DNA of 64,000 nt from Yponomeuta sedellus (lineage: Eukaryota > Arthropoda > Insecta > Lepidoptera > Yponomeutidae), in the NCBI GenBank assembly GCA_934045075.1, contig OW203727.1, positions 20,226,811 through 20,290,810 on the forward strand. The letters are read 5' to 3'. Below are positions 1 through 64,000 of this stretch, piece by piece. The notes under the pieces are model-generated. The model searched no databases and was not told the origin of the DNA. It worked only from the letters and a program-made list of their open reading frames with translations. Every line of letters starts with the position of its first letter. Within the stretch, counting starts at the first letter, position 1. The position numbers and the translations under genes were made by a program.

Positions 1-415
1 CGGCCACCAAAGTATTTTTAGAAAATAATGAGAAAATACAGTCCCAATCAGATTGATTAACCCGGGCAGATGATGGGCAATAAACTGAAACAATATGATT
101 CAGCTGTTTACAATTTAGGACTTTTACTTGAACCACTTCTATACCGCCGTAATAAGTACTATTGGGACATAGCACAGATTTTAATGATTTATGCACTACT
201 ATAGCCACTCCTCCGTAACAGTCTATTCTATCTTGCCTATAAATATAATAACCACTGATGTTTAAATGGGAATCCGGTTCGAGCCACGTTTCACTTAAAA
301 TGGCTATATGTATTTTTTCTCGATTTAGTAGCAATTCAAAATCAATAAGTTTCGGTCTCAGACTTTGGGCATTCCACTGTAAAATACTTAGTTCAGACTT
401 ACCCGTATTATCCAT
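1..415 (-). CDS. LINE ORF2, endonuclease N-terminus (cut by window edge)
   Basis: This is the start of ORF2 of a Jockey/CR1-like LINE. The frame is open from an ATG at 415 to the left window edge, about 138 codons. It carries the opening motifs of an apurinic/apyrimidinic endonuclease-like domain: QWNAQSLRPK near the start, then SETWL and a YGGVAIVV stretch. In this family the domain nicks the target DNA and primes reverse transcription. The ORF1 stop (408-410) overlaps this ATG by eight bases, so ORF2 is probably reached by termination-reinitiation. The reverse transcriptase should lie to the left of the window. It belongs to the same element as the three ORF1 pieces at 408-560, 1551-2474 and 7121-7641. 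Confidence 0.85.
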   Translation of the reverse strand, partial: MDNTGKSELSILQWNAQSLRPKLIDFELLLNREKIHIAILSETWLEPDSHLNISGYYIYRQDRIDCYGGVAIVVHKSLKSVLCPNSTYYGGIEVVQVKVLNCKQLNHIVSVYCPSSARVNQSDWDCIFSLFSKNTLVA

Positions 416-560
416 GCCTGAAGCTGTTTAATACACTTTCTATTATGTTTGTGTCTTTAAATAACGTAATCGCAAAATGTGTCAACTCCTTTATCATTAA
501 ACTAAAAAAAGCCTTAATTTTCTCCTCTATAGTGCTATTACACATAACAATGTCTCTCAA
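408..560 (-). pseudogene. LINE ORF1 (Gag-like), C-terminal piece
   Basis: This is the last ~50 codons of the ORF1 whose middle lies at 1551-2474. Reading on the minus strand across the 12-bp direct repeat (549-560 and 1551-1562), the frame continues without a shift and ends at TAA 408-410, just inside ORF2. The piece is lysine- and phenylalanine-rich with no motif I recognise. It was separated from the rest of ORF1 by insertion of the Penelope-like element at 561-1550. The exact frame match and the duplication make the assignment firm, although the segment has no family signature of its own. Confidence 0.75.
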
Positions 561-1550
561 GTATAGTATTTTCTAAGGTTAACACGAGCAGTAGACATAA
601 TTAAAACTGTTTTTATACGGATTTATGCTCGTTTATTACATTTTAACAATTTTCCAACGTTTCGGCACTTTTTCACTTTTTCCGTCGCGGAGGACGTGTC
701 AAACCGGACACAGTCGAGCGAGTTCCAGCCTACCTGCCTTTCGTGAGAGGAGTGACTGACAAAATTGGGAGTATTTTGAAACGCGCCTCAATCAGAACCA
801 TCTACCAGCCGCCAAGAAAGATACACCAATTCATGCGAAGTGTCAAGCACAGGATTCCCTTACAAGAGGCAGGAGTATACAAGCTTGACTGTGAATGTGG
901 TTCCTCGTACATTGGTCAAACGAAGCGTACCATAGCTGAGCGGGTGAAGGAACATATCGCTGATGTGAAACATAAGCGCTCTGGTAGATCTGCAGTCAGC
1001 GAGCATACACTTAGCGGTACCAACCACTTTATACATTTCGATAAAGTTAAAGTTCTAGCCCGAGAAGACCGTTTCTTCCCTAGAATGATACGTGAGGCAA
1101 TAGAGATCCGCCGGCATCCAAATTTTAATAGAGATCGTGGTTGGAACATACCGGTAGCATGGGAACCAGTGCTTAAGTGCATGAGACCCCCTTGCTAGAA
1201 GTGTGACTGTAGAATAAATAATAAAAAAATCAATTTAATTTCAATTAATAATCGGTATCTTTAAGTTCATATAAAGTAATTAGTTTATAAATTAAATTTT
1301 AACTTCAATTACAAATAATCAATATTGTTGACTTTATATAAAAAATAATTGGTTTGTCTATTTTGGAACGTAACTTCATAATTAACTTTTGTAATTTTTG
1401 CCGAGGGTAGTAAACTAACCGTTAATGATTTCTAAAAGACACCTGTCACCTCAGTCATCCGGGACCACGGCACCTGAAAAAGTGCCGAAACGTTGGAAAA
1501 TTGTTAAAATGTAATAAACGAGCATAAATCCGTATAAAAACAGTTTTAAT
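561..1550 (+). mobile_element. Penelope-like element copy A, 5'-truncated
   Basis: The insert is bounded by a perfect 12-bp target duplication AATGTCTCTCAA (549-560 and 1551-1562). It has about 40 bp of unassigned sequence, then 602-676, which is the exact reverse complement of its own 3' end (1475-1549), then the C-terminal coding part, then an AT-rich 3' UTR. An inverted copy of the 3' end at the 5' end is a hallmark of Penelope elements. It sits inside ORF1 of the outer LINE and inactivates it. A second copy of the same family is split between 14602-14854 and 21763-22001. Confidence 0.85.
677..1198 (+). CDS. Penelope-like protein, C-terminal GIY-YIG part
   Basis: The frame is open from about 677 to the stop at 1196-1198 (~173 codons) and has no start of its own because the reverse-transcriptase part has been lost. 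It begins with the PLE linker (LPFVRGVTDKIGSILKR), followed by the GIY-YIG nuclease core: VYKLDCECGSSYIGQTKRT, then an arginine/glutamate helix (AERVKEHIADVK), then a conserved EAIEIRRHPNFNRDRG segment near the C-terminus. GIY-YIG nucleases of PLEs nick DNA for target-primed reverse transcription. There is no internal stop, but the protein is truncated and cannot be autonomous. The frame upstream of 677 runs into the inverted 3'-end copy. Confidence 0.85.
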   Translation, partial: FFRRGGRVKPDTVERVPAYLPFVRGVTDKIGSILKRASIRTIYQPPRKIHQFMRSVKHRIPLQEAGVYKLDCECGSSYIGQTKRTIAERVKEHIADVKHKRSGRSAVSEHTLSGTNHFIHFDKVKVLAREDRFFPRMIREAIEIRRHPNFNRDRGWNIPVAWEPVLKCMRPPC

Positions 1551-2474
1551 AATGTCTCTCAATTTATACAAAATTCTCTTAATAAATGGTTTGGGTTCTT
1601 CTTTTTCTTCTGTACTCTTCTCGTGTCGTTGTAAATTAGGGTTTTGTATCCAACTAGGTTGGTTACTGTCTAAGGTTGATTGCTTCGTTTTATTGTGTTT
1701 CTTTGATTTGGCGCCTATAGTTGAGTGACTTTTCCTGCTATCTTTCTTTTTCTGTGTAGTCACAGGCAAGTTTGCTTCCGTCTCACTATATTCGTATGCA
1801 CTCATCTCTTCTAAGGTATTATCTGCGCTATGTATTATAGCTGCTGTCATGTTTGGTCTATGTGGTGCTACTAGTTTTGGGTATTCATCACAAATGATAT
1901 CCGCATCCAGAATGTCCTCTTTATCCTTCCTTGATTGATGTAGATAGGATTCCAGGGCTTTTTTATAAGTGCAGCTATTATTCCGCATAATCTCTCTTAT
2001 GGTTTTCTCTTTCTGGAATAACGGGCAAGTTTTATCTAGTGCCATATGTGGACCCTTGCAGTTTATACATACATATGATTCTGCTTCACAATTTTCGTGA
2101 GATTCTCCACACTTAGGGCATTTGACATGATTGCTAGGGCAAGTCTTTTTATAGTGGCCAAACTTCCAGCATCCCGAACACTGGGATACAGAAAACATGT
2201 AAGGCTCAACCTTGAACCGGCATCCGTATCCCAAAATATACGGGGGCAAAATCGAGCTTTTGAAGCAAAGACGGACCGCTTCACTATTTACCCATTGTCC
2301 TTCGCCATTGCGACGTCTGAGCCTATGCATAGAGACTATGTCATACTCACATTCAAAAGATTCGAGTATTTCTTTCTCTTCTAGGTCTAGATCCACGTTC
2401 TTCACAACGCCATAGACAAGATTGAGTTGATCCGTTCGCTGGCATCTATAGTCTAGTGCGATGAATTTCTCACA
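1551..2474 (-). pseudogene. LINE ORF1 (Gag-like), zinc-knuckle piece
   Basis: This is the middle part of ORF1 of the outer Jockey/CR1-like LINE. It has a central region of the Gag-like type (DYRCQRTDQLNLVYGVV, then RRNGEGQWVNSEAVRLCFK). Three zinc knuckles follow: C-X2-C-X4-H-X4-C (CSGCWKFGHYKKTC), a shorter CPKCGESHENC, and CINCKGPHMALDKTC. Such proteins bind element RNA and chaperone it to the target. The open frame runs into the Penelope insertion at its C-terminal side (last ~26 codons of the unbroken frame are Penelope sequence) and into the CR1-like LINE at its N-terminal side. The N-terminal piece is at 7121-7641; the two frames differ by one base, so a small indel has also occurred. 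Confidence 0.85.
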
Positions 2475-2477
2475 ATG

Positions 2478-2510
2478 AATTCAAATTCAAATTCAAATTC
2501 AAATTAATTT
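2478..2510 (-). repeat. 3' simple-repeat tail of the CR1-like LINE
   Basis: About five tandem AAATTC-type hexamers directly follow the 3' UTR of the LINE at 2475-7120 and abut its target duplication. LINEs of several clades end in such short tandem repeats instead of poly(A). Confidence 0.75.
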
Positions 2511-2631
2511 ATTTGTGGATCATAGGTAATTATTTTACATAATTGGTGGTCAGTCTTAAATTACAGATCACTATGGTCCTACCAGTACATAGGCATACAA
2601 ATATAATAAAGTTATTAAGAGGGTAAACAAG

Positions 2632-5526
2632 TTACAATGTGTCATTTAGAAAGTCTTCAATTTTATAATAACATTTTTCAACAAGTAGATCTTTTAATGT
2701 CTTTCGAAATACATCTACATTTAGTTCTTTGTACAGTGTTGGTATCTTGTTAAAGATTATAGGCGCCATGCACAAAATACTTTTTCGCATCATAGTAGTT
2801 TTAGCTGGATATGGGCGTAGTCTATTTTTATTGCGGAGGTTCCTATGTATCGTGTCTCCTAGAGAATGAAATAGATGAGGGTTGTTCCGTACAAACATAG
2901 CTACCTCAAATATATATAAACACGGAAGTGTCAGAATTCGGTGGGTATGAAACATGGGCTTGCAGCTTTCTATGGACTTCATGCGAAACATGGATCGTAT
3001 ACATCTTTTTTGAGTTTTAAAAGCTAGGTTTTTATTAGTGGAATTACCCCAGAATATTATACCGAACCTAAGAGTTGATTCAGCTAGACCGTAATAGGCG
3101 GTAAGAAGCGCCTCTACACTTACTGTTGTAGATAATTTATGTAGTAGATATGCTGTAGAGCTTAGTTTTTTGCATAAGTTGTCTATATGACTTTTCCAAT
3201 TTAATTTGTTGTCTATAGTTAGGCCAAGAAATTTTGCCGTTTCAACTTCATTTATAATGGTGTCGCGAAACTTTAAACTAAGGTCAGTAATCTTATTTGA
3301 TCTCTGGGAAAAATGCATAATATTAGTTTTATTTAGATTGATTTTTAAATTATTATTATCTAGCCAGGAAACTACAGATGTCAGTGAATTAGTAATGTCA
3401 TTGTTATAATTGTTTATATTATCATTATATTTAATAGTCATGGTGCTGTCATCAGCAAATAATGTCATTGGGTGCACAATTGTCTTCGGTAAATCATTAA
3501 TATAGATAATAAATAGAAGGGGTCCTAATACGCTACCTTGAGGCACGCCATATGTTATATTCCGCACGTAAGATCTGTGTAGCTCTTCATTTTTTGATGT
3601 GTAGTTTAGACTTGAGATTTCAACTATTTGGCGGCGATTTGAGAGGTACGATTCAATTAGCTTAAGAACATTGCCTCGCACCCCATATGATTCGAGTTTT
3701 TTTATTAAAGTTTTGTGGTCGACATAGTCAAAAGCCTGGGTCATGTCGCAGTATATTGAGCAAACGGGAGTGGTCTTGTCAACCTGACAGATGACTTGTT
3801 TTATAAAATCAAATACTGCCATATTTATTGAGTTGTTACGCCTGAAGCCTTTTTGTTCGTGACAGAGTAGATTGTTAGTTTCGAAATAGTTGTTCATTTG
3901 GCCGTATATATATTTCTCAAATATCTTTGAAAATATTGGTACTAATGCAATCGGTCTATAAAATTGCATTTCTTCTTTATTATCTTTTTTAAATATTGGT
4001 TTTGTAATAGTCAGTTTAAGGTCATCAGGAAATATTCCTTTTTCAATAGATACATTGATTATATGGCTCAAGGGATAGCAAATTATATCATTTACAGATT
4101 TTATTATTTTTGTTGAAATTCCGTCATGTCCAACGCTATTTGTATTTTTTAAGTATTTTATTATTTTGAAAATGTCATAAGGAGTGCTTGCTGTCATGAA
4201 CATTGATTTTTGTGTACTGTTTATGGCAGAAGTGATATTTTGTCCTGAATTTGGTATTGGTTTTATTTTGTCAATAAAATAATTGTTAAAGGATTCTGCA
4301 ATATGTGTAGGATTTATAATAAATTTATTGCCAATTTTTATTTTTGTGATTGGTTCTTTAGGTAAGTTTAGACGAGATTTGTTTATCACTTGCCATGTTG
4401 CTTTGCTTTTGTTGGTTGATGTTTGTATTTTGTAGTTGTTTTGTGCTCGTTTTGTCTGATTTATAATTTTTTTAAATAGTTTTGAGTAAGTTTGTAATTT
4501 TATTTTATTTACTTTAGTAGGTTGTAGTCTATATTTCCATAAGAGTTCATTTTTTTTTCTACTGCAGATCTTTATGCCCCGAGATACCCAATTGGTTTTT
4601 GTTTTAACTTGTATTGTTACGTATTTTTCAGGAAAGCAGAGATTATAAAATAGTTTGAAAAGTTCGATGAAAATACTATAGGCTGCAGTCGGATCATCAC
4701 AATTGTAGACTTCAGAAAATGTCAATGTGCTTATGCAGTCATGAAATTTAACGATGTTTTCATGTTTGTAATCTCGTTTTAACTTACGCCAATACTTTAG
4801 TTTCAGAAGTTTTTGAACTGGAATTTTCAGTAGCTGAGCCGTATGATCGGATAGACCCAATTCTAAGACTTGAGTTTTACAGGTTTTTTTAAAGTCATGT
4901 GCGATGTTATCTATACATGTTTTACTTATCAGACGAGTAGGTTGTCTTAAGGCTAATTTTAAATTAAAATTTAACAATAGACATTCAAACTCAATTGTTG
5001 TATTATTACTTTGCATCATGTCAATGTTAAAGTCACCTGCTACGACAATATTACTGTACTTAGATTTGGTGACATATTTGAGCAGATTTATTAATCTCGT
5101 GAAGAACTCATCCAAGTTTGTTTGTTTCGGAACCCTGTATATGCAGATGATAGCTATTTTGTAGTCAACTAACTCAATGCCGCAGCATTCGAATGTGTTC
5201 ACAAGAGAGTATTTCGCCACAGCTGGTATCTCTTTCCATTTTAGGTCGTTATTTACTAAAATACAGGATCCACCTCTCTTTTTTTCTAATCGTGAATAAT
5301 ATGCTGACATTGTGTAGTTTGGTAGATGCATGTAGTGTTCGTGGCCTGAGGGAATAAAGTGCTCCGTAATGCATATAACATCTATAGGCACCTCCTTGTC
5401 GTCAAGTTCATCCAAGCTGACCTTCAGAGCATCAGCTTTGTTTAGAAGTCCAGCAATATTTTGATGCATTATATGTATATGTTTAGTCTCGAAAAAAACT
5501 CTGGTTCTTGTGTTTAGTCTTCTCAT
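2632..5526 (-). CDS. CR1-like LINE ORF2: AP endonuclease and reverse transcriptase
   Basis: This is a pol protein of about 964 residues from the ATG at 5526; the frame stays open upstream to 5574 without an ATG. The endonuclease comes first: HQNIAGLLNK, ITEHF, IYRVPKQ, AGDFNID and the catalytic SDH motif (LGLSDHTAQLL), within roughly residues 20-230. The reverse transcriptase follows: FYRPIALVPIFSKIFEKY, QKGFRRNNS, YCDMTQAFDYVDH, GVPQGSVLGPLLF, and a catalytic FADD (TLFADDSTM, around residue 695) in place of the usual YADD. The C-terminus has no RNase H that I can see. It overlaps the end of ORF1 by 44 bases in another frame. No stop or frameshift is present, so it may be functional. It copies its own RNA at a nicked target site. 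Confidence 0.92.
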   Translation of the reverse strand: MRRLNTRTRVFFETKHIHIMHQNIAGLLNKADALKVSLDELDDKEVPIDVICITEHFIPSGHEHYMHLPNYTMSAYYSRLEKKRGGSCILVNNDLKWKEIPAVAKYSLVNTFECCGIELVDYKIAIICIYRVPKQTNLDEFFTRLINLLKYVTKSKYSNIVVAGDFNIDMMQSNNTTIEFECLLLNFNLKLALRQPTRLISKTCIDNIAHDFKKTCKTQVLELGLSDHTAQLLKIPVQKLLKLKYWRKLKRDYKHENIVKFHDCISTLTFSEVYNCDDPTAAYSIFIELFKLFYNLCFPEKYVTIQVKTKTNWVSRGIKICSRKKNELLWKYRLQPTKVNKIKLQTYSKLFKKIINQTKRAQNNYKIQTSTNKSKATWQVINKSRLNLPKEPITKIKIGNKFIINPTHIAESFNNYFIDKIKPIPNSGQNITSAINSTQKSMFMTASTPYDIFKIIKYLKNTNSVGHDGISTKIIKSVNDIICYPLSHIINVSIEKGIFPDDLKLTITKPIFKKDNKEEMQFYRPIALVPIFSKIFEKYIYGQMNNYFETNNLLCHEQKGFRRNNSINMAVFDFIKQVICQVDKTTPVCSIYCDMTQAFDYVDHKTLIKKLESYGVRGNVLKLIESYLSNRRQIVEISSLNYTSKNEELHRSYVRNITYGVPQGSVLGPLLFIIYINDLPKTIVHPMTLFADDSTMTIKYNDNINNYNNDITNSLTSVVSWLDNNNLKINLNKTNIMHFSQRSNKITDLSLKFRDTIINEVETAKFLGLTIDNKLNWKSHIDNLCKKLSSTAYLLHKLSTTVSVEALLTAYYGLAESTLRFGIIFWGNSTNKNLAFKTQKRCIRSMFRMKSIESCKPMFHTHRILTLPCLYIFEVAMFVRNNPHLFHSLGDTIHRNLRNKNRLRPYPAKTTMMRKSILCMAPIIFNKIPTLYKELNVDVFRKTLKDLLVEKCYYKIEDFLNDTL

Positions 5527-6625
5527 CCATCTTGACGGTGGTAGATGTTGTCGGTAGTGAGTAATAAGTGTCAATTAGTGCCTTCAAATCGCAAATAATT
5601 TGTTGTATGCCTCGTTTTATTAATTTTCCCGTTCGGGCGGAGAACATATCGAGGGAAAGATTGTAGTTTGTGTCGTGGAAAAAGGCGTATTTGTATGTCA
5701 CTATGTCTGAGTGCAGAAGGCTGATAAATAGTTCCGCTCTGTAGTTATAGATCAAAGCGCCACAAATATATGTAGGTGGGCATATTATTATATTTGTGTG
5801 TTTGAATTTGCTGAGGGTTTCTCTTATTTCACAGACCAGACTCGCATAGTCCTGTGATACTTCAAAGTCTGCTTCTCCTAATAGAATGACACAGAAGTCG
5901 TCAAATGTAAAATTTATGAGTTTATCCTCGAGTCCCAACAGAAGATTCCCTATACGTGCTGATGGTTTTGTGTGATGACAGTAATCAAATTTTTTTTGAA
6001 AATTTTCTGTTATACTTGGCAACATATTAGTATAATTTTTGTCGCTTATGATGCATAGTTGTGGTTTTCTGGCAACTTTTGTATGCAAGTTCCTGTCGTA
6101 TTTTTCTGTTTTTAATTCTTCGGACAAGTGTTGTGTTGGGGTGGTCGATACTTGAGTAGAAGTTGAAGGTTTATTTTGTGTCTTAGTCTGAGACTTTTTG
6201 ATATACTTGATATTCTTCCCATTTTTTGGTGTTGATGGACTAGTATTCTTATTCCTTGAATGACTTTGTTTTTGTGGCCTACTTGGCGTTTTGAGTTGTT
6301 TCGTAGGTGAAGACGTAATCCTTTTAAGTAGCTCGTTTTGTTTAATCAAATCCTCGTTACTTGTTTGTAAAGTCTTGTTTTCGAGATTAAGAGTGGCTAT
6401 TTCTTCATGTGCGCTTTCTAGCTCGGCCGTGAGACTATCAATCCTAGCTTTAAGTTGTAGGAGCTCTGTTTTTGTATCCTCGTCATCATCAGATAATAGT
6501 GGCAGGCTGCTCGTAGTTCCATCTAAATTTGATAACTCATTGAAAGAGTTAGCTGTACTATTAATTTCGGATTCCGAACGGTTCTTGGTACGCCGGAACG
6601 TTATGTTTTCGATGAAACTTTGCAT
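5483..6625 (-). CDS. CR1-like LINE ORF1: coiled coil plus SGNH-like C-terminal domain
   Basis: This 380-residue protein starts at the ATG at 6625, the first in frame. Residues ~50-105 are a strong coiled coil (LLQLKARIDSLTAELESAHE, EIATLNLENKTL) that could trimerise or oligomerise the protein. A basic Ser/Thr/Lys/Gln-rich linker follows to ~residue 185. The C-terminal ~170 residues look like the esterase/SGNH-type domain known from CR1 ORF1 (RKPQLCIISDKNY, then FCVILLGEADFE, then HTNIIICPPTYICG). I do not see the classical GDSL block or a clear catalytic Ser-His pair, so activity is doubtful. It lies directly upstream of ORF2 with a 44-base overlap. The alternative reading is an unrelated RNA-binding ORF1. 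Confidence 0.75.
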   Translation of the reverse strand: MQSFIENITFRRTKNRSESEINSTANSFNELSNLDGTTSSLPLLSDDDEDTKTELLQLKARIDSLTAELESAHEEIATLNLENKTLQTSNEDLIKQNELLKRITSSPTKQLKTPSRPQKQSHSRNKNTSPSTPKNGKNIKYIKKSQTKTQNKPSTSTQVSTTPTQHLSEELKTEKYDRNLHTKVARKPQLCIISDKNYTNMLPSITENFQKKFDYCHHTKPSARIGNLLLGLEDKLINFTFDDFCVILLGEADFEVSQDYASLVCEIRETLSKFKHTNIIICPPTYICGALIYNYRAELFISLLHSDIVTYKYAFFHDTNYNLSLDMFSARTGKLIKRGIQQIICDLKALIDTYYSLPTTSTTVKMDEKTKHKNQSFFRD

Positions 6626-7120
6626 TTCACACTTAGTTATAATAAATTCAGAAACAAAAAGAGTATCTCAGGCGTTTGTGGGTTGGAACTCTGAACCTCA
6701 CACGGTACGCTGACTCCGTCGCCTTAACCACTGAGGCAAGCGGTCTGCACAATGTCATTCGTATTTGAGCTACCTATCTTAGGTGTGTTCGGAGTGTGTT
6801 TAAAAATAGATCGCCGTTATGTCGAGTGACGATTCATAACACCAATCACTGTTATTATTTTTTGGACTAATTGATTGAAAGTTGCACTTTATGATTTGAT
6901 TAGGTAAATTCGTATCACAGTAGTATAAGTTATATGTGAAGATTGGGCATAGTTTTACGATGTTGTTTACTTTTTCTATGCAATTTTGTATTTGTACTTT
7001 TTTGCACTTATTACACAAATTTGCTTGGAGATAATGTTTGCACTGGTTAGTTACACTTTTATTCACACGTTTAATTACTTAGATCCACAAATACATCACT
7101 TTTAATATTTAATAACATAG
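6626..7120 (-). other. 5' UTR of the CR1-like LINE with a tRNA-like patch
   Basis: This is about 495 bp between the target duplication and the ORF1 ATG. It contains an 88-codon open stretch (6800-7066) with no recognisable motif, probably chance. At 6680-6760 (minus strand) there is a tRNA-like patch: a box A-like GCCTCAGTGGTTAAGGCG and, ~40 bases later, a degenerate box B-like GTTCCAACCC. LINE 5' UTRs must carry an internal promoter. Whether this patch acts as one or is a captured SINE is open. Confidence 0.5.
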
Positions 7121-7641
7121 TTTCTCACAGAAGTAGGACCTTTCAGTTGGGTGATTCTACCCTCTCTGTCGTATGCCGTATGAAGTAGTTTATTCATATT
7201 TTCCTTGTCTTGTAATGTTATCTGGACTTTGTATGGGCCTTTAGATTTAATTTTAAGGATGTTGCCTATGTTTTCAGATCTCAATAATTTGGCTAAAGCC
7301 ATTTGTTTTGGAAGTGCATTTTTGGAGGTAAGGTAGACTTCAAACTCCACATCATTTGGCGGTACGGCTTCGTCATTATTTTTTGAGTAACTTCGCAGTA
7401 TTCGTTTGTTAGGCCTTCTATTGACAGTTATAAATCCCTCTTCATTGTCTTTTACCTGGCTTTCTTCACTATCTTGTCTCGGTCTTTTTTCTGCACCTTT
7501 CTGTATCTCATCCTCGTAATTTTCCAGCTGAACCACTTCTTTATTGCCCTTTACAACTTGTTGCTCACTTTCCATAACGTTTTCATCACTTTTTCCGCTT
7601 ACTACAGACGAATAACTCGTAGATCGCACAAAACTAGCCAT
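7121..7641 (-). pseudogene. LINE ORF1 (Gag-like), N-terminal piece
   Basis: This is the N-terminus of ORF1 of the outer Jockey/CR1-like LINE, from the ATG at 7641 (MASFVRSTSYSSVV). A longer open frame to 7752 has no support and reads into the 5' UTR. The first ~100 residues are acidic/basic low complexity. A ferredoxin-fold-like segment typical of such Gag proteins follows (VEFEVYLTSKNALPKQMALA, then ILKIKSKGPYKVQITL). The protein runs into the CR1-like LINE at the 9-bp repeat and continues at 2474, though the frames on the two sides differ by one base. Chromosomal context and matching domain order link the pieces. Confidence 0.75.
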
Positions 7642-7750
7642 TTTCACGCATAGTAACCAACATGGGGGTAGTTGTAAAAATCTGCTGCACCTTAGAAGTA
7701 AGCGAAAGCGTAAGGCGTGCACTCGCAATGGCTCACTGCGCGCGACTGGC
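7642..7750 (-). other. Probable 5' UTR of the outer LINE
   Basis: This stretch between the ORF1 ATG and the SINE at 7751 begins, on the minus strand, with CAGTCGCGCGCAGTGAGCC. It is GC-richer than its surroundings and only ~108 bp long, as is usual for Jockey-type LINEs with internal promoters. The exact 5' end is not fixed because I cannot find the matching target duplication. Confidence 0.45.
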
Positions 7751-8130
7751 ATCTACTTAATGAGATGATTTATACAGCGTCCAGTAGTATCTTCACTCAC
7801 ACTAGACGGGTGAAGGGACCACTCCGACGCTGTAGTGCCTGGGACATGGTTTTATAGATGGTGTACGCTTGCCCAGCACCTATACTATCCTGACAGCTTA
7901 TTCGGCCTAGCCCACAGGAAAGACTAGTCAATACGTGCGGAGCCAACCAAGCCGCGGGTTTCCTCACGATGTTTTCCTTCACCGTTAGCGTGTGGTATTG
8001 CAACTGCAAATTCGCAAATGTACGTAACTTTGAAATTAAACAAAGTCATTGGTACATGCCCGCACTAGGGATCGAACCTGGGGCTCTCGCTTGCCAGTCC
8101 AATGTTCTACCCACTGAGCTACCACCGCTT
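7751..8130 (-). mobile_element. SINE family A, near full length
   Basis: On the minus strand the element starts with a tRNA-like head (8060-8130): box A GGTAGCTCAGTGGGTAGAAC and box B GGTTCGATCCC. A body follows containing GAGGAAACCCGCGGCTTGG and GCTGTCAGGATAG, and a 3' part ending in ACGCTGTATAAATCATCTC. The same body recurs at 10613-10945, 28418-28565, 32285-32530, 38455-38560, 48720-48965 and 63131-63730, which shows dispersal. A Pol III promoter-like head with a LINE-like 3' part is standard SINE structure. Confidence 0.85.
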
Positions 8131-8344
8131 AAGTAAATAAGTATAATATATAGTGAGGATCATTATACTAGTTTTATGACTTTTTGGCATTTAGAATCTT
8201 TAGTGATCATTAGTTTAATTTGAACACGAGGAACGAATTTTCCACGTGGTCAAATCAGTTTGACAAAATAGTTTGACTACGTGGAAGAACCCGTCATTTG
8301 CGAGCATGCTAGAACTGAGCATCTTTTGCATTTTTTAATGCTTC
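8131..8344. other. Unassigned interval with one imperfect hairpin
   Basis: I see no coding signal. At 8250-8296 two 15-bp arms (TTCCACGTGGTCAAA and its complement with one mismatch) flank a ~17-base spacer. Confidence 0.4.
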
Positions 8345-8512
8345 TGGCCAAACACTAGGATACCCTGTGTCGTGGGAACCAGACACAACGACATCACAAA
8401 CATGTAAACATCCAAGACCTGGGTTTTTTTTGTTCCCAGCCGGGAATTGAACCCGGGACCTCTTGCATGGTAGGCGGACGCGCTACCGCTACGCCACAGA
8501 GGTCGTCAATTA
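8345..8512 (-). mobile_element. SINE family B, tRNA-Gly-like head
   Basis: On the minus strand the head (8433-8512) reads like a tRNA-Gly pseudogene: box A GTGGCGTAGCGGTAGCGCG, CCGCCTACCATGC and box B GGGTTCAATTCCCGG. It is followed by an A-rich spacer and a body ending near CACAGGGTATCCTAG. A second copy lies at 33905-34075 with the same boundaries, which supports a mobile SINE and not a tRNA gene. Confidence 0.8.
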
Positions 8513-8594
8513 CCACGTAAATGAATCGGGATCGACTGTGTGTGTGTGTGTGTAGGTTAATATTGCAGTCTATACGTCATACTATAATATGGTA

Positions 8595-8740
8595 CAGGCC
8601 TTCTCTCAAAAACGGGCTTTTAATCACTACGCGTGTCCACCAAGGATTGGCAATTTTAAGCGCTGAGTTAGTTGAACATCTCAAAAACTCAGCTTTCCTC
8701 ACGATGATTCCCTCCACGGTTGTTAGGTGTGCATGGTTTG
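8595..8740 (-). mobile_element. SINE family C, internal fragment
   Basis: On the minus strand it shows the family C body: a GTGAGGAAA-type start, the paired GAG...CTC block before GCGCTTAAAATTGCCAATCC, and the region that in the fuller copy at 62858-63130 leads into CACGCG. The tRNA head is missing. Divergence from other copies is high. Confidence 0.5.
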
Positions 8741-8849
8741 CATGAAAAGCTAAAATTTACTTAGAAACAATTTATGTAACAGATACATTTTGTTCCATTC
8801 AGCTTTTTGGGGACGTAAACAAACCATTATTGTTTTGCTTTTTCCATCA

Positions 8850-8938
8850 TCATCAACCCATTATGTCCCCACCGAGGGGCACGGGTCTCTTCCCTGAGGA
8901 AGGCCACACTCCACCACGGGGGCCAAGTCCGGATTGGT
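8850..8938 (-). repeat. 3' tail fragment shared by family D
   Basis: It is the complement of the block CTTGGCCCCCGTGGTGGAG ... GACATAATGGGTTGATGATG that forms the 3' end of the 5S-headed SINEs (family D), including the (GAT)n tail. The head is absent, so it may be a truncated family D copy or the partner LINE whose tail D shares. Confidence 0.65.
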
Positions 8939-9042
8939 GATTTATTTCCATAACACGTTATAGGTATATGTTCACGTTAACACGTGACACGTTCAAAATT
9001 AATTCATGTAACACGTTACATGAATGAAATTTTAAACTAAAC

Positions 9043-9227
9043 TAGCTGACCCAGCGAATTTCATACCGCCTAACTGTCGATTCATTATTTTTTTTCTCTC
9101 CGTAAGAACCATCCTCGTACTTCAAGGAATATTCTAAAAAAAGAATTAGCGAAATCGGTTCAGCTGATCTCGAGATTAGCGCTTACCAACACATTCAGCG
9201 ATTCATTTTTATATTATAGATATATTT
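9043..9227 (+). repeat. Dispersed ~185-bp repeat (CTAGCTGACCCAGCGAA type)
   Basis: It matches two adjacent copies at 62350-62722: the same start, the same central block with CTCTCCGTAAGAACCATCCTC, and the same end ATTCATTTTTATATTATAG. No ORF and no promoter box are visible. The class is unresolved (LINE 3' end or SINE-like). Confidence 0.7.
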
Positions 9228-9234
9228 TCTCTCG

Positions 9235-9345
9235 AGGCGTTCACATACCACAGCGCTTGACATTGCCAATCCGCGGTGAGCACGCGTGGTAATTAAACCT
9301 ATTCTCTCTCTCTCTCTCTGAGAGAAATCCGGTGCCCTGCAGTGG
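9235..9345 (+). mobile_element. SINE family C, 3' fragment with a CT run
   Basis: It shares CAGCGCTTGACATTGCCAATC, CCGCGGTGAGCACGCGTGG and CCTGCAGTGGACC with the copy at 62858-63130. A (CT)n run of about 20 bases has grown inside it at 9300-9320. Confidence 0.6.
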
Positions 9346-10040
9346 ACCTATATGTATAGGTTCCTTAAAACTATATGCATGTTCTCTGTGCATTCCCCAA
9401 ACAAAATGCCCATGTCGATGGAAAGCTCCACGACTCGCTTCATGCATGTATGCATGATCAGACGCGCCGTTACTTTGATGCTTTGACTCCGAATTCTAAT
9501 TTTAAATTGAAATGTCAATCCTGCGCGTGAAATGGCCTTTTCAATATCTTACGCTTTCCGGCTTGTGAACGTTTGAGTATGCTAACAGTGTCATTTTTAC
9601 AATGCGAAGAAAGCAGCTGAAATGTCAAGCTTATTTATTTCTTACAGGTCTAGTGTTGGGACCACTGGTATTTCTCCCAATATAAGTTCTAGCATGCTCC
9701 TTTATTCTGATATTTGTTTGGTATACGTAGACAAGATTTCATTTTGTTTTTGTCTGCATTAAACGTATTTATCTCTCTTTTGTCTTATTTGCTATGAAAT
9801 CACACAAACACACTTAACACACTGTGAACGCACTTGCAAGGTTTGCACCACAGACTTTGTTCTAGCTCACAGATCACTCCCAAATAATAATAATAGAGTA
9901 GCTAAGAATAATTAATAACCTAATTAATTAGGCCGCGGACGGACAAATAGATGGACGGACATGGCGAAACTATAAGTGTAGGTACCTTGTTGAGTACGGA
10001 ACCCTAGAACGTAAAATCACATTTCTTCTGACCCATATTA
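9346..10040. other. Unassigned interval with a short dispersed tail
   Basis: No ORF of substance. A block at 9930-10010 (GGACGGACAAATAGATGGAC ... GTACGGAACCCTA) has the look of a LINE 3' end common in insects, but only one copy is present here. Confidence 0.35.
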
Positions 10041-10365
10041 AAATTGTCATCCTATGTACTATATTCTACGTACATCAAAGAAACATCTGTTATTTGTGGT
10101 TTCAACTTGGTTCCCACAGTATAAGTTATTCTTACGCGCCTAACTTGGCCACTCGTATTTGTATATTTGGCAAATATTAGCCATCCATTACTTGGTTTTT
10201 TCACGCATATTTAGCACTGATTTTTTAAAACCGGCATGTATAATAATCATTGACAAATACACGAATATGAGTACCCAAGTGAAGCTCCAGCATTAGGAGT
10301 GATACACCACAAACACATAAATCTATGATCGCGTCGGGGGTAGCCCAGTGGGTAAAACAATTTGA

Positions 10366-10612
10366 CGGCCTCGGTGGCGCAGCGGTTTGGCACGCTGACT
10401 GTAAAACCAAAGGTCTCGGGTTCGATCCCCGGCCGGGTCAAACTAGGAAACAAACTTTTCTAGTTTGTCTCGGGTCTTGGATGTTATCTATGTATTTATT
10501 GTATTCAATCTATCGTCGAGTTAGCACTTATAAAACAGGACATTTAGTTGTACTTAGTATAGGGCTAACGACATCTCTGTAATATGTCCATGAATATTTA
10601 TTTATTATTATT
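10366..10612 (+). mobile_element. SINE family E, tRNA-like head
   Basis: The head at 10366-10440 has box A GGTGGCGCAGCGGTTTGGC and box B GGGTTCGATCCCCGG. A body of ~170 bp follows (TTTCTAGTTTGTCTCGGGTC, then TATAGGGCTAACGA), ending in a TATTTATTATTATT tail. A 5'-truncated second copy lies at 22095-22325. Confidence 0.8.
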
Positions 10613-10945
10613 ATTAATGGACTCGGAAGCGAGAGACCCAGGTTCGATTCCCAGTGTGGTCAACATGCGGCTTAACTTATTTTCAAATTACGTAGATCTG
10701 CGAATTTGGTTGTAGTAATACCACACGCTAACTGTGAAGCAAAACATCGCTTCGTCGGCTCCGGACGTATAGTCTTATCTTAGCTGTGGTCTAGGACGTT
10801 TAAGCTGTCAGAATAATGCAGGTAATGGTATAGGGACTGGGCGAACCAATGCTAAAACAATGTCCACTGGCACTGCAGTGTCGAATGTTTCCTTCACCCA
10901 TTTATTGTGATTGAAGTTGCCACTGGACGTTCGTATAAATCATCA
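10613..10945 (+). mobile_element. SINE family A, diverged copy
   Basis: The tRNA-like head is only partial (box B-like GGTTCGATTCCC at 10641). It is followed by the family A body (ACCACACGCTAACTGTGAAG, GCTGTCAGAATAATG) and its 3' part ending in AAATCATCAG. It directly follows the A/T tail of SINE E, so one SINE probably inserted into the tail of the other. Confidence 0.75.
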
Positions 10946-11417
10946 GACGTTTTTATTCGTACTTCCATTCTTCCTTGCATTCGCATTCCCTTTTCGGACT
11001 TATTCCTTTCATCGTGGCTCCAAAATCTTGCAGAGTGGTTCAAAACGAGAAACATTGAACTCTTCCGAGCCCCAACATCACGGGACAAAATAGAAACAAT
11101 GATGGCCGACCTCCGATAGGAGATGGCACCGAAAGAAGAAAGAAGAGTACCTTCGTCGTCGATCTATACAACTTGTTACGTCTGAAAAGTCGGGTAAGTG
11201 TATCCACTTACCGGGAAATTCTGTTTACTCGAATAAAGTCGTCGGTAATTCAATCAATTACATGACGATGGGGACTGATTGCGGAGCCGCCGACAATAGC
11301 AGCTTTAGGTTTCAGCATGCCAAGAGCAAAAATACAAGGTGACTTTGAATTCGTTTACCGTTTTTAGGGTTGCTGGTATATTATAATTAAATTCTTTAAT
11401 TAATAATAGTAAAAAAT
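10946..11417. other. Unassigned interval, possible LINE tail
   Basis: A short open stretch on the + strand ends near 11119 just before GAAAGAAGAAAGAAGA, which looks like the (GAA)n end of a LINE, but the protein shows no motif I can name. Nothing else is recognisable. Confidence 0.3.
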
Positions 11418-11715
11418 CGTAGCCTAGTCGCTCGTGTAATCACTTAAGCTAAGCAACAGCAGGCGCGGTCAGGGGCAGGATGGGTGATCGTCCCGTGACT
11501 ACCGCTAGTAGCATATTAAGCCGTCGGTGCCAGTTGTCATGTAATAGCAGTCGTTAAGCCGTGTCAGAGGCCTTGTAGGCGGCTTGATAACTTCTGACGT
11601 ATCTTACAATCCTCCACCAACCCGTACTTGGCCCCCGTGGTGGCGAATGGCCTAACCTTCCTGATGCAGGAAGAGACACGTATAGTGGATACGTATCCCC
11701 ACTACACGTTATCGA
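11418..11715 (+). mobile_element. SINE family D (5S rRNA-derived head)
   Basis: The head has the 5S internal promoter order: AAGCTAAGCAAC, then GGCGCGGTCAGG, then GGATGGGTGATCG. A body follows with AACTTCTGACG and the 3' block CTTGGCCCCCGTGGTGG. Compare the better copies at 12812-13158 and 44050-44395. The (GAT)n tail is missing here. Confidence 0.75.
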
Positions 11716-12811
11716 TGACATATTTTCGATGTCGATATCGATGACATATTTTCTCTTATCCTAACCTAATGTTTGATTGGGAAAATTATATTATAAAATT
11801 ATAAAATATACAATTTATGAAACAACTTTACTTTATTAACACTTAAGGATATATTTAACACGGCCATAGATATATTGTCTTTCACTACCAAATCAATTAA
11901 ATCACTCAAAAGTTTAGAATGTGTAAGTGAGATAGAAGTAGAGGTATAGGAGCAGCCTTAAATTCCAAATTCAAAAACCATGCGGTCACACTTAACTGTT
12001 TTTTAACAGCAGTACGCACCAGGACTGTTCCCTATGATAAAGGGTCTGTCGCCATCCGGAAATCGGGATAAGGCGGTTGAAACCTACAAAGCATCCCAAT
12101 TAAACCCTCGTCCGGCGAGTGATGAATTATTTGGCCAGTTGCGAGTGGCTGATACAATATTTAGGACGTACGGAAAATAAAGTGGACTCGAGTTAAAGTT
12201 TGCCCGAGTTTCGTACTAAATTATGGACAAGATACCGGGTGGATATGTGAGGTCCTTAAGAAATTGTAATAGAAAACCTTTGAAATCGTGGCAAAAATAT
12301 CTGCATCTTTATTCATTAGCCAATCAACTCAGTGAAATCACGAAAAAATCCCATCTGTTACATATATTTTTATTCATTAGCCAATCCATTCAGTAAAATC
12401 GCAAAAAAATATCAGCAGCTACATGTTAGTCCACGCGACTGTACCAATAACTTTGTTATTTAAGTTGTCTACATCTGTGAATTTATTGTTCGTTTTCCAC
12501 TCGTTTTTTATGAAACCGAGTGACATCTTGGTGTGCTAGTGACTTTGCGATCACACTATAATTCGGGGCCTTGCCAGATTTTGCCAGAGACGGGACGAAA
12601 GTAGATATTCGAATCTCTATAAAAGTATTACCGACTTGAGTCTCGGTTTTAAGACCATACTCGACAAGCGTATCTTTTGCACATTCTAACATTTTGATTG
12701 ACCGTATTAAAATGACTGAACTTTTGATAAGTGTGGTCGGAGGGCTTGAGAGGTAATACAATTGCGGACATTCAAAACATATACTCTCTTGCTCTCGTGG
12801 CCATGTGTCCC
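11716..12811. other. Unassigned ~1.1-kb interval
   Basis: Two short repeats are visible: a TATCGATGACATATTTTC duplication at 11708-11752, and two ~65-bp tandem units at 12296-12425 sharing TTATTCATTAGCCAATC. A 92-codon open frame (12483-12761, minus strand) has no recognisable domain, no detectable neighbour and no codon signal that I can judge. Confidence 0.4.
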
Positions 12812-13158
12812 AACCGAGGTAGCTCGTGATAGTGGTACCAAGTGATTAGCATCTGTCAGCCACAACGGGCGCAGTCAGGTGCTGGATGGGTGACCGTCCC
12901 GTGACTACCGCCAGTGGCGTTTTTCCGAGCGATTCCGTGCTTCGCAAGGCACGTTAAGCAGTTGGTGCTGGCTGCCGTCGATAGATGGCAGTCGTTAAGG
13001 CATATCAGTGGCCTTAGGGCGGCTTAAAAACTTCTGACAGTAAGACCAGCCACTAGTCTTGCAAGACTCCACCAATCCGGACTTGGCCCCCCTGGTGGAG
13101 TATGGCCCATACCTTCCTTCCGTGCCCCTCGGTAGGGACATAATGGGTTGATGATGAT
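12812..13158 (+). mobile_element. SINE family D (5S-derived), near full length
   Basis: The head at 12812-12915 ends in GGTGCTGGATGGGTGACCG, close to the box C region of 5S rRNA. A middle part follows (TCCGTGCTTCGCAAGGCACG, then AACTTCTGACAGTAAGACC), then the 3' block CAATCCGGACTTGGCCCCC. The end is GACATAATGGGTTGATGATG plus (GAT)n. The structure is head, body and LINE-like tail. Confidence 0.85.
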
Positions 13159-13239
13159 GACAAAGACAGAAACGGTCTTATATAAACATGATTTCATAAA
13201 AGAAAAATACGTAACCGCAGATTATTTAACCTGCCCCTG

Positions 13240-13345
13240 AGGAGTGTTTTTTCCCATGGGAACAAGATATTTTCTCGGGTAAACCGTAGCCTATGTGTTT
13301 ATCTAGGGTGTCCGCTAACCCCATACCAAATTTATTTTAACCCCA
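13240..13345 (+). repeat. Dispersed repeat F, 5' part
   Basis: It shares CCCATGGGAACAAGATATTTT and TAGCCTATGTGTTTA with fuller copies at 50208-50408 and 51500-51712. The segment CCCCATACCAAATTTAT is duplicated at its end. Confidence 0.65.
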
Positions 13346-13400
13346 TACCAAATTTATATATCTATAAATATAACCTCCTCCTTTTTTGAAGTCGGTTAAA

Positions 13401-13970
13401 AACATGCATAATTTTACGCTAACACTTATTTAATTATTATTTTACTAACACTCATTCGATTATTATTTCGCCTAACACTCATTTAATTATTATTATGATT
13501 ATAATAAAGATTTGGCCACTTGGGATGTTTCTAGGGACTACCCCGATTAAGAACCAGTGACGTAGATTGTAGTAGCCAACGAACATGTTAGGAAAAAACA
13601 TCATCTAAACCGGCCTTAGTCATCAATAACTGACATCGACTAGCAAAGAATGTATATAAATAAACAATTGTTTGATCTATCTATAAATAAAACATGCATA
13701 ATTTTACGACTAACACTTATTTAATTATTATTTAGACTAACACTCATTCAATTATTATTTCGACTAACACTCATTTAGTAATTATTATGATTATAATAAA
13801 GATTTTGCGGACCACTTGGAATGTTTCTAGGGACTACTCCGGTTAAGAATCAGTAACGTAGATGTAAGCCAAAGTAAGCTACGAAAATGTTAGGAAAAAA
13901 CATCATCTAAACGGGCCTTAGTCATCAATAACTGACATCGACTAGCAAAGCTAATAGCAAAAGCAAACAG
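13401..13970. repeat. Two-copy tandem duplication, ~290-bp period
   Basis: AACATGCATAATTTTACG starts both copies (13401 and 13691). Each then has short internal repeats of TAACACTCATT and ATTATTATT, then AATGTTTCTAGGGACTAC, and ends with CTGACATCGACTAGCAAAG. Copies differ at scattered sites, so the duplication is not very recent. Confidence 0.85.
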
Positions 13971-14149
13971 GTCCGCCGCAAACAAACCTCATCATAGCAC
14001 ACAAGTAGTTCCGAACAAACATTAAATACCTAATGGAAGAAAGAGACATATAACTCGCCGTAAATAATGTCTCCATGGTATACCAGTAAATATGGTATTC
14101 TCTAGACGCGATTCAATTAAAATAACACTTAAACGACAATACCAGTAAT

Positions 14150-14275
14150 CTGACTGAAGCGCCCGTGGCGTGGTCAAACCTAGTGATTGGGATCAATCAC
14201 TTCAGTTAAGCAACAACATGCGCGGTCAGGTACAGGATAGGTGACCGTCCTGTGACTACCGCTAGTGGCTTTTGT
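14150..14275 (+). mobile_element. SINE family D, head only
   Basis: This is a 5S-like head: CAGTTAAGCAACAACATGCG, GGTCAGGTACAGGATAGGTG, ACCGTCCTGTGACTACCGC. The body and tail are absent, so the copy is 3'-truncated or deleted. Confidence 0.75.
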
Positions 14276-14409
14276 TACATTTTTGAGGTACCAAGCGGTT
14301 ATACTTTTGAGTAACTTATAATAACGTATGACCTTAGAAAACACTTCAAAATTATAAAAATAATATGAACTAATTATACAGTTTAATATAGTAAGTATAG
14401 TGTATAACG

Positions 14410-14530
14410 CCCTCCGACTAGGTGGGATGACGATCTGCGAAAAACTGAAGACAGGGCGCTGTGGCGCTCATTAGGGGAGGGCTATGTTCAGCAGTGGACT
14501 AGTACAGCCTGACAACGATGACGACGAATA
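14410..14530 (+). repeat. LINE 3' end, family T
   Basis: GGCGCTCATTAGGGGAGGGC, TATGTTCAGCAGTGGACTAG and a GATGACGACGA tail match the family T tails at 33285, 35182, 36625, 37735, 42105 and 55111. Only the 3' end of the parent element is present. Confidence 0.7.
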
Positions 14531-14601
14531 TAGTAGGTAGTAATTTTAGGATAGAACGGCTGATTTTTTTGCTATTATTGTAACAATAAACTAATAACTG
14601 C

Positions 14602-14854
14602 CAAAAATCGTTTCGTAGAAGACCCTTTTTTTTCCTAGAATGATACGCGAGGCAATAGTGATCCGCCGACATCCAAATTTTAATAGAGATCGTGGTTGGA
14701 ACATACCGGTAGCATGGGAACCAGTGCTTAAGTGCATGAGACCCCCTTGCTAGAAGTGTGACTGTAGAGTAAAAAATAAATTTAATTAATTAATTTAATT
14801 AAAGTAATTAGTTTATAAATTTACTTTAGTTATAATTTTAACTTCAATTACTAT
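14602..14854 (+). mobile_element. Penelope-like element copy B, left half
   Basis: After the target duplication TAATAACTGC (14592-14601), the end of the GIY-YIG ORF is recognisable from 14617 (AGAATGATACGCGAGGCAAT to the stop at 14751-14753), then the AT-rich 3' UTR. It matches copy A at 1066-1305. It stops at 14854, where another element is inserted; the rest lies at 21763-22001. Confidence 0.85.
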
Positions 14855-14969
14855 CATCTCATGTATTATAATAACTTGCTATTTAGTAGAAAAGATCTAA
14901 AGTAAAACTAAAATAATAACTAAACTAAAATCTAATTAACATAAAGTAATAAAAATAAATACCTATAAT

Positions 14970-16868
14970 TTACAAATAAAACACTTGCCCCAGGTCAGTG
15001 TCCCTCGGCAGGGAGCCCAGAATGCTGGCAACATTCCCCCTTTGGATGGCCAGACTTATTCTCTGGCCGAGGTATGCGCCAGCCCTCCGGTCCCCCGTGG
15101 CGTCGATGAGGCGCGTTGACAGCTCTTTAAAGAGTGAACGCGCCTCGGGGCCCCACGGGCCCAGTGTCTCGACCCCAAACGGCGCAAATATGTATTGGTT
15201 GCCCAATGTTGCATATTTCCGCCGTTTGAGGCCTTCCGCCGCCCCGGCCGCTGAGCCAGCGGCCCTTATACTCTGGGAAACATGGGAAGGTGCTAGTGTG
15301 TCGACGCAGGTTGAGTCCCACACCAACGGCCTCCCATGTTTCCAGGGTATTGACGTCATTCCGTCAGGCCTTTTCCCATCATCTCGGAATTTTCCGAGAT
15401 GATGGGAAAAGGCCTGACGGAGGGTGCCATCATCGAGGTACCAGATGTTTAATTTTGATTTTAAGGAGGTTATTATTTTATTAATAGCCAGGCTGAAGAT
15501 GGCTAGCCCAAGTGGGTCGCCCTGCTGGCAGCCCACAGCAGATTCGAGGGCGTTATCCCTGTATACTAGATTAGAATGGCAGCTGTAGGATTGCCACATG
15601 TAAGGATAAATTTCAGGGATTATTTCTTTTATCTCTGCCAGCATTGCGCCCCTGTCCACCGAGTTGAAGGCGTTCTTTACGTCCACCTTCAGTATCACCT
15701 CACCTCCTTTCTCCTTGATGTAGGTCCGCACAGCGTGCACCGCTGCCTCACATCCTCCTTTTGACCCGAAGCCAAGTTGGGTTGGCTGGAGAATTTTTTG
15801 AAGTTTTGGGAGGATGCCGCGGCAGCAGAGCTTTGACGCTATGCGGCGTATCGTCAACCCCACCGCTACTGGGCGAATCCCTCCGTCTTTTTTCTTTAAG
15901 GCACATAGGTTCGCCCCGTATAGCAGCGGGGTCACCTCTGGGTTAACCCTTCCAGCCAGCATCTGGTTAACAAGGGCCGTGAGGCGGTTCAGCAGTGTCT
16001 CACCTGCCTGGCCGGTCACGCCGCAGAGGAGGTCTTTGAGGTGTTGAGGGCTAAGACCATCCAGGCCACTTGCTGAACCATTCTTAAATGACATCACGGC
16101 CCCTAGGACGTCTTTTCCAATGACTTCTAGATGTTCGCCATCGGACTGTGGAGCTGGTGGAAGGCAAAGAGAATCAAGGGGAGAGGGGTGTTTATTTCTA
16201 AGGGCCGACAGAACTTCGGGCGAGTCAGGTGCGATCGTGTCGCATGAGAAGAGGAGTTGAGCAGCTCCCTTCAGGTCACCGTCGTTGACTTTTGTTTCAA
16301 CTCGTTTGTATTTATTACTGTTATGGAAGTTGTTGATGGGTTGGAGATTTTGTATGGGTTGATGGATATCCGTGCAGTTCTCTTTTATTAGGGCTGTGAG
16401 TGATGTTTTTTTTCTTTTATTGTTATTTATGTGTAAAGTTTCGTACGGAAACCTGAATAAGGCCTCCCAGGCGCCTTGGGTGTTATATTTTGTGATGGAA
16501 TCTATAGTTCGGGAGAGTTCTTCCGCGACGCTCGTACGGGCGCCGCGTGGAATGCGCTTGACAACCGGGCAACATCGTTTCAAGTTTCCCAGAATTTTCC
16601 AAAGTGGATCGCCTTGATCATTCTGCGACTGGCTGTCGATTGCCCGGCCATCAAGCGGAGTGTCATGAGAGGTGGTCTGATTGTCTGTTGGTCTGGTTTT
16701 GTGGGTTTTTCCAATGTGAATATTGAGGCCCTTATTGTTTTTGAAAAGGCGTACCTGGGGGCAGTAAGGACACTGTGCAAACCCTCCATCATTACTGGTC
16801 ACAGGTGTGGGAGCTACATCCGAGGGTTGCGACATACGGTTTCTAACTCGATTGATGACTAAAAACAC
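14970..16868 (-). CDS. C2H2 - reverse transcriptase (LDDG) - nuclease-like protein, deleted in the middle
   Basis: This open frame is 632 residues long. It starts with a C2H2 finger (CPYCPQVRLFKN ... HIGKTH, residues ~33-57). The reverse transcriptase has GLDGLSPQHLKDLL, ANLCALKKKDGGIRPVAVGL, TQLGFGSKGGCEAAVHAV, LKVDVKNAFNSVDR, GCQQGDPLGLAIFSLAI and WYLDDGTL (~residue 478), that is LDDG in place of YADD. Right after it comes a 60-bp perfect palindrome, then RPDGMTSIPWKHGRPLVWDS, which resembles a PD-(D/E)XK-type core, and a conserved tail (GVETLGPWGPEARSLF). The thumb region seems to be missing. I recognise this architecture as that of an animal reverse-transcriptase element with an N-terminal finger but cannot name its clade. 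The frame survives the deletion. Confidence 0.7.
   Translation of the reverse strand: MFLVINRVRNRMSQPSDVAPTPVTSNDGGFAQCPYCPQVRLFKNNKGLNIHIGKTHKTRPTDNQTTSHDTPLDGRAIDSQSQNDQGDPLWKILGNLKRCCPVVKRIPRGARTSVAEELSRTIDSITKYNTQGAWEALFRFPYETLHINNNKRKKTSLTALIKENCTDIHQPIQNLQPINNFHNSNKYKRVETKVNDGDLKGAAQLLFSCDTIAPDSPEVLSALRNKHPSPLDSLCLPPAPQSDGEHLEVIGKDVLGAVMSFKNGSASGLDGLSPQHLKDLLCGVTGQAGETLLNRLTALVNQMLAGRVNPEVTPLLYGANLCALKKKDGGIRPVAVGLTIRRIASKLCCRGILPKLQKILQPTQLGFGSKGGCEAAVHAVRTYIKEKGGEVILKVDVKNAFNSVDRGAMLAEIKEIIPEIYPYMWQSYSCHSNLVYRDNALESAVGCQQGDPLGLAIFSLAINKIITSLKSKLNIWYLDDGTLRQAFSHHLGKFRDDGKRPDGMTSIPWKHGRPLVWDSTCVDTLAPSHVSQSIRAAGSAAGAAEGLKRRKYATLGNQYIFAPFGVETLGPWGPEARSLFKELSTRLIDATGDRRAGAYLGQRISLAIQRGNVASILGSLPRDTDLGQVFYL
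15361..15420. repeat. 60-bp perfect palindrome inside the RT ORF
   Basis: Arms of 29 bp (15361-15389 and 15392-15420) with a 2-base centre. It sits exactly where the reading passes from the LDDG motif to the nuclease-like part. The inverted copy adds the residues RQAFSHHLGK to the protein. Confidence 0.95.
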
Positions 16869-17264
16869 TTAACTATATACATACATCTAAAAAAACAGTA
16901 ATTTAAAAATCACTTGGTCCAATTCTCGTCGTTATTCTTGGGAATTACATCTTTTAAGAACTTATTTCACAGATTTGTTATTCACTTTTCTTTTAATGTT
17001 TATTAATAAATTTTGTATACTAATATTGAAGTGGTTATTTTCACAGATTAAAAAAGGCAAAGTCAATTATGGGCAGGTACCTACTCCCTTCCATTGGCCT
17101 GTCGTCCTGTCATTCTTGGTAGAAGGGAGAGAAGTGTTGGAACGTCAAAATAAATGGCCGTCAGATGATTGTGGGGCTGTCGCTTCTTAGACAAAACAAC
17201 TTATTGTGCTCAAATCCCGCCTTGGTCGCCCAAACGAGCACTTGATCAGCAGCTTGGCCCTTAG

Positions 17265-17416
17265 TGTGAAGATATGTAATCTGTGCATTACTTGTCTCTG
17301 TTTTGTATCATGGCCGGTGATGTACGCGTTGCGATAAAGTTTATTGAATAAAAGAATATTTCGATTTAGTCAGCTAGTCCTTTATTATTATTTCCACTGC
17401 AAGTCAAGTTCTCATA
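17265..17416 (+). repeat. Copia 5' LTR
   Basis: 152 bp, starting TGTGAAGATATG and ending AAGTTCTCATA. An AATAAA polyadenylation-type signal lies in TTGAATAAAAGAA near 17345. It should hold the promoter for the genomic RNA. Confidence 0.93.
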
Positions 17417-17430
17417 GGTTATGGGCTAAA
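17417..17430 (+). promoter_or_regulatory. Copia primer binding site
   Basis: GGTTATGGGC directly follows the 5' LTR. The same start is known for Drosophila copia, where an internal part of initiator tRNA-Met primes minus-strand synthesis. Confidence 0.7.
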
Positions 17431-17510
17431 ACGCCTTATAGAAATAGGGATTAGCATAGGGAAAGTAAGTAAAGTAAAGTTTACGTCACGCGCGCCGTTC
17501 ATACTAAAAA

Positions 17511-20500
17511 ATGGCGGCTACGCCGACGAATTTTCCCCAGTTAAAAGCCGAAGCCTTCGATAATTGGCTCTTCAGGCTAAAATGCCTTCTTGAAGAGAGA
17601 GGTTTGAAAGACATCACCGAGGCGGAAAAGGTTGAAGAAAGCAAAATTAATCAAGATGCTAAGGCTAAAAGCCTTATTGTACAATGCCTTACCGACAAAC
17701 ACTTAAATCTCGTAAAAGACAGCAAAACATCACGAAACATGCTAGATATACTAAAAGGGACTTTCCAAAGGAAAAGTGTTATCTCCAAAATTACTTTGCG
17801 AAGAAAACTATTAACATTGAAACATAAAGAAGGCAATCTGGAAGAGTATTTTGCAAAATTCGATAACATAATACGAGAATTAGAAGCATCGTCGTCAGAT
17901 GAGAAAATTGCAGATGTAGACAAAATTTGTTACTTGTTGACTGGCCTAGGTGAAGAGTACAACAGTGTCATTACAGCTCTTGAAACGGTAAATGACAATT
18001 TAACCTTGGAATTTGTGAGAACAAAACTATTGGATCATGAGGTGAGAAAATCCGAAGTGATAGAGACATCAATCAGTGAAGAAACTTCATTCATTATCAC
18101 ATGCTATAAATGTTAAAGAAAAGGACATAAGTCATATGAATGCAAATCATATAGCAGAGGCAGGGGGCGAGGTTATAGATGGCTGAGAGCTAGACGAGGA
18201 TCGGCTCATCCTGCACAAGAGGATAGTATGTTTATTGCCTCAGAACAAGTATTTTCTGTCAGACTGTCAGACTGTCTGTCGGACACCATAACCTTTATTG
18301 TAGACTCAGGAGCCACCCAACATTTTATACAAGAAAAATATGAAAAATATATGACCAAGATAGAAGAACTGCCACACACTTTGAAAATAAAAATTGCTAA
18401 CGGTGAAATTTTGAATGCCACAAAGAAAGGAATTTTAAATGTGAAATACTATGAAAAGAAAATACAAATAGAAGCAGTAATATTGCCCGGATTAAGCACT
18501 AACTTGCTGTCAGTTCCTAAACTTGTAAGCAATGGTATAGAAGTAATTTTTAAGAAAAATGGCACATTAATAATTAAAGATCAAGAGAAGAGATATTATG
18601 GTTCAAAAGAAGGTCAACTATATACATTTAAAGCAAATATTGAAAGTGATACATGTCAACTGACAGAAGAACAAAATGCAAACTTATGGCATCAAAGGTT
18701 TGGCCACATGTGCAGAAAGAAGATGTCCATTTTAGGCTTACCTTTTAGTAAAGATATATGTGAATTATGCATGAAAAATAAAGCAACAAGACTTCCATTT
18801 CACAGACTACAGAGACCTAGATCAAGTCACATTGGAGATTTAATACATACAGACATAGCAGGCCCTACCAGAGTGGCAACCACCGAAGGTTACAGATACT
18901 TTCAAACAGTAATAGATGACTTTAGTCATTTCACACATACATACTTATTAAAAAGCAAAAATGAAGCAACTGGAAACTTAATTATGTACATCAAGGAAAT
19001 GGAAAGACAAAATGAAGTAAAGGTAAAGAGAATCAGATGTGACAATGGAGGAGAGTTTACAGCAAAGATATTGAAAGATTTTTGTCAAGAAAAAGGAATA
19101 AGAATAGAGTATACACAGAAATACAGTCCACAACAAAATGGAAAAGCGGAGCGCATGAATAGATCTATATATGACAAAGCAAGAACTATGTTGGATGAAT
19201 CTAATCTACCAAAAGATTTATGGGGACATGCAGTATTAACAGCCACCTTTTTAATCAATAGATCACCATGTTCATCTATTGAGGATAGAGTACCCGCCAA
19301 GATAATGAATAAAGAAGTCGACCTAAAAAAGATAAAGATATTTGGAAGCAAAGCATGGGTTCACATAATGCCAAAACAAGACAAACTGTCTAGCCGAGCA
19401 ATTCCAGCTAGGATGGTAGGCTATGCCATGAATGGTTATAAGCTATGGGACCCTAAGACCAATGCAATAATAGTGTCAAGAGATGTCAGATTTGACGAGA
19501 CAAATATAAGGTATATACACATGAATGACTCGTCTCAATTAAATGAAGACTTACAGGACAATACACAGCAACTGGAAAATAATCAGGAAGTGACCAAAGA
19601 GGGAGAAAATAGTCAGGATAGCATGAGACAACAAGAAAATAATCAGCAAGAGCAATCTCATAATAATGATGAAGAGCAAAATAACCAGAAAGTATATACT
19701 AAGACAGGTAGAGAAGTGACAAAACCTAAGCATTTAAATGACTATGAGATTTATGAAGCATATTGTTTACTAGCTAATGAGCCACAAACATATCAAGAAG
19801 CTATAAGTCAAAGTACAGAGTGGAAAACAGCTGTAGAAAATGAGATTAAGTCTTTAGAAAAACAAGAAACATGGACTGAAGTTGAGCTACCTAAAGATGT
19901 TAAACAGACAATAGACACAAAATGGGTCTTTAAAACAAAATCAGATGGAACTAAAAAGGCCAGGTTGGTAGCCCGTGGGTTCCAACAAATAACAGAAGAT
20001 TATGTCTATTCTCCAGTCGCAAGAATAAGCACTATAAGGATGGGATTATCACAAGCTATAAATAAAAACTGGAAAATAAGTCAATTGGATATACCAAGTG
20101 CATTTTTAAATGGGAAATTAGAAAATGATGTATACATAAAAGTTCCGGAAGGGGTGAATGTGAATAATAAAACAGGAAGAACAGTATTAAAATTAAAGAA
20201 GGCCTTATATGGTTTAAAGGATTCTCCAAAATGTTGGAATAAAACCTTTGATACATTCTGTAAAAACATCAATATGACAAGATCAAATAATGATATGTGT
20301 TTATACATGGGTATAGACACATGGCTTATATTATTTGTAGATGACATAATGCTTATGGGAAATGAAAGGGAAGTAAATAAAGTGACTAGACTACTTCAAG
20401 AACAATTTAATGCTAAGAACTTAGGAGACATTAAAAATTTCTTAGGAATAGAGATACAAAGAAATGAGAAAATAATACAGATATGTCAAAAGCAATTTAT

Positions 20501-21266
20501 TATAAACATATTGACAAAATTTAACATGTTGAACTGTCACGGAGCGAAGACACCCATGGAGACCGGATTCCAAGTACCTGAAACAGAAGAAGTGATTAGT
20601 AATGTACCTTACAGAGAACTAATTGGCTGTCTAACTTACCTGGCAACAATCAGCAGACCAGACATCTCCTTTGCAACTTCATTCCTTAGTAGATATCTGG
20701 ACAAGCCAACAAGAACCTTATGGACTGCTGCAAAACGCATATTGCGCTATCTGAAAGAAACTGCTGAGATGAAATTGACTTACAAGAAGAATAATCACAA
20801 TAATCACTCTCTTATTTCAGCATTTTCAGATGCAGACTGGGCAGGTGATAAATCTGATCGCAAAAGTGTCAGTGGTATGGTTATCTATCATCAGGGTAAC
20901 CTTATCTCTTGGGCATCGAAGAAACAGCAAGCTGTAGCACTGTCAACTGCCGAGGCAGAATATGTAGCTGCTGTCATGTGTACCAGCGAGCTGCTATTCA
21001 TCCGAGGACTTGCAGAAGACTTTGGAGATCAGTGTAGTGCAGTGTTACAAGTGGACAACCAAAGTGCGATCAAAATGATGATGAACAGTGAAAACACTAA
21101 GTATTCGAAGCATATAGACATTAAGTTTCATTTTATCAAAGACATTATTTCTAAAGGTGTAATTACAGTGAAATACGTAAGTACCAGTGAAAATACATCG
21201 GACATTTTGACGAAACCACTGTGTAGTGTTAAACATAGTTATTTTCGTACTAATTTGTTAAACTAG
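17511..21266 (+). pseudogene. Copia Gag-Pol polyprotein with one premature stop
   Basis: One frame of 1251 sense and stop codons runs from the ATG at 17511 to the stop at 21264-21266, broken only by TAA at 18114-18116. Order: Gag (EAFDNWLFRLKCLLEERG); zinc knuckle C-X2-C-X4-H-X4-C at ~18102-18150, with the TAA as the codon right after the second cysteine; aspartic protease DSG (IVDSGATQHF, ~18300); integrase HHCC (WHQRFGH ... CELC) and DDE core (HTDIAGP, RCDNGGEF, NGKAERMN); reverse transcriptase (ARLVARGFQ, QLDIPSAFLNG, LFVDDIM at ~20335); RNase H (DADWAGDKS, STAEAEYVA). The stop would release Gag without a complete knuckle and block Pol unless read through. All catalytic motifs that I checked are present. 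Confidence 0.93.
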
Positions 21267-21469
21267 TGAAGATTACAGTTTCGTTTACATTTGTCAATTG
21301 TTGATTTTAGGTTATAAAGCAGAGACGTTAAAATTTGACATTTGATATGTCAAACAGTGCTGTCATAATAGTGTTGCCATTTAAGTAATGCAAGTTTCTG
21401 CTAAATTTGTAGTAGCAATTTTAAGTTGAATTTTATTTTTATCTTAAAATAATGTTTTGTTTATAACTT

Positions 21470-21484
21470 AAAATTGAGGGGGAC
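21470..21484 (+). promoter_or_regulatory. Copia polypurine tract
   Basis: AAAATTGAGGGGGAC immediately precedes the 3' LTR. It is the expected site for plus-strand priming. Confidence 0.75.
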
Positions 21485-21636
21485 TGTGAAGATATGTAAT
21501 CTGTGCATTACTTGTCTCTGTTTTGTATCATGGCCGGTGATGTACGCGTTGCGATAAAGTTTATTGAATAAAAGAATATTTCGATTTAGTCAGCTAGTCC
21601 TTTATTATTTTTTCCACTGCAAGTCAAGTTCTCATA
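21485..21636 (+). repeat. Copia 3' LTR
   Basis: 152 bp, identical to the 5' LTR except for T at 21610 instead of A. Followed by the target duplication CTTAG. Confidence 0.93.
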
Positions 21637-21762
21637 CTTAGTGGGTACACCTGGGTGGTTTTCGGGGCTTCTGGCGGGTTTAAACTAATTTTAATAATTT
21701 TAAAACGGACAGGAGGTTGACTGATGAAGGTTGACGTTGAAGTTTTTTTTATTTACAATAAT

Positions 21763-22001
21763 ATTACTATTAATCAATATTGTTGACTTTATATAAAAAA
21801 TAATTGGTTTGCCTATTTTGGAACGTAACTTCATAATTAATTTTTGTATTTTTTGCCGAGGGTAGTAAACTAACTTGTTTTCTAAAAGACGTCCGTCACC
21901 TCTGTCATCCGGGACCACGGCACCTGAAAAAGTGCCGAAACGTTGGAAAATTGTAAAAAATGTAATAAACGAGCATAAATCCGTATAAAAATAGTTTTCA
22001 T
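21763..22001 (+). mobile_element. Penelope-like element copy B, right half
   Basis: It begins with the second copy of ATTACTAT and continues the 3' UTR of copy A (matching ~1316-1549): TCAATATTGTTGACTTTATA, CCGGGACCACGGCACCTG, GTGCCGAAACGTTGG, then CGAGCATAAATCCG. It ends before the target duplication TAATAACTGC (22002-22011), the partner of 14592-14601. Confidence 0.85.
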
Positions 22002-22094
22002 TAATAACTGCTAAACAACACAATCCCTTGTCCTGGTCCCAAATAAGGATATCCTGTGCTATTGTACACTATAGACATCTGTTTTATCCTAAAT

Positions 22095-22325
22095 AAATAA
22101 ATGTTTGGCACACTGACTATAAAACCAAAGGTCTCCGTTTTGTTTGATCCCCGGCCGGGTCATACTAGGAAACGAACTTTTCTAGTTTGTCTCGGGTCTT
22201 GGATGTTATCTACTTATTTATTGTATTAAATCTATCGTCGAGTTAGCACCTATAACACAAGTCATTTAGTTGTACTTAGTATAGGGCTAACGAGATCTGT
22301 GTAATATGTCCACGAATTGTTTATT
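22095..22325 (+). mobile_element. SINE family E, 5'-truncated copy
   Basis: It starts within the tRNA-like head (TTTGGCACACTGACTATAAA). Box B is interrupted by a short insertion (TTTTGTTTGATCCCCGGCC). The body matches 10440-10600 (TTCTAGTTTGTCTCGGGTC, AGGGCTAACGAGATC). Confidence 0.78.
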
Positions 22326-22456
22326 ATTTTAGTACTTAGGCAATGATATCACAAACATGTAAATTCACCCAGACGTTTATTATAACGTCGTTTTGGTAAA
22401 ATGTTATTGTCGTGATGAATTGAACCATCTTTAAATTAGATATGGAGATTTAGTTA

Positions 22457-22678
22457 CAGTCTGTTAGCTTTTAGAATATACTTCGGGCTCTAGAGTAGGC
22501 TTCGGTTTTCGCCGAAAGCACACGAGTGTAATACTACTTCCTGCTTTGTATAAATCTTTTTTCACTTTGAAAAGTTATGTAAAGTTAAGTGTCATACTAG
22601 TTACGATATTTCTATTACACGAATATATCCGATTCTATCCGATAGTAGCCGAGGTATATTCTAAAAGCTAACAGACTG
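22457..22678. mobile_element. Tc1/mariner-type MITE, 222 bp
   Basis: 30-bp terminal inverted repeats start CAGTCTGTTAGCTTTTAGAA, with 29 of 30 positions matching. TA lies at both ends (22455-22456 and 22679-22680), the duplication expected for this superfamily. No coding potential. Confidence 0.88.
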
Positions 22679-23529
22679 TACAATCTGTTTAAAAATTTAA
22701 GCTAAGGGCCGCCAGTGTCAAACTTGGAAAAGGATACCGCAAACGGCGGTAACAGAAACTTAACTAATGTTCCAACATTTGTACTAAGCGTGCAAAGAAC
22801 GGTCTACTCATTATTCATGGCGGGAACCGCACGCGACACCCTTGGGTTAGCCTATCAAAGGGACCAAGTTCAAAACCCGATCATTCATTAAAAATAATTG
22901 TTTGGCAATACCACAGAAAGCCGCAACCAAAATACCCGTTTCAATTATTGTACTTTATTGCACACGAAACATTAAATAAACCATTACGTAAGAAATAACA
23001 TTTACAAAGGCGAGCTTACCTTTGTAAGAGATTTCTTCCAGCAAACCTTGGAGAGTCGGAGCAGCAGTAAAAAACCGGTCTATATACGACAAAATAAACT
23101 ACATAGACTGCAAAACCCCTTAACAATAACCTAAGCAGAAATAATACACAACATAGACTAAATACCTACCTGTAAATATAAATAAATACAATATATTGTA
23201 AATAATAAATTGTGCTCTTTCAACTGCTTAAATGTACCAACTGTGGGACTAGCGCATATTTTCCGTTTATGGCAGGAGTTCCTGTAATACACAGGCGTTA
23301 ACTCCGTCTTAAGAGTGTTTTAGCGGTATCAATTTTTTGCAAATAAAAGTGGTAGTCTTTTCATTTCATAAGCACGATTTCAAAACAATTTAAATAAAAC
23401 AGTCTTATAACGAAATACGCTTAATGATTTATTCAGCTACAGCGGCATGTAAGCACAGAGATTCTTCATAAGAGGAAATAACTGAATCGAAGTTTCATAA
23501 AGTGGTTTATAAAAGTTGGAAGGCTCTCG
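22679..23529. other. Unassigned interval with dispersed repeat G
   Basis: 22948-23078 shares GGCGAGCTTA, GTAAGAGATTTCTTCCAGCA and AACCTTGGA with 37485-37625. This is an interspersed repeat of unknown class, probably a LINE 3' end. The remainder shows nothing recognisable. Confidence 0.5.
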
Positions 23530-23640
23530 TGAGCTACGATGTACTACGTGCTACGAGGGTGCTACGGTGTACTACGTCCTACGAGGGTGCTACGAAACCT
23601 CGTAGCGAACGTGGGCGTCGCGCGTAGCACTTTTATCACT
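23530..23640 (+). repeat. CTACG-rich degenerate tandem patch
   Basis: The words CTACG/TACTACG recur about ten times in 110 bp, including two copies of CCTACGAGGGTGCTACG-like text (around 23562 and 23579). No known family. Confidence 0.7.
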
Positions 23641-24717
23641 TTTACGAGTATATCTATCTTTATTAGAGCCCGAGAGTTTATCATTCGTTGCGGGATTTAC
23701 ACAATCTGCATTATAGGAACGTCCTGTGAAACTCGCAATTCAAGATGAATTCGCTGGCTGTCAGGGGAGTGTGTACGGCCGCCATCAGCCTTCGTCAATA
23801 CAACGTGTTTACCATATTGATCTACATATTGTGCAAATAAGTCAAGTAATCAGATTACGAACTTATGCACAAAAAGGCCTACGATAGGTTATGCGTTCTA
23901 TCGATAAGTTGGTGGCATTGATTACTCGTTTATAAAGGCAAACGGGGCATCTGGTGTACCGCCCTATTAAAAGAATGTTTTGGGGTTATATTTTCCCAAC
24001 TTTAGTATTTTGCAACTGGCTCTTTTATCAGTTTTTCAAATATTTTTTTTTAGTAAGGGGAAGAAAATAATTAAATAAATCGCAATTTACAAGTAGAAAC
24101 GAAACGCCATCGATTGTTTTAAATCTTTCAAGCCAAAAAAACAACAACTGTCATGTCAAAGTGAAAATCCGTCTCTATCTTCGTGAAAATCAGTTGGGAA
24201 CACAGATTAAAAGACTCGATTAAAAAGTTGGGAACCTGACATTGGCAGAATCTTAGTGCCTAGGGGGTGCCGTGCCATAAAAAAAGAATTGAATTGAATT
24301 ATTTGAATTTGACAATTGCAAAAACGAAAAAGCTGTTGTATGTCGTGTATCCGACTGTTTATTTTTATATGTATGTACGTGTGTATATTAGAATGATTTT
24401 GTTTTAATTATTTGTGTGTATTTATCTCTAACAGTCAAGCAAACGGGGTCGTAACATAACCTCCAAACTTCTTAAAAAAAACGAACTTTACTCATGACTC
24501 CCAACTTTATAATAAAAAGTAAATGAATGCCACAAATTCTTATTTAACGATCTATTAAATGTAAATATTTCATGTTTCAACACGACATTTTGTAGGTGTA
24601 CTAGACTTCCACTGAAGCCTGCCATTCACCTTTACCCATAGATTTACACCCTTAGGACTTATACGTCCATGATCTATTAACCTAAGACTTTTTTATATTT
24701 TTTATTTATGGAAGGTT
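23641..24717. other. Unassigned ~1.1-kb interval
   Basis: A 32-codon ATG-started frame at 23745 is too short to support. The sequence is AT-rich without clear repeats. Confidence 0.35.
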
Positions 24718-25029
24718 CAGAGTGCTTAGTGCGAGTTTGACAGATCCAATCGAATAACTTTACTACCGCGTTAATCGAGCATTGAGTAGTGAGTATGATT
24801 AAGTTAACCGTTCGAACTGGCAAAAACGCTGTCACAGTACAACTCGCACTTGCATTTATTCGTGTTTGGTCTGGTAAACGTGTTCACTTCTCAACGTAAA
24901 CCATTACAACTCGCACTCAGCAATTTTAATTTTCATACTTGTCGCTAGGTGGCGCTTCCTCGATGCCATAGAAATATGAGTTTACGTTAACGCGATCGAG
25001 TAGTTAAAAAACTCGCACTAAGCACTCTG
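24718..25029. mobile_element. MITE family I, copy 1
   Basis: 312 bp with terminal inverted repeats of ~18 bp (AGTGCTTAGTGCGAGTTT). The word ACTCGCACT recurs inside. A second copy lies in opposite orientation at 30457-30766. No ORF. Target duplication not resolved, so the superfamily is open. Confidence 0.8.
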
Positions 25030-26191
25030 TACTTTTCGTGACCATATCATTCTCGTTATGTTCAACACTTTCTTACATACTAAAGGTAAAAAACAAATGC
25101 TACACGTTAAAAAACCCAACTTTGTCATAATAGTTATATTACATTATGCATCTATAGAATTTCAAGCCGTCATACCAAAGATTTGACAGTTAATATTGTC
25201 CGATTTAAAGTTGCATTAAAAGTTGCTTCATTTATTTTAAACAGCACATTTTTCATATGGCGATTTGATACACCCTATATGAATGAATGAATGAAAATTA
25301 TTTATAGTACTAAAACAAATCTGTACAACGGCGATCTTAATACTAGATAGTATTTTCTTCCAGCTAACCCACGATAATACGGACAGTAGAAGGGGTAGTG
25401 CCAGTAAACAATATAATATAAGAGTGATCTATTTATAACCTAGGTTAACTAAATATTACAAATATAATTTAAATACACATACGTATATAAAATAGCACAA
25501 AATATATAAAATGATACTTAATTACATATTTACTGCAATCTACATACCATAGCTTGGATTATAATCTAGATAACCCAAGCTTAGCATCAGCTACCCAGAT
25601 AACTGTCAGCACTTATTATCTCAGACACGCTCCAGCTCTTTCAACACATTTTTCCGCTCATAAGACAGCCCTAATGTAATAACCGTGACAAGCGAGTGTC
25701 AAGTATATAGAGTTACGTAATTTCTCTTCGTCAGGGCCTAAAACGTGTCGCATTATAACCTGATCTGTTCCTGGATGATTTTCTATAATAAACTTTTCGC
25801 TTCCTCCAATACGTTTATGAAGATCCACGGAAAAAATAAAGTCAATTCATGCGAAGCTTACTAGCCTCCTGTTTCTCGTATAAACGATAGCACATCAACC
25901 CTGACATACTTACGTGTTTCTTAATTAATCACGTTAAGGACGACTTTGCAACTAGAATGTAAAAAGGAGTATCAATTCAATTTATTCCTTGTTTATTTTT
26001 CCCTCTTAGTTATTTGTGTGTACTCTATTTGTTGCAATGTTTTAAGTATCATGCCTTAATGTATGTGTACGCTACCGCATTTGTACCACTTTGTACTATG
26101 TGTGACCTCTAATTTATAAGGAACACTATTCCCTAAGATACAGGTTTTCCCTAGTTTAGGGGATAGAAGACCGACACTGTGTTTGAACTCA
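25030..26191. other. Unassigned ~1.2-kb interval
   Basis: It contains a short GAATGAATGAATGAA run (25264) and, to ~25400, a stretch with TTTTCTTCCAGCTAACC resembling repeat G/H ends. No gene seen. Confidence 0.35.
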
Positions 26192-26200
26192 TGTTGTACA

Positions 26201-26703
26201 AATTTAAAAACCTATTTAGAGGCTAAAAATTTCACCCATGCCGGGATTCGAACCCGCAACCTCTGGCTATCCGTGCCGTTGCGGGTTCGAATCCCGGCAT
26301 GGGTGAAATTTTTAGCCTCTAAATAGGTTTTTAAATTTGTCCTTAGCACGGGTTAGTGCATTAAAAATAAAAATAGTATAATCATGTGGGTACAGTGATA
26401 TCGTTCCGATGTAAAACCTAACTGCAAAGTAGGTAGTCGGGGCTGTAAGTGATACAATTTGCTTAAACCAGATGTCGCTGCCTGTACGTAATACAGAGAA
26501 TAGTGTAAAGAGGTTCGAAATTTCACTGATGCCGGTGAGTCGCCCTGCCATCGGTGAGTGGCTCAATTGGTAGAGCGCTGGCACGGATAGCCAGAGGTTG
26601 CGGGTTTGAATCCCGGCATGGGTGAAACTTTTAGCCTCTAAATAGGTTTTTAAATTTGTCCTTAGCACGGGTTAGTGCATTAAAAATAAAAATAGTATAA
26701 TCG
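26201..26703 (+). mobile_element. Family J retroposon, PLE-like unit 1
   Basis: Target duplication TGTTGTACA (26192-26200 and 26704-26712). Order inside: an inverted 3' part (26201-26277); a direct 3' half of the tRNA-like block with tail (26278 to ~26390); an internal segment (to ~26550); then a full tRNA-like block with the same tail. The tail carries CCTCTAAATAGGTTTTTAAA, then CACGGGTTAGTGCATTAAAA. The same order is found at 44825-45341. Confidence 0.9.
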
Positions 26704-26712
26704 TGTTGTACA

Positions 26713-27084
26713 GCCTCTGCCTATTTTAAGTGTGTGCATACCTATACTTTAGTCACTGTCTCTGTCATTTGATTGTATTTGTGTTTTTGCTATATCGACT
26801 GTGATCTGGCAATACCTCCTATCTAATTTTTATGGACAAACAAAACACTAAACTTTTTGTCTTCATTGCGTCATAAAGCCGAGCTTTACCGAACGTTATT
26901 GTTAGATATTCACACGTGAATTGACTTCATTTAACTTCTCGTATTTTATTTGCCTATGGAATATAAAACATGTTTTTGTCATCACTGTAAAGTTGACAAA
27001 TTAGAGGTAGGATGTATTGCCAGATAACAGTCGATATGTACAATAAATAAATTATTAAAAAAAAAAATCCAACGTAAAAAAATT
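26713..27084. other. Unassigned interval
   Basis: No ORF, repeat or promoter-like structure recognised. Confidence 0.35.
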
Positions 27085-27190
27085 ACGTTAATTTACTCCA
27101 TCAATCCGAACTTGGCCCCCGTGGTGGAGTATGGCTCATACTTTCCTCAGGGAAGAAGCCCCTCGGTGGGGACATAATGGGTCGATGAAG
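27085..27190 (+). repeat. 3' tail fragment shared by family D
   Basis: CAATCCGAACTTGGCCCCC, GTGGTGGAGTATGG, CTCGGTGGGGACATAATGGG and a GATGAAGATGATG tail. The 5S-like head is missing. Confidence 0.65.
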
Positions 27191-28417
27191 ATGATGAAAG
27201 AATTTACGTTCTGCTTGTTGAATGTCAAAGTACAATGTAATATGAAAGTTAAGGCCGTCAGTATCCGTAGTAATTTCGATCATCAAGTACAAGTAGCCCT
27301 TTTTAACTTTGAAGGCAACTAGCGTTTATACACATTGGACAACGTGTCAACTTTTACATTTCCTTAACAAAATCGCTTTTTACGTACTTAGTAGTCAAAG
27401 AGGAAAAAATGGAGTGTATAACGGTACTTCTTAGCTGGCTGGCCCAGAGGTCAAGTTTCAATTATTTAAGGAAATCGTTAAGTTTTGTTTCGATTTTTTC
27501 GAAACTTTATTATTATTTCTGCATAGATAAATTTTCTTTTGTGCTTTTGTTGTTGAAACTTGGAGAATTTTCACGAATGTTGACTAGATTGTCTTGATGG
27601 TCTATGAATTTAGCTGGCCCAAGGACACGTCAGTAAGTTCTTTCTGTCCCTGACCGTCCTTATCAGCAAATTAGGCAAACTTAATATATTTAGTGTAACG
27701 TTTATAATATGTAATTCCACAATAATTTAATGTACCTATGCAAGTAAAAATATAAATACAATGTAAATTACACACCTATGTAGGTACTTAATCTCACTTC
27801 GTCTTTTGTTTGTAAGTAAGCACAAAGTTATTGTTTTGTTTTGTTGATTCTCGTGACTGTCACCCTGGGTCTTGACAGAATACCAGCGTTACGGGAAAAC
27901 TCGCAACACATGCTGAGTCAGGTACCCATTTAGTGCCAAGACACACAGTTTCGCTTTCGTATAAACTTTTAGTTATAAGTGTCTAATGTATTTCTTTGAT
28001 TGGTTATTCTGTGTTACAATTATTCTGTGTTTTGTGTGTAATAAATAAACCATTTCTATTCGATTCTATTCTAGATAGGCCAGTTGCTTATAAAGAGAGA
28101 GAGAGTGGGCTGTATAATTTTTAATTAAAATATTAGAAATAAAACGCTAAATGATAAACTGCACCTCTGCTCCTTACGGATCAATCAGAAAAAGTAAAAC
28201 AAAAAACGGCCGTTGCTACTCTCATACGATGGCCGTGAAGAGCCAAAGTGTGCATACTGTGTCGTAGATATCCAGTCCCTACCATACATGATCCAATGAA
28301 CCGGGATTTAGTCTCTAAAATGCATAGGTAATCTTTAATAGAGTCATATTAGTACAATAATGGTTTGGTCCATCGATTGGTCGACTCCGCATGTATTGTC
28401 TTATTTATTTTGTGGCT
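27191..28417. other. Unassigned ~1.2-kb interval
   Basis: Short open frames here have no recognisable domains. A GAGAGAGAGAG run lies near 28090. Confidence 0.35.
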
Positions 28418-28565
28418 AGGCTACCTATGCTGTTAAAACAGTATAGGTGCTGGGCAAACCTACACCATCTGAAATAACAATATCCCAGGCACTGCAGCGT
28501 CCGTAGTCCCTTCACCCATCTAGATGAGTGAAGGTGCCACTGGACGCTGTATAAATCATCTTATT
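28418..28565 (+). mobile_element. SINE family A, 3' half
   Basis: TATAGGTGCTGGGCAAACC, AGGCACTGCAGCGTCC and GACGCTGTATAAATCATCTT match the family A 3' part. The head is absent. Confidence 0.75.
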
Positions 28566-28984
28566 ACTAGTTTCTAGGACCTGGTAGGTAAAACACAAAG
28601 TGGCACTCGTAACGTCGGTCCACGTTCGATTGTCACTTTGTGTTCTCCATTCCAAAACCTTTGTTAGTAATTCAAACTTTACTGTCCAAAATTATGTAGT
28701 TAACAAACGACCTCTCATTTTAATGAAAGAAATTATTCAAAGTCAAACAATCTCTGTCAAAATTTGTTTTCTGTTACAGATCAGTCGAACTTTCATTTAG
28801 CGTTTAGTAAATTAGAACTTTGCAAAGTACTTACGAGATTAAATCGTAGCTTTGATGTCTAAGAGACCAATCAATCTTGCAGTTCAACAGGCTAAGTGAT
28901 CTATCACTCTTGATTGTTTCGTCGGTCTAGCGATGAACTCGCTTGACTACTAAAGCAGCGGACATAGGTTCCAGTGCGAACATT

Positions 28985-29292
28985 TTGCCTTGATATTCAA
29001 CATCGACAACAACCCTTGTATGTCCCAACTGCTGGGGCACAAGTCTCTTCCTGCATCGCAGGAAGGTTAGGCCATACTCCACCACTTGGGTTAACATGGC
29101 TTAACGACTGCCATTACATGACAGCCGGCACCAACGGCTTGACATGCCTTGCGAAGCACGGGAGCACTCGGAAAATTGCCGCTAGTGGTAGTTCCGGGAT
29201 GGTCACCCATCTTGCACCTGACCGCGCCTGTTGTTGATTAACTCAAGTGATTGATTGCAATCACTCGGTTAGACTAGGCCACGAGCGCTTCA
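28985..29292 (-). mobile_element. SINE family D (5S-derived), minus copy
   Basis: Complement reading: a head with TTGAGTTAATCAACAACAGG, GCGCGGTCAGGTGCAAGATG and GGTGACCATCCCGGAAC, then GGCACGTT-type middle, then the 3' block in altered form. It faces the plus-strand copy at 29368-29738 head to head. Confidence 0.8.
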
Positions 29293-29367
29293 AAACGTTT
29301 CAACATACATATTCAACATACAGATAAATTCTTTGCCTTGATTTTTTTTTTTCATTTGTGGTTGTTA

Positions 29368-29738
29368 ATCACTGAAGCGTTGGTGACCTAATGGAACCGA
29401 GTGATTGGAACCAATCTCTTGAGCTAAGCAACATAAGGCGCGGTCAGGTGCTGCTTTGGTGACCATCCCGTGAATACCGCTAGTGGCATATTTATCCGAG
29501 CGCTTCCGTGCTTTGCAAGGCACGTTAAGCCGCTGGTGTCGGGTGTAATGTAATCGCACTCGTTAAGCCAAGTCAGAGGCCTTTTGGATGGCTTGATAAC
29601 TTCTGACACGAAGGCCCGCCACTGTCTTACAAATCTCCACCAACCCAGTCTTGGCCCCCGTGGAGGAGTATGGCCTAACCTTCCTATGATGCAGAAAGAG
29701 ACCCATGCGTCAGCAGTGGGGACATACAAGGTTTGATA
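29368..29738 (+). mobile_element. SINE family D (5S-derived), plus copy
   Basis: A near full-length copy: head GTGATTGGAACCAATCTCTT, GAGCTAAGCAACATAAGGCG, GGTGACCATCCCGTGAATAC; middle CGTGCTTTGCAAGGCACG; 3' block CAGTCTTGGCCCCCGTGG and GGGGACATACAAGG. It lacks the (GAT)n tail and so is a slightly different subtype from 12812-13158. Confidence 0.82.
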
Positions 29739-30456
29739 TCACTGAAGGCGTCGTGATGTGTTCTGACATGACTGACTGACTGACGTTCGTCGTGATACTT
29801 GATGTGTTCAAAAAGTCTGTTTATAGTTCCATGTTCGGGATTATCTCGCATGGTTACTATATATTAGGACCATGACAAGTGATTGTGTTGTGTGGAACTT
29901 ATTATTCATGAAGAGATATAAAAGATATGAAACCGATGCGATTGCGCAGGGTACCCTGCGCTGCGCTGCGAGCACGCCATTTCATACCATTGCATTCGAC
30001 AATACGTCCCCATTTGAGTCAAAAATACTTTTATAAGCTGAAGAAGCATTGTTTAGAGGCTAAATCTTCAGTGATACCAATGGTTACAAAGTTTTTGAAC
30101 ATTTGAACTAAGGCTATCGTAAGTGCTACACAATTTATTGATTTGTGACCGGATCAACTTACGTGATATCTTACAGATACAAAGTTATTTTATAAGGAAA
30201 ATTACGAGGTTCTTATATGGGATACATAGTAATCGCTCTTTCACAGTCGATTACTTCACAACTAATTTACCCCGATTCGTCGTTGACTTGTATCTACTTT
30301 AGCTCTCGTTTCTTGCGTCTTCAAAGTAGGTAACAAACCCAGCAGTAGTTTCCTCGTCAGATCAATCATTTTGCTTATCGTGTCCAAAACGCGGATCACA
30401 AACGCGCAGTTTAATATCATGGTTGACTTACTTATCAGCTGATGCCGTACATACTT
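29739..30456. other. Unassigned interval
   Basis: A short TGACTGACTGACTGACG run at 29770 is the only visible structure. Confidence 0.35.
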
Positions 30457-30766
30457 CAGATGCTTAGTGCGAGTTTTTTAACTACTCGATCGCGTTAACG
30501 TAAACTCATATTTCTGTGGCATCGAGGAAGCGCCACCTAGCGACAAGTATGGAAATCAAAATTGCTGAGTGCGAGTTGTAATGGTTTACGTTGAGAAGTG
30601 AACACGTTTACCAGTCAAAACACGAATAAACGCGAGTGCAAGTTGTACTGCGACAGCGTTTTGCCAGTTCGAACGGTTAACTTACTCATACTCACTACTC
30701 AATGCTCGATTAACGCGGTAGTAAAGTTATTCGATTGGACCTGTCAAACTCGCACTAAGCACTCAG
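30457..30766. mobile_element. MITE family I, copy 2 (opposite orientation)
   Basis: It is the reverse complement of 24718-25029 over its whole length, with the same inverted ends (TGCTTAGTGCGAGTT ... AACTCGCACTAAGCA) and internal GTTTACGTTGAGAAGTGAAC. Short length differences and substitutions separate the two. Confidence 0.82.
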
Positions 30767-31244
30767 AAAAGTACAAACATTATTTTTACAGTGTGACAAA
30801 AATTTAAGTTTATTATTATGACATGTCGAAAATAAAACTATGTCCCCTTCTATAAGATGTTAGATACCCTGTGCTATAATATAAAGAGCTATTTACGAAA
30901 CGACCAACGTTTGAAAAATTAAATGAAGCTGCAAAGATTATTTAGGTCAGAACGTGTAAACACACTTATTGTAATCAATCAGTATGACAAGACTGTATAT
31001 AAGCGCTATTACATTACATTACAGAATAAGCCCGAAGTTTGGCTCATTTCTACGTCCATTAGGTACCTAATTAGTACAGGTGTACACAAAAGCGGACCAA
31101 CATTGTCTTGCCTCAGGATTAAGCCGATTAAGCCTTCGGCGAACCGGCTGGCTGGACCGACGATTTGAGACAGACTGCTGGCAGTGGCTAGATGCAAATG
31201 GCGATTCACCCACAATAGAAAAAAATTGAATCATCATATATATG
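30767..31244. other. Unassigned interval
   Basis: No convincing ORF or repeat identified. Confidence 0.35.
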
Positions 31245-31420
31245 ATTATATTCTTTTTATTGCAATACCCGTGCTAAGGACGATTTTAAAAACCTATTTA
31301 GAGGCAAAAAATTCCACCCATGCCGGGACGTGAACCCGCGACCTCTGGCACGGATAGCCAGAGGTCGCGGGTTCGAATCCCGGCATGGGTGGAATTTTTA
31401 GCCTCTAAATAGGTTTTTAA
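31245..31420. mobile_element. Family J foldback copy
   Basis: 62-bp arms (31288-31349 and 31357-31418) with a few mismatches and a 7-base loop ACGGATA, which is the anticodon-loop sequence of the family's tRNA-like block. Upstream is an inverted tail remnant (CCCGTGCTAAGGACG). Only the 3' half of the element is present, in both orientations. Confidence 0.88.
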
Positions 31421-31424
31421 AATA

Positions 31425-31530
31425 TATTACTTGTCAACTTGACTAAACTTCGAAAGCTCGAAGAGTTCTTAGTCAATATGAGGCACGAAATAGGTCCATG
31501 TTATGTACCATATAAACGTACCACTGCAGG
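31425..31530 (+). repeat. Dispersed segment, empty-site copy
   Basis: TATTACTTGTCAACTTGACT through CGAAATAGGTCCATG to CGTACCACTGCAGGGTA is found again at 54400-55380, where it is interrupted by a hAT element and by a LINE tail. This copy lacks both insertions. Confidence 0.88.
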
Positions 31531-31890
31531 GTACTGGCTGGCTGGCACGGTTAGCCAGAGGGCTAACCGTGCCAGCTCTCCCAACTGAGCTAATGGGCAA
31601 CCACCGGCATCAGTTGAACCTATTTACAATACTCTCTGTATTACTTACAGGCAACGACATCTGGCTGAAGTAATTTGCGTCACTTGCAGCCCCGAGTACC
31701 TATTTTGCAGTTAGGTCTTACATCGGAATGATATCGCTATTATTTTTATTGAACTAACCTGTGCTAAGGTTAGGTTAAAATAGGTTTTTAAAATTGTTGG
31801 GAGAGCGCTGGCATGGTTAGGCAGAGGTCGCGGGTTCAAGTCCCAGCATGGGTGGAATTTTTAGCCTCTAAATAGGTTTTTAAAACATTA
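31531..31890. mobile_element. Family J, rearranged copy
   Basis: Begins with a short palindrome (15-bp arms CTGGCACGGTTAGCC, 31546-31580), then a minus-strand tRNA-like 5' half and internal segment (to ~31780), then a plus-strand 3' half of the tRNA-like block ending in CCTCTAAATAGGTTTTT. It is more diverged than the other copies. Confidence 0.75.
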
Positions 31891-32284
31891 TGTACTTGCC
31901 AAAATTGCAATAGCAAAAACATACAGCATCTGCTACTGAGCTAGGCTTATTGCATAGGTATATTATCTGCTACGAGCTAGGCTTATTGCCTGTATTACAG
32001 TAAACATCGCCTCTACTAGTAAATCTCAAATCGTTGGAAGTAGCCGTCCTCCTAAGAACTTTCGTTTTTTTTCAATGACTTTGTGAGTTAACGGTACACG
32101 TTCATTGCGAGTAAGCACGTCCAATACACTACTATATCTCTGGTAAATTAATGCACACGAGCTACCTTTGAGCTCATTTTTGCAATTGCTGTTCCGAAGG
32201 CATTAGGTGAAAGTTGTGGCTAAATTATGTGAAGTTAACTGTAGTTAGTTTACAGAAACAAAACCTACTTTGGCCCTCACATCT
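31891..32284. other. Unassigned interval with a small tandem duplication
   Basis: Two ~37-bp units (31925-31995) share GAGCTAGGCTTATTGC. Nothing else recognised. Confidence 0.4.
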
Positions 32285-32530
32285 ACATAATGAAATTTAT
32301 AGAACGTCCGGTGGCACCTTTACCTACACTATACGGGTGAAGTTACCAGTCAGACGCTGCACTGTCTGGTACATTGTTTTTCTTAGTTGCTGTAGGCTTG
32401 TCCAGCACTTATACCATCACAGCATAATCCTGACGCTCCTCGGCCTAAACCACAAGAAAGAAAAAATAAATACGTGGAGCTGACCTACACGCGGGTTGCC
32501 TTACTATTTTTAAATTCACAGTTTGCGTGT
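32285..32530 (-). mobile_element. SINE family A, headless copy
   Basis: Minus-strand body and 3' part: CACACGCAAACTGTG, GTAGGTCAGCTCCACGTATT, then the ACGTTCTATAAATTTC-type end. The tRNA-like head is absent. Confidence 0.72.
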
Positions 32531-33284
32531 GGTTATGTTAGAAAACAAAACTTAAGATTGTAGTATCTTGTAGTATTTAATAATAATATTTTCCACTAGG
32601 CACAGTTACTAGTACTGATACCTCAAACTAGGATACCTAAACGATTTGTTTTGTGCTCTAGTAATCAGGCAAAAAAGATTGACGAAACAAATATATATTG
32701 CGAATGCGAGTAGAAGGGCTGGTAAGGGACGTTGTAGTAGCAAAAGGGAAGGGTTGTAGTAGCGTCGATGTAGTAGCAAAAGGGAAGATAAAAAGTACCT
32801 CGAACCGCCGTGCGTGCATGCAACGACTTATGAACGTTGATGAAGCGAACGTGATCTGTCGTGATCGTGGCAAGTGGCAGTCCATGGTCTCTGCTTCTAG
32901 GATACAGGCGTGAGGTTACGTATGTAATCAGGCAAGTACACCACAAACGTGGATTTACAGGCTGCCCGGTCTAACTTCGTTAACAGAGGTCATAGGTTCG
33001 GTTCCCATACAAAATAACCTGAGTCTTTAATGATAATAGATGGTAAAATTCACCCAGAATGAGGCTATTTGTACATACCAGGTACAGTTTAGAATTTCAC
33101 GAACAATTAGTATTGCCGTCGTTCTCAGTCTATCAGAACAAAGACCCGGAGACCCACGGCGCTCTACCTGGCTACTATGGTTCTCACAGGTCCGAGTTTG
33201 CTTAAAGATATTTAGAGATGGAGACAGGTAGAAAATATATTTAGCATTAAGTCTTCTTCTTGTACATTATCTTTTGTGTAAAAA
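32531..33284. other. Interval with a family K LINE tail
   Basis: 32790-32925 shares GCGTGCATGCAACG, GGCAAGTGGCA and GATACAGGCGTGAG with 38965-39085, consistent with a LINE 3' end. The segment GTAGTAGCAAAAGGGAAG is duplicated at 32734-32788. A box B-like AGGTTCGGTTCCC lies at 32994 without a convincing partner box A. Confidence 0.5.
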
Positions 33285-33405
33285 TAATTAATAGCGTGGG
33301 GCTTATGGGCATTACCCCCCAATGATGGCACAACCTTGCGCTATGGCGCTTATTAGGGGAGGGCTATGTCCAGCAGTGGACTAAAATAGCCTGAAGAAGA
33401 AGAAT
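33285..33405 (+). repeat. LINE 3' end, family T
   Basis: GGGCATTACCCCCCAATGAT, GGGGAGGGCTATGTCCAGC and GCCTGAAGAAGAAGAA. Short 3' end only. Confidence 0.75.
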
Positions 33406-33904
33406 TAATATCGATAATATTATTGGGAAGTGCCGTTAAAAAAATCTAGCGTTTTCGATAGCATATTGTTCAGGCACGTTAAATTTTCAAAAGTTCAAGT
33501 TGTTATTTCTTCACAATTCCTTCTAGTCACTAAATCTTCCTTTAGTCCATAACGTATCCTTATTATTACTTAATTATTGCCTTTCCTATAATTCATTTCA
33601 GAGTAACACAAATTATTAATTCAATTCTCATAATCTTCTGTACTCATCTTGCTGCCTGCGTTTACAAATAAAATAAAGTATTGTCTATTTGTCGTCACAA
33701 ATAAACTTATTACGTTCTAGAGATAACAAACCTAACGGACTGGTATAAAATCATTAAAATTATATCTACAGGATGACCGGGTTATATAGGGTTGCAATTT
33801 GAGACTGTATTAATTACAACTACTTATTCGAAGTTCACGAGGTCATCTAGTCTACTAATAACATAACATAACATTTACATTTAAGCACATACATTGCTTC
33901 CGGC
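33406..33904. other. Unassigned interval
   Basis: AT-rich, no recognised feature. Confidence 0.35.
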
Positions 33905-34075
33905 CCCACAATAGGATAGGTACCCTGTGTCGTGGGAACCAGAAACAACGACATCACAAACATGTAAACATCCAAGATCTGGACTTTTTTTTTGTTCCCA
34001 GCCGGGATTCGAATCCGGGACCTCCTGCATGGTAGGCAGACGCACCACCGCTACGCCACAGAGGTCGTCAACTAA
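33905..34075 (-). mobile_element. SINE family B, second copy
   Basis: The tRNA-Gly-like head on the minus strand (CTGTGGCGTAGCGGTGGTGC, then GGATTCGAATCCCGG) and body match 8345-8512, including CATGTTTACATG at about the same place. Confidence 0.8.
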
Positions 34076-35109
34076 TAAAATTAACTTAAATATCATAGCA
34101 AGTACAGTGCGGGAAAATAAATTTAACGATAAGCATCCTAAAGCGAGTGAACATCAACGAAATTACACGAAGCTCCGACCGCCGGAAGCACAGATTTAGC
34201 TTAAAATTTCCACCTTCCCTCGGGCTTGCTGGAAATAATGGAGTGCTCACGTAAATCCCTGCATTAGGTGTCGGCTAATATAATAAAACACGTGGCTTCC
34301 GTCATAACGGGCTAAACGTGGTCGCCGGAGTATTCTATTTACGTATCGTTTTAATGAATCTTATGATGTCGGTAAAAGTGTTTTTTTTGATATTTTGTTT
34401 ATCAAAGAGCAACAGAATGCATATTATACAGATTTTGCAGAAACATTTACAATTATTAATCTTAATTAATATGATATAACGTTCATAAGTAGATTTGTAT
34501 GTGTAAACACCTATGTAAATAATAAAAAAAATTAAAACATATTATGAAAGCTCATAACTATGGTAAAATTACTACAGCAAAACTTTTAGGCTACAGCAAA
34601 TTTTTAAGGAATTTTAAACAGAAATTATATAGTTTTAAGGATATTATATTTTTATTGTTTTTACAAAAAAACTCGAATAAATTGCAACTTATTGTATTGT
34701 TTTTGGTGAATAAGCACATAGATAAATTCTGTGCTCTACGGTGGGATGAATATTGTCTGCATTATGTAGTAAATTATAAAAAACATACATTGGAATAACG
34801 CCCTCTATTTACCTTTACCCTTTTGGGATATAGGCGTGAGTTTATGTTATCTGTTATGTTTAGAATTAAACATTTCCACATGAAAGTGCCTGCTCTGAAA
34901 AAATCGTTTTATCTGTATTTACCGTGGCATGACTATAAAAAGTGCTCATATAATGAAATAAAAACATTGACTCTTTAACTCTCGGATAGGATTGTTGAAG
35001 TCTGAATTTCGGAAAAGTTTATTCAGCTCAAAGAAAAGTTTATTCTTCTTATCCTCACAATTTCTTTTTAACTCTTTTTCTTTGTTCTCAGCTTGATCGA
35101 ACGTTCATT
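34076..35109. other. Unassigned ~1-kb interval
   Basis: An 84-codon frame (34544-34798) is AT-driven and unsupported. CTTTTGGGATATAGGCGTGAG at ~34820 resembles a LINE 3' end (family K). Confidence 0.35.
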
Positions 35110-35365
35110 GAATAAGATAAGATAAGAATATTCTTTATTGTACACCAGAGCACATTTTATAAAACATGTAAAGATACAAAGGTTGGATTATGGGCATTAC
35201 CCCCCAATGATGGCACAATCTTGCGCTATGGCGCTCATTAGGGGAGGGCTATGTCCAGCAGTGAACTAATATAGCCTGAAGAAGAAGAAAGATACAAAGT
35301 ACAATTGGCGGCCTTATTACTAAAAGCAATTTCTTCCCGACAACCTTTTGAGGGAAAGTTGCGGA
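35110..35365 (+). repeat. Dispersed repeat H, interrupted
   Basis: TAAGAATATTCTTTATTGTA (start) and GTACAATTGGCGGCCTTATT, AGCAATTTCTTCCCGACAAC (end) match repeats at 48398-48528, 53385-53520 and 56800-56865. A family T LINE tail is inserted at 35182-35287. Confidence 0.75.
35182..35287 (+). mobile_element. LINE tail, family T, with 12-bp target duplication
   Basis: 106 bp of 3' end (CCCCAATGATGGCACAATC, GGGGAGGGCTATGTCCAGC, (GAA)n) between AAAGATACAAAG copies at 35170-35181 and 35288-35299. The insertion is inside repeat H. The duplication proves retrotransposition of a severely 5'-truncated copy. Confidence 0.9.
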
Positions 35366-35924
35366 AGGAAATAAGAGACTGAATGTAAAAGAATACATAA
35401 AATGCATGATACGAGTATGTTAGTGTAAGTAACTCGTCTAAGTTTCGTATTATTGCAACCATGCTGTGTACAGCACATGTTTTGGATATAAGTCTTACAT
35501 GTTAATTAATTTTATCTTGATGATGTACTGGCTAATATTTGTTTTGTGTGTCTAGTAAATAAAATAAAAATTTAAATATGTCCGACGGTTTCGGATGCCT
35601 GGCAACCTAGCAGGCGGCCAATACTTTGCTCTGAAATGGAACGGTTTTTTTTTTCGGATTCACTTTTGACGATAACTGACACACTCACGACATCGTCGGA
35701 TTGGCAGTATTATGTATTTACAAAGGCTGTTCTGTGAACATTGTGTGAATTACTTCTTTCTTGTCGAAAGCGTCGACTCCTCTTTAGACATCTCGCTCTC
35801 AAAACCGCGCCACTACTATTGCACTGGGTGAATTTCCTTCGTATGAATTTACTGTGGAAATATTCAAACTATGTCCGACGCAATGTAGCCGCAATACATC
35901 ATACTTCACGTCACATTACATCAC
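35366..35924. other. Unassigned interval
   Basis: No recognised feature. Confidence 0.35.
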
Positions 35925-36130
35925 ACTTTTATTATAATATTATAAAGGCGATGAGTGTGTATGTTTGTTACTTCTTCACGTCTAAACGGAGCGATTTTAA
36001 TAAAATTAAGTATGGAGTTAGCTGACACCTTGGATTAACAAATAGGCTACGTTTTATTGCGGCAAAATATCTTATACCGATGGGAAAATTGATAAACTGC
36101 TTGTAACACAGCAGGGCACAGCTAGTTTGT
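35925..36130 (-). repeat. Dispersed repeat F, minus copy
   Basis: Complement shares CTAGCTGTGCCCTGCTGTG, the ATGGGAA...CAAATTT-type centre and TATAATATTATAATAA end with 50208-50408. Class unresolved. Confidence 0.65.
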
Positions 36131-36624
36131 TGCGTATATGGCCACAATCTGGGTGTATTTCGGTCTCAGACTACCTGGTTGCACACAGGTATCTTAGTTT
36201 GGAAACAGGACACGTGTGTTTTGTGGGAGTTATTATAATAAATTTTAACCGATTAGCCGATTCTTTATTATAATCATGTCGTGCATTTACGGTTATCGTG
36301 CAATGTAAAACCGGCTACAGGTCAATACGATACTACAATACGCCCAATAGTAGCATCTTTAGGGACCAGTTTTACGGAGCAAAAATCCATCTTATACGAT
36401 TCACTCGCGCGGCCATTTTTCGTCTTAATCGCCGTGATCTTTTTTCTTGTTTGTTATTTATTGCAATTTTTTACTATTTTGTCATACAGTACAGATATGA
36501 CTGAAACGTTTTCTTCAGGACGATAGTTTCGAGCGTGACCCGAAATAACATTATGGCGGTTTCTGGGACGTATGTATAATATCACAATGTATCCCTTCGT
36601 CAGAGTATACCCTTCAGTACATGT
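36131..36624. other. Unassigned interval
   Basis: Two overlapping short frames (36281-36526) have no recognisable domain. Confidence 0.35.
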
Positions 36625-36892
36625 CTTCTTCTTCAGGCTATATTAGTCCACTGCTGGACATAGCCCTCCCCTAATGAACGCCATAGCGCAAGGTTGTGCC
36701 ATCATTGGGCGGTAATGCCCATAATGCCCACGCTGGGCATGCGGGTTGGGGATCGCAGTTTTGTGAAATTGTACTGCAGGGGGTGAAATTGTAATTACAC
36801 CCCCCGGTTTGTGTCCCTTAGTCGCCTTTTACGACAGCCGCGGGAATAATTTGGGTTGGTGCTATTCTCTAGGCCGACACCACACAGCATGT
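36625..36892 (-). repeat. LINE 3' end, family T, longer copy
   Basis: On the minus strand: TGTGTGGTGTCGGCCTAGAG, GTCGTAAAAGGCGACTAAGG, GACACAAACCGGGGGGTG, then GGGCATTACCGCCCAATG and the (GAAGAA) tail. About 260 bp of the parent LINE is kept. Confidence 0.78.
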
Positions 36893-37484
36893 GTCGACGT
36901 AAACGTAAGTATTCTCTATCTATAGCACATATATCTACATGGACGTAATAGGAGTTTGGAGTTTTTTGCCCATTGTTTTTCAAAATCTTGAAATGAACAC
37001 TAATGTTTTACTTGTAGCGTTTAATAAGTTGGTGTTTCTGCGCTACTTATATAATACTCGGAGCAAATACTCTGTGTCCGAGAGTGGCTAAATTGATCAA
37101 AATACGAAAATTATTAATTTGAAAAAAATACTCCTTTGAAAAAAGTCTACTTATTTACTTTTACTCGATTTGAAGCCATGGTTTGTATCTAAAGTGATGG
37201 TAAATATTTCTTAACGGATTGCTTGAAAATGTACCTCTCCAATATATTCGTAGGTTGGTACCGCCATTCCAGCGCATTGAATATACGTAGTGTTAATTCT
37301 ATAATCTCTCTCTATCAGAAAATAGATGTTCCCTACAGTAGAACATATAAAATCATACCTTTAAAATACATACCTTCCTAAAACGCGTCAAATAGTCTTT
37401 ATTATTTATAAAAACTTTTGAGTTTAGGAAATATTTGCACGAAATAAAATAAGATGGTCGTGGATCCGAATCTCGGCATGTAAT
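36893..37484. other. Unassigned interval
   Basis: No recognised feature. Confidence 0.35.
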
Positions 37485-37625
37485 AATGACTTTTTTATAC
37501 TTTATTGGACACGAAATATTAAACAGAACATTTTACGAAATAACATGTGTACAAAGGCGAGCTTATCTCTGTAAGAGATTTCTTCCAGCAAACCTTGGAA
37601 ATACGGAGCAGCAGTAAAAAACGGT
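37485..37625 (+). repeat. Dispersed repeat G, second copy
   Basis: CAAAGGCGAGCTTATC, GTAAGAGATTTCTTCCAGCA and AACCTTGGA match 22948-23078. It is followed by a small hairpin (GTAAAAAACGG ... CCGTTTTTAC) at 37612-37660. Confidence 0.65.
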
Positions 37626-37734
37626 TTTCGGTTGGAAACCGTTTTTACCACTTGGAAACCGTGAAGGAAAACATCGTAAGGAAATCCTAGTGACTGAGGT
37701 ATGTAACCTCAGCGCTTGCTACGTCATCGTCATC

Positions 37735-37975
37735 GTCAGGCAATACTAGTCCACTGCTGGACATAGCCCTCCCCTAAAGAGCGCCACGTTGTGCTATCAT
37801 AGGGGGTAATGGCCATAATCCCCACGCTGGGCATGCGGGTTGGGGACCGCAGTTCGGTGGAATTGTACTGCAGGGGGCGCTGCCCACCCCCCGGTTTGTG
37901 TCCTTTAGTCGCCTTTTACGACACCCGCGGGAAGAAATGGGCTGTTGCTTTTCTCTAGGCCGACACCACACAGAG
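37735..37975 (-). repeat. LINE 3' end, family T
   Basis: Same as 36625-36892, with a (GAC)n/(GAT)n-like end on the minus strand and TAAAAGGCGACTAAAGGACAC inside (shown in part: AAAGGCGACTAAAGGAC). Confidence 0.78.
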
Positions 37976-38454
37976 AAGACAGAGAAAAATAACTTTTCGT
38001 AGTTTTTATATTGAAAATATTTTTAGAATATTTTTTGCAGGTTTTGTTTTCCTTGAAGTCTCGAGCTGAAACTGCACAAGTAAGTTAGAGCATGCGAGCG
38101 TGTCTTGATAAATTCTGCAACATAATAGCATTGTGTCTGTATAATTTTCTTCCGCTCGGTTTGTAACAAACTTAGTGAAGTAACAGGCACTATCTAGTAC
38201 TTCACGTTTCAGTCACTTATGTTGCCACTCGTACCAATTGCATTTGCAACTTTAAAGAAGGCAACGACGTCGCAGATGCTTGACTGCACAATTTTTATTT
38301 CACAAAAAAATTAACAACTTTAAATTCAATTGACCTCAAATAACATAACATAACCTTACGCACAGACGTAAGGCTACCAGATCAGAGACTGCAACTTGCG
38401 ACAGACCTTTGCTTCATCAACCTTATATACTTAAATACTTCTGCGATAATGCCG
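37976..38454. other. Unassigned interval
   Basis: No recognised feature. Confidence 0.35.
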
Positions 38455-38560
38455 AATGTCCCAGGCATTGCAGCGTCCGAGTGGGCCCTTCACTTTATCT
38501 AGTATGAGTGAAGGTGCCAATTCACGTAATATAAATAATCTCATTACAATGATGCAGAAG
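38455..38560 (+). mobile_element. SINE family A, 3' fragment
   Basis: CCCAGGCATTGCAGCGTCCG, TCTAGTATGAGTGAAGG and ATAAATAATCTCATTAC match the family A 3' part. Confidence 0.7.
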
Positions 38561-38659
38561 GTCATATAATAATTTAACTTGGCATTAATCAATGTTTAAA
38601 AAAAACCCAAATGTAAAATGAAGGAAGAAAGATTGATGAAAGAAATAATTATATCGAGC

Positions 38660-38937
38660 TCGTACGGTGGCCTAGTCGATGAAGGATGTCTTAGGCGGAC
38701 ATTTTTGACGAAATAGGGGACGTGAGGCGAGCACATGTCAACTCAGCGCGCGCACTGCAAACTCCGAAATTCCTGCATCGCGCAATCAAACTGTTTCACA
38801 CGACATACCATAAATATAACATCCGACTAACAACAGTTGGACGGGCCGTCCCCAGGCATACGATCTGCCGGGCGGGAAATTTTCCTTTACAGTGGAAGAG
38901 CGCGATCACCCGCTTTCCCTATAGTGGTGACCCCGAC
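38660..38937 (+). other. Possible LTR remnant with primer-site-like motif
   Basis: A GC-richer stretch that ends in TGGTGACCCCGAC at 38925-38937. That motif resembles the primer site region seen after 5' LTRs of insect Gypsy elements. No second LTR and no TG start were identified, so this is tentative. Confidence 0.25.
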
Positions 38938-38964
38938 TTATTAGCAAAGAGCAAGATAAAATTA

Positions 38965-39085
38965 ACCCAAAATTGGCGTGCGTGCATGCAACGAATAGTG
39001 ATAAAGGGAAAGTCTGTCATGCAAGTGGCAAACCCTCTCTCTCTACCCCTCCGGGATACAAGCGTGAGTTTGTGTATGTGATAAT
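38965..39085 (+). repeat. LINE 3' end, family K
   Basis: GCGTGCATGCAACG, ATGCAAGTGGCAAACC, CTCCGGGATACAAGCGTG and a (ATA)n tail. Similar to 32790-32925 and to the hairpin-forming copy at 47390-47483. Confidence 0.6.
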
Positions 39086-39814
39086 AATAATAACTACCAC
39101 ATTGGTAGTTAGCCAGTGTCGGCTAGGTCTACCTCACGATGGGCTGGTTGAGAGAGCGGAATGGGAGGTGAAGTGAATGGACTTACTTGGTGATGGTGGA
39201 TGATGGCTCGCTTTAGCTGTTGGGCAGACGATGAGCGGTGATGGATGAGCTGATGCGTCCAGCGCATGGAGAACACTCCTGCATTGTTCACTTATAGTCT
39301 AATATTGTCAATATATTGTTCTTTGAGCTGATAAAGTTTTTTGGTCACCAAATGTCTATCACTTCACGAGAATTCGAGCACTTATCACGCGCGTATGTCA
39401 CCGTGCGAATGTGTATGCAGATAGCTGGATAAATTAGTAGCGAGCGGGCGGCACGAGCGACGGCACCGGAATGACAGAATAATGAACGAATGACCACAGA
39501 TTCATGATTACGTCGCGCGATCGATTCTCGAACTAGAATACATGGTCCCGAAATAGGACATCTTATACTACGTTATAACCACGCAAGGTCATTACAAGTA
39601 TGGAAATACACCACTACTGAATCCACTTGTCCAAAATGTACCGCGGCCCCCAGTGGAAGTCGACCTCCAGCGTAGTAATCAGACGTGATACCGCACGTTT
39701 CACATCATCTTGTAACTTACTCATACACGTCCGCCGATTAATGTACTTATTATTTTGCTGTTACAACTAAGTCAAATAAGGTTACAACTTAACCTTCAAG
39801 TGATTTAATATTTG
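39086..39814. other. Unassigned ~0.7-kb interval
   Basis: GC content rises near 39360-39540 (CGAGCGGGCGGCACGAGCG), but no ORF or repeat could be identified. Confidence 0.35.
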
Positions 39815-40020
39815 TTATACAAGAGTGCAAAGTTGCTTTTTAACCGCGTGTTCAATTTTGATGACCGAGCAAGCGAAGGATTCTAAAATTGAATCACGAG
39901 CGCAGCGAATGATTCAAAATTAGAATCCTGAGCGTTAGCGAGGGAATCAAAAGAGCACGAGGTGAAAAATCTTTGCACTCGAGTGCAACACGTAACTTTT
40001 CATTCCACCTCAGCGAGGAA
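39815..40020. mobile_element. MITE-like repeat with GAATCA/AGCGA words
   Basis: Imperfect inverted ends (GAGTGCAAAGTTG near 39823; CTTTGCACTCGAGTGC near 39971) enclose complementary words such as GATTCTAAAATTGAATC and ATGATTCAAAATTAGAATC. No ORF. Only one copy in the window. Confidence 0.5.
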
Positions 40021-40439
40021 ATGACTAAATGAAAAAAAAAAACGTTTACAATCACAAGATAGGTACACTTTTTTAATTCACAAACTTACACAGGATAAAT
40101 ATTTGGAAAATCATTGTAACTTTTAAATAGATTTCGTGACTTTTTCACTTTGCTGGTGTAACTTTTAACGTGCGGGCTCTGGCAACACTGCAAGTAACTC
40201 GAATATATGGAAGTCAAATCAAAGTCAGTACGAAACACTGAAAGTGGGAGTCTGAACCGCATATGTTTTTTTTTTCAAACGAACCGGGCAGCATCTCTGT
40301 GAATAGGAAATAAGTCATTAAGTACGTAGGCGCGCTCTGCCTCCGCACTTGAATAAAATGAAAATCATTAACAATTCACGAGGGATGAAAACAAAACGTC
40401 CATTTCCACAGTAAGTAGACCTGTGTAACGTAACGCGAG
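40021..40439. other. Unassigned interval
   Basis: No recognised feature before the tandem array. Confidence 0.35.
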
Positions 40440-40929
40440 TGATTACGCAAACATTACAAGTGCTTTATTTTCAGCAGTAGCAGACTCTGGGGTACAGGAG
40501 CGACCTCGGACTGGGGCGCGGAAAAATACATGACGTCCTTTTATTTTATTCATACAAGGTTCCGAAGCGATGAGACGTACACCGCACTGACAAAACGCGT
40601 CACGTTCTTTCCGCACCCTCTTGCCGCGTTCTCCATAATTTGCCTTTGGCCTTACGTTTAATATAGTTTATTAATAATTTAGCTTATGGTTGAACACAAT
40701 GTACGAGTGCTTTATTTTCAGCAGTAGCAGACTCTGGGGTATACAGGAACGACGTCAGATGGGGGCGCGGAAAAAACATGACGTCCTTTCATTTTACATT
40801 CATACATTATTCTGAAGCGATGAACCGTAGCCCGCATTGATAAAACGCGTCAGGTCCTTTCCGCGCCCTTTTGCCGCGTCCTCTATAATGTGCCTCACGC
40901 CTTAAGTTTAAAATAATTTATTTATAATG

Positions 40930-42286
40930 AGATAGTTTCAGACCCACCTTTTCACAAAATCCCAAAGATGGCGCTGTCTATAGACTTATTCTTGGCTACA
41001 TGGGGCTGTGTTGCTTGCCTAAAATCATCTTACTACATTAAAAAAAACTAATGTGTCATGTCGTGGTCGCAGGGATGTTATAAGTGCCATAATTATGGTA
41101 CATGTACCATAATTCAGTTGTTCGTACCATGTACCATGATACATCTATTATGGTACGCAAAAGTATCATAATTTTGCCTTTTTTAATCACAAGCAATTTT
41201 GCAACACATATTTTCATCTTTCGCTTTTGCAGTTGGCGAGTTTTTTTTTTATATACCGATATCTAGCAATAGTAAAAAAGCATTCATTCATTTCGTTCCG
41301 TAAGTTGATAAGAACGTTCATATCTGTGATAGTTTTTGTAGTCTGTGGATTGTAAATGAACTTCACAGCTTTATCGGTAATTTTTCTTCAAAAAGTTGAA
41401 CTTAGTCAGAAGTAGCGAGCGAATAGCACAGATTTAAAAGAAAAAAGCGAGTAGAGTGTTCGTTTGAAGAATTAATTCGAAGAAATTTTAATAATTTAAT
41501 TAATAGTACCTAATTTATTAAATCCGTAAGAGTTTTCCCACCCGTACCTTATTTTTTTCAAAAAATACCATAATTTTGAGCGTCTGGTGCCATAATTCAA
41601 CAGTTGGCGTCTAACATCCCTGCGTGGTCGTGTCATTTAGGCAGTCATTAGTTCATTCGGTTCATTCATTCTATACTCTATTTCTCTGGAATATTTCGTA
41701 TTTGTTCTCTGCGTGTTGGCTTTAAGTAGCTCTCGAATGTAACCTGGCATTGACTTCTTGAACACTGATATCTACTTACTACATTGAAGGCTTGGCTAAG
41801 ACTGGACTCCGATATCAGAGTCAATGCAAAGGTGTCCTTAAAATATAATGAACATATTGATGGATACTTTACTTTTATTACCAGCCCTTCTAACTTAATA
41901 GCTTTCATACAACAAACACCACCCGTTTCTCGATAAGTTTGTAAAAACTTCGTAACGCGTACAGTCCAGTTCAGTCCGTATCAGAGTCCAGTTGCACGGA
42001 AATCGCCGTATTTTGTGTTTGATATTTTCTTTCTATTTCAACTGACAATAAAACAAGCAACCAATCACTTACGAACACATCAGTTTGTCACAGATTAAAG
42101 TTTGATGCCCCTCAATGATGGCACAACCTTGCGCTTATTAGGGGAGGGCTATGTCCAGCAGTGGACTAACTAGTAACTAATAAAGCCTGAAGAAGAAGAT
42201 GTAAATTCCCACACAGTTTTTTTAAGTGGATGGACAGCGCCATCTTTGGGATTTTGTGGGAAGGTGGCTTTGAAACTCTCTTATTA
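40930..42286. mobile_element. TIR element inserted in the tandem array
   Basis: Terminal inverted repeats of about 48 bp, from AGTTTCAGACCCACC at ~40937 to GATGGCGCTGTC at ~40985, and their complement at ~42229-42279 (GACAGCGCCATCTTTGGGAT). They match at most positions. The exact ends and duplication are not resolved. It contains a hAT element (41070-41622) and a family T LINE tail (42105-42200) and shows no transposase. Confidence 0.8.
41070..41622. mobile_element. Non-autonomous hAT element, 553 bp
   Basis: Ends CAGGGATGTTA ... TAACATCCCTG with a perfect 8-bp target duplication CGTGGTCG (41062-41069 and 41623-41630), which is diagnostic for hAT. Subterminal TACCAT/ATGGTA words are repeated many times in the first 100 bp, as expected for transposase sites. 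No coding frame. Confidence 0.93.
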
Positions 42287-42775
42287 GCTTATGGCTGAAC
42301 ACGGTGTACGAGTGCTTTATTTTCAGCAGTAGCAGACTCTAGGGTACACAGAAACGACGTCAGACAGGGGCGCGGAAAAGACATGATGATGTCCTTTCAT
42401 TTTACATTCGTACATTGTTCTGAAGCGATGAGACGTAGCCCGCACTGATAAAACGCGTCACGTCCTTTCCGCGCCCTCTTGCCGCGTCCTCCATAATGTG
42501 CCTCACGCCTTAAGTTTAATATAATTTATTTATAATTAGCTTATGGCTGAACACGGTGTACGAGTGCTTTATTTTCAGCAGTAGCAGACCCTGGGGTACA
42601 CAGGAACGACGTCGGACGGGGGCGCTGAAAAGACATGACGTCCATTTATTTTACATTCATACAATGTTCTGAAGCGATGAGATGTACACCGCACTGACAA
42701 AACGCGTCAGGTCCTTTACGCGCCCTCTTGCCGCGTCCTCCATAACGTGCCTCACGCCTTAAGTTTAATATAACT

Positions 42776-42950
42776 TATTTATTTATTTATTTCTATTTTG
42801 GCAAAAGACAGTCACAGTGTTATAAATTGTTACAGAGAAAATATACTTAATGCAAAGACTTAGAGTGCCAACTACAATACAATTTAAAAGTTAACCGTTT
42901 ATGGTAACTAGTACACAACTTAGCTCACGCCTATGATGATAAGTAAGTTT
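42776..42950 (-). mobile_element. LINE 3' end inserted in the tandem array
   Basis: On the minus strand a ~170-bp 3' UTR (GTAACAATTTATAACACTG, ACTGTCTTTTGCCAAAATAG) ends in (AAAT)n at its 3' end. It accounts for the long spacing between units 4 and 5. Confidence 0.65.
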
Positions 42951-43473
42951 ATAATTAGCTTATGGTTGAACACAGTGCACGAGTGCTTTATTTTCAGCAG
43001 TAGCAGACTGTGGGGTACACAAGAACGGCGTCGAACGGGGGCGCTGAAAAGACATGACGTCTTTTTATTTTACATTTATACAATGTTCTAAAGCGATGAG
43101 ACGTACACCGCACTGACAAAATGCGTCACGTCCTTTCCGCGCCCTCTTGCTGTGTTCTCCGTATGTGCTCGGCGTCTTACGTTTAATATAATTTAGTTAT
43201 AATTACCTTGTGGTTGAACACAGTGTGCGACTGCTTTATTTTCAGTAGTAGCAGACTCTGGGGTAAAGAAGAACCACTTCGGACGGGGGCGCGGAAAAGA
43301 CGTGACGTCCTTTCATTTTACATTCATACGATGTTCTGAAGCGATGAGATGTGCTCCGCACGGACAAAACGCGTCACGTCATTTCCGCGCCTTTTTGCCG
43401 TGTTCTCCATATGTGCTCGACGCTTTACGTTTAATATCATTTAGTTATTAATTAGTTAATGATTGAACACAGT

Positions 43474-44049
43474 GTTATGAGTAGGTACAATGAAATTATA
43501 CTTAATGTATGAAATAATGTTATATTATCAATATACTATTATTACATCAATACAACATTATTATAGTTATATAAAGGAACATAAATTTATATTTTGTTCG
43601 ATGCTACTTAGCGCCGGGTAACGCCCTTAAGGAATTCAACCTAATTTCTGATATTCACGGAATGAAGACGGTTTCGATGTGGAAGTTGCACCGCATAAGT
43701 AATCCAAACTTCAAATGGTTCGTGGGAGACGTCCTTTGGCACGAAAATGCCAAAGGACGGCTCCCACGTCATTTGGCAATTGTTCTTCCCTCTCAAGTTC
43801 TTTATACAGCGCGCGTAGGGAGGGACGCTATAATTCAGCCGCTTTGCTCTGTGAGCGGAGGCAGGCCCCATAAAATTATGTTTCCTTGGTAAATCTTGGA
43901 GCTCGTAAACTTTTAATTTAAAGTGAAATGATTATGCTCTGTCTCTCCACATCACAGCCTCACATGACAATAAGCAATATGAAAATTTCCCACTTTTATG
44001 TAAATTGTTGATAAAAATCGTTTAAGTGATTTAAAAAGTGTATATTTAG
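43474..44049. other. Unassigned interval with a strong hairpin
   Basis: 43721-43768 forms a hairpin: arms CGTGGGAG-A-CGTCCTTTGGCA and TGCCAAAGGACG-G-CTCCCACG, one mismatch, loop CGAAAA. Opposed 76-codon frames over it are a by-product of the symmetry. Confidence 0.7.
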
Positions 44050-44395
44050 AAGCGGTCGTGGCGTAATCGAACCGAATCATTGGAATCAATCACTTGACTT
44101 AAGCAACAACAGGCGCGGTTAGGTGCAGGATGGGTGACCGTCCCGTGACTCCCGCTAGTGGCATTTATTCCGAGCGCCTCAGTACTTTACAAATGCCGCT
44201 GTCATGTAATGGCAGTTGTTAACCCATGTCAGATGCCTTATGGGCGGCTTGATAACTTCTGACAGTAAGGCCCGCCACTGTCTTACAATCCTCCAGCAAT
44301 CCGGACTTGGCCCCCGTGGTAGAGTATGGCCTAACCTTCCTGCGATGTAGGAAGAGACCCGTGTCCCAGTAATGGGGACATACAAGGGTCTATAT
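44050..44395 (+). mobile_element. SINE family D (5S-derived), near full length
   Basis: The head has CACTTGACTTAAGCAACAAC, AGGCGCGGTTAGGTGCAGG and ATGGGTGACCGTCCCGTGAC, matching the box A - intermediate element - box C order of 5S rRNA genes. The body and 3' block (CAATCCGGACTTGGCCCCC, GGGGACATACAAGG) follow. Confidence 0.85.
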
Positions 44396-44824
44396 CGACA
44401 TTGATTACATATTTTAACATTTTTAATTAATTTAGTAAAATGAGTAACTTTTGTTGAATGCACTAAATATATTTTTGTTTCATAAGCAACTACAAATAAA
44501 TAAAATTTGATTAAAAAAATTAAGTTAATTTTGAAATCAAATTTTCTGAATCAAAATCTGAGTGGAGGATTAAAAAACTATATCTTGAATATCCGCAATT
44601 GAATTATCCATCAAACCCACAGTCATCAAAAGTATGTTCATTTCGCTAAAAATTTTACTAATCACTGTAAATTGTGCGAGCGAGACAGCTTGCTACACTT
44701 AAGAATGGACTTAATGAGATGAATGGCCTAATTGACCTAGTACAAAAAACAACATATTAGACATGATAGATAGGTAGATAGATAAAACATTTATTTAACG
44801 TACTTTAAAACATAACATAGGCAT

Positions 44825-45341
44825 TTTTAAAAACCTATTTAGAGGCTAAAAATTTCACCCATGCCGGGATTCGAACCCGCAACCTCTGGCTATCCGTGCC
44901 AGAATAGCAACCTCTGGCACGGATAGCCAGAGGTTGCGGGTTCGAATCCCGGCATGGGTGAAATTTTTAGCCTCTAAATAGGTTTTTAAATTTGTCCTTA
45001 GCACGGGTTAGTGCATTAAAAATAAAAATATTATAATCATGTGGGTACATTGATATCGTTCCGATGTAAAACCTAACTGCAAAGTAGGTAGTCGGGGCTG
45101 TAAGTGATGCAATTTGCTTAAGCCAGATGTCGCTGCCTGTACGTAATACAGAGTATAGTGTAAAGAGGTTCGAAATTTCACTGATGCCGGTGAGTCGCCC
45201 ATTAGCTCAATTGGTAGAGCGCTGGCACGGATAGCCAGAAGTTGCGGGTTCGAATCCCGGCATGGGTGAAATTTTTAGCCTCTAAATAGGTTTTTAAATT
45301 TGTTCCTTAGCACGGGTTAGTGCATAAAAAATAAAAATAGT
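44825..45341 (+). mobile_element. Family J retroposon, PLE-like unit 2
   Basis: 13-bp target duplication ATAACATAGGCAT (44812-44824 and 45342-45354). It has an inverted 3' part including the anticodon arm (44825-44903), a short unique link, a direct half tRNA-like block with tail (to ~45036), an internal segment (to ~45196), and a complete tRNA-like block plus tail (45197-45341). The order is identical to 26201-26703. Confidence 0.92.
45197..45267 (+). pseudogene. tRNA-like cloverleaf of family J
   Basis: 71 nt that fold as a cloverleaf: acceptor GCCCATT/CATGGGT, a D arm with CTCAATTGGTAGAG, an anticodon arm CTGGC-ACGGATA-GCCAG, and a T arm GCGGG-TTCGAAT-CCCGG. Position 33 is C instead of U, and no CCA or terminator follows, so it is not a working tRNA gene. 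Boxes A and B are intact and could recruit Pol III. Confidence 0.7.
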
Positions 45342-45354
45342 ATAACATAGGCAT

Positions 45355-47119
45355 ACATGAACATCAAATATAACATAAAGGAAAACTGTTACATGCATAC
45401 AAGAAAAGAAAAAGGACAAACAGAACACGTTTCAAATATTTATTAAAGGAGACGGGTATTTCTGGGCCCGATTGTAAACTGTTGAGATATGGTTTAAAAA
45501 AAGCGTTGTATTTTTCTATTTTAAAATATATAAAAAATGCGCTCAATTCACAATCTGGAAGACGAGAAAACTTAAAAATAAATTTATGTCCCTAATAAAA
45601 TGGGATAGCGATTACTTTAATCGATTAGTCTGCATGTATTAAATAAAAAACACCTGCACCAGATGATTGATTCAATCAAATTAAATAAATACATTTTAAT
45701 ATACTTAATGTCAACAGTTTAAAAAATCAAAATATTAACTTGATGAAAACAAAACTTTAAATATATTTTCGTTTACGGATCGATTTATTATCCGTGTTTG
45801 TCAACTGTATTTTTAATCTGTGTCTGTGCCAAGAAAAACATCCTTGGTCTGTGCTAACAGTGACAGGCGTGACAAAACGTAGTGATTATATTCTCTGTGG
45901 GCGTGACAGCTCCCTGACTCAATCTATGATCTGTTATCTCGTCTTCTCTCAGAATAATAGACGGTCTTTTCGTATCGTTTAGTGCGTTTTGAGTATGTTT
46001 CCTGTTTGTTTGTTTTTGTTATTATAATTCTCCGACCAGCGCTTTCTTTCTACAGACCTACGATCTTGCTTAACTTGTACGGACACGGATAAGTTTAGTA
46101 TAAGTTTCATTGTCAGCTTGTTGCATAGCCTCACTTTTACTAAATTTCTTACGTATAACTCTGCTCTCAGATTGACTAAATCCGCAGAATTTTCCGAGAT
46201 GGTTTGCTAATATATAAGCTCTAAATTGACATCTCTTTCACCTTTTTACACCCAGGCCTAAGAATGTATGAAAGTGTATCCGTCTCCTTTACATACGACA
46301 TATCACTGTTTGGTTAATGTGCTGTCGACTTTACAACAAGGCTGAATGAAGTAAAAGATGTCATTCGCCCTACAATCCAAGTCCTAGCAAATATCGCAGC
46401 AGGCAATTTAAAAAGTGGCAGGCTTAACTTGAGAAATGTGAACTACGTGCAGCTTCCATTACCCGGAGACTCGGCATATGCACGGGGAACCTTTCCATTT
46501 TCTTGTGACACACTGAAACTAATAACATATTCTATTCGAACGATGACAGCGGTATGCGGAATGTCCAAGTGAAACGGTTTTGTTGACAGCGCCTCAACAC
46601 TTAATATTACTTTAAAAATCTATTTGTATCAATATCAATATGTACCTATATTACTGTACACATATTGATTACATTATGTTTGGCTGAAACGCGGCTCAAA
46701 AAATGTGTTAAGTCCACTTTGTGCCAAAAGGGCTACTATAACATAAAGGATTATTTAGATGACAATGAGGCCTGGAATTAAAGCTAGTACAATACATGTG
46801 TTTCATGTTTTATAATAATTATGTAAACTCTGTTAATTAAGCATTTCGAAGAGACTAAGTTTGGAGTTTTTTTGTAAATTTTTTCTCCAAAATGATCAAG
46901 ATTTTGAAATGTTTGACACCTTGTTTGAATTGTAACGTTCATTAAGCCGCAGTTTCTGTGCTACTTTGAACCTTTTCAATTCATGACGCAATGTCTAAAA
47001 GGCACAAGAACATGATACGAGTATTAATTTCTCCGCCTTATTTTCTCAATTATATTAATCTGTGGTTAGCGGTAATCGTGGTACAATTACGTAGTTCTTT
47101 AAATAATTTAGTAACCATG
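45355..47119. other. Unassigned ~1.8-kb interval
   Basis: The longest gap without a recognised repeat in this half. Short frames (for example 45794-45982) carry no domain. No promoter or exon pattern is convincing. Confidence 0.35.
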
Positions 47120-47123
47120 TTAA

Positions 47124-47316
47124 GGCTTGGGGGCGCTACCTAGCGCCACCAATGGAGTAAAAATAATAATTTATTTGATAATAACTTTTTTTCAAAAAGT
47201 AAGTAAACATCAAAAATCTTAACATCTATGATGATTGGTTTTAAAACATACAGTAGGCTGTTTTATAAGTTATGTTTTTATTCCATTGATGGCGTTAGTT
47301 TGCACGCCCAAGCGCC
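47124..47316. mobile_element. piggyBac-like MITE, 193 bp
   Basis: TTAA at both ends (47120-47123 and 47317-47320), the piggyBac target. Imperfect ~38-bp inverted ends share GGC-CTTGGG and CCA(C/T)CAATGGA(G/A)TAAAAA. No ORF. Confidence 0.65.
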
Positions 47317-47389
47317 TTAAACTATCACTGTACAACTGATGGTATTCCTCAACAAATAGAAATTAAAAGTACATAAAGTCACGCCCGTA

Positions 47390-47500
47390 TCCCACAGGGG
47401 TCAGCAAAAGAGGTCTGTCAGGATCGTGGCAAATGGCAAACCCTGCCTGTTTGCCACTTGCCACGATCCTGACAGACCTCTTTCGCTCCATTTAATACAT
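47390..47500. repeat. Family K fragment folded into a 34-bp inverted repeat
   Basis: Arms 47407-47440 and 47450-47483, one mismatch, 9-base loop. The arm text (GAGGTCTGTCAGGATCGTGG, then CAAATGGCAAA) matches family K at 32850-32890 in one orientation. Confidence 0.85.
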
Positions 47501-47579
47501 TTGGTTGGAAAATCACTTGTCACGTAACTGTGTAGAGTGCACGAGTACATAGATTAACTTGCTATCGACTGTACGATTT

Positions 47580-47775
47580 TTTTTTTAATTTATTTATACG
47601 AAAACAAACAGTCTTACAAAAACATTAACAATTGTCTTATAAAGAAATAGACCTATAGTTTTCCGAATTTACAATTTTTGAAAACAAAATATAACTATAT
47701 TTTTAAATTCCTGAAAAAGTAACCTGCAAGACTAACCAAAATAAATAAACAATAGAATTACAGTTAACAAATTAT
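47580..47775 (-). other. LINE 3' UTR with A-rich end
   Basis: Follows the stop of the LINE fragment at 47776. It ends on the minus strand in AATTAAAAAAAAA near 47580, as expected for a 3' end. Confidence 0.6.
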
Positions 47776-47950
47776 TTAGCCAACTTTCAGCCTAATAACT
47801 GATTTTTTGAATGAGTTTAGTGTGCTGCCGAAAATATCAATTTCACTCAACTTATCATTATAAAGTTTACATGTTCGTCGGATAAAACGATTCTGTCTAC
47901 AACTTGTGCTATCACAAGATAGTGAAAACAGGTCTCTCTTGCGTGACCCT
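47776..47950 (-). pseudogene. LINE reverse-transcriptase protein, C-terminal remnant
   Basis: An open frame of ~58 codons ends at 47776-47778. It reads GSRKRDLFSLSCDSTSC, then RFIRRTCKLYNDKLSEIDIF, then STLNSFKKSVIRLKVG. This C-terminal pattern (basic strand, LYNxLP-like helix, FKKxL end) is typical of Jockey/CR1/R1-type ORF2 proteins after the reverse transcriptase. The catalytic part is missing because the copy is 5'-truncated. Its 5' border coincides with a palindrome (47953-47991). No target duplication was found. It has no function now. Confidence 0.65.
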
Positions 47951-48179
47951 CTACGTAATGATGAGACATAAGATATGTCTCATCATTACGTGGGTTATAT
48001 TTAATTTAGAACTCCAAACTTGTTTTTGGATAAGTAATCGTATAACTCCAAACTCTCGTAACAGAGTAGCATAATATAAGCGATGATTGATTTAAAGGTG
48101 CTTTAGTACCCACCACGCCCACGTTGTCGCTTTTATGAAATACTCAATAATTTATTGCATTCCACACGTATATACAGAT

Positions 48180-48240
48180 GACATAACTAAAAATAAGGCT
48201 GCGTGACCCTGTAGGGCACGCAGCCTTATAAATTATAGCA
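48180..48240. repeat. Short hairpin
   Basis: ATAAGGCTGCGTG and its complement (48198-48234) around an 11-base loop. The part AAGGCTGCGTG is present once more in complement only. No terminator context is known for this genome. Confidence 0.7.
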
Positions 48241-48397
48241 GGCCTTATAAATTAAGCTTAAGACATTTCAATTCTAATTATATTGTATTATAATCAAGCA
48301 TTATTGTATAAATACTATTTCAACATCACACATGCTACGTAATAATTCAGATATAATTATTTTATATATGACAATACAATTATTAAATCATTACTAT

Positions 48398-48528
48398 TTC
48401 CATCGTAAGGTTGTCTGGAAGAAATTGCTTTTAGCAATAAGGCCGCCAATTGTACTACTATGTATATTTGCAATTGTTTTGTATTTGTTGTTTTCCAGTG
48501 TACAGTAAAGAATATTCTTATCTTATCG
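48398..48528 (-). repeat. Dispersed repeat H, minus copy
   Basis: Complement of ATAAGAATATTCTTTACTGT ... GGCGGCCTTATTGCTAAAAG ... GACAACCTTACGATGG. Class unknown; probably a LINE or SINE 3' part. Confidence 0.72.
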
Positions 48529-48662
48529 TATCCATTACCAATAAACTTCTATTATAATTAAGAATAATCTTTATTTTATTTGTTTTTGTAGATTTTTCAC
48601 TATCTCAGAGGGGTAGGCAGAGCCCGGCATAGCCAATTGCCACCATATTGTTATATCTTGTT

Positions 48663-48717
48663 TGTACTTAGACATAAAATATAAATACTTTGTATTTATA
48701 TTTTATGTCTAAGTACA
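48663..48717. repeat. Perfect 25-bp inverted repeat
   Basis: TGTACTTAGACATAAAATAT AAATA and its exact complement with a 5-base centre CTTTG. The end of the arm is repeated a third time directly after it (ACATAAAATATAAATA). Confidence 0.93.
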
Positions 48718-48719
48718 TA

Positions 48720-48965
48720 AAATATAAATATACGCTAACTGTGGAGGAAAACATCGTGAGGAAACCCGAGGCTTGGTTGGCTCCGCACGTATTAACTAGT
48801 CTTTCCTGTGGGATTGGCGAATGAGCTGTCAGGATGGTTTAGGGACTGGGCGAACCTACATCATCTATAAAACCGTGTACCAGGCACTACAGCATCCGGG
48901 CGGTCGCTTCATCCATCTAGTGTGAGTGAAGATGCCACAGGACGCTGTATAAATCATCTCATTAC
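48720..48965 (+). mobile_element. SINE family A, headless copy
   Basis: ACGCTAACTGTGGAGGAAAA, CATCGTGAGGAAACCCGAGG, GAGCTGTCAGGATGG and GACGCTGTATAAATCATCTC. Begins right at the palindrome 48663-48717, which replaces its head. Confidence 0.8.
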
Positions 48966-49319
48966 GTAAATGCAAAAGGCCAATATATACATATGTGTGT
49001 CTTATGTATATGTGTCATCTATCTATCTACCTACAAACACCAAGAGGCTTTTAAAAAGTTCGTTTATGTTAAGATACTATTCATAAATATCTAAAAGGGA
49101 AGTATCACAATCTGAAGAAGCTACAAGCTTAATAGACCTCAAAACTAAGGGGTAAAGTCAAATAAAACTGAGTAACAGATTTCATGAATTATCACAATTT
49201 TGGAAGTAAAATCTAAATAGACTATGTTATAACAATAGGAGCTTTTAAAAAGTAAACAAATATCAAATTAATTCCCGATTTTTGGCAACGTCGCAAATTA
49301 AGATAATTACTTTTTAAAA
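48966..49319. other. Unassigned interval
   Basis: No recognised feature. Confidence 0.35.
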
Positions 49320-49440
49320 AAATTAGAGGCTTTAAAACTTTACTTTTTAAAATTCCACTCATGCCGGGACTCGAACTCGCGACCTCTGGCTAACCGTGCA
49401 AGTGCTCTCCGAACTGAGCTAATGGGTGACTCTACTTTTT
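49320..49440 (-). mobile_element. Family J, single diverged copy
   Basis: Minus strand: GAGTTCGAGTCCCGGC (box B), TGGCTAACC-type anticodon arm, box A CATTAGCTCAGTTCGG. The tail motif is altered. No target duplication recognised. Confidence 0.65.
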
Positions 49441-49477
49441 ACCTAATAAATAAAAAATCAGACCATTTATTATTTTT

Positions 49478-49545
49478 TTGGCCTTTACCTTCCTCAGGGA
49501 AGAGACCCGTGCCCCTCGTAGGGGACATAATGGGTTGATGATGAA
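49478..49545 (+). repeat. 3' tail fragment shared by family D
   Basis: CTTCCTCAGGGAAGAGACCC, GTGCCCCTCGTAGGGGACAT, AATGGGTTGATGATG. Confidence 0.6.
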
Positions 49546-49664
49546 GAACATTTTTATATATAACTATGTATGAGCAATAAATTAATAAAAAAAATACGAG
49601 TCATTTCATTCTGTTGCGACTTTTTGGTCTCTACACTACAAATTTATCATTGTAATCATACTTA

Positions 49665-49765
49665 GAAAATTTCCGGGGCTTGATTACTAAGCGATTGCTT
49701 AGTAATTTATTGCTATTTTACCTCGACGTTTCGACGACGTGGTCACGTGAAGACTGATGGCTGAC
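49665..49765 (-). repeat. Possible second PLE family, terminal remnant
   Basis: Minus strand: CGTCGTCGAAACGTCGAGG, AAAATAGCAATAAATTAC, a small palindrome TTACTAAGC-AATC-GCTTAGTAA, AAGCCCCGG. The GAAACGTCG text and folded end resemble terminal repeats of Penelope elements. A related piece is at 58975-59040. Confidence 0.4.
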
Positions 49766-50207
49766 ACCCGTTCGCATCTTCGGCTGATGAGGTTTCAGAC
49801 TACTCTCAACCAGCCATCACAAAGCACTATTAGGGTTGCGACACACTACACTGACAATGTCGGATGATAAGCCATGCGACTTTCCCAAGACAATTCGCGA
49901 AGGGTTAAAATATGTTATCATTGTAATCGTCTAGTTCAAGTGGCTTTCCTAATATGTTGTACAGACTTTGAAGGCCATTCAGAGGTGGAGATTTACCCAA
50001 ATTTGTTAGAGCTTGGTTGGGCTTATGTGATTACTCGTGATTGGCGTGTTGGGATGAGTTTGAGGTGAAATCGGACAACTCTATGATACAGTGGAGGCCT
50101 TACCTAGAAGCGCCCCAGGCTTCTATTCTATTAGATCATTCATGTCCGTAATTTTAATACCTAACATTTATCACAAGTATATTTATTTTTATACAATCAC
50201 TAGCTGT
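49766..50207. other. Unassigned interval
   Basis: A 64-codon frame at 49874 is unsupported. Confidence 0.35.
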
Positions 50208-50408
50208 GCCCACGGTGCTACCAGCGGTCTATCGATTTTCCCATGGGAATAAGATATTTTCCCGCAGTAAAACGCAGCCTATATGTTAGTCCAGGGTGTC
50301 TGGTAACTCCATACCAAATTTTATCAAAATCGCTCCAGCCGTTTAGACGTGAAGAAGCAAAACACATACACACTCACAAACTTTCGTCTTTATCATATAA
50401 GTGTGATT
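50208..50408 (+). repeat. Dispersed repeat F
   Basis: CTAGCTGTGCCCACGGTG, CCCATGGGAATAAGATATTTT, CAAAATCGCTCCAGCCG and a TATCATATAAGTGTGA end. Same family as 51500-51712. Confidence 0.75.
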
Positions 50409-50853
50409 TGATGTGATGTGGTTAGAAATGTTACACTGTGTGAGTGAGAAGGAATTTCAGACGTCATAGCAGCCGAAGATAAATTTAGTTTAATTTAAGA
50501 ATTTAGTTCAGAGATTCTCTTATTCCACCTGGTTTTATCTCACTTATCTAGACAGGTACGTCAGGAGACTGAACTTTTGTTATCTAATTTCAATTTGAAT
50601 TAAATTTAGTACTAAAACTTTTCATTGTCGTAGATCGAAGTAAATCAATGTCCATTATCCCATTTCAACTTATTGAAAGTATTATTTAGTGAATTACTGT
50701 CACCAGTTGTAGCAGAGAAAAACGAAACGCCCATCTTGATGGGGGTATTCTAGATCATGTTATCATTTCTTTTGTGGAGCTACCACTTTCTTATAACCTT
50801 TCCACTCTTCATATCAACGTAGATTAACAGAAAATAAAACTTTTTTTGTATTA
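50409..50853. other. Unassigned interval
   Basis: No recognised feature. Confidence 0.35.
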
Positions 50854-51115
50854 AGAGAGAGAGAGAGAGAGACATTTATTTGCAGCCACAAAGATACAAT
50901 ACACATAACACAATATAACACGATATTAAAATAATACAGACAAATAAGAAAAGAAATAACAAAGAAAAATATTATATAACAAAGAATACGATATAAAACA
51001 AACATTTACAATTTACAAGGGCATTGTATCTCCGCAGCCACAAACAGGTAGCTGACTCAGCATTTGCTGCAGGCTGGGCCTGCGACACTGATTTTCAATC
51101 GGCACCTATTCCTCT
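50854..51115 (-). repeat. LINE 3' end, family L, with (GA)n
   Basis: Minus strand: GAAAATCAGTGTCGCAGGCC, CAGCCTGCAGCAAATGCTG, TTTGTGGCTGCGGAGATAC, AT-rich UTR. The same core occurs at 63355-63420. An AGAGAGAGAGAGAGAG run (50854-50872) closes it. Confidence 0.6.
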
Positions 51116-51499
51116 ATTTATACATACATTTTAGAATATACCTACATATCTTACATAAAAAATAATATTTATAAAATTACGTCAATACAATAGAATATGC
51201 TGTGAAATATACTTAATATAGAATATCTGAGTAACAATGCACATAATATGATAATAATATGTAGCAATAAATAAGTACAAGCAAAGAAATAACAAATAAG
51301 TACATAATGGAATTATTAAGCACGTCTTTGTAAACAATTGAGTGTAATAAAAAAAATTCAATGAATGGTCTAAAGGTAGCGTTCACGCCGCGTCAGAAAC
51401 TGTAAACCGAAGTAGCATAAAATGAATGGGTAATTGATTCATTCTTTTGTCAAACTTTATTCGCCATCTCCCATTTTTTTCGATTGCAAATCTTACTTA
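51116..51499. other. Unassigned AT-rich interval
   Basis: No recognised feature. Confidence 0.35.
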
Positions 51500-51712
51500 C
51501 TAGCTGTGGCCCGCGGTGTTACCCGCGGTTTATCGATTATCCCACGGGAATAAGTTATTTTCCCGCAGTAAAACGTAGCCTATGTGTTAATCCGGGGTGT
51601 CGGCTAACTCCATACCAAATTTTATTAAAATCGCTCCAACCGTTTAGATGTGAAGAAGTAACGAGCATACACACTCACCAACATTCGCCTTTATAATATT
51701 AGTGTGAATATA
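51500..51712 (+). repeat. Dispersed repeat F, best copy
   Basis: CTAGCTGTGGCCCGCGGTG, ATCCCACGGGAATAAGTTAT, CCAAATTTTATTAAAATCGC, ACACTCACCAACATTCGC and TTTATAATATTAGTGTGAA. No ORF or target duplication resolved. Confidence 0.75.
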
Positions 51713-52841
51713 GATATCTTTCTTATTATTTTTATTAACTTTACAACCAAAAATAAAAGTCGGGGTACTGTCAACTGTCTACAGTTGATAGTTCATTATG
51801 ACAATTCGATGTTCATTGGGTAGCTGAATCTTCCTTGTTTTACTTGTTAATCTGTAGGTTAATTGACTTTGCAATAGACATCGAAATGTTAATTGTACGA
51901 ACGTATTGAACTGTAAACCATAAGTTGTGGTTCTATGAAATAGGCCCCATTCCGACGATATTATACCGTTACGGTCTTAGTCCAATGTGAAGCATTGGTA
52001 CTTCTATATCTATTCCACTGACCAATTCTAGAGTGATGAAATCCTCCGCCGGGACCTCTGTTAAAGTGACAAGTCCCTACGTAATCACGTTACACACACG
52101 CCAGTCAACTGCGGGCCGTATACGCCAATCGAATTGGACGCTGTGCCAAATTACTTTCGTGGTAATTGTAGCGCTGGAGGCTTTCACCGTTACGCCAGAG
52201 TGAAAGCAAAAGTTAGGCAGCTGTCGATAACGCATTCGATTATAGATAGATAAGTAAATGAATTATTTATGCTCTGAGGCACACAGACAGTAGGAATAAC
52301 CTTCATAATAGGAGTTGATTAACAAAGGAATAATGAAGAAAATAATCTGTTAGAGCAGTGGTTTCTAGACTTTTAAGACTGTTGGGTACTCACAAACCTC
52401 TTTCGGTACTCCACGTCAAAATATTAAATTCAAGATCAACCTAAAAGTACGAAAAGTATACTGCCACAGTCTCATTAATCCAAAATTTTTTTTTAATGAT
52501 CGAGGTACTACTTTAACATTGAAAATAATCCAACGACTCAATGGCATATGTGATTCGCGGAATCCTGTCAATCAGTGGCTTTTTCTATATTCGGATATTT
52601 TTTTAGTATTTAATTAAAAGAATAAGAACGAATTAACATTTCATTCACTTACAAAGGAGAAAAACATTATTATTATCTAGTACGAAGAGCCATTTCTGAA
52701 GAGTTCTATGAATGTTCTGTTCCCAAGTGGTCTATAAAATCTGTATGCAAGCATGTTACATCTAACAATGTCTCGAGCGAAATTTCCAATACGTAATTCA
52801 CATGTTATCGTAGTTACTGCGATTGACCGAATTTGCTGCGA
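51713..52841. other. Unassigned ~1.1-kb interval
   Basis: No supported gene. GTTAGAGCAGTGGTTTCTAG near 52350 resembles a terminal motif of common MITEs, but no partner end was found. Confidence 0.35.
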
Positions 52842-52853
52842 TAAAATTTAGTT

Positions 52854-53245
52854 TAAAAACCTATTTAGAGGCTAAAAATTTCACCCATGCCGGGATTCGA
52901 ACCCGCAACCTCTGGCTATCCGTACCAGCGCTCTACCAATTGAGCCAATGGGCGACTCACGGCATCAGTGAAATTTCGAACCTCTTTACAATATTCTCTG
53001 TATTACGTACAGGCAGCGACATCTGACTTAAGCAAATTGCATTACTTACAGCCCCGACTACCTACTTTGCAGTTAGGTCGGAACGATATCACTGTACCCA
53101 CATTATTACACTATTTTTATTTTTAATGCACTAACCCGTGCTAAGGAACAAATTTAAAAACCTATTTAGAGGCTAAAAAAAGCTAAAATAAAAGCTAAGG
53201 CTTTGTTCCTTAGCACGGGTTAGTGCATTAAAAATAAAAATAGTG
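52854..53245 (-). mobile_element. Family J retroposon, PLE-like unit 3
   Basis: 12-bp target duplication TAAAATTTAGTT (52842-52853 and 53246-53257). On the minus strand: an inverted tail copy (53203-53245), the direct tail (53107-53185), the internal segment, the tRNA-like block (boxes A and B intact), and the end CTCTAAATAGGTTTTTAAAC. The inverted tail pair is exact over ~43 bp. Confidence 0.9.
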
Positions 53246-53384
53246 TAAAATTTAGTTGTTTAAAATTGAGTCCAGTAGGAAAACCTTGTTTCCGAAACTC
53301 GGACAATCCGTCGTTGCCGACGACGAAGAACGGGCTGCCTCTGTCCAAGTTAAGGGGCGTACACAGCAGAAAAATAATTAAATA

Positions 53385-53520
53385 TCCTAAGTTAAGGATA
53401 TTCTTTATTGTACACTGGAAAAAACAACAAATACAAAATAATTACAAAGGTTTGTAGTACAATTGGCGGTTTTATTGCTTAAAGCAATTTCTTCCAGACA
53501 TCCTTACGATGGAACGTTGC
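53385..53520 (+). repeat. Dispersed repeat H
   Basis: GGATATTCTTTATTGTACAC, TACAATTGGCGGTTTTATTG and AGCAATTTCTTCCAGACATC. Matches 35110-35365 without the insertion. Confidence 0.72.
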
Positions 53521-53754
53521 TGAAGGGCATTAGAAAGACGGATAGCCAGTGCGAATATGAATATTGACACTTACCTATACTTTAAATTTAACGTAACGAA
53601 TTTGTGCAAAGAATTTGTTTATTTTGTTTTATTTATTAAGGTACACGACAGTGTATTGCCCGATTATGTGAGTCTTATTCTATTAGGTACATGAATCAAT
53701 CTAGGGAATCAACTGAAACGAAAATTACATGGCTCGTTGTTTTGGATAGTATAT
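53521..53754. other. Unassigned interval
   Basis: No recognised feature. Confidence 0.35.
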
Positions 53755-53880
53755 TTTTTTTATGTAGCCTCGATTATGTCCCACTGCTGGGCAAAGGCCT
53801 CCTCTTTCGCTTTCCACTCCTCCCTGTTCGTGGCCACCTCCTGCCAACCTGGTAAAAAGGTCCTGAGGTCGTCCCGGCTT
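53755..53880 (-). repeat. LINE 3' end (GCCCAGCAGTGGGAC type)
   Basis: Minus strand: AAGCCGGGACGACCTCAGG, GAGGAGGCCTTTGCCCAGC and AGTGGGACATAAT. It reads like the extreme 3' end of an RTE-type LINE. Only one copy in the window. Confidence 0.55.
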
Positions 53881-53965
53881 AAAAAGGATTGACAAAATCA
53901 GTAATACAATACAGATTTTATCAATCCTCAACCAAAATTGTCGATGTTGGAGCTGCAACCGCTAG

Positions 53966-54090
53966 GCTAGTGGAATTGGCATGCCACGCAAGCGGTATGG
54001 GACCAGGCAGGTGGGCAAAAATCGTTAATGACTGAGTTCCACACAATGGATATCGCAAACGTGGCCGGCCCAAGCTTTCATTCAGGTTAC
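53966..54090 (+). pseudogene. RTE-like LINE protein, C-terminal remnant
   Basis: One frame reads ARLVELACHASGMGPGRWAK, then a TGA stop, then VPHNGYRKRGRPKLSFR. The pattern (a small zinc-less AGH/ACH motif, RW-K, a short linker, and GRPxxRW-like end) matches the C-terminus of RTE/BovB-type ORF2 proteins. A stop at 54023-54025 and lack of upstream RT sequence mark it as dead. It is cut off ~90 bp before the family J unit at 54176. The assignment rests on a short stretch and should be treated as probable only. Confidence 0.5.
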
Positions 54091-54175
54091 TTTTGATTTG
54101 ATGACATTTTTGTAGGACTCACGCTGCAGTCTTGCCTAACAAATACCCCATAGATAAATTTAACAAAAATCTCAG

Positions 54176-54347
54176 AAAAGATGTCGCTGCCTGTACGTAA
54201 TACAGAGAATAGTGTAAAGAGGTTTGAAGTTTTACTGCCGGTGAGTCGCCCATTAGCTCAGTTGGAAAGAGCGCTGGCACGGATAGCCAGAGGTCGCGGG
54301 TTCGAGTCCCGGCATGGGTGGAATTTTTAGCCTCTAAATAGGTTTTT
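54176..54347 (+). mobile_element. Family J retroposon, 5'-truncated
   Basis: 11-bp target duplication AAAAATCTCAG (54165-54175 and 54348-54358). The insert starts in the internal segment (GATGTCGCTGCCTGTACG), includes the complete tRNA-like block (~54249-54320), and ends at CCTCTAAATAGGTTTTT. No inverted part. Confidence 0.9.
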
Positions 54348-54469
54348 AAAAATCTCAGTCAGAATGAGAATGCGATGGACATGTAAGAGAAATAAATATA
54401 TTACTTGTCAACTTGACTAAACTTCGAAAGCTCGAAGAGTTCTTAGTCAATACGAGACACGAAATAGGT

Positions 54470-55072
54470 TAAAGATGGGCGTTTTCGAAAAACATTTTCG
54501 AAATTTTCGAAAATGGTTGTTATTCAAATGTTTCGAAAATATTCTTTGTTATTCGAAAAGAATAACTAATTTAGTGCTGTTTCATTTGCATGAAAGCAAT
54601 ATTATGAAGACAGCATTGAACGAACAAAACGCGCGCGACTCGTGTAAAGTCGTGTCATTCCGCCACGAATCGTGTTTTCCAAAATCGCGAGACTAAAGCG
54701 TTTTCGAAAATTGGGCCGATATGAATTTCGAAATGACTAACGTCTTTCCGTCAGCAGTCGTGTTTTCGAATATTATCACTAAAGCATGCGAACTGTAAGA
54801 GGCAGAGCACTTATTTCTGAAACTGCGTTTGACTCGGGGCATCTCGACTGTCACTCAACTACATCTCAACATGCGATATATTCGAAAATGGCTCGCTTTC
54901 ATTCTTGCATGCATGCGTCGCATTCGCGCAATCGCGGCTTAGTAAGTTAGTAATATTAGTAAAACTTATTCGAAAATGAATGTTACTAATTTACTAATCT
55001 TGTTTTCGAAAATCAAAGTTAGTAAATTCAAATTATTCGAAAAGAGATGTCATTCACAATCGCCCATCTTTG
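54470..55072. mobile_element. Non-autonomous hAT element rich in TTCGAA
   Basis: 603 bp, ends (T/C)AAAGATGGGCG ... CGCCCATCTTTG, 8-bp target duplication AAATAGGT (54462-54469 and 55073-55080). About twelve TTCGAA words, mostly as TTCGAAAA, are spread through it, probably transposase binding sites. The empty site is visible at ~31500. No transposase frame. Confidence 0.92.
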
Positions 55073-55110
55073 AAATAGGTCTATGTTATGTACCATATAA
55101 ACATACCACT

Positions 55111-55356
55111 TTGCTGTGTGGTGTCGGCCTAGAGACTAGCGCCAACCCAAATTCTTCCGTGTCGTAAAAGGCGACTAAGGGACACAAACCGGGGGGTGGG
55201 CAGCAGCGCCCCCTGCAGTACAATTCCAACAATCCGCATGCCCAGCGTGGGGATTATGGGCAGTACCCCCCAATGATGGCACAACCTTGTGCTATGGCAC
55301 TCATCAGGGGAGGGCTATGTCCAGCAGTGGACTAATATAGCCTGAAGAAGAAGAAG
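55111..55356 (+). mobile_element. LINE tail, family T, with target duplication
   Basis: Between AAACATACCACT (55099-55110) and AAACGTACCACT (55357-55368), one mismatch. 246 bp: TGTGTGGTGTCGGCCTAGAG, AAAAGGCGACTAAGGGACAC, AGGGGAGGGCTATGTCCAGC and (GAA)n. The empty site is at ~31515. Confidence 0.88.
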
Positions 55357-55389
55357 AAACGTACCACTGCAGGGTATATGCTTCTTCCC

Positions 55390-55870
55390 AGAATGAGATA
55401 GTATGGGCTTGGTCACCACACGTGCCCACGATTTGCAATTTCAAGCGCTGTGGCAGTTGAATACCTTAGACACTCAACGTTCCTCACGATTTTTTCCTTC
55501 ACAGTTAGCGAGCGGTATTGTTACTTCACAAATATATATAAGTGAGTAAACAAAATTGTATTCTTGTTAATGCACTAACCCGTGCTAAGGACAATTTTAA
55601 AAACATTTTTTTTCGATTTTATTTATGTAATACAGAGAATATTTTAAAGAGGTTCGAAATTTCACTGATGCCGGTGAGTCGCCCATTAGCTTTGTTGAAA
55701 AGAGCGCTGGCACGGATAGCCAGAGGTCGCGGGTTCGAATCCCGGCATGGGTGGAAATTTAGCCTCTAAATAGGTTTTTAAGTAAACAAAGTAAGAGCCG
55801 GGATTTGAACCCACGACTTCTCGACTTCACGAGAAGCCAGTGTTCTACCGCTCCGCTACCACCGCTCTAA
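55390..55870 (-). mobile_element. SINE family C, interrupted by family J
   Basis: Minus strand: tRNA-like head at 55796-55870 (box A GTGGTAGCGGAGCGGTAGAA, box B TGGGTTCAAATCCCGG) with an anticodon arm made of an 8-bp hairpin. The body (TGTGAAGGAAAAAATCGTG, GTGGGCACGTGTGG) lies at 55400-55535. The two parts are separated by the family J insert at 55555-55780. Confidence 0.8.
55555..55780 (+). mobile_element. Family J retroposon, PLE-like unit 4
   Basis: 10-bp target duplication AGTAAACAAA (55545-55554 and 55781-55790) in SINE C. It consists of an inverted tail (TGCACTAACCCGTGCTAAGG, 55570-55595), then a partial internal segment (from ~55625), then a tRNA-like block with a damaged D arm (GCCCATTAGCTTTGTTG), then CCTCTAAATAGGTTTTTA. 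Confidence 0.9.
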
Positions 55871-55934
55871 GTCCAAGCGAAGTTGAACTCGAAGAAGTTA
55901 TTTGTCAGGCGTTACATATATGTGATATATGTCA

Positions 55935-56175
55935 TATGCTGGCACGTTAAGCCAACATATAACATTGGTGTCGGCTACCGTCGATAGATGGCTGTCTTTT
56001 GAGCCCTAAGGCTCTGACTTGTGTCAGAGCCTTAGGGCGTCTTAAAAACTTCTGACAGTAAGAACAGCCACTGGTCTTGCAAGGCTCTTCCGATCCGCAA
56101 CTAGCCCCCGTGGCCTATACCTTCCTTAGAGATGAGACCCATGCCCCTAGGTGGGGGCATAATGGGTTGATGATG
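55935..56175 (+). mobile_element. SINE family D, body and tail with a palindrome
   Basis: CTACCGTCGATAGATGGC, AACTTCTGACAGTAAGAAC, a shortened 3' block and AATGGGTTGATGATGAT. At 56002-56037 the normal text is replaced by a perfect 16-bp inverted repeat (GCCCTAAGGCTCTGAC, centre TTGT). The 5S-like head is missing. Confidence 0.75.
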
Positions 56176-57645
56176 ATATGGTGGAGAGTCAATGAATGCG
56201 GATGGCAAGGCACCGTGAGATATAGCATTTAGGGGAAAAGGCCACCCAGCTGTGGGCAACAGCGGTGGGCTGATGATGATCATAATACTTATCTGTATGT
56301 TATAATTATTTTATAAAGGGATTGATAAAATGATGCGACGTGAATTCGTTTTTGAAGTGGCGCGCAGCTGGCTTCCTACAAGCTTGCTAGCCCCTTAAGA
56401 GCTCAATTCGATTCGGCTCTAGAGTCTGTTTATTCGCTCGAACTTGCTTCTTACCTAAATCGAATCCAATTCACGACAGTAAAGTCCGATTTCTCCCAAT
56501 GCACCTGCCGAGTACTCTTGAAGGAAGCTCTTGAAGGATTTACAGCTCGTTGCAAAATTTAAGTGAAGACTAGAGATACTCTTCCGTACTGTTCCGTGTT
56601 GTTAGTTTTTGTCTAGCGGGTTGCATGGGGTTCATAAACTTAAGACTCTACTGAAAAGGCTAGAACAAAATCACGAAACACATCGAAGTCTCGGTGGTTT
56701 CAAAGCAGCGGTTTTGTAAACCTATACAGGTTTCAGTGAAAGTTTTCTTTTGTATTTAACATGTCATTGTATATCTTGAATAAATAACAAAAATAATTGT
56801 ACTTTGTATCTTTACATGTTTTATAATATGTGCTCTGGTGTACAATAAAGAATATTCTTATCTTATTATTATCTAAAAAACGGTGACTTCATGGGGCAAA
56901 CATACAAAACTTTGGAGTTCTACTTACAGTAATTTTGAAGTGCGAATAAATGTTCCATCTATCTATCAAAACGAATTATTTAAAAATTGAGGAATAAATC
57001 AGCTGCTGCAAAATATGTTTTTATCAAAACGCGAAGCAAGAAGCTTCGCGTTTTGATAAAAACATATTTTTTTCGCGGTTTGCTATTCTCCCCAAAGTAA
57101 AATCGAGTTTTCACAATGTTAGTACACTCTGATGAAAACAGATAGTAATAGGTATTTGTACTAAGAAGGTCGCCGGTGTTCACTGTATAAGTAGTATGTT
57201 AGTCTCTCTACCTTACCTTAATTATCGTAGTAGATAAAATAGGTCACGTACCAAGATTGTAAACACACGGTTGTAAAGTTTTTCCTACTGGGGCGACGAG
57301 TACCTCAACAACACTCTGTATAAATTCAACAATAACGGCTATCTTTCACACCCTTTGCTAATGGCGCAATGAAATCGTCCTCTTTTTACATTATCGCCCA
57401 TTCGCGTACCTCATAAACCAAATTAAATTGGTCCTTCTAGTTCAGACGTAAAGTTCGTGTAATGGGTTTATTAAAAAAAGTTCCAGTTGCTGCGTTTGTT
57501 GTGTAAAAGTTTATATTTACCGATGCTATTAACGGCAACGCGCTTGGCACGTCAAATTAATGGTACCATTACACGTCGAGATGGGGCATCTACTTTCGAA
57601 TAACTGTTGAAGTTTTCGTATCACTTTATCAGTGCTTTGTAATTA
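56176..57645. other. Unassigned ~1.5-kb interval
   Basis: It contains a repeat H fragment at 56800-56865 (minus) and a perfect 28-bp inverted repeat at 57010-57070 with a 5-base centre. No gene supported. Confidence 0.45.
57010..57070. repeat. Perfect 28-bp inverted repeat
   Basis: Arms 57010-57037 and 57043-57070; arm text AAAATATGTTTTTATCAAAA then CGCGAAGC; centre AAGAA. Confidence 0.93.
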
Positions 57646-58950
57646 CGAGGGGCATGCCAAAAGAAACTAGATATTTAAAAATTATAAAATTTATTCTTTA
57701 TTACAAGTATCGATCTTTTCAAAGTATTCACCCTGAGCACGTATACACTTTTCCATACGTCTGAACCAATTGGAAAATACCTGTGACCACTCTTCTTTAG
57801 ATACCTCAGAAATCTCGAAATTATAGGCAACCAGCGCATCTTCTTTGCTTTCAAACCTCTTCCCCTTTAGTTTTTCTTTGATTTTTGGAAACAAGTAAAA
57901 ATCACAAGGCGCTAGGTCAGGGGAATATGGCGGGTGAGGGAGAATTGACACATTTTACGAGTTGAAAAAGTCTAGTGTTCTGGCAGACGTGTGCGGCGCC
58001 GCATTGTCGTGGTGCCAGAGAAGGTGCCGGATTCCTGACTTCGGCCGCTTGTCACACCAAGCTGATATTACTGTTGGAGCACAAACTGTCACATACCATT
58101 CGTAGTTCACCGTTCTTTCATTCTCTAGCACAACAGATATGACCCATTTTGCAGAAAAACGAGGCGACCATTTGTTTCTGTGTGCTTCGTGCACGGCGAC
58201 ATTTCGTTGGAGTTGGCTCGTCTTCAAAGCACCATACAGTCGACTGTCGCTTTGATTCGGGATCATAGAGTTATATAGCCATGTTTCGTCACCAGTCAGT
58301 ATATCATATACCTTTTTTTTACTCGCCTCCGTTGAATTTATCTATCATGAATAGGCACCAATCCACCCGACGGTCTTTCTGCTCATCGGTAAGTTTGTGC
58401 GGCACCCATCTCGAACAACGTTTACGGAGAGAAAGGTGGTCGTGAATTATGGTTTGTATTGCTGCTGATCCAATTCCCAGTTCTCGCTCTAGCTCTACAT
58501 ATGTAATTCGTCGGTTTTCGCGAATAAGTTTTTCGACTGCACGAACGTTTTCTTGCGTGACCGCGGTTGGCGGCCGTCCTGTCTTCGCTTCATCTTCGAG
58601 ACATCCCCGTCCTCTTTTAAATTCAGCAAACCAATTGAATACTGTTGCTCGGGAACAAGCAGACTCACCAAAAGTAGAAGCCAAAAGTTCAAAACATTCT
58701 TGAGGCTTTAAACCTTTTTTAAAGTCATAATAAATCATAGCGCGAAAATCACGTCGACTGAGCTCCATTGTTGCAAGTGAATTCCCGCCAGATTCTCGGA
58801 AAAATGATGCTCATTCAAATAAAAAATAAATAAAAGAAGTGTTCTATATTCAAATATGTCAATAAAAAACCAGCCTATAAGATGGTATATAGCTTGCCAG
58901 TGTCAATTAAATGAGAAAAGAGTATCTAACTTCTATTGGCATGCCCCTTG
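57646..58950 (-). mobile_element. Mariner element, full length, inactive
   Basis: 1305 bp. Inverted ends start C(G/A)AGGGGCATGCCAA (24 of the first 28 positions match) and TA flanks both sides (57644-57645 and 58951-58952). The transposase lies on the minus strand. The length and all catalytic motifs are normal for mariner; two coding lesions make it inactive. Confidence 0.93.
57691..58768 (-). pseudogene. Mariner transposase with one frameshift and one stop
   Basis: It starts at ATG 58768. The first part (58768-58319, 149 codons) holds the paired-like HTH DNA-binding region (RDFRAMIYYDFKKG, ATVFNWFAEF, GRPPTAV, then WVPHKLTDEQ). Just after it, before a run of eight A bases (~58310-58320), the frame shifts by one. 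The second part has the first aspartate (LTGDETWLY) and the second (HHDNAAPHTS). A TAA at 57955-57957 interrupts it. The last part has PPYSPDLAPCDFYLFP with the third aspartate. The spacing between the second and third aspartates is 34 residues (DD34D), as in mariner. It would cut and rejoin DNA at the TA target, but this copy cannot make the full protein. Confidence 0.92.
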
Positions 58951-58974
58951 TATTATTATTGTAACATATTTTAA

Positions 58975-59040
58975 ACTTTCGCGACTTGTAATTTATTGCG
59001 AAAATAGCAATAAATTACTACGCGATTAAGCCCCGAAGAT
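58975..59040 (+). repeat. Possible second PLE family, folded end
   Basis: TTGTAATTTATTGC-GAAAATA-GCAATAAATTACTA is an inverted repeat, followed by CGCGATTAAGCCCCG. The right side matches 49665-49765 (minus). An inverted end next to a direct one fits a PLE terminus, but the remnant is short. Confidence 0.4.
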
Positions 59041-59204
59041 ATTCTAATTATTATTGTATAATTTAAAGGTGCTATAAAGTTGTGGTAAGGAAGCTGCTGA
59101 CGCCGCGCCGGCTTCATGGTTAAGCAATACGATACCACATTACTTAAAGCAAGTTTAAGAATTGTGGTTTAGGAGCGCTTTGAATACTCTTCTCATATTC
59201 TTAC

Positions 59205-59361
59205 TCTTCGCTCCTCCCAAAACCTTCTCTTAAAAATCACTTCCCACCACCTTCTACAGCTGCTCCTTCATCGTGCAAGCAGTCCGTCTGTGGAATAGTC
59301 TCCCAGTGGACATACGGAAAGCCAAGTCCCTACCCATTAGACACTATCTAGCGCATCTTTG
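59205..59361 (+). pseudogene. LINE reverse-transcriptase protein, C-terminal remnant
   Basis: The + frame reads TTFYSCSFIVQAVRLWNSLP, then VDIRKAKSLPIRHYLAHL, then TGA at 59359-59361. The pattern FxVxxVRLWNSLPxxIRxAxSL is characteristic of the C-terminus of Jockey/CR1-type ORF2 proteins. It has no intact upstream reverse transcriptase, since the region before 59205 reads out of frame. A 3' UTR-like stretch follows to ~59470. The copy is 5'-truncated and diverged; no target duplication was found. Confidence 0.6.
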
Positions 59362-60694
59362 ATTGACTTGGCCTACAGGCATGCTTTTTTCCGCACGCTC
59401 TCAAGCCCAACTTGTGGATGCGTCGTTAAACCGACGACGTTCACATATTATGTCTCGTTGGATAAGGCGTAAAATGAGGATTGTTTATCAAGACAGGATT
59501 GGCATCAACCAAAAACTTTAGTATGATATAAGAAAAAATATATAATCAGCTAAAATGTGAGAAGGTGCCCAATTTTCCTCGACTTTTCCAGGTTTTCGGG
59601 CTAAAATTTTGTGGGATTCATGTAAAAAGTTAATATGTGTATTTTACTACTCTAGCTATACATTCTTATTAGATACGTACAAATGAGGAAGTTACGAAAA
59701 TGTTTTTCCCGAAATTTCCCATATTTTTTATAAACACCTGTTTCCAACTGCTTTTTGGTAAGCGTTCCGTAGTTATAGAGATAAACTTATTAATTAAGTA
59801 TGGTGTACATATATTCAAGATGATAAAGCTTTTTACAGAACTTAAATGAAACGTAAATTAGAAAAGTTATAGAAGTGTTGGTAACTCGGGATAGGTGCCG
59901 CGACCAAAACCTGTTTTTACGTCATCATTTTACTGGTTTGGTTTTTTTGAAGGGTGAAAATATGAAAAGTTAAAAGTATGGTAAAAGAATACTATCTCGC
60001 TGGTGTTCTGTGAAACGTTTAATGTTATTTGTAGTACTGTTCTGTAATTATTTGTCGTAAGAATATATAACAAATAAATAAATAATAAAATTGTTTATAC
60101 AAAGTCAGAACACTTCAATTTGCCGCGTCCTTTTGCAAATAGCGATCGAATTGTCTTTCAAATGATGAGCCAAATTATATAGTGACAAGACTATTTACAT
60201 CTTGCTTGCGGCATATTTCAAAACAGCGAACGTGTACAATCGGACGACGGTTTTTGTCCCGTAGTTACGTAGAGATCCATCTATCTACATTGAGTTATGT
60301 TAAAAAGAAAAAACGTAATAAAAAATGTAATATTAAAGCCCGTTGAGTGCCTTTCATCGGTAATCCCGAGTCGACCCCTTGATATTGTGACTTATTGAAC
60401 AAAATGTCAGCTTTTCGCGAGGATGAAGTCTGAAAACAGTCATTTTACTGATTGAAAAACGTTCAGTGCCTTTTACCTGTTTTTATTAAATAAAGACCTT
60501 AAGCGAGTTTAAAACGTGCAGGCCAAATGTGACACACTTCCTGTCCTGTAGGGCTTTGACGTTTTCTGACTTGTTCAGTTTTCTTTCATTTATTAATAAC
60601 AAAACATGAAAAACCACAATATTGCCAAACAGTCAGAGCAGTTTATTGGCAAACTCTTGGTACTTTTTATACATAATTTTTATATATAAACTGA
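59362..60694. other. Unassigned ~1.3-kb interval
   Basis: AT-rich, no ORF above background, no repeat recognised after the LINE remnant. Confidence 0.35.
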
Positions 60695-61010
60695 CATAAT
60701 ATAAAAACCTATTTAGAGGCTACAAAATTCACCCAAGCCGGGATTCGAACCCGCAACCTCTGGCTATCCGTGCCAGCGCTCTTCCAATTGAGCCAATGGG
60801 TGACTCACCGGCATCCGTGAAATTTCGATTATCTTTACACTATTCTCTGTATTACGTAGAGGCAGCGACATCTGGCTTAAGCAAATTGCATCACTTACAG
60901 CGGTTGCGGGTTCGAATCCCGGCATGGGTGAAGTTTTTAGCCTCTAAATAGGTTTTTAAATTTATCCTTAGCACGGGTTAGTGCATTAAAAATAAAAATA
61001 GTATAATAAT
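60695..61010. mobile_element. Family J, foldback copy
   Basis: A complete minus-strand element (tail 60700-60730, tRNA-like block 60735-60805, internal segment to ~60900) joins a plus-strand 3' half (GGTTGCGGGTTCGAATCCCG to AAAATAGTATAAT). It is the same foldback arrangement as at 31245 but with a longer inverted part. The target duplication is unclear. Confidence 0.85.
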
Positions 61011-61794
61011 CTATATAACCAAAAGTATCGATAGTAGGTACTTTCTGAGTTTGCAGCGAAGGATGGGTTTACAAACTGCTTAAAACCGCTTAAGCGACTT
61101 TTTCAATTGTGCTTTTTTGACACTTTTATTACCTACACAATTCCTCTTTCAGTAACGGCAGGAATTAAGCAATTATCTAGCCTAGTCCCATAGTAATAAG
61201 AGTTTTTATGTATTTTAAATAATACTTGATTTCGTTTAGTGATACGCGTTGGACAATTAATTCTGATGACAGCATACTAACATTGTGGAAATATCCTGAT
61301 GCCGGAGTCAGGGTTTTCACCCCAGGTACTCCTCAACGGTTAGCAGCACGGACACGCAACTTGGCATAAGAAAGTTTAATTTTGATTAATAAACGTTTTA
61401 TTTTTTATCATGAACTAATACTGCAGCTAGAATTGGCTCCTCATGAAGACTCTTTACAACGGTCAGTAGCATGGGTATGAAACTGCCAGCCTAACATTAC
61501 CTTCTAACTTGTAAAGTGCAAAATCATATTTTGCGGGTTTTTCCTTGCCTGATTGCCTAGCACAGGGTATCCTAGTTCGGGTCAGCCTTTGTATCACGTA
61601 ATTTTCCACTCTATCGAGTTTAGTATTTAGAAGTATTTTGATACTATGAAGTATCAAAATAATGGTATACCACTCCAAAGTTTCGAATTATGTATGTATT
61701 TTACAGTTCGAAGTAGTCTCAATCAGACAGCTCCATACAGTGAAGGACTTACGTGGTCGCACCCCTTCCACACAAGTCAATCACTTGACCTGGT
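61011..61794. other. Unassigned interval
   Basis: A small inverted repeat (ATTTTGATACT-ATGA-AGTATCAAAAT) lies at 61632-61657. No gene supported. Confidence 0.35.
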
Positions 61795-61905
61795 CCCAAA
61801 CTAGGATACCTAGGTAACCAGGCAAGGACGTCACGAAACACTCCCAGACTTTTGCCACTTGTACAGACGTACGGAGGCCTCTAGGGGGATATGAACCCAC
61901 GACTC
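61795..61905 (-). repeat. SINE-like fragment
   Basis: Minus strand: box B-like GGTTCATATCCCCC, then the CCTAGTTTGGGACC end also seen in family B. Diverged; family uncertain. Confidence 0.4.
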
Positions 61906-61909
61906 TGTA

Positions 61910-62170
61910 TTTTAAAAACCCATTTAAAGGCTAAAAAATCCACCCATGCCGGGACTCGAACCCGCGACCTCTGGCTAACCGTGCCAGCGCTCACCGAACT
62001 GAGCTAATGGACGACATACCGGCATCAGTGAAATTTCGAACCTCTTTACAACACTCTCTGTATTATTGTTGCTGCCTGTACTTAATACAGAGAGTGTTGT
62101 AAAGAGGTTCGAAATTTCACTGATGCCGGTAAGTCGCCCATTAGCTCAGTTGAGAGAGCGCTGACACGGT
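61910..62170. mobile_element. Family J, foldback copy with central axis
   Basis: A minus-strand 3' half (tail to internal) meets a plus-strand internal segment and the 5' half of the tRNA-like block. The inverted part runs ~46 bp on each side (ACACTCTCTGTATTA and complement) around a 17-base centre TTGTTGCTGCCTGTACT. No target duplication assigned. Confidence 0.82.
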
Positions 62171-62349
62171 TTATTCACGGCAGTCAAGTTTAATTTCAAC
62201 CACTGAAGTGAATCACCAAAATCGCGAATCATTAATAAATACAATGACCAAAATGTCATACTTAATTTCTGTAATAGACTGTCTTACTGTGGTCTTACCC
62301 AAAGGTGGAAAAGAGCAGTCTAGCCGGAGATGTCATAAATTTATGTGAA

Positions 62350-62722
62350 ACTAGCTGACTCAGCGAACTTCGTACCGGCTTACAGTCGATTCTTTATTTT
62401 ATTTTTCTCTCCGTAAGAACCATCCTCGTACTTCAAAAAATATTTAAAAAAAAGAATTAGCAAAATCGGTTCAGCTGCTCTCGAGATTTGCGCTTACCAA
62501 CACATTCAGCGATTCATTTTTATATTATAGACTAGCTGACCCAGCGAACTTCGTACCGCCTAACAGTCGATTCTTTAATATTTTTTTTTTCTCTCCATAA
62601 GAACCATCCTCGTTCTTCAAGGAATATTCTAAAAAAAGAATCACTGAAATCGGTTAAGCTGCTCTCGAGATTTGCGCTCACCAACACATTCAGTGATTCA
62701 TTTTTATATTATAGATAGATTA
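62350..62722 (+). repeat. Tandem dimer of the CTAGCTGACC repeat
   Basis: Two ~185-bp copies abut at 62533: each runs from ACTAGCTGAC(C/T)CAGCGAAC to TTCATTTTTATATTATAGA. They match 9043-9227. Confidence 0.85.
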
Positions 62723-62857
62723 TAGATGAATTGCTTAGAGTCCTAGATTAGTGGCATGACCGACGATCCTTTCAATTTGTTTATCCTGGACAAGTAATTA
62801 TTTACTATCTTATCCATAGACTTGGTGAAAGTCACCTTAAGTAAAGTAATACACTAA

Positions 62858-63130
62858 GAGCGGTGGTAGCGGAGCGGTAGAACGTCGGCTCTTTCGGGTG
62901 GTTGTGGATTCGAATCCCGTTGTTCACTTGTAAAGTTATACTCGTAGTAGCAATACCACTCGGTAACGGTAAAGGTAAACATAGTGAGAAAACCTGACTA
63001 TCTGAGGAGTTCAACTACCTCAGCGCTTGAAATGCCAATCCGCGGTGGGCACGCGCGGAAATAAAGCCCATAATCTCTCTTTCTGAAAGAAGGCCTGAGC
63101 CCTGCAGTGGGACGTGTGTATACATTGGCA
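62858..63130 (+). mobile_element. SINE family C, near full length
   Basis: Head: box A GTGGTAGCGGAGCGGTAGAA and box B GGATTCGAATCCCG (62863-62935). Body: AATACCACTCGGTAACGG, GAGAAAACCTGACTATCTG, then CGCTTGAAATGCCAATCCGC, CCTGCAGTGGGACG at the end. Shares the head and first body block with family A. Confidence 0.82.
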
Positions 63131-63246
63131 TCTGCATCTACGTAATGAAATTATTTCTACAGCGTCCAGTGGCATCTTTGGGTAAAGGGATCACTCGGAT
63201 GCTGTAGCGCCTGTAGCGAGCGGACATGGTTTCAGATGGTATATGG

Positions 63247-63591
63247 CACATGGTTGTATTGTATTGTATTGCATTGCATTGCATTGCATTGCATTGTATT
63301 GCGTTGCATTGTATTGTATCGTACGTCGTGGGTCTTGATGCGTCTTTCCGTGAGTCACTGTCACCAGGCCCTTGCTGAAAATCAGTGCTGTGGGCAAAAT
63401 ACCTGCAGCAAGTACTGAGCCTGAGGCCGTTTTACCGCCACATGGACCTGGCCCGTATCCGCTTACTGTGTTTTGTCATGTTTGAATGTTTTTATTACTT
63501 TTTTATATTTAGTCTCTATTTTACGATTTGTATATTATTATGTCTGTGTGGCGATAAATAAATGTATTTTTTCTTCTTCTCTTCTTCTTGT
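63247..63591 (+). mobile_element. LINE 3' end, family L, inside SINE A
   Basis: CCTTGCTGAAAATCAGTGC, ATACCTGCAGCAAGTACTG, GGCGATAAATAAATG and a TTCTTCTTC tail. The core matches 50854-51115. A short GTATA near both ends may be the target duplication. Confidence 0.6.
63252..63325 (+). repeat. Pentanucleotide repeat (TTGTA/TTGCA)n
   Basis: About 14 units of ATTGT/ATTGC in an ordered pattern: a TTGTA block, a TTGCA block, then mixed units. Confidence 0.92.
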
Positions 63592-63730
63592 ATAGGCTAG
63601 CCCAACACCTATACCATCCTGACAGTTTAGTTGGCCTAGCCCACAGGACAGACTAGTCAATAAACTAGTCTAATGCGGAGTCAACCAAGCCGCGGGTTTT
63701 CTCGCGATGTTTTCCTTCAAGGTTAGCGGG

Positions 63731-64000
63731 CGTATGTAGACTACATAAAATAAACTATCTATGGAAGAAGAAGAAGATATCTGCGAATGCAGTAAGTGGT
63801 CGTGAGCCTCGCATTTTCTTTACGCCCGAGGCCCGAGAGCTTAACAAGAACATTTTTATCTCGTGCCCCGTTGACATTGCGCCCGTTGCAGTACGAAGTT
63901 GTAAAAATTAGGTCAGACATTTCTTCGATTCTCTACTATTTCATTTTACGAGTATACTAACATTGGTATCGCCGTGACTTTGACTACACGTTGAATTCAT
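63731..64000. other. Unassigned end of window
   Basis: No recognised feature. Confidence 0.35.

Follow-up and report, generated by a model that had tools for sequence, protein, structure and literature searches.

A family of short repeats, J, found in ten copies in the window (the whole 64,000-nt stretch of DNA analyzed here), is in our reading a non-autonomous retroelement mobilized in trans by a lepidopteran Penelope-like element (PLE), with a tRNA-like block inside its pseudo-LTR (pLTR); we put the probability of this at about 0.78. The attribution to a Penelope-type enzyme rather than to LINE machinery follows from the mirrored ends and the one-sided tail of the copies. tRNA SINEs are generally regarded as LINE parasites, and if the reading is true, a tRNA-bearing family in many copies and with PLE ends would extend SINE parasitism to the third class of eukaryotic retroelements. 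Because J is small, PLE rules could then be read across many insertions: the RNA sites that prime reverse transcription, the use of two target ends, and the formation of inverted junctions. The earlier note had proposed that J is derived from a tRNA and partners a PLE as a non-autonomous element, and this is supported by a PLE in the window with the anatomy of J, by an alternation of the two J end types that matches the published one-sided PLE tail, by an extension that appears to be in register with a PLE ORF start, and by a control tRNA-bearing repeat that lacks inverted parts.

The J unit is 308 nt long and runs from an internal segment through the tRNA-like block to end A (AGGTTTTTAA), and on through an extension of 42–47 nt to end B (TATAAT). 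In the full form, a pLTR (tRNA-like block, end A and tail) is followed by the 160-nt internal segment and another pLTR. The sample, all from the single window, comprises five insertions reported previously, which proved real at their coordinates and have exact target-site duplications (TSDs) of 9–13 bp, and five additional ones. Inverted parts are present in eight of the ten copies (four in each set of five); in the earlier set it is the 3' part that is inverted, as had been claimed, the exception being 54176–54347. Alignment of the copies also bore out two alternative 3' ends, A and B. J1, J2, and J3 show the repeat–internal–repeat form plus an inverted arm, poly(A) is absent from J, and unit positions 127–160 are an old inverted copy of J's own 3' part (0 of 2000 mononucleotide shuffles). 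The copies are listed below; ranges after the colon are unit positions.

J1, 26201..26703 (+): inverted arm 266 to 187, then direct 204–308 and 1–308; perfect inverted arms of 63 bp; ends A left, B right; TSD TGTTGTACA (9 bp).
J2, 44825..45341 (+): inverted arm 261 to 185, short filler, direct 185–308 and 1–307; perfect inverted arms of 78 bp; ends A / B; TSD ATAACATAGGCAT (13 bp).
J3, 52854..53245 (-): minus-strand body 261 to 1 and 308 to 235, filler, direct tail 262–307; ends A / B; TSD TAAAATTTAGTT (12 bp).
J4, 54176..54347 (+): simple 5'-truncated copy, 88–261, end A only; TSD AAAAATCTCAG (11 bp).
J5, 55555..55780 (+): inverted tail (B end; BLAST covers 296 to 247, the final bases up to B by eye), filler, direct 103–260; ends B / A; TSD AGTAAACAAA (10 bp).
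J6, 31242..31421 (+): inverted 308 to 197, direct 185–261 via the anticodon-stem palindrome; ends B / A; 6-bp TSD candidates only.
J7, 31541..31884 (+): complex multi-switch copy, ends at A.
J8, 60693..61010 (-): minus arm 267 to 60, then direct 199–308; ends A / B; TSD uncertain, 7-bp candidate TATATAA.
J9, 61911..62169 (-): minus arm 261 to 107, then direct 91–193; left end A, right end neither A nor B.
J10, 49317..49432 (-): simple old copy, from the A side to 155; TSD TACTTTTTA.

When 34-nt windows are paired at random, 0.5% of the pairs share an exact match of at least 9 and 0.2% one of at least 10. Candidates like those at J6 and J8 (6–7 bp, AT-rich) are as frequent as chance gives, and a search for target duplications at J7 and J9 found none.

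In all six copies with two readable 3' ends (J1, J2, J3, J5, J6, and J8), one side ends at A and the opposite side at B, with the tail (B) on just one outward end in each, a pattern that the earlier note does not mention. The odds of such alternation are 1/64 if A and B are equally likely and 0.069 given six A and six B ends; by itself, it is modest evidence. It matches the published one-sided PLE tail: as described in PMC3846280 and PMC11167929, a "tail" is carried by one of the inverted terminal repeats, although at 30–40 bp it is shorter than the J extension. In the account of PMC11167929, the PLE studied cuts and extends both target strands, reverse transcription begins internally at either of two neighboring sites, the tail being the stretch between them, and the two strands showed no difference in start site. 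Independent choice should therefore yield A/A and B/B copies also; the strict alternation in J is unexplained by that account.

The earlier note had suggested looking for a PLE in the same genome. The window itself holds one whose insertion has the same anatomy as those of J, its 3' similarity to J being distant at best, together with two further fragments.

561..1550 (+): PLE insertion; left arm is the inverted 3' end plus a 39-nt tail, right end tailless; inverted arms of 83 nt, 99% complementary; 12-bp TSD AATGTCTCTCAA at 549–560 and 1551–1562.
561..599 (-): PLE tail, 39 nt, flanking the left inverted arm on its outer side and encoding MSTARVNLRKYY outward.
647..1195 (+): PLE ORF fragment with a GIY-YIG endonuclease domain (Pfam score slightly below the curated cut-off); first translated residues within the inverted arm.
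21763..22003 (+): second fragment of a PLE 3' end, sharing 92% identity with the first; clear TSD absent.
14604..14851 (+): third PLE fragment, ORF end and 3' UTR, 81%.

No intact PLE copy was seen among these three fragments in the window. The residues MSTARVNLRKYY resemble the N-terminus MSKIRVNIRKQY of P0029, a full-length PLE ORF from Euphydryas editha, and one new protein emerged when N-terminal PLE relatives were sought. In viral and prokaryote contigs, exact patterns found no relatives of either the PLE or J, and none of 12 PLE-protein pattern matches was confirmed.

The J extension translates as LSLARVSALK in the same register as the PLE ORF start, and the score over these 10 residues is reached at 5 of 117,600 positions; among 4,275 GC-matched windows, 7 reach it. 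The match is weaker at 12 residues (35 of 117,432 and 45 of 4,275) and when cut to 9 (61 of 4,275); against P0029 it is weak (3.6%), and against P0048 and P0100 there is none. Within this stretch J2 and J3 have an extra base, and the reading is broken in J6. The likeness, recognized post hoc, is suggestive. When the A-to-B region is aligned as nucleotides with the PLE end plus tail, 0.6–0.9% of shuffles reach the score under five of six scoring schemes; under the sixth, where 21% of shuffles and 414 of 3,188 windows reach it, the result is not significant. Direct likeness between end A and the PLE end was weak or not significant, the scores against two PLE ends being reached by 18% and 3.5% of windows. 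End B has an 11-nt match to the second PLE copy (E 0.46), a score equaled by some ten other AT-rich matches within the window. At the level of sequence, the 3' region of J therefore seems at best distantly similar to the window PLE.

The internal segment of J, considered as PLE coding sequence, gave chance-like matches only. When 14 long PLE proteins were compared with the doubled unit by tblastn, 153 matches up to E 5 came back, all chance-like; the best (E 0.007) covers 15 residues in the tRNA block, read on its reverse strand. With such matches only, J encodes no RT or GIY-YIG endonuclease and would be at most a non-autonomous dependant. Outside J, its tail has only chance-level matches of 11–16 nt in the window (E at least 0.12). 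Two of these fall inside a LINE ORF, 2632–5574.

The tRNA-like block and tail are best illustrated by J2.

45195..45270 (+): tRNA-like block of J2; ARAGORN calls Ser, gga.
45288..45341 (+): end A plus the extension to end B of J2 (the "tail"), containing the hairpin GCAC-GGGTTA-GTGC.

By eye, we take TAGCTCAATTGG to be A-box-like and GGTTCGAATCC to be B-box-like in this block. The Rfam tRNA gathering score is passed by seven of the ten copies, and T5 runs at unit positions 235 and 254 could let Pol III terminate upstream of the tail. The anticodon stem is palindromic (CTGGC...GCCAG), and five of nine junctions have their strand-switch breakpoints in the anticodon arm at units 181–206 (binomial P ~0.008, for an interval chosen post hoc). 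The nine strand switches counted include two from J7, whose same-strand jumps are excluded, and leave aside J4 and J10, which have no strand switches. Foldback loops measure 17 nt in J1, 9 in J2, 7 in J6, and 17 in J9. A hammerhead motif in PLE pLTRs has been reported as common, not universal; Rfam searches found no hammerhead or other self-cleaving ribozyme in J and no hammerhead in the PLE fragment. The only strong sub-threshold Rfam matches of J1 were to microRNA-precursor models, which fit the foldback arms.

For the enzyme, the transcript and the joining step we infer the following course. A linear pLTR–internal–pLTR RNA, probably made from the tRNA-like Pol III promoter or by read-through, would be bound by the PLE protein; the enzyme would cut both target strands with a stagger of 9–13 bp, and both target 3' ends would prime cDNA on the J RNA at neighboring start site A or B. 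Priming from both target ends would place an outward-facing J 3' end on each side, one bare (A) and one tailed (B). The two same-sense cDNAs would then be joined, often by fold-back or annealing at the anticodon-stem palindrome. Three insertions have tracts longer than the 308-nt unit (their alignments span 424, 432, and 336 columns), so the template exceeded one unit. A circular template, one of the options in the earlier note, is not required: all three tracts end within the first repeat (at unit positions 204, 185, and 235), as expected of a linear repeat–internal–repeat RNA, which suffices. We lean, slightly beyond even odds, toward a fuller version in which J is a SINE-like family with a PLE rather than a LINE as partner. 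Its Pol III-type tRNA promoter would sit inside a pseudo-LTR ending in a captured PLE repeat/ORF junction with both reverse transcription start sites, and the anticodon stem would act as the PLE fold-back palindrome.

The same features bear on other explanations. J looks like a SINE in its tRNA-like head with Pol III-type boxes, its 9–13 bp TSDs and its 5' truncation, yet we consider it unlikely to be a conventional LINE-mobilized tRNA SINE, with inverted parts arising by twin priming, two-RNA template switching, or snap-back second-strand synthesis. Twin priming inverts the upstream part, whereas J inverts the 3' end. Snap-back fits the short foldback loops, but on an element's own cDNA it would leave identical ends on the two sides, and not the A and B seen in six of six. 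Within the window, tail matches outside J stay at chance level, and poly(A) is lacking. The window PLE, which shares J's anatomy, argues against LINE movement. For neither of the two copies of the control tRNA-bearing repeat (8346–8512 and 33900–34074) did an inverted self-match turn up within 600 bp.

A degenerate or recombined PLE, internally deleted and with a captured tRNA gene or SINE head, is a tenable but less probable origin. It is compatible with PLE-dependent movement and differs on ancestry, the alternative being a SINE that gained a PLE tail. The repeat–internal–repeat form, the ORF-start-like tail, and the mention of short non-autonomous Penelope elements for Heliconius in PMC6685494 favor it; the matches to 14 PLE proteins, all chance-like, do not. 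Spread through circular or self-cleaved RNA would suit the unit size and tandem arrangement, which recall metazoan retrozymes as described in PMC7229834, but it is improbable given that Rfam found no hammerhead or self-cleaving family in J and that the long tracts stop in the first repeat, as linear RNA predicts. Least probable is a foldback DNA transposon or MITE: the long perfect inverted arms of J1 and J2 would suit it, but it is disfavored by variable TSD length, arm length, and junctions, by ends that are of two kinds or truncated, and by the tandem tracts.

Among known systems, J comes close to the Penelope/Poseidon-clade GIY-YIG PLEs described in PMC3846280 and PMC11167929. J shares their direct pseudo-LTRs plus an inverted pLTR, short variable TSDs, optional one-end tail, palindrome at inverted junctions, and partial tandems. 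Unlike them, it has no ORF, only 308 nt per unit, and a tRNA-like block in its pLTR. In the literature searched, we found no tRNA-bearing non-autonomous Penelope element. The short Penelope elements of Heliconius are likewise lepidopteran, short, non-autonomous, and attributed to Penelope; compared by description, J has a tRNA-like block and the account of them in PMC6685494 mentions none. Metazoan retrozymes are also small non-autonomous non-LTR elements of ~300 nt, but have type I hammerheads and circular RNA according to PMC7229834, whereas no ribozyme was detected in J. The Heliconiine SINEs ZenoSINE and Metulj resemble J in being small and ORF-less, and the 5' half of Metulj is called likely tRNA-derived; however, their presumed partners, as given in PMC6685494, are LINEs, while the ends of J follow the PLE pattern. 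In Adineta vaga, PMC3846280 describes a pLTR-flanked NRPS gene mobilized in trans by Pen3a, which is non-PLE sequence between pLTRs moved by a PLE in trans, as J would be; that case is a single insertion, whereas J forms a multi-copy family that includes both older and younger members.

We read J, a tRNA-bearing retroposon family, as a non-autonomous element that would be mobilised by a Penelope-like element (PLE) rather than by a LINE. The family can be described by a 308-nt unit whose numbering starts at CATGTGGG, directly after end B, one of its two alternative 3' ends. The unit comprises an internal segment (1-159), a tRNA-like block (~160-233), end A (~261-266) and an extension, or tail, running to end B at 308. 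Mapping segments against the unit identified ten insertions in the window, twice as many as the earlier note had listed; all five of its insertions stand, and its count was incomplete.

Insertions of J in the window, with segments in unit positions (a slash marks a crossed unit boundary).
J1, 26201-26703: inverted 266 to 187, direct 204 to 308/1 to 308
J2, 44825-45341: inverted 261 to 185, filler, direct 185 to 308/1 to 307
J3, 52854-53245: inverted 261 to 1/308 to 235, filler, direct 262 to 307
J4, 54176-54347: direct 88 to 261
J5, 55555-55780: inverted 308 to 247 (BLAST match ends at 296, remainder to B by eye), filler, direct 103 to 260
J6, 31242-31421: inverted 308 to 197, direct 185 to 261
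J7, 31541-31884: several switches, terminating at A
J8, 60693-61010: inverted 267 to 60, direct 199 to 308
J9, 61911-62169: inverted 261 to 107, direct 91 to 193
J10, 49317-49432: A side to unit 155 only

Inverted parts occur in eight of the ten; as previously claimed for four of the five listed copies, J1, J2, J3 and J5 show the inversion and J4 is direct only. Exact target duplications (TSDs) of 9-13 bp flank J1-J5, in agreement with the note, and also J10; J6 and J8 have candidates of just 6-7 bp, and none was found at the flanks of J7 and J9. In a control tRNA-bearing repeat family (8346-8512 and 33900-34074, 88% alike), neither copy has an inverted self-match within 600 bp. At unit 127-160 (e.g., 45164-45197), an ancient copy of the 3' part of J lies in inverted orientation (0/2000 shuffles), fixed immediately upstream of the tRNA-like block, so the founder of J was probably already an inverted-copy product. 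Separately, nested inverted repeats (79-84%) at 29005-29740 form a long foldback of ~735 bp that may represent a foldback or MITE-like element.

Seven of the ten copies pass the Rfam tRNA score, and the tRNA-like fold and boxes suggest Pol III transcription. T5 runs lie at units 235 and 254, so a transcript including end B would need read-through.

In all six insertions whose 3' ends can both be read (J1, J2, J3, J5, J6, J8), one end is A and the opposite end is B, located 42-47 nt beyond A in the unit. This bears out the claim of two alternative ends. The chance of such consistent pairing is 1/64 at equal odds; it is 0.069 when the totals are fixed at six of each, and 0.037 once the PLE is included. 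PMC11167929 describes a PLE in which reverse transcription begins at either of two adjacent internal sites, the interval between them being the 30-40 bp tail. It reports no strand difference in start sites, and thus by itself leaves the absence of A/A and B/B pairs unexplained. Tracts longer than one unit (J1, J2, J3) stop within the first repeat, at 204, 185 and 235, as from a linear RNA of the form pLTR-internal-pLTR (pLTR, pseudo-LTR). Of the proposed "tandem or circular template", the circular form is not needed; Rfam searches found no ribozyme in J.

Of nine strand-switch junctions, five include a breakpoint within units 181-206, in the tRNA anticodon arm, where a palindrome, CTGGCACGGATAGCCAG, occupies 185-201 (binomial P ~0.008, for an interval picked after the data were seen). 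Foldback loops measure 17 (J1), 9 (J2), 7 (J6) and 17 nt (J9). PMC3846280 describes palindromes both at the 5' ends of pLTRs and at inverted junctions, and proposes self-priming. Pure self-copying as the origin of J is ruled out because the second arm continues beyond A to B; two cDNAs joined via the palindrome would account for that arm.

The PLE insertion at 561-1550 (TSD AATGTCTCTCAA) has 83-nt inverted arms, 99% complementary, and contains a GIY-YIG fragment (647-1195; Pfam PF01541, E 0.00036, 21.2 bits vs. a curated cut-off of 22.6). Its left end carries 39 extra bases (561-599) that, read outward, encode MSTARVNLRKYY. This peptide resembles the N-terminus MSKIRVNIRKQY of P0029, a PLE-like protein of Euphydryas editha, and more loosely the start MYNGRENLRHHY of P0048, another PLE-like protein; the other long PLE proteins compared start differently. 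The PLE is thus tailed on one side only, like J. Further PLE fragments lie at 14604-14851 and 21763-22003. Named relatives of the PLE ORF are nearly all moth or butterfly proteins, which marks the window as lepidopteran; the exceptions are two labelled E. coli and one from a hoverfly. The PLE-like P0008 and P0053 are recorded as partial Escherichia coli proteins, presumably contamination.

The J extension from unit 263 reads LSLARVSALK, against MSTARVNLRK in the PLE, and the shared S, A and R codons differ in the third base alone, as if the J tail derived from a related PLE before coding was lost; J2 and J3 have an additional base in this reading, and in J6 it is broken. All tests of this likeness were post hoc. 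Outside J and the PLE, 5 of 117,600 positions attain the 10-residue score, as do 7 of 4,275 GC-matched windows; the corresponding values are 35/117,432 and 45/4,275 for 12 residues, and 61/4,275 and 9/4,275 GC-matched windows for 9 and 7 residues. Against P0029 the score of the extension is attained by 156/4,275 windows, and P0048 and P0100 (also PLE-like) gave no match. At the nucleotide level, five of six schemes gave 0.6-0.9% of shuffles and 6 to 37 of 3,188 GC-matched windows, and the sixth 21% and 414. In comparison with the two PLE ends, the score of end B alone is attained by 0.65% and 0.05% of windows (GC-matched, 4% and 0.6%), and that of end A by 18% and 3.5% (27% and 5.6%). When the window was simply searched with the tail, the second PLE end aligned across 11 nt (E 0.46), and about ten other AT-rich sites matched at least as well. 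The likeness is suggestive and no proof of the exact partner.

Outside J, the tail found nothing in the window beyond 11-16 nt matches (E 0.12 or worse), two of these chance-range matches falling inside a LINE ORF (2632-5574). At 17508-21266 lie the gag and long pol ORFs (Retrotran_gag_2, rve, RVT_2) of a Copia-type LTR element. Two overlapping reading frames at 57955-58810 are probably a broken mariner, given a match of 58319-58810 to the HTH domain of the Mos1 transposase.

No tRNA-bearing PLE dependant was found in the literature listings and passages searched, Repbase and most subscription papers being outside their reach. The one passage found on non-autonomous Penelope elements concerns Heliconius and, as far as that passage goes, leaves tRNA unmentioned (PMC6685494).
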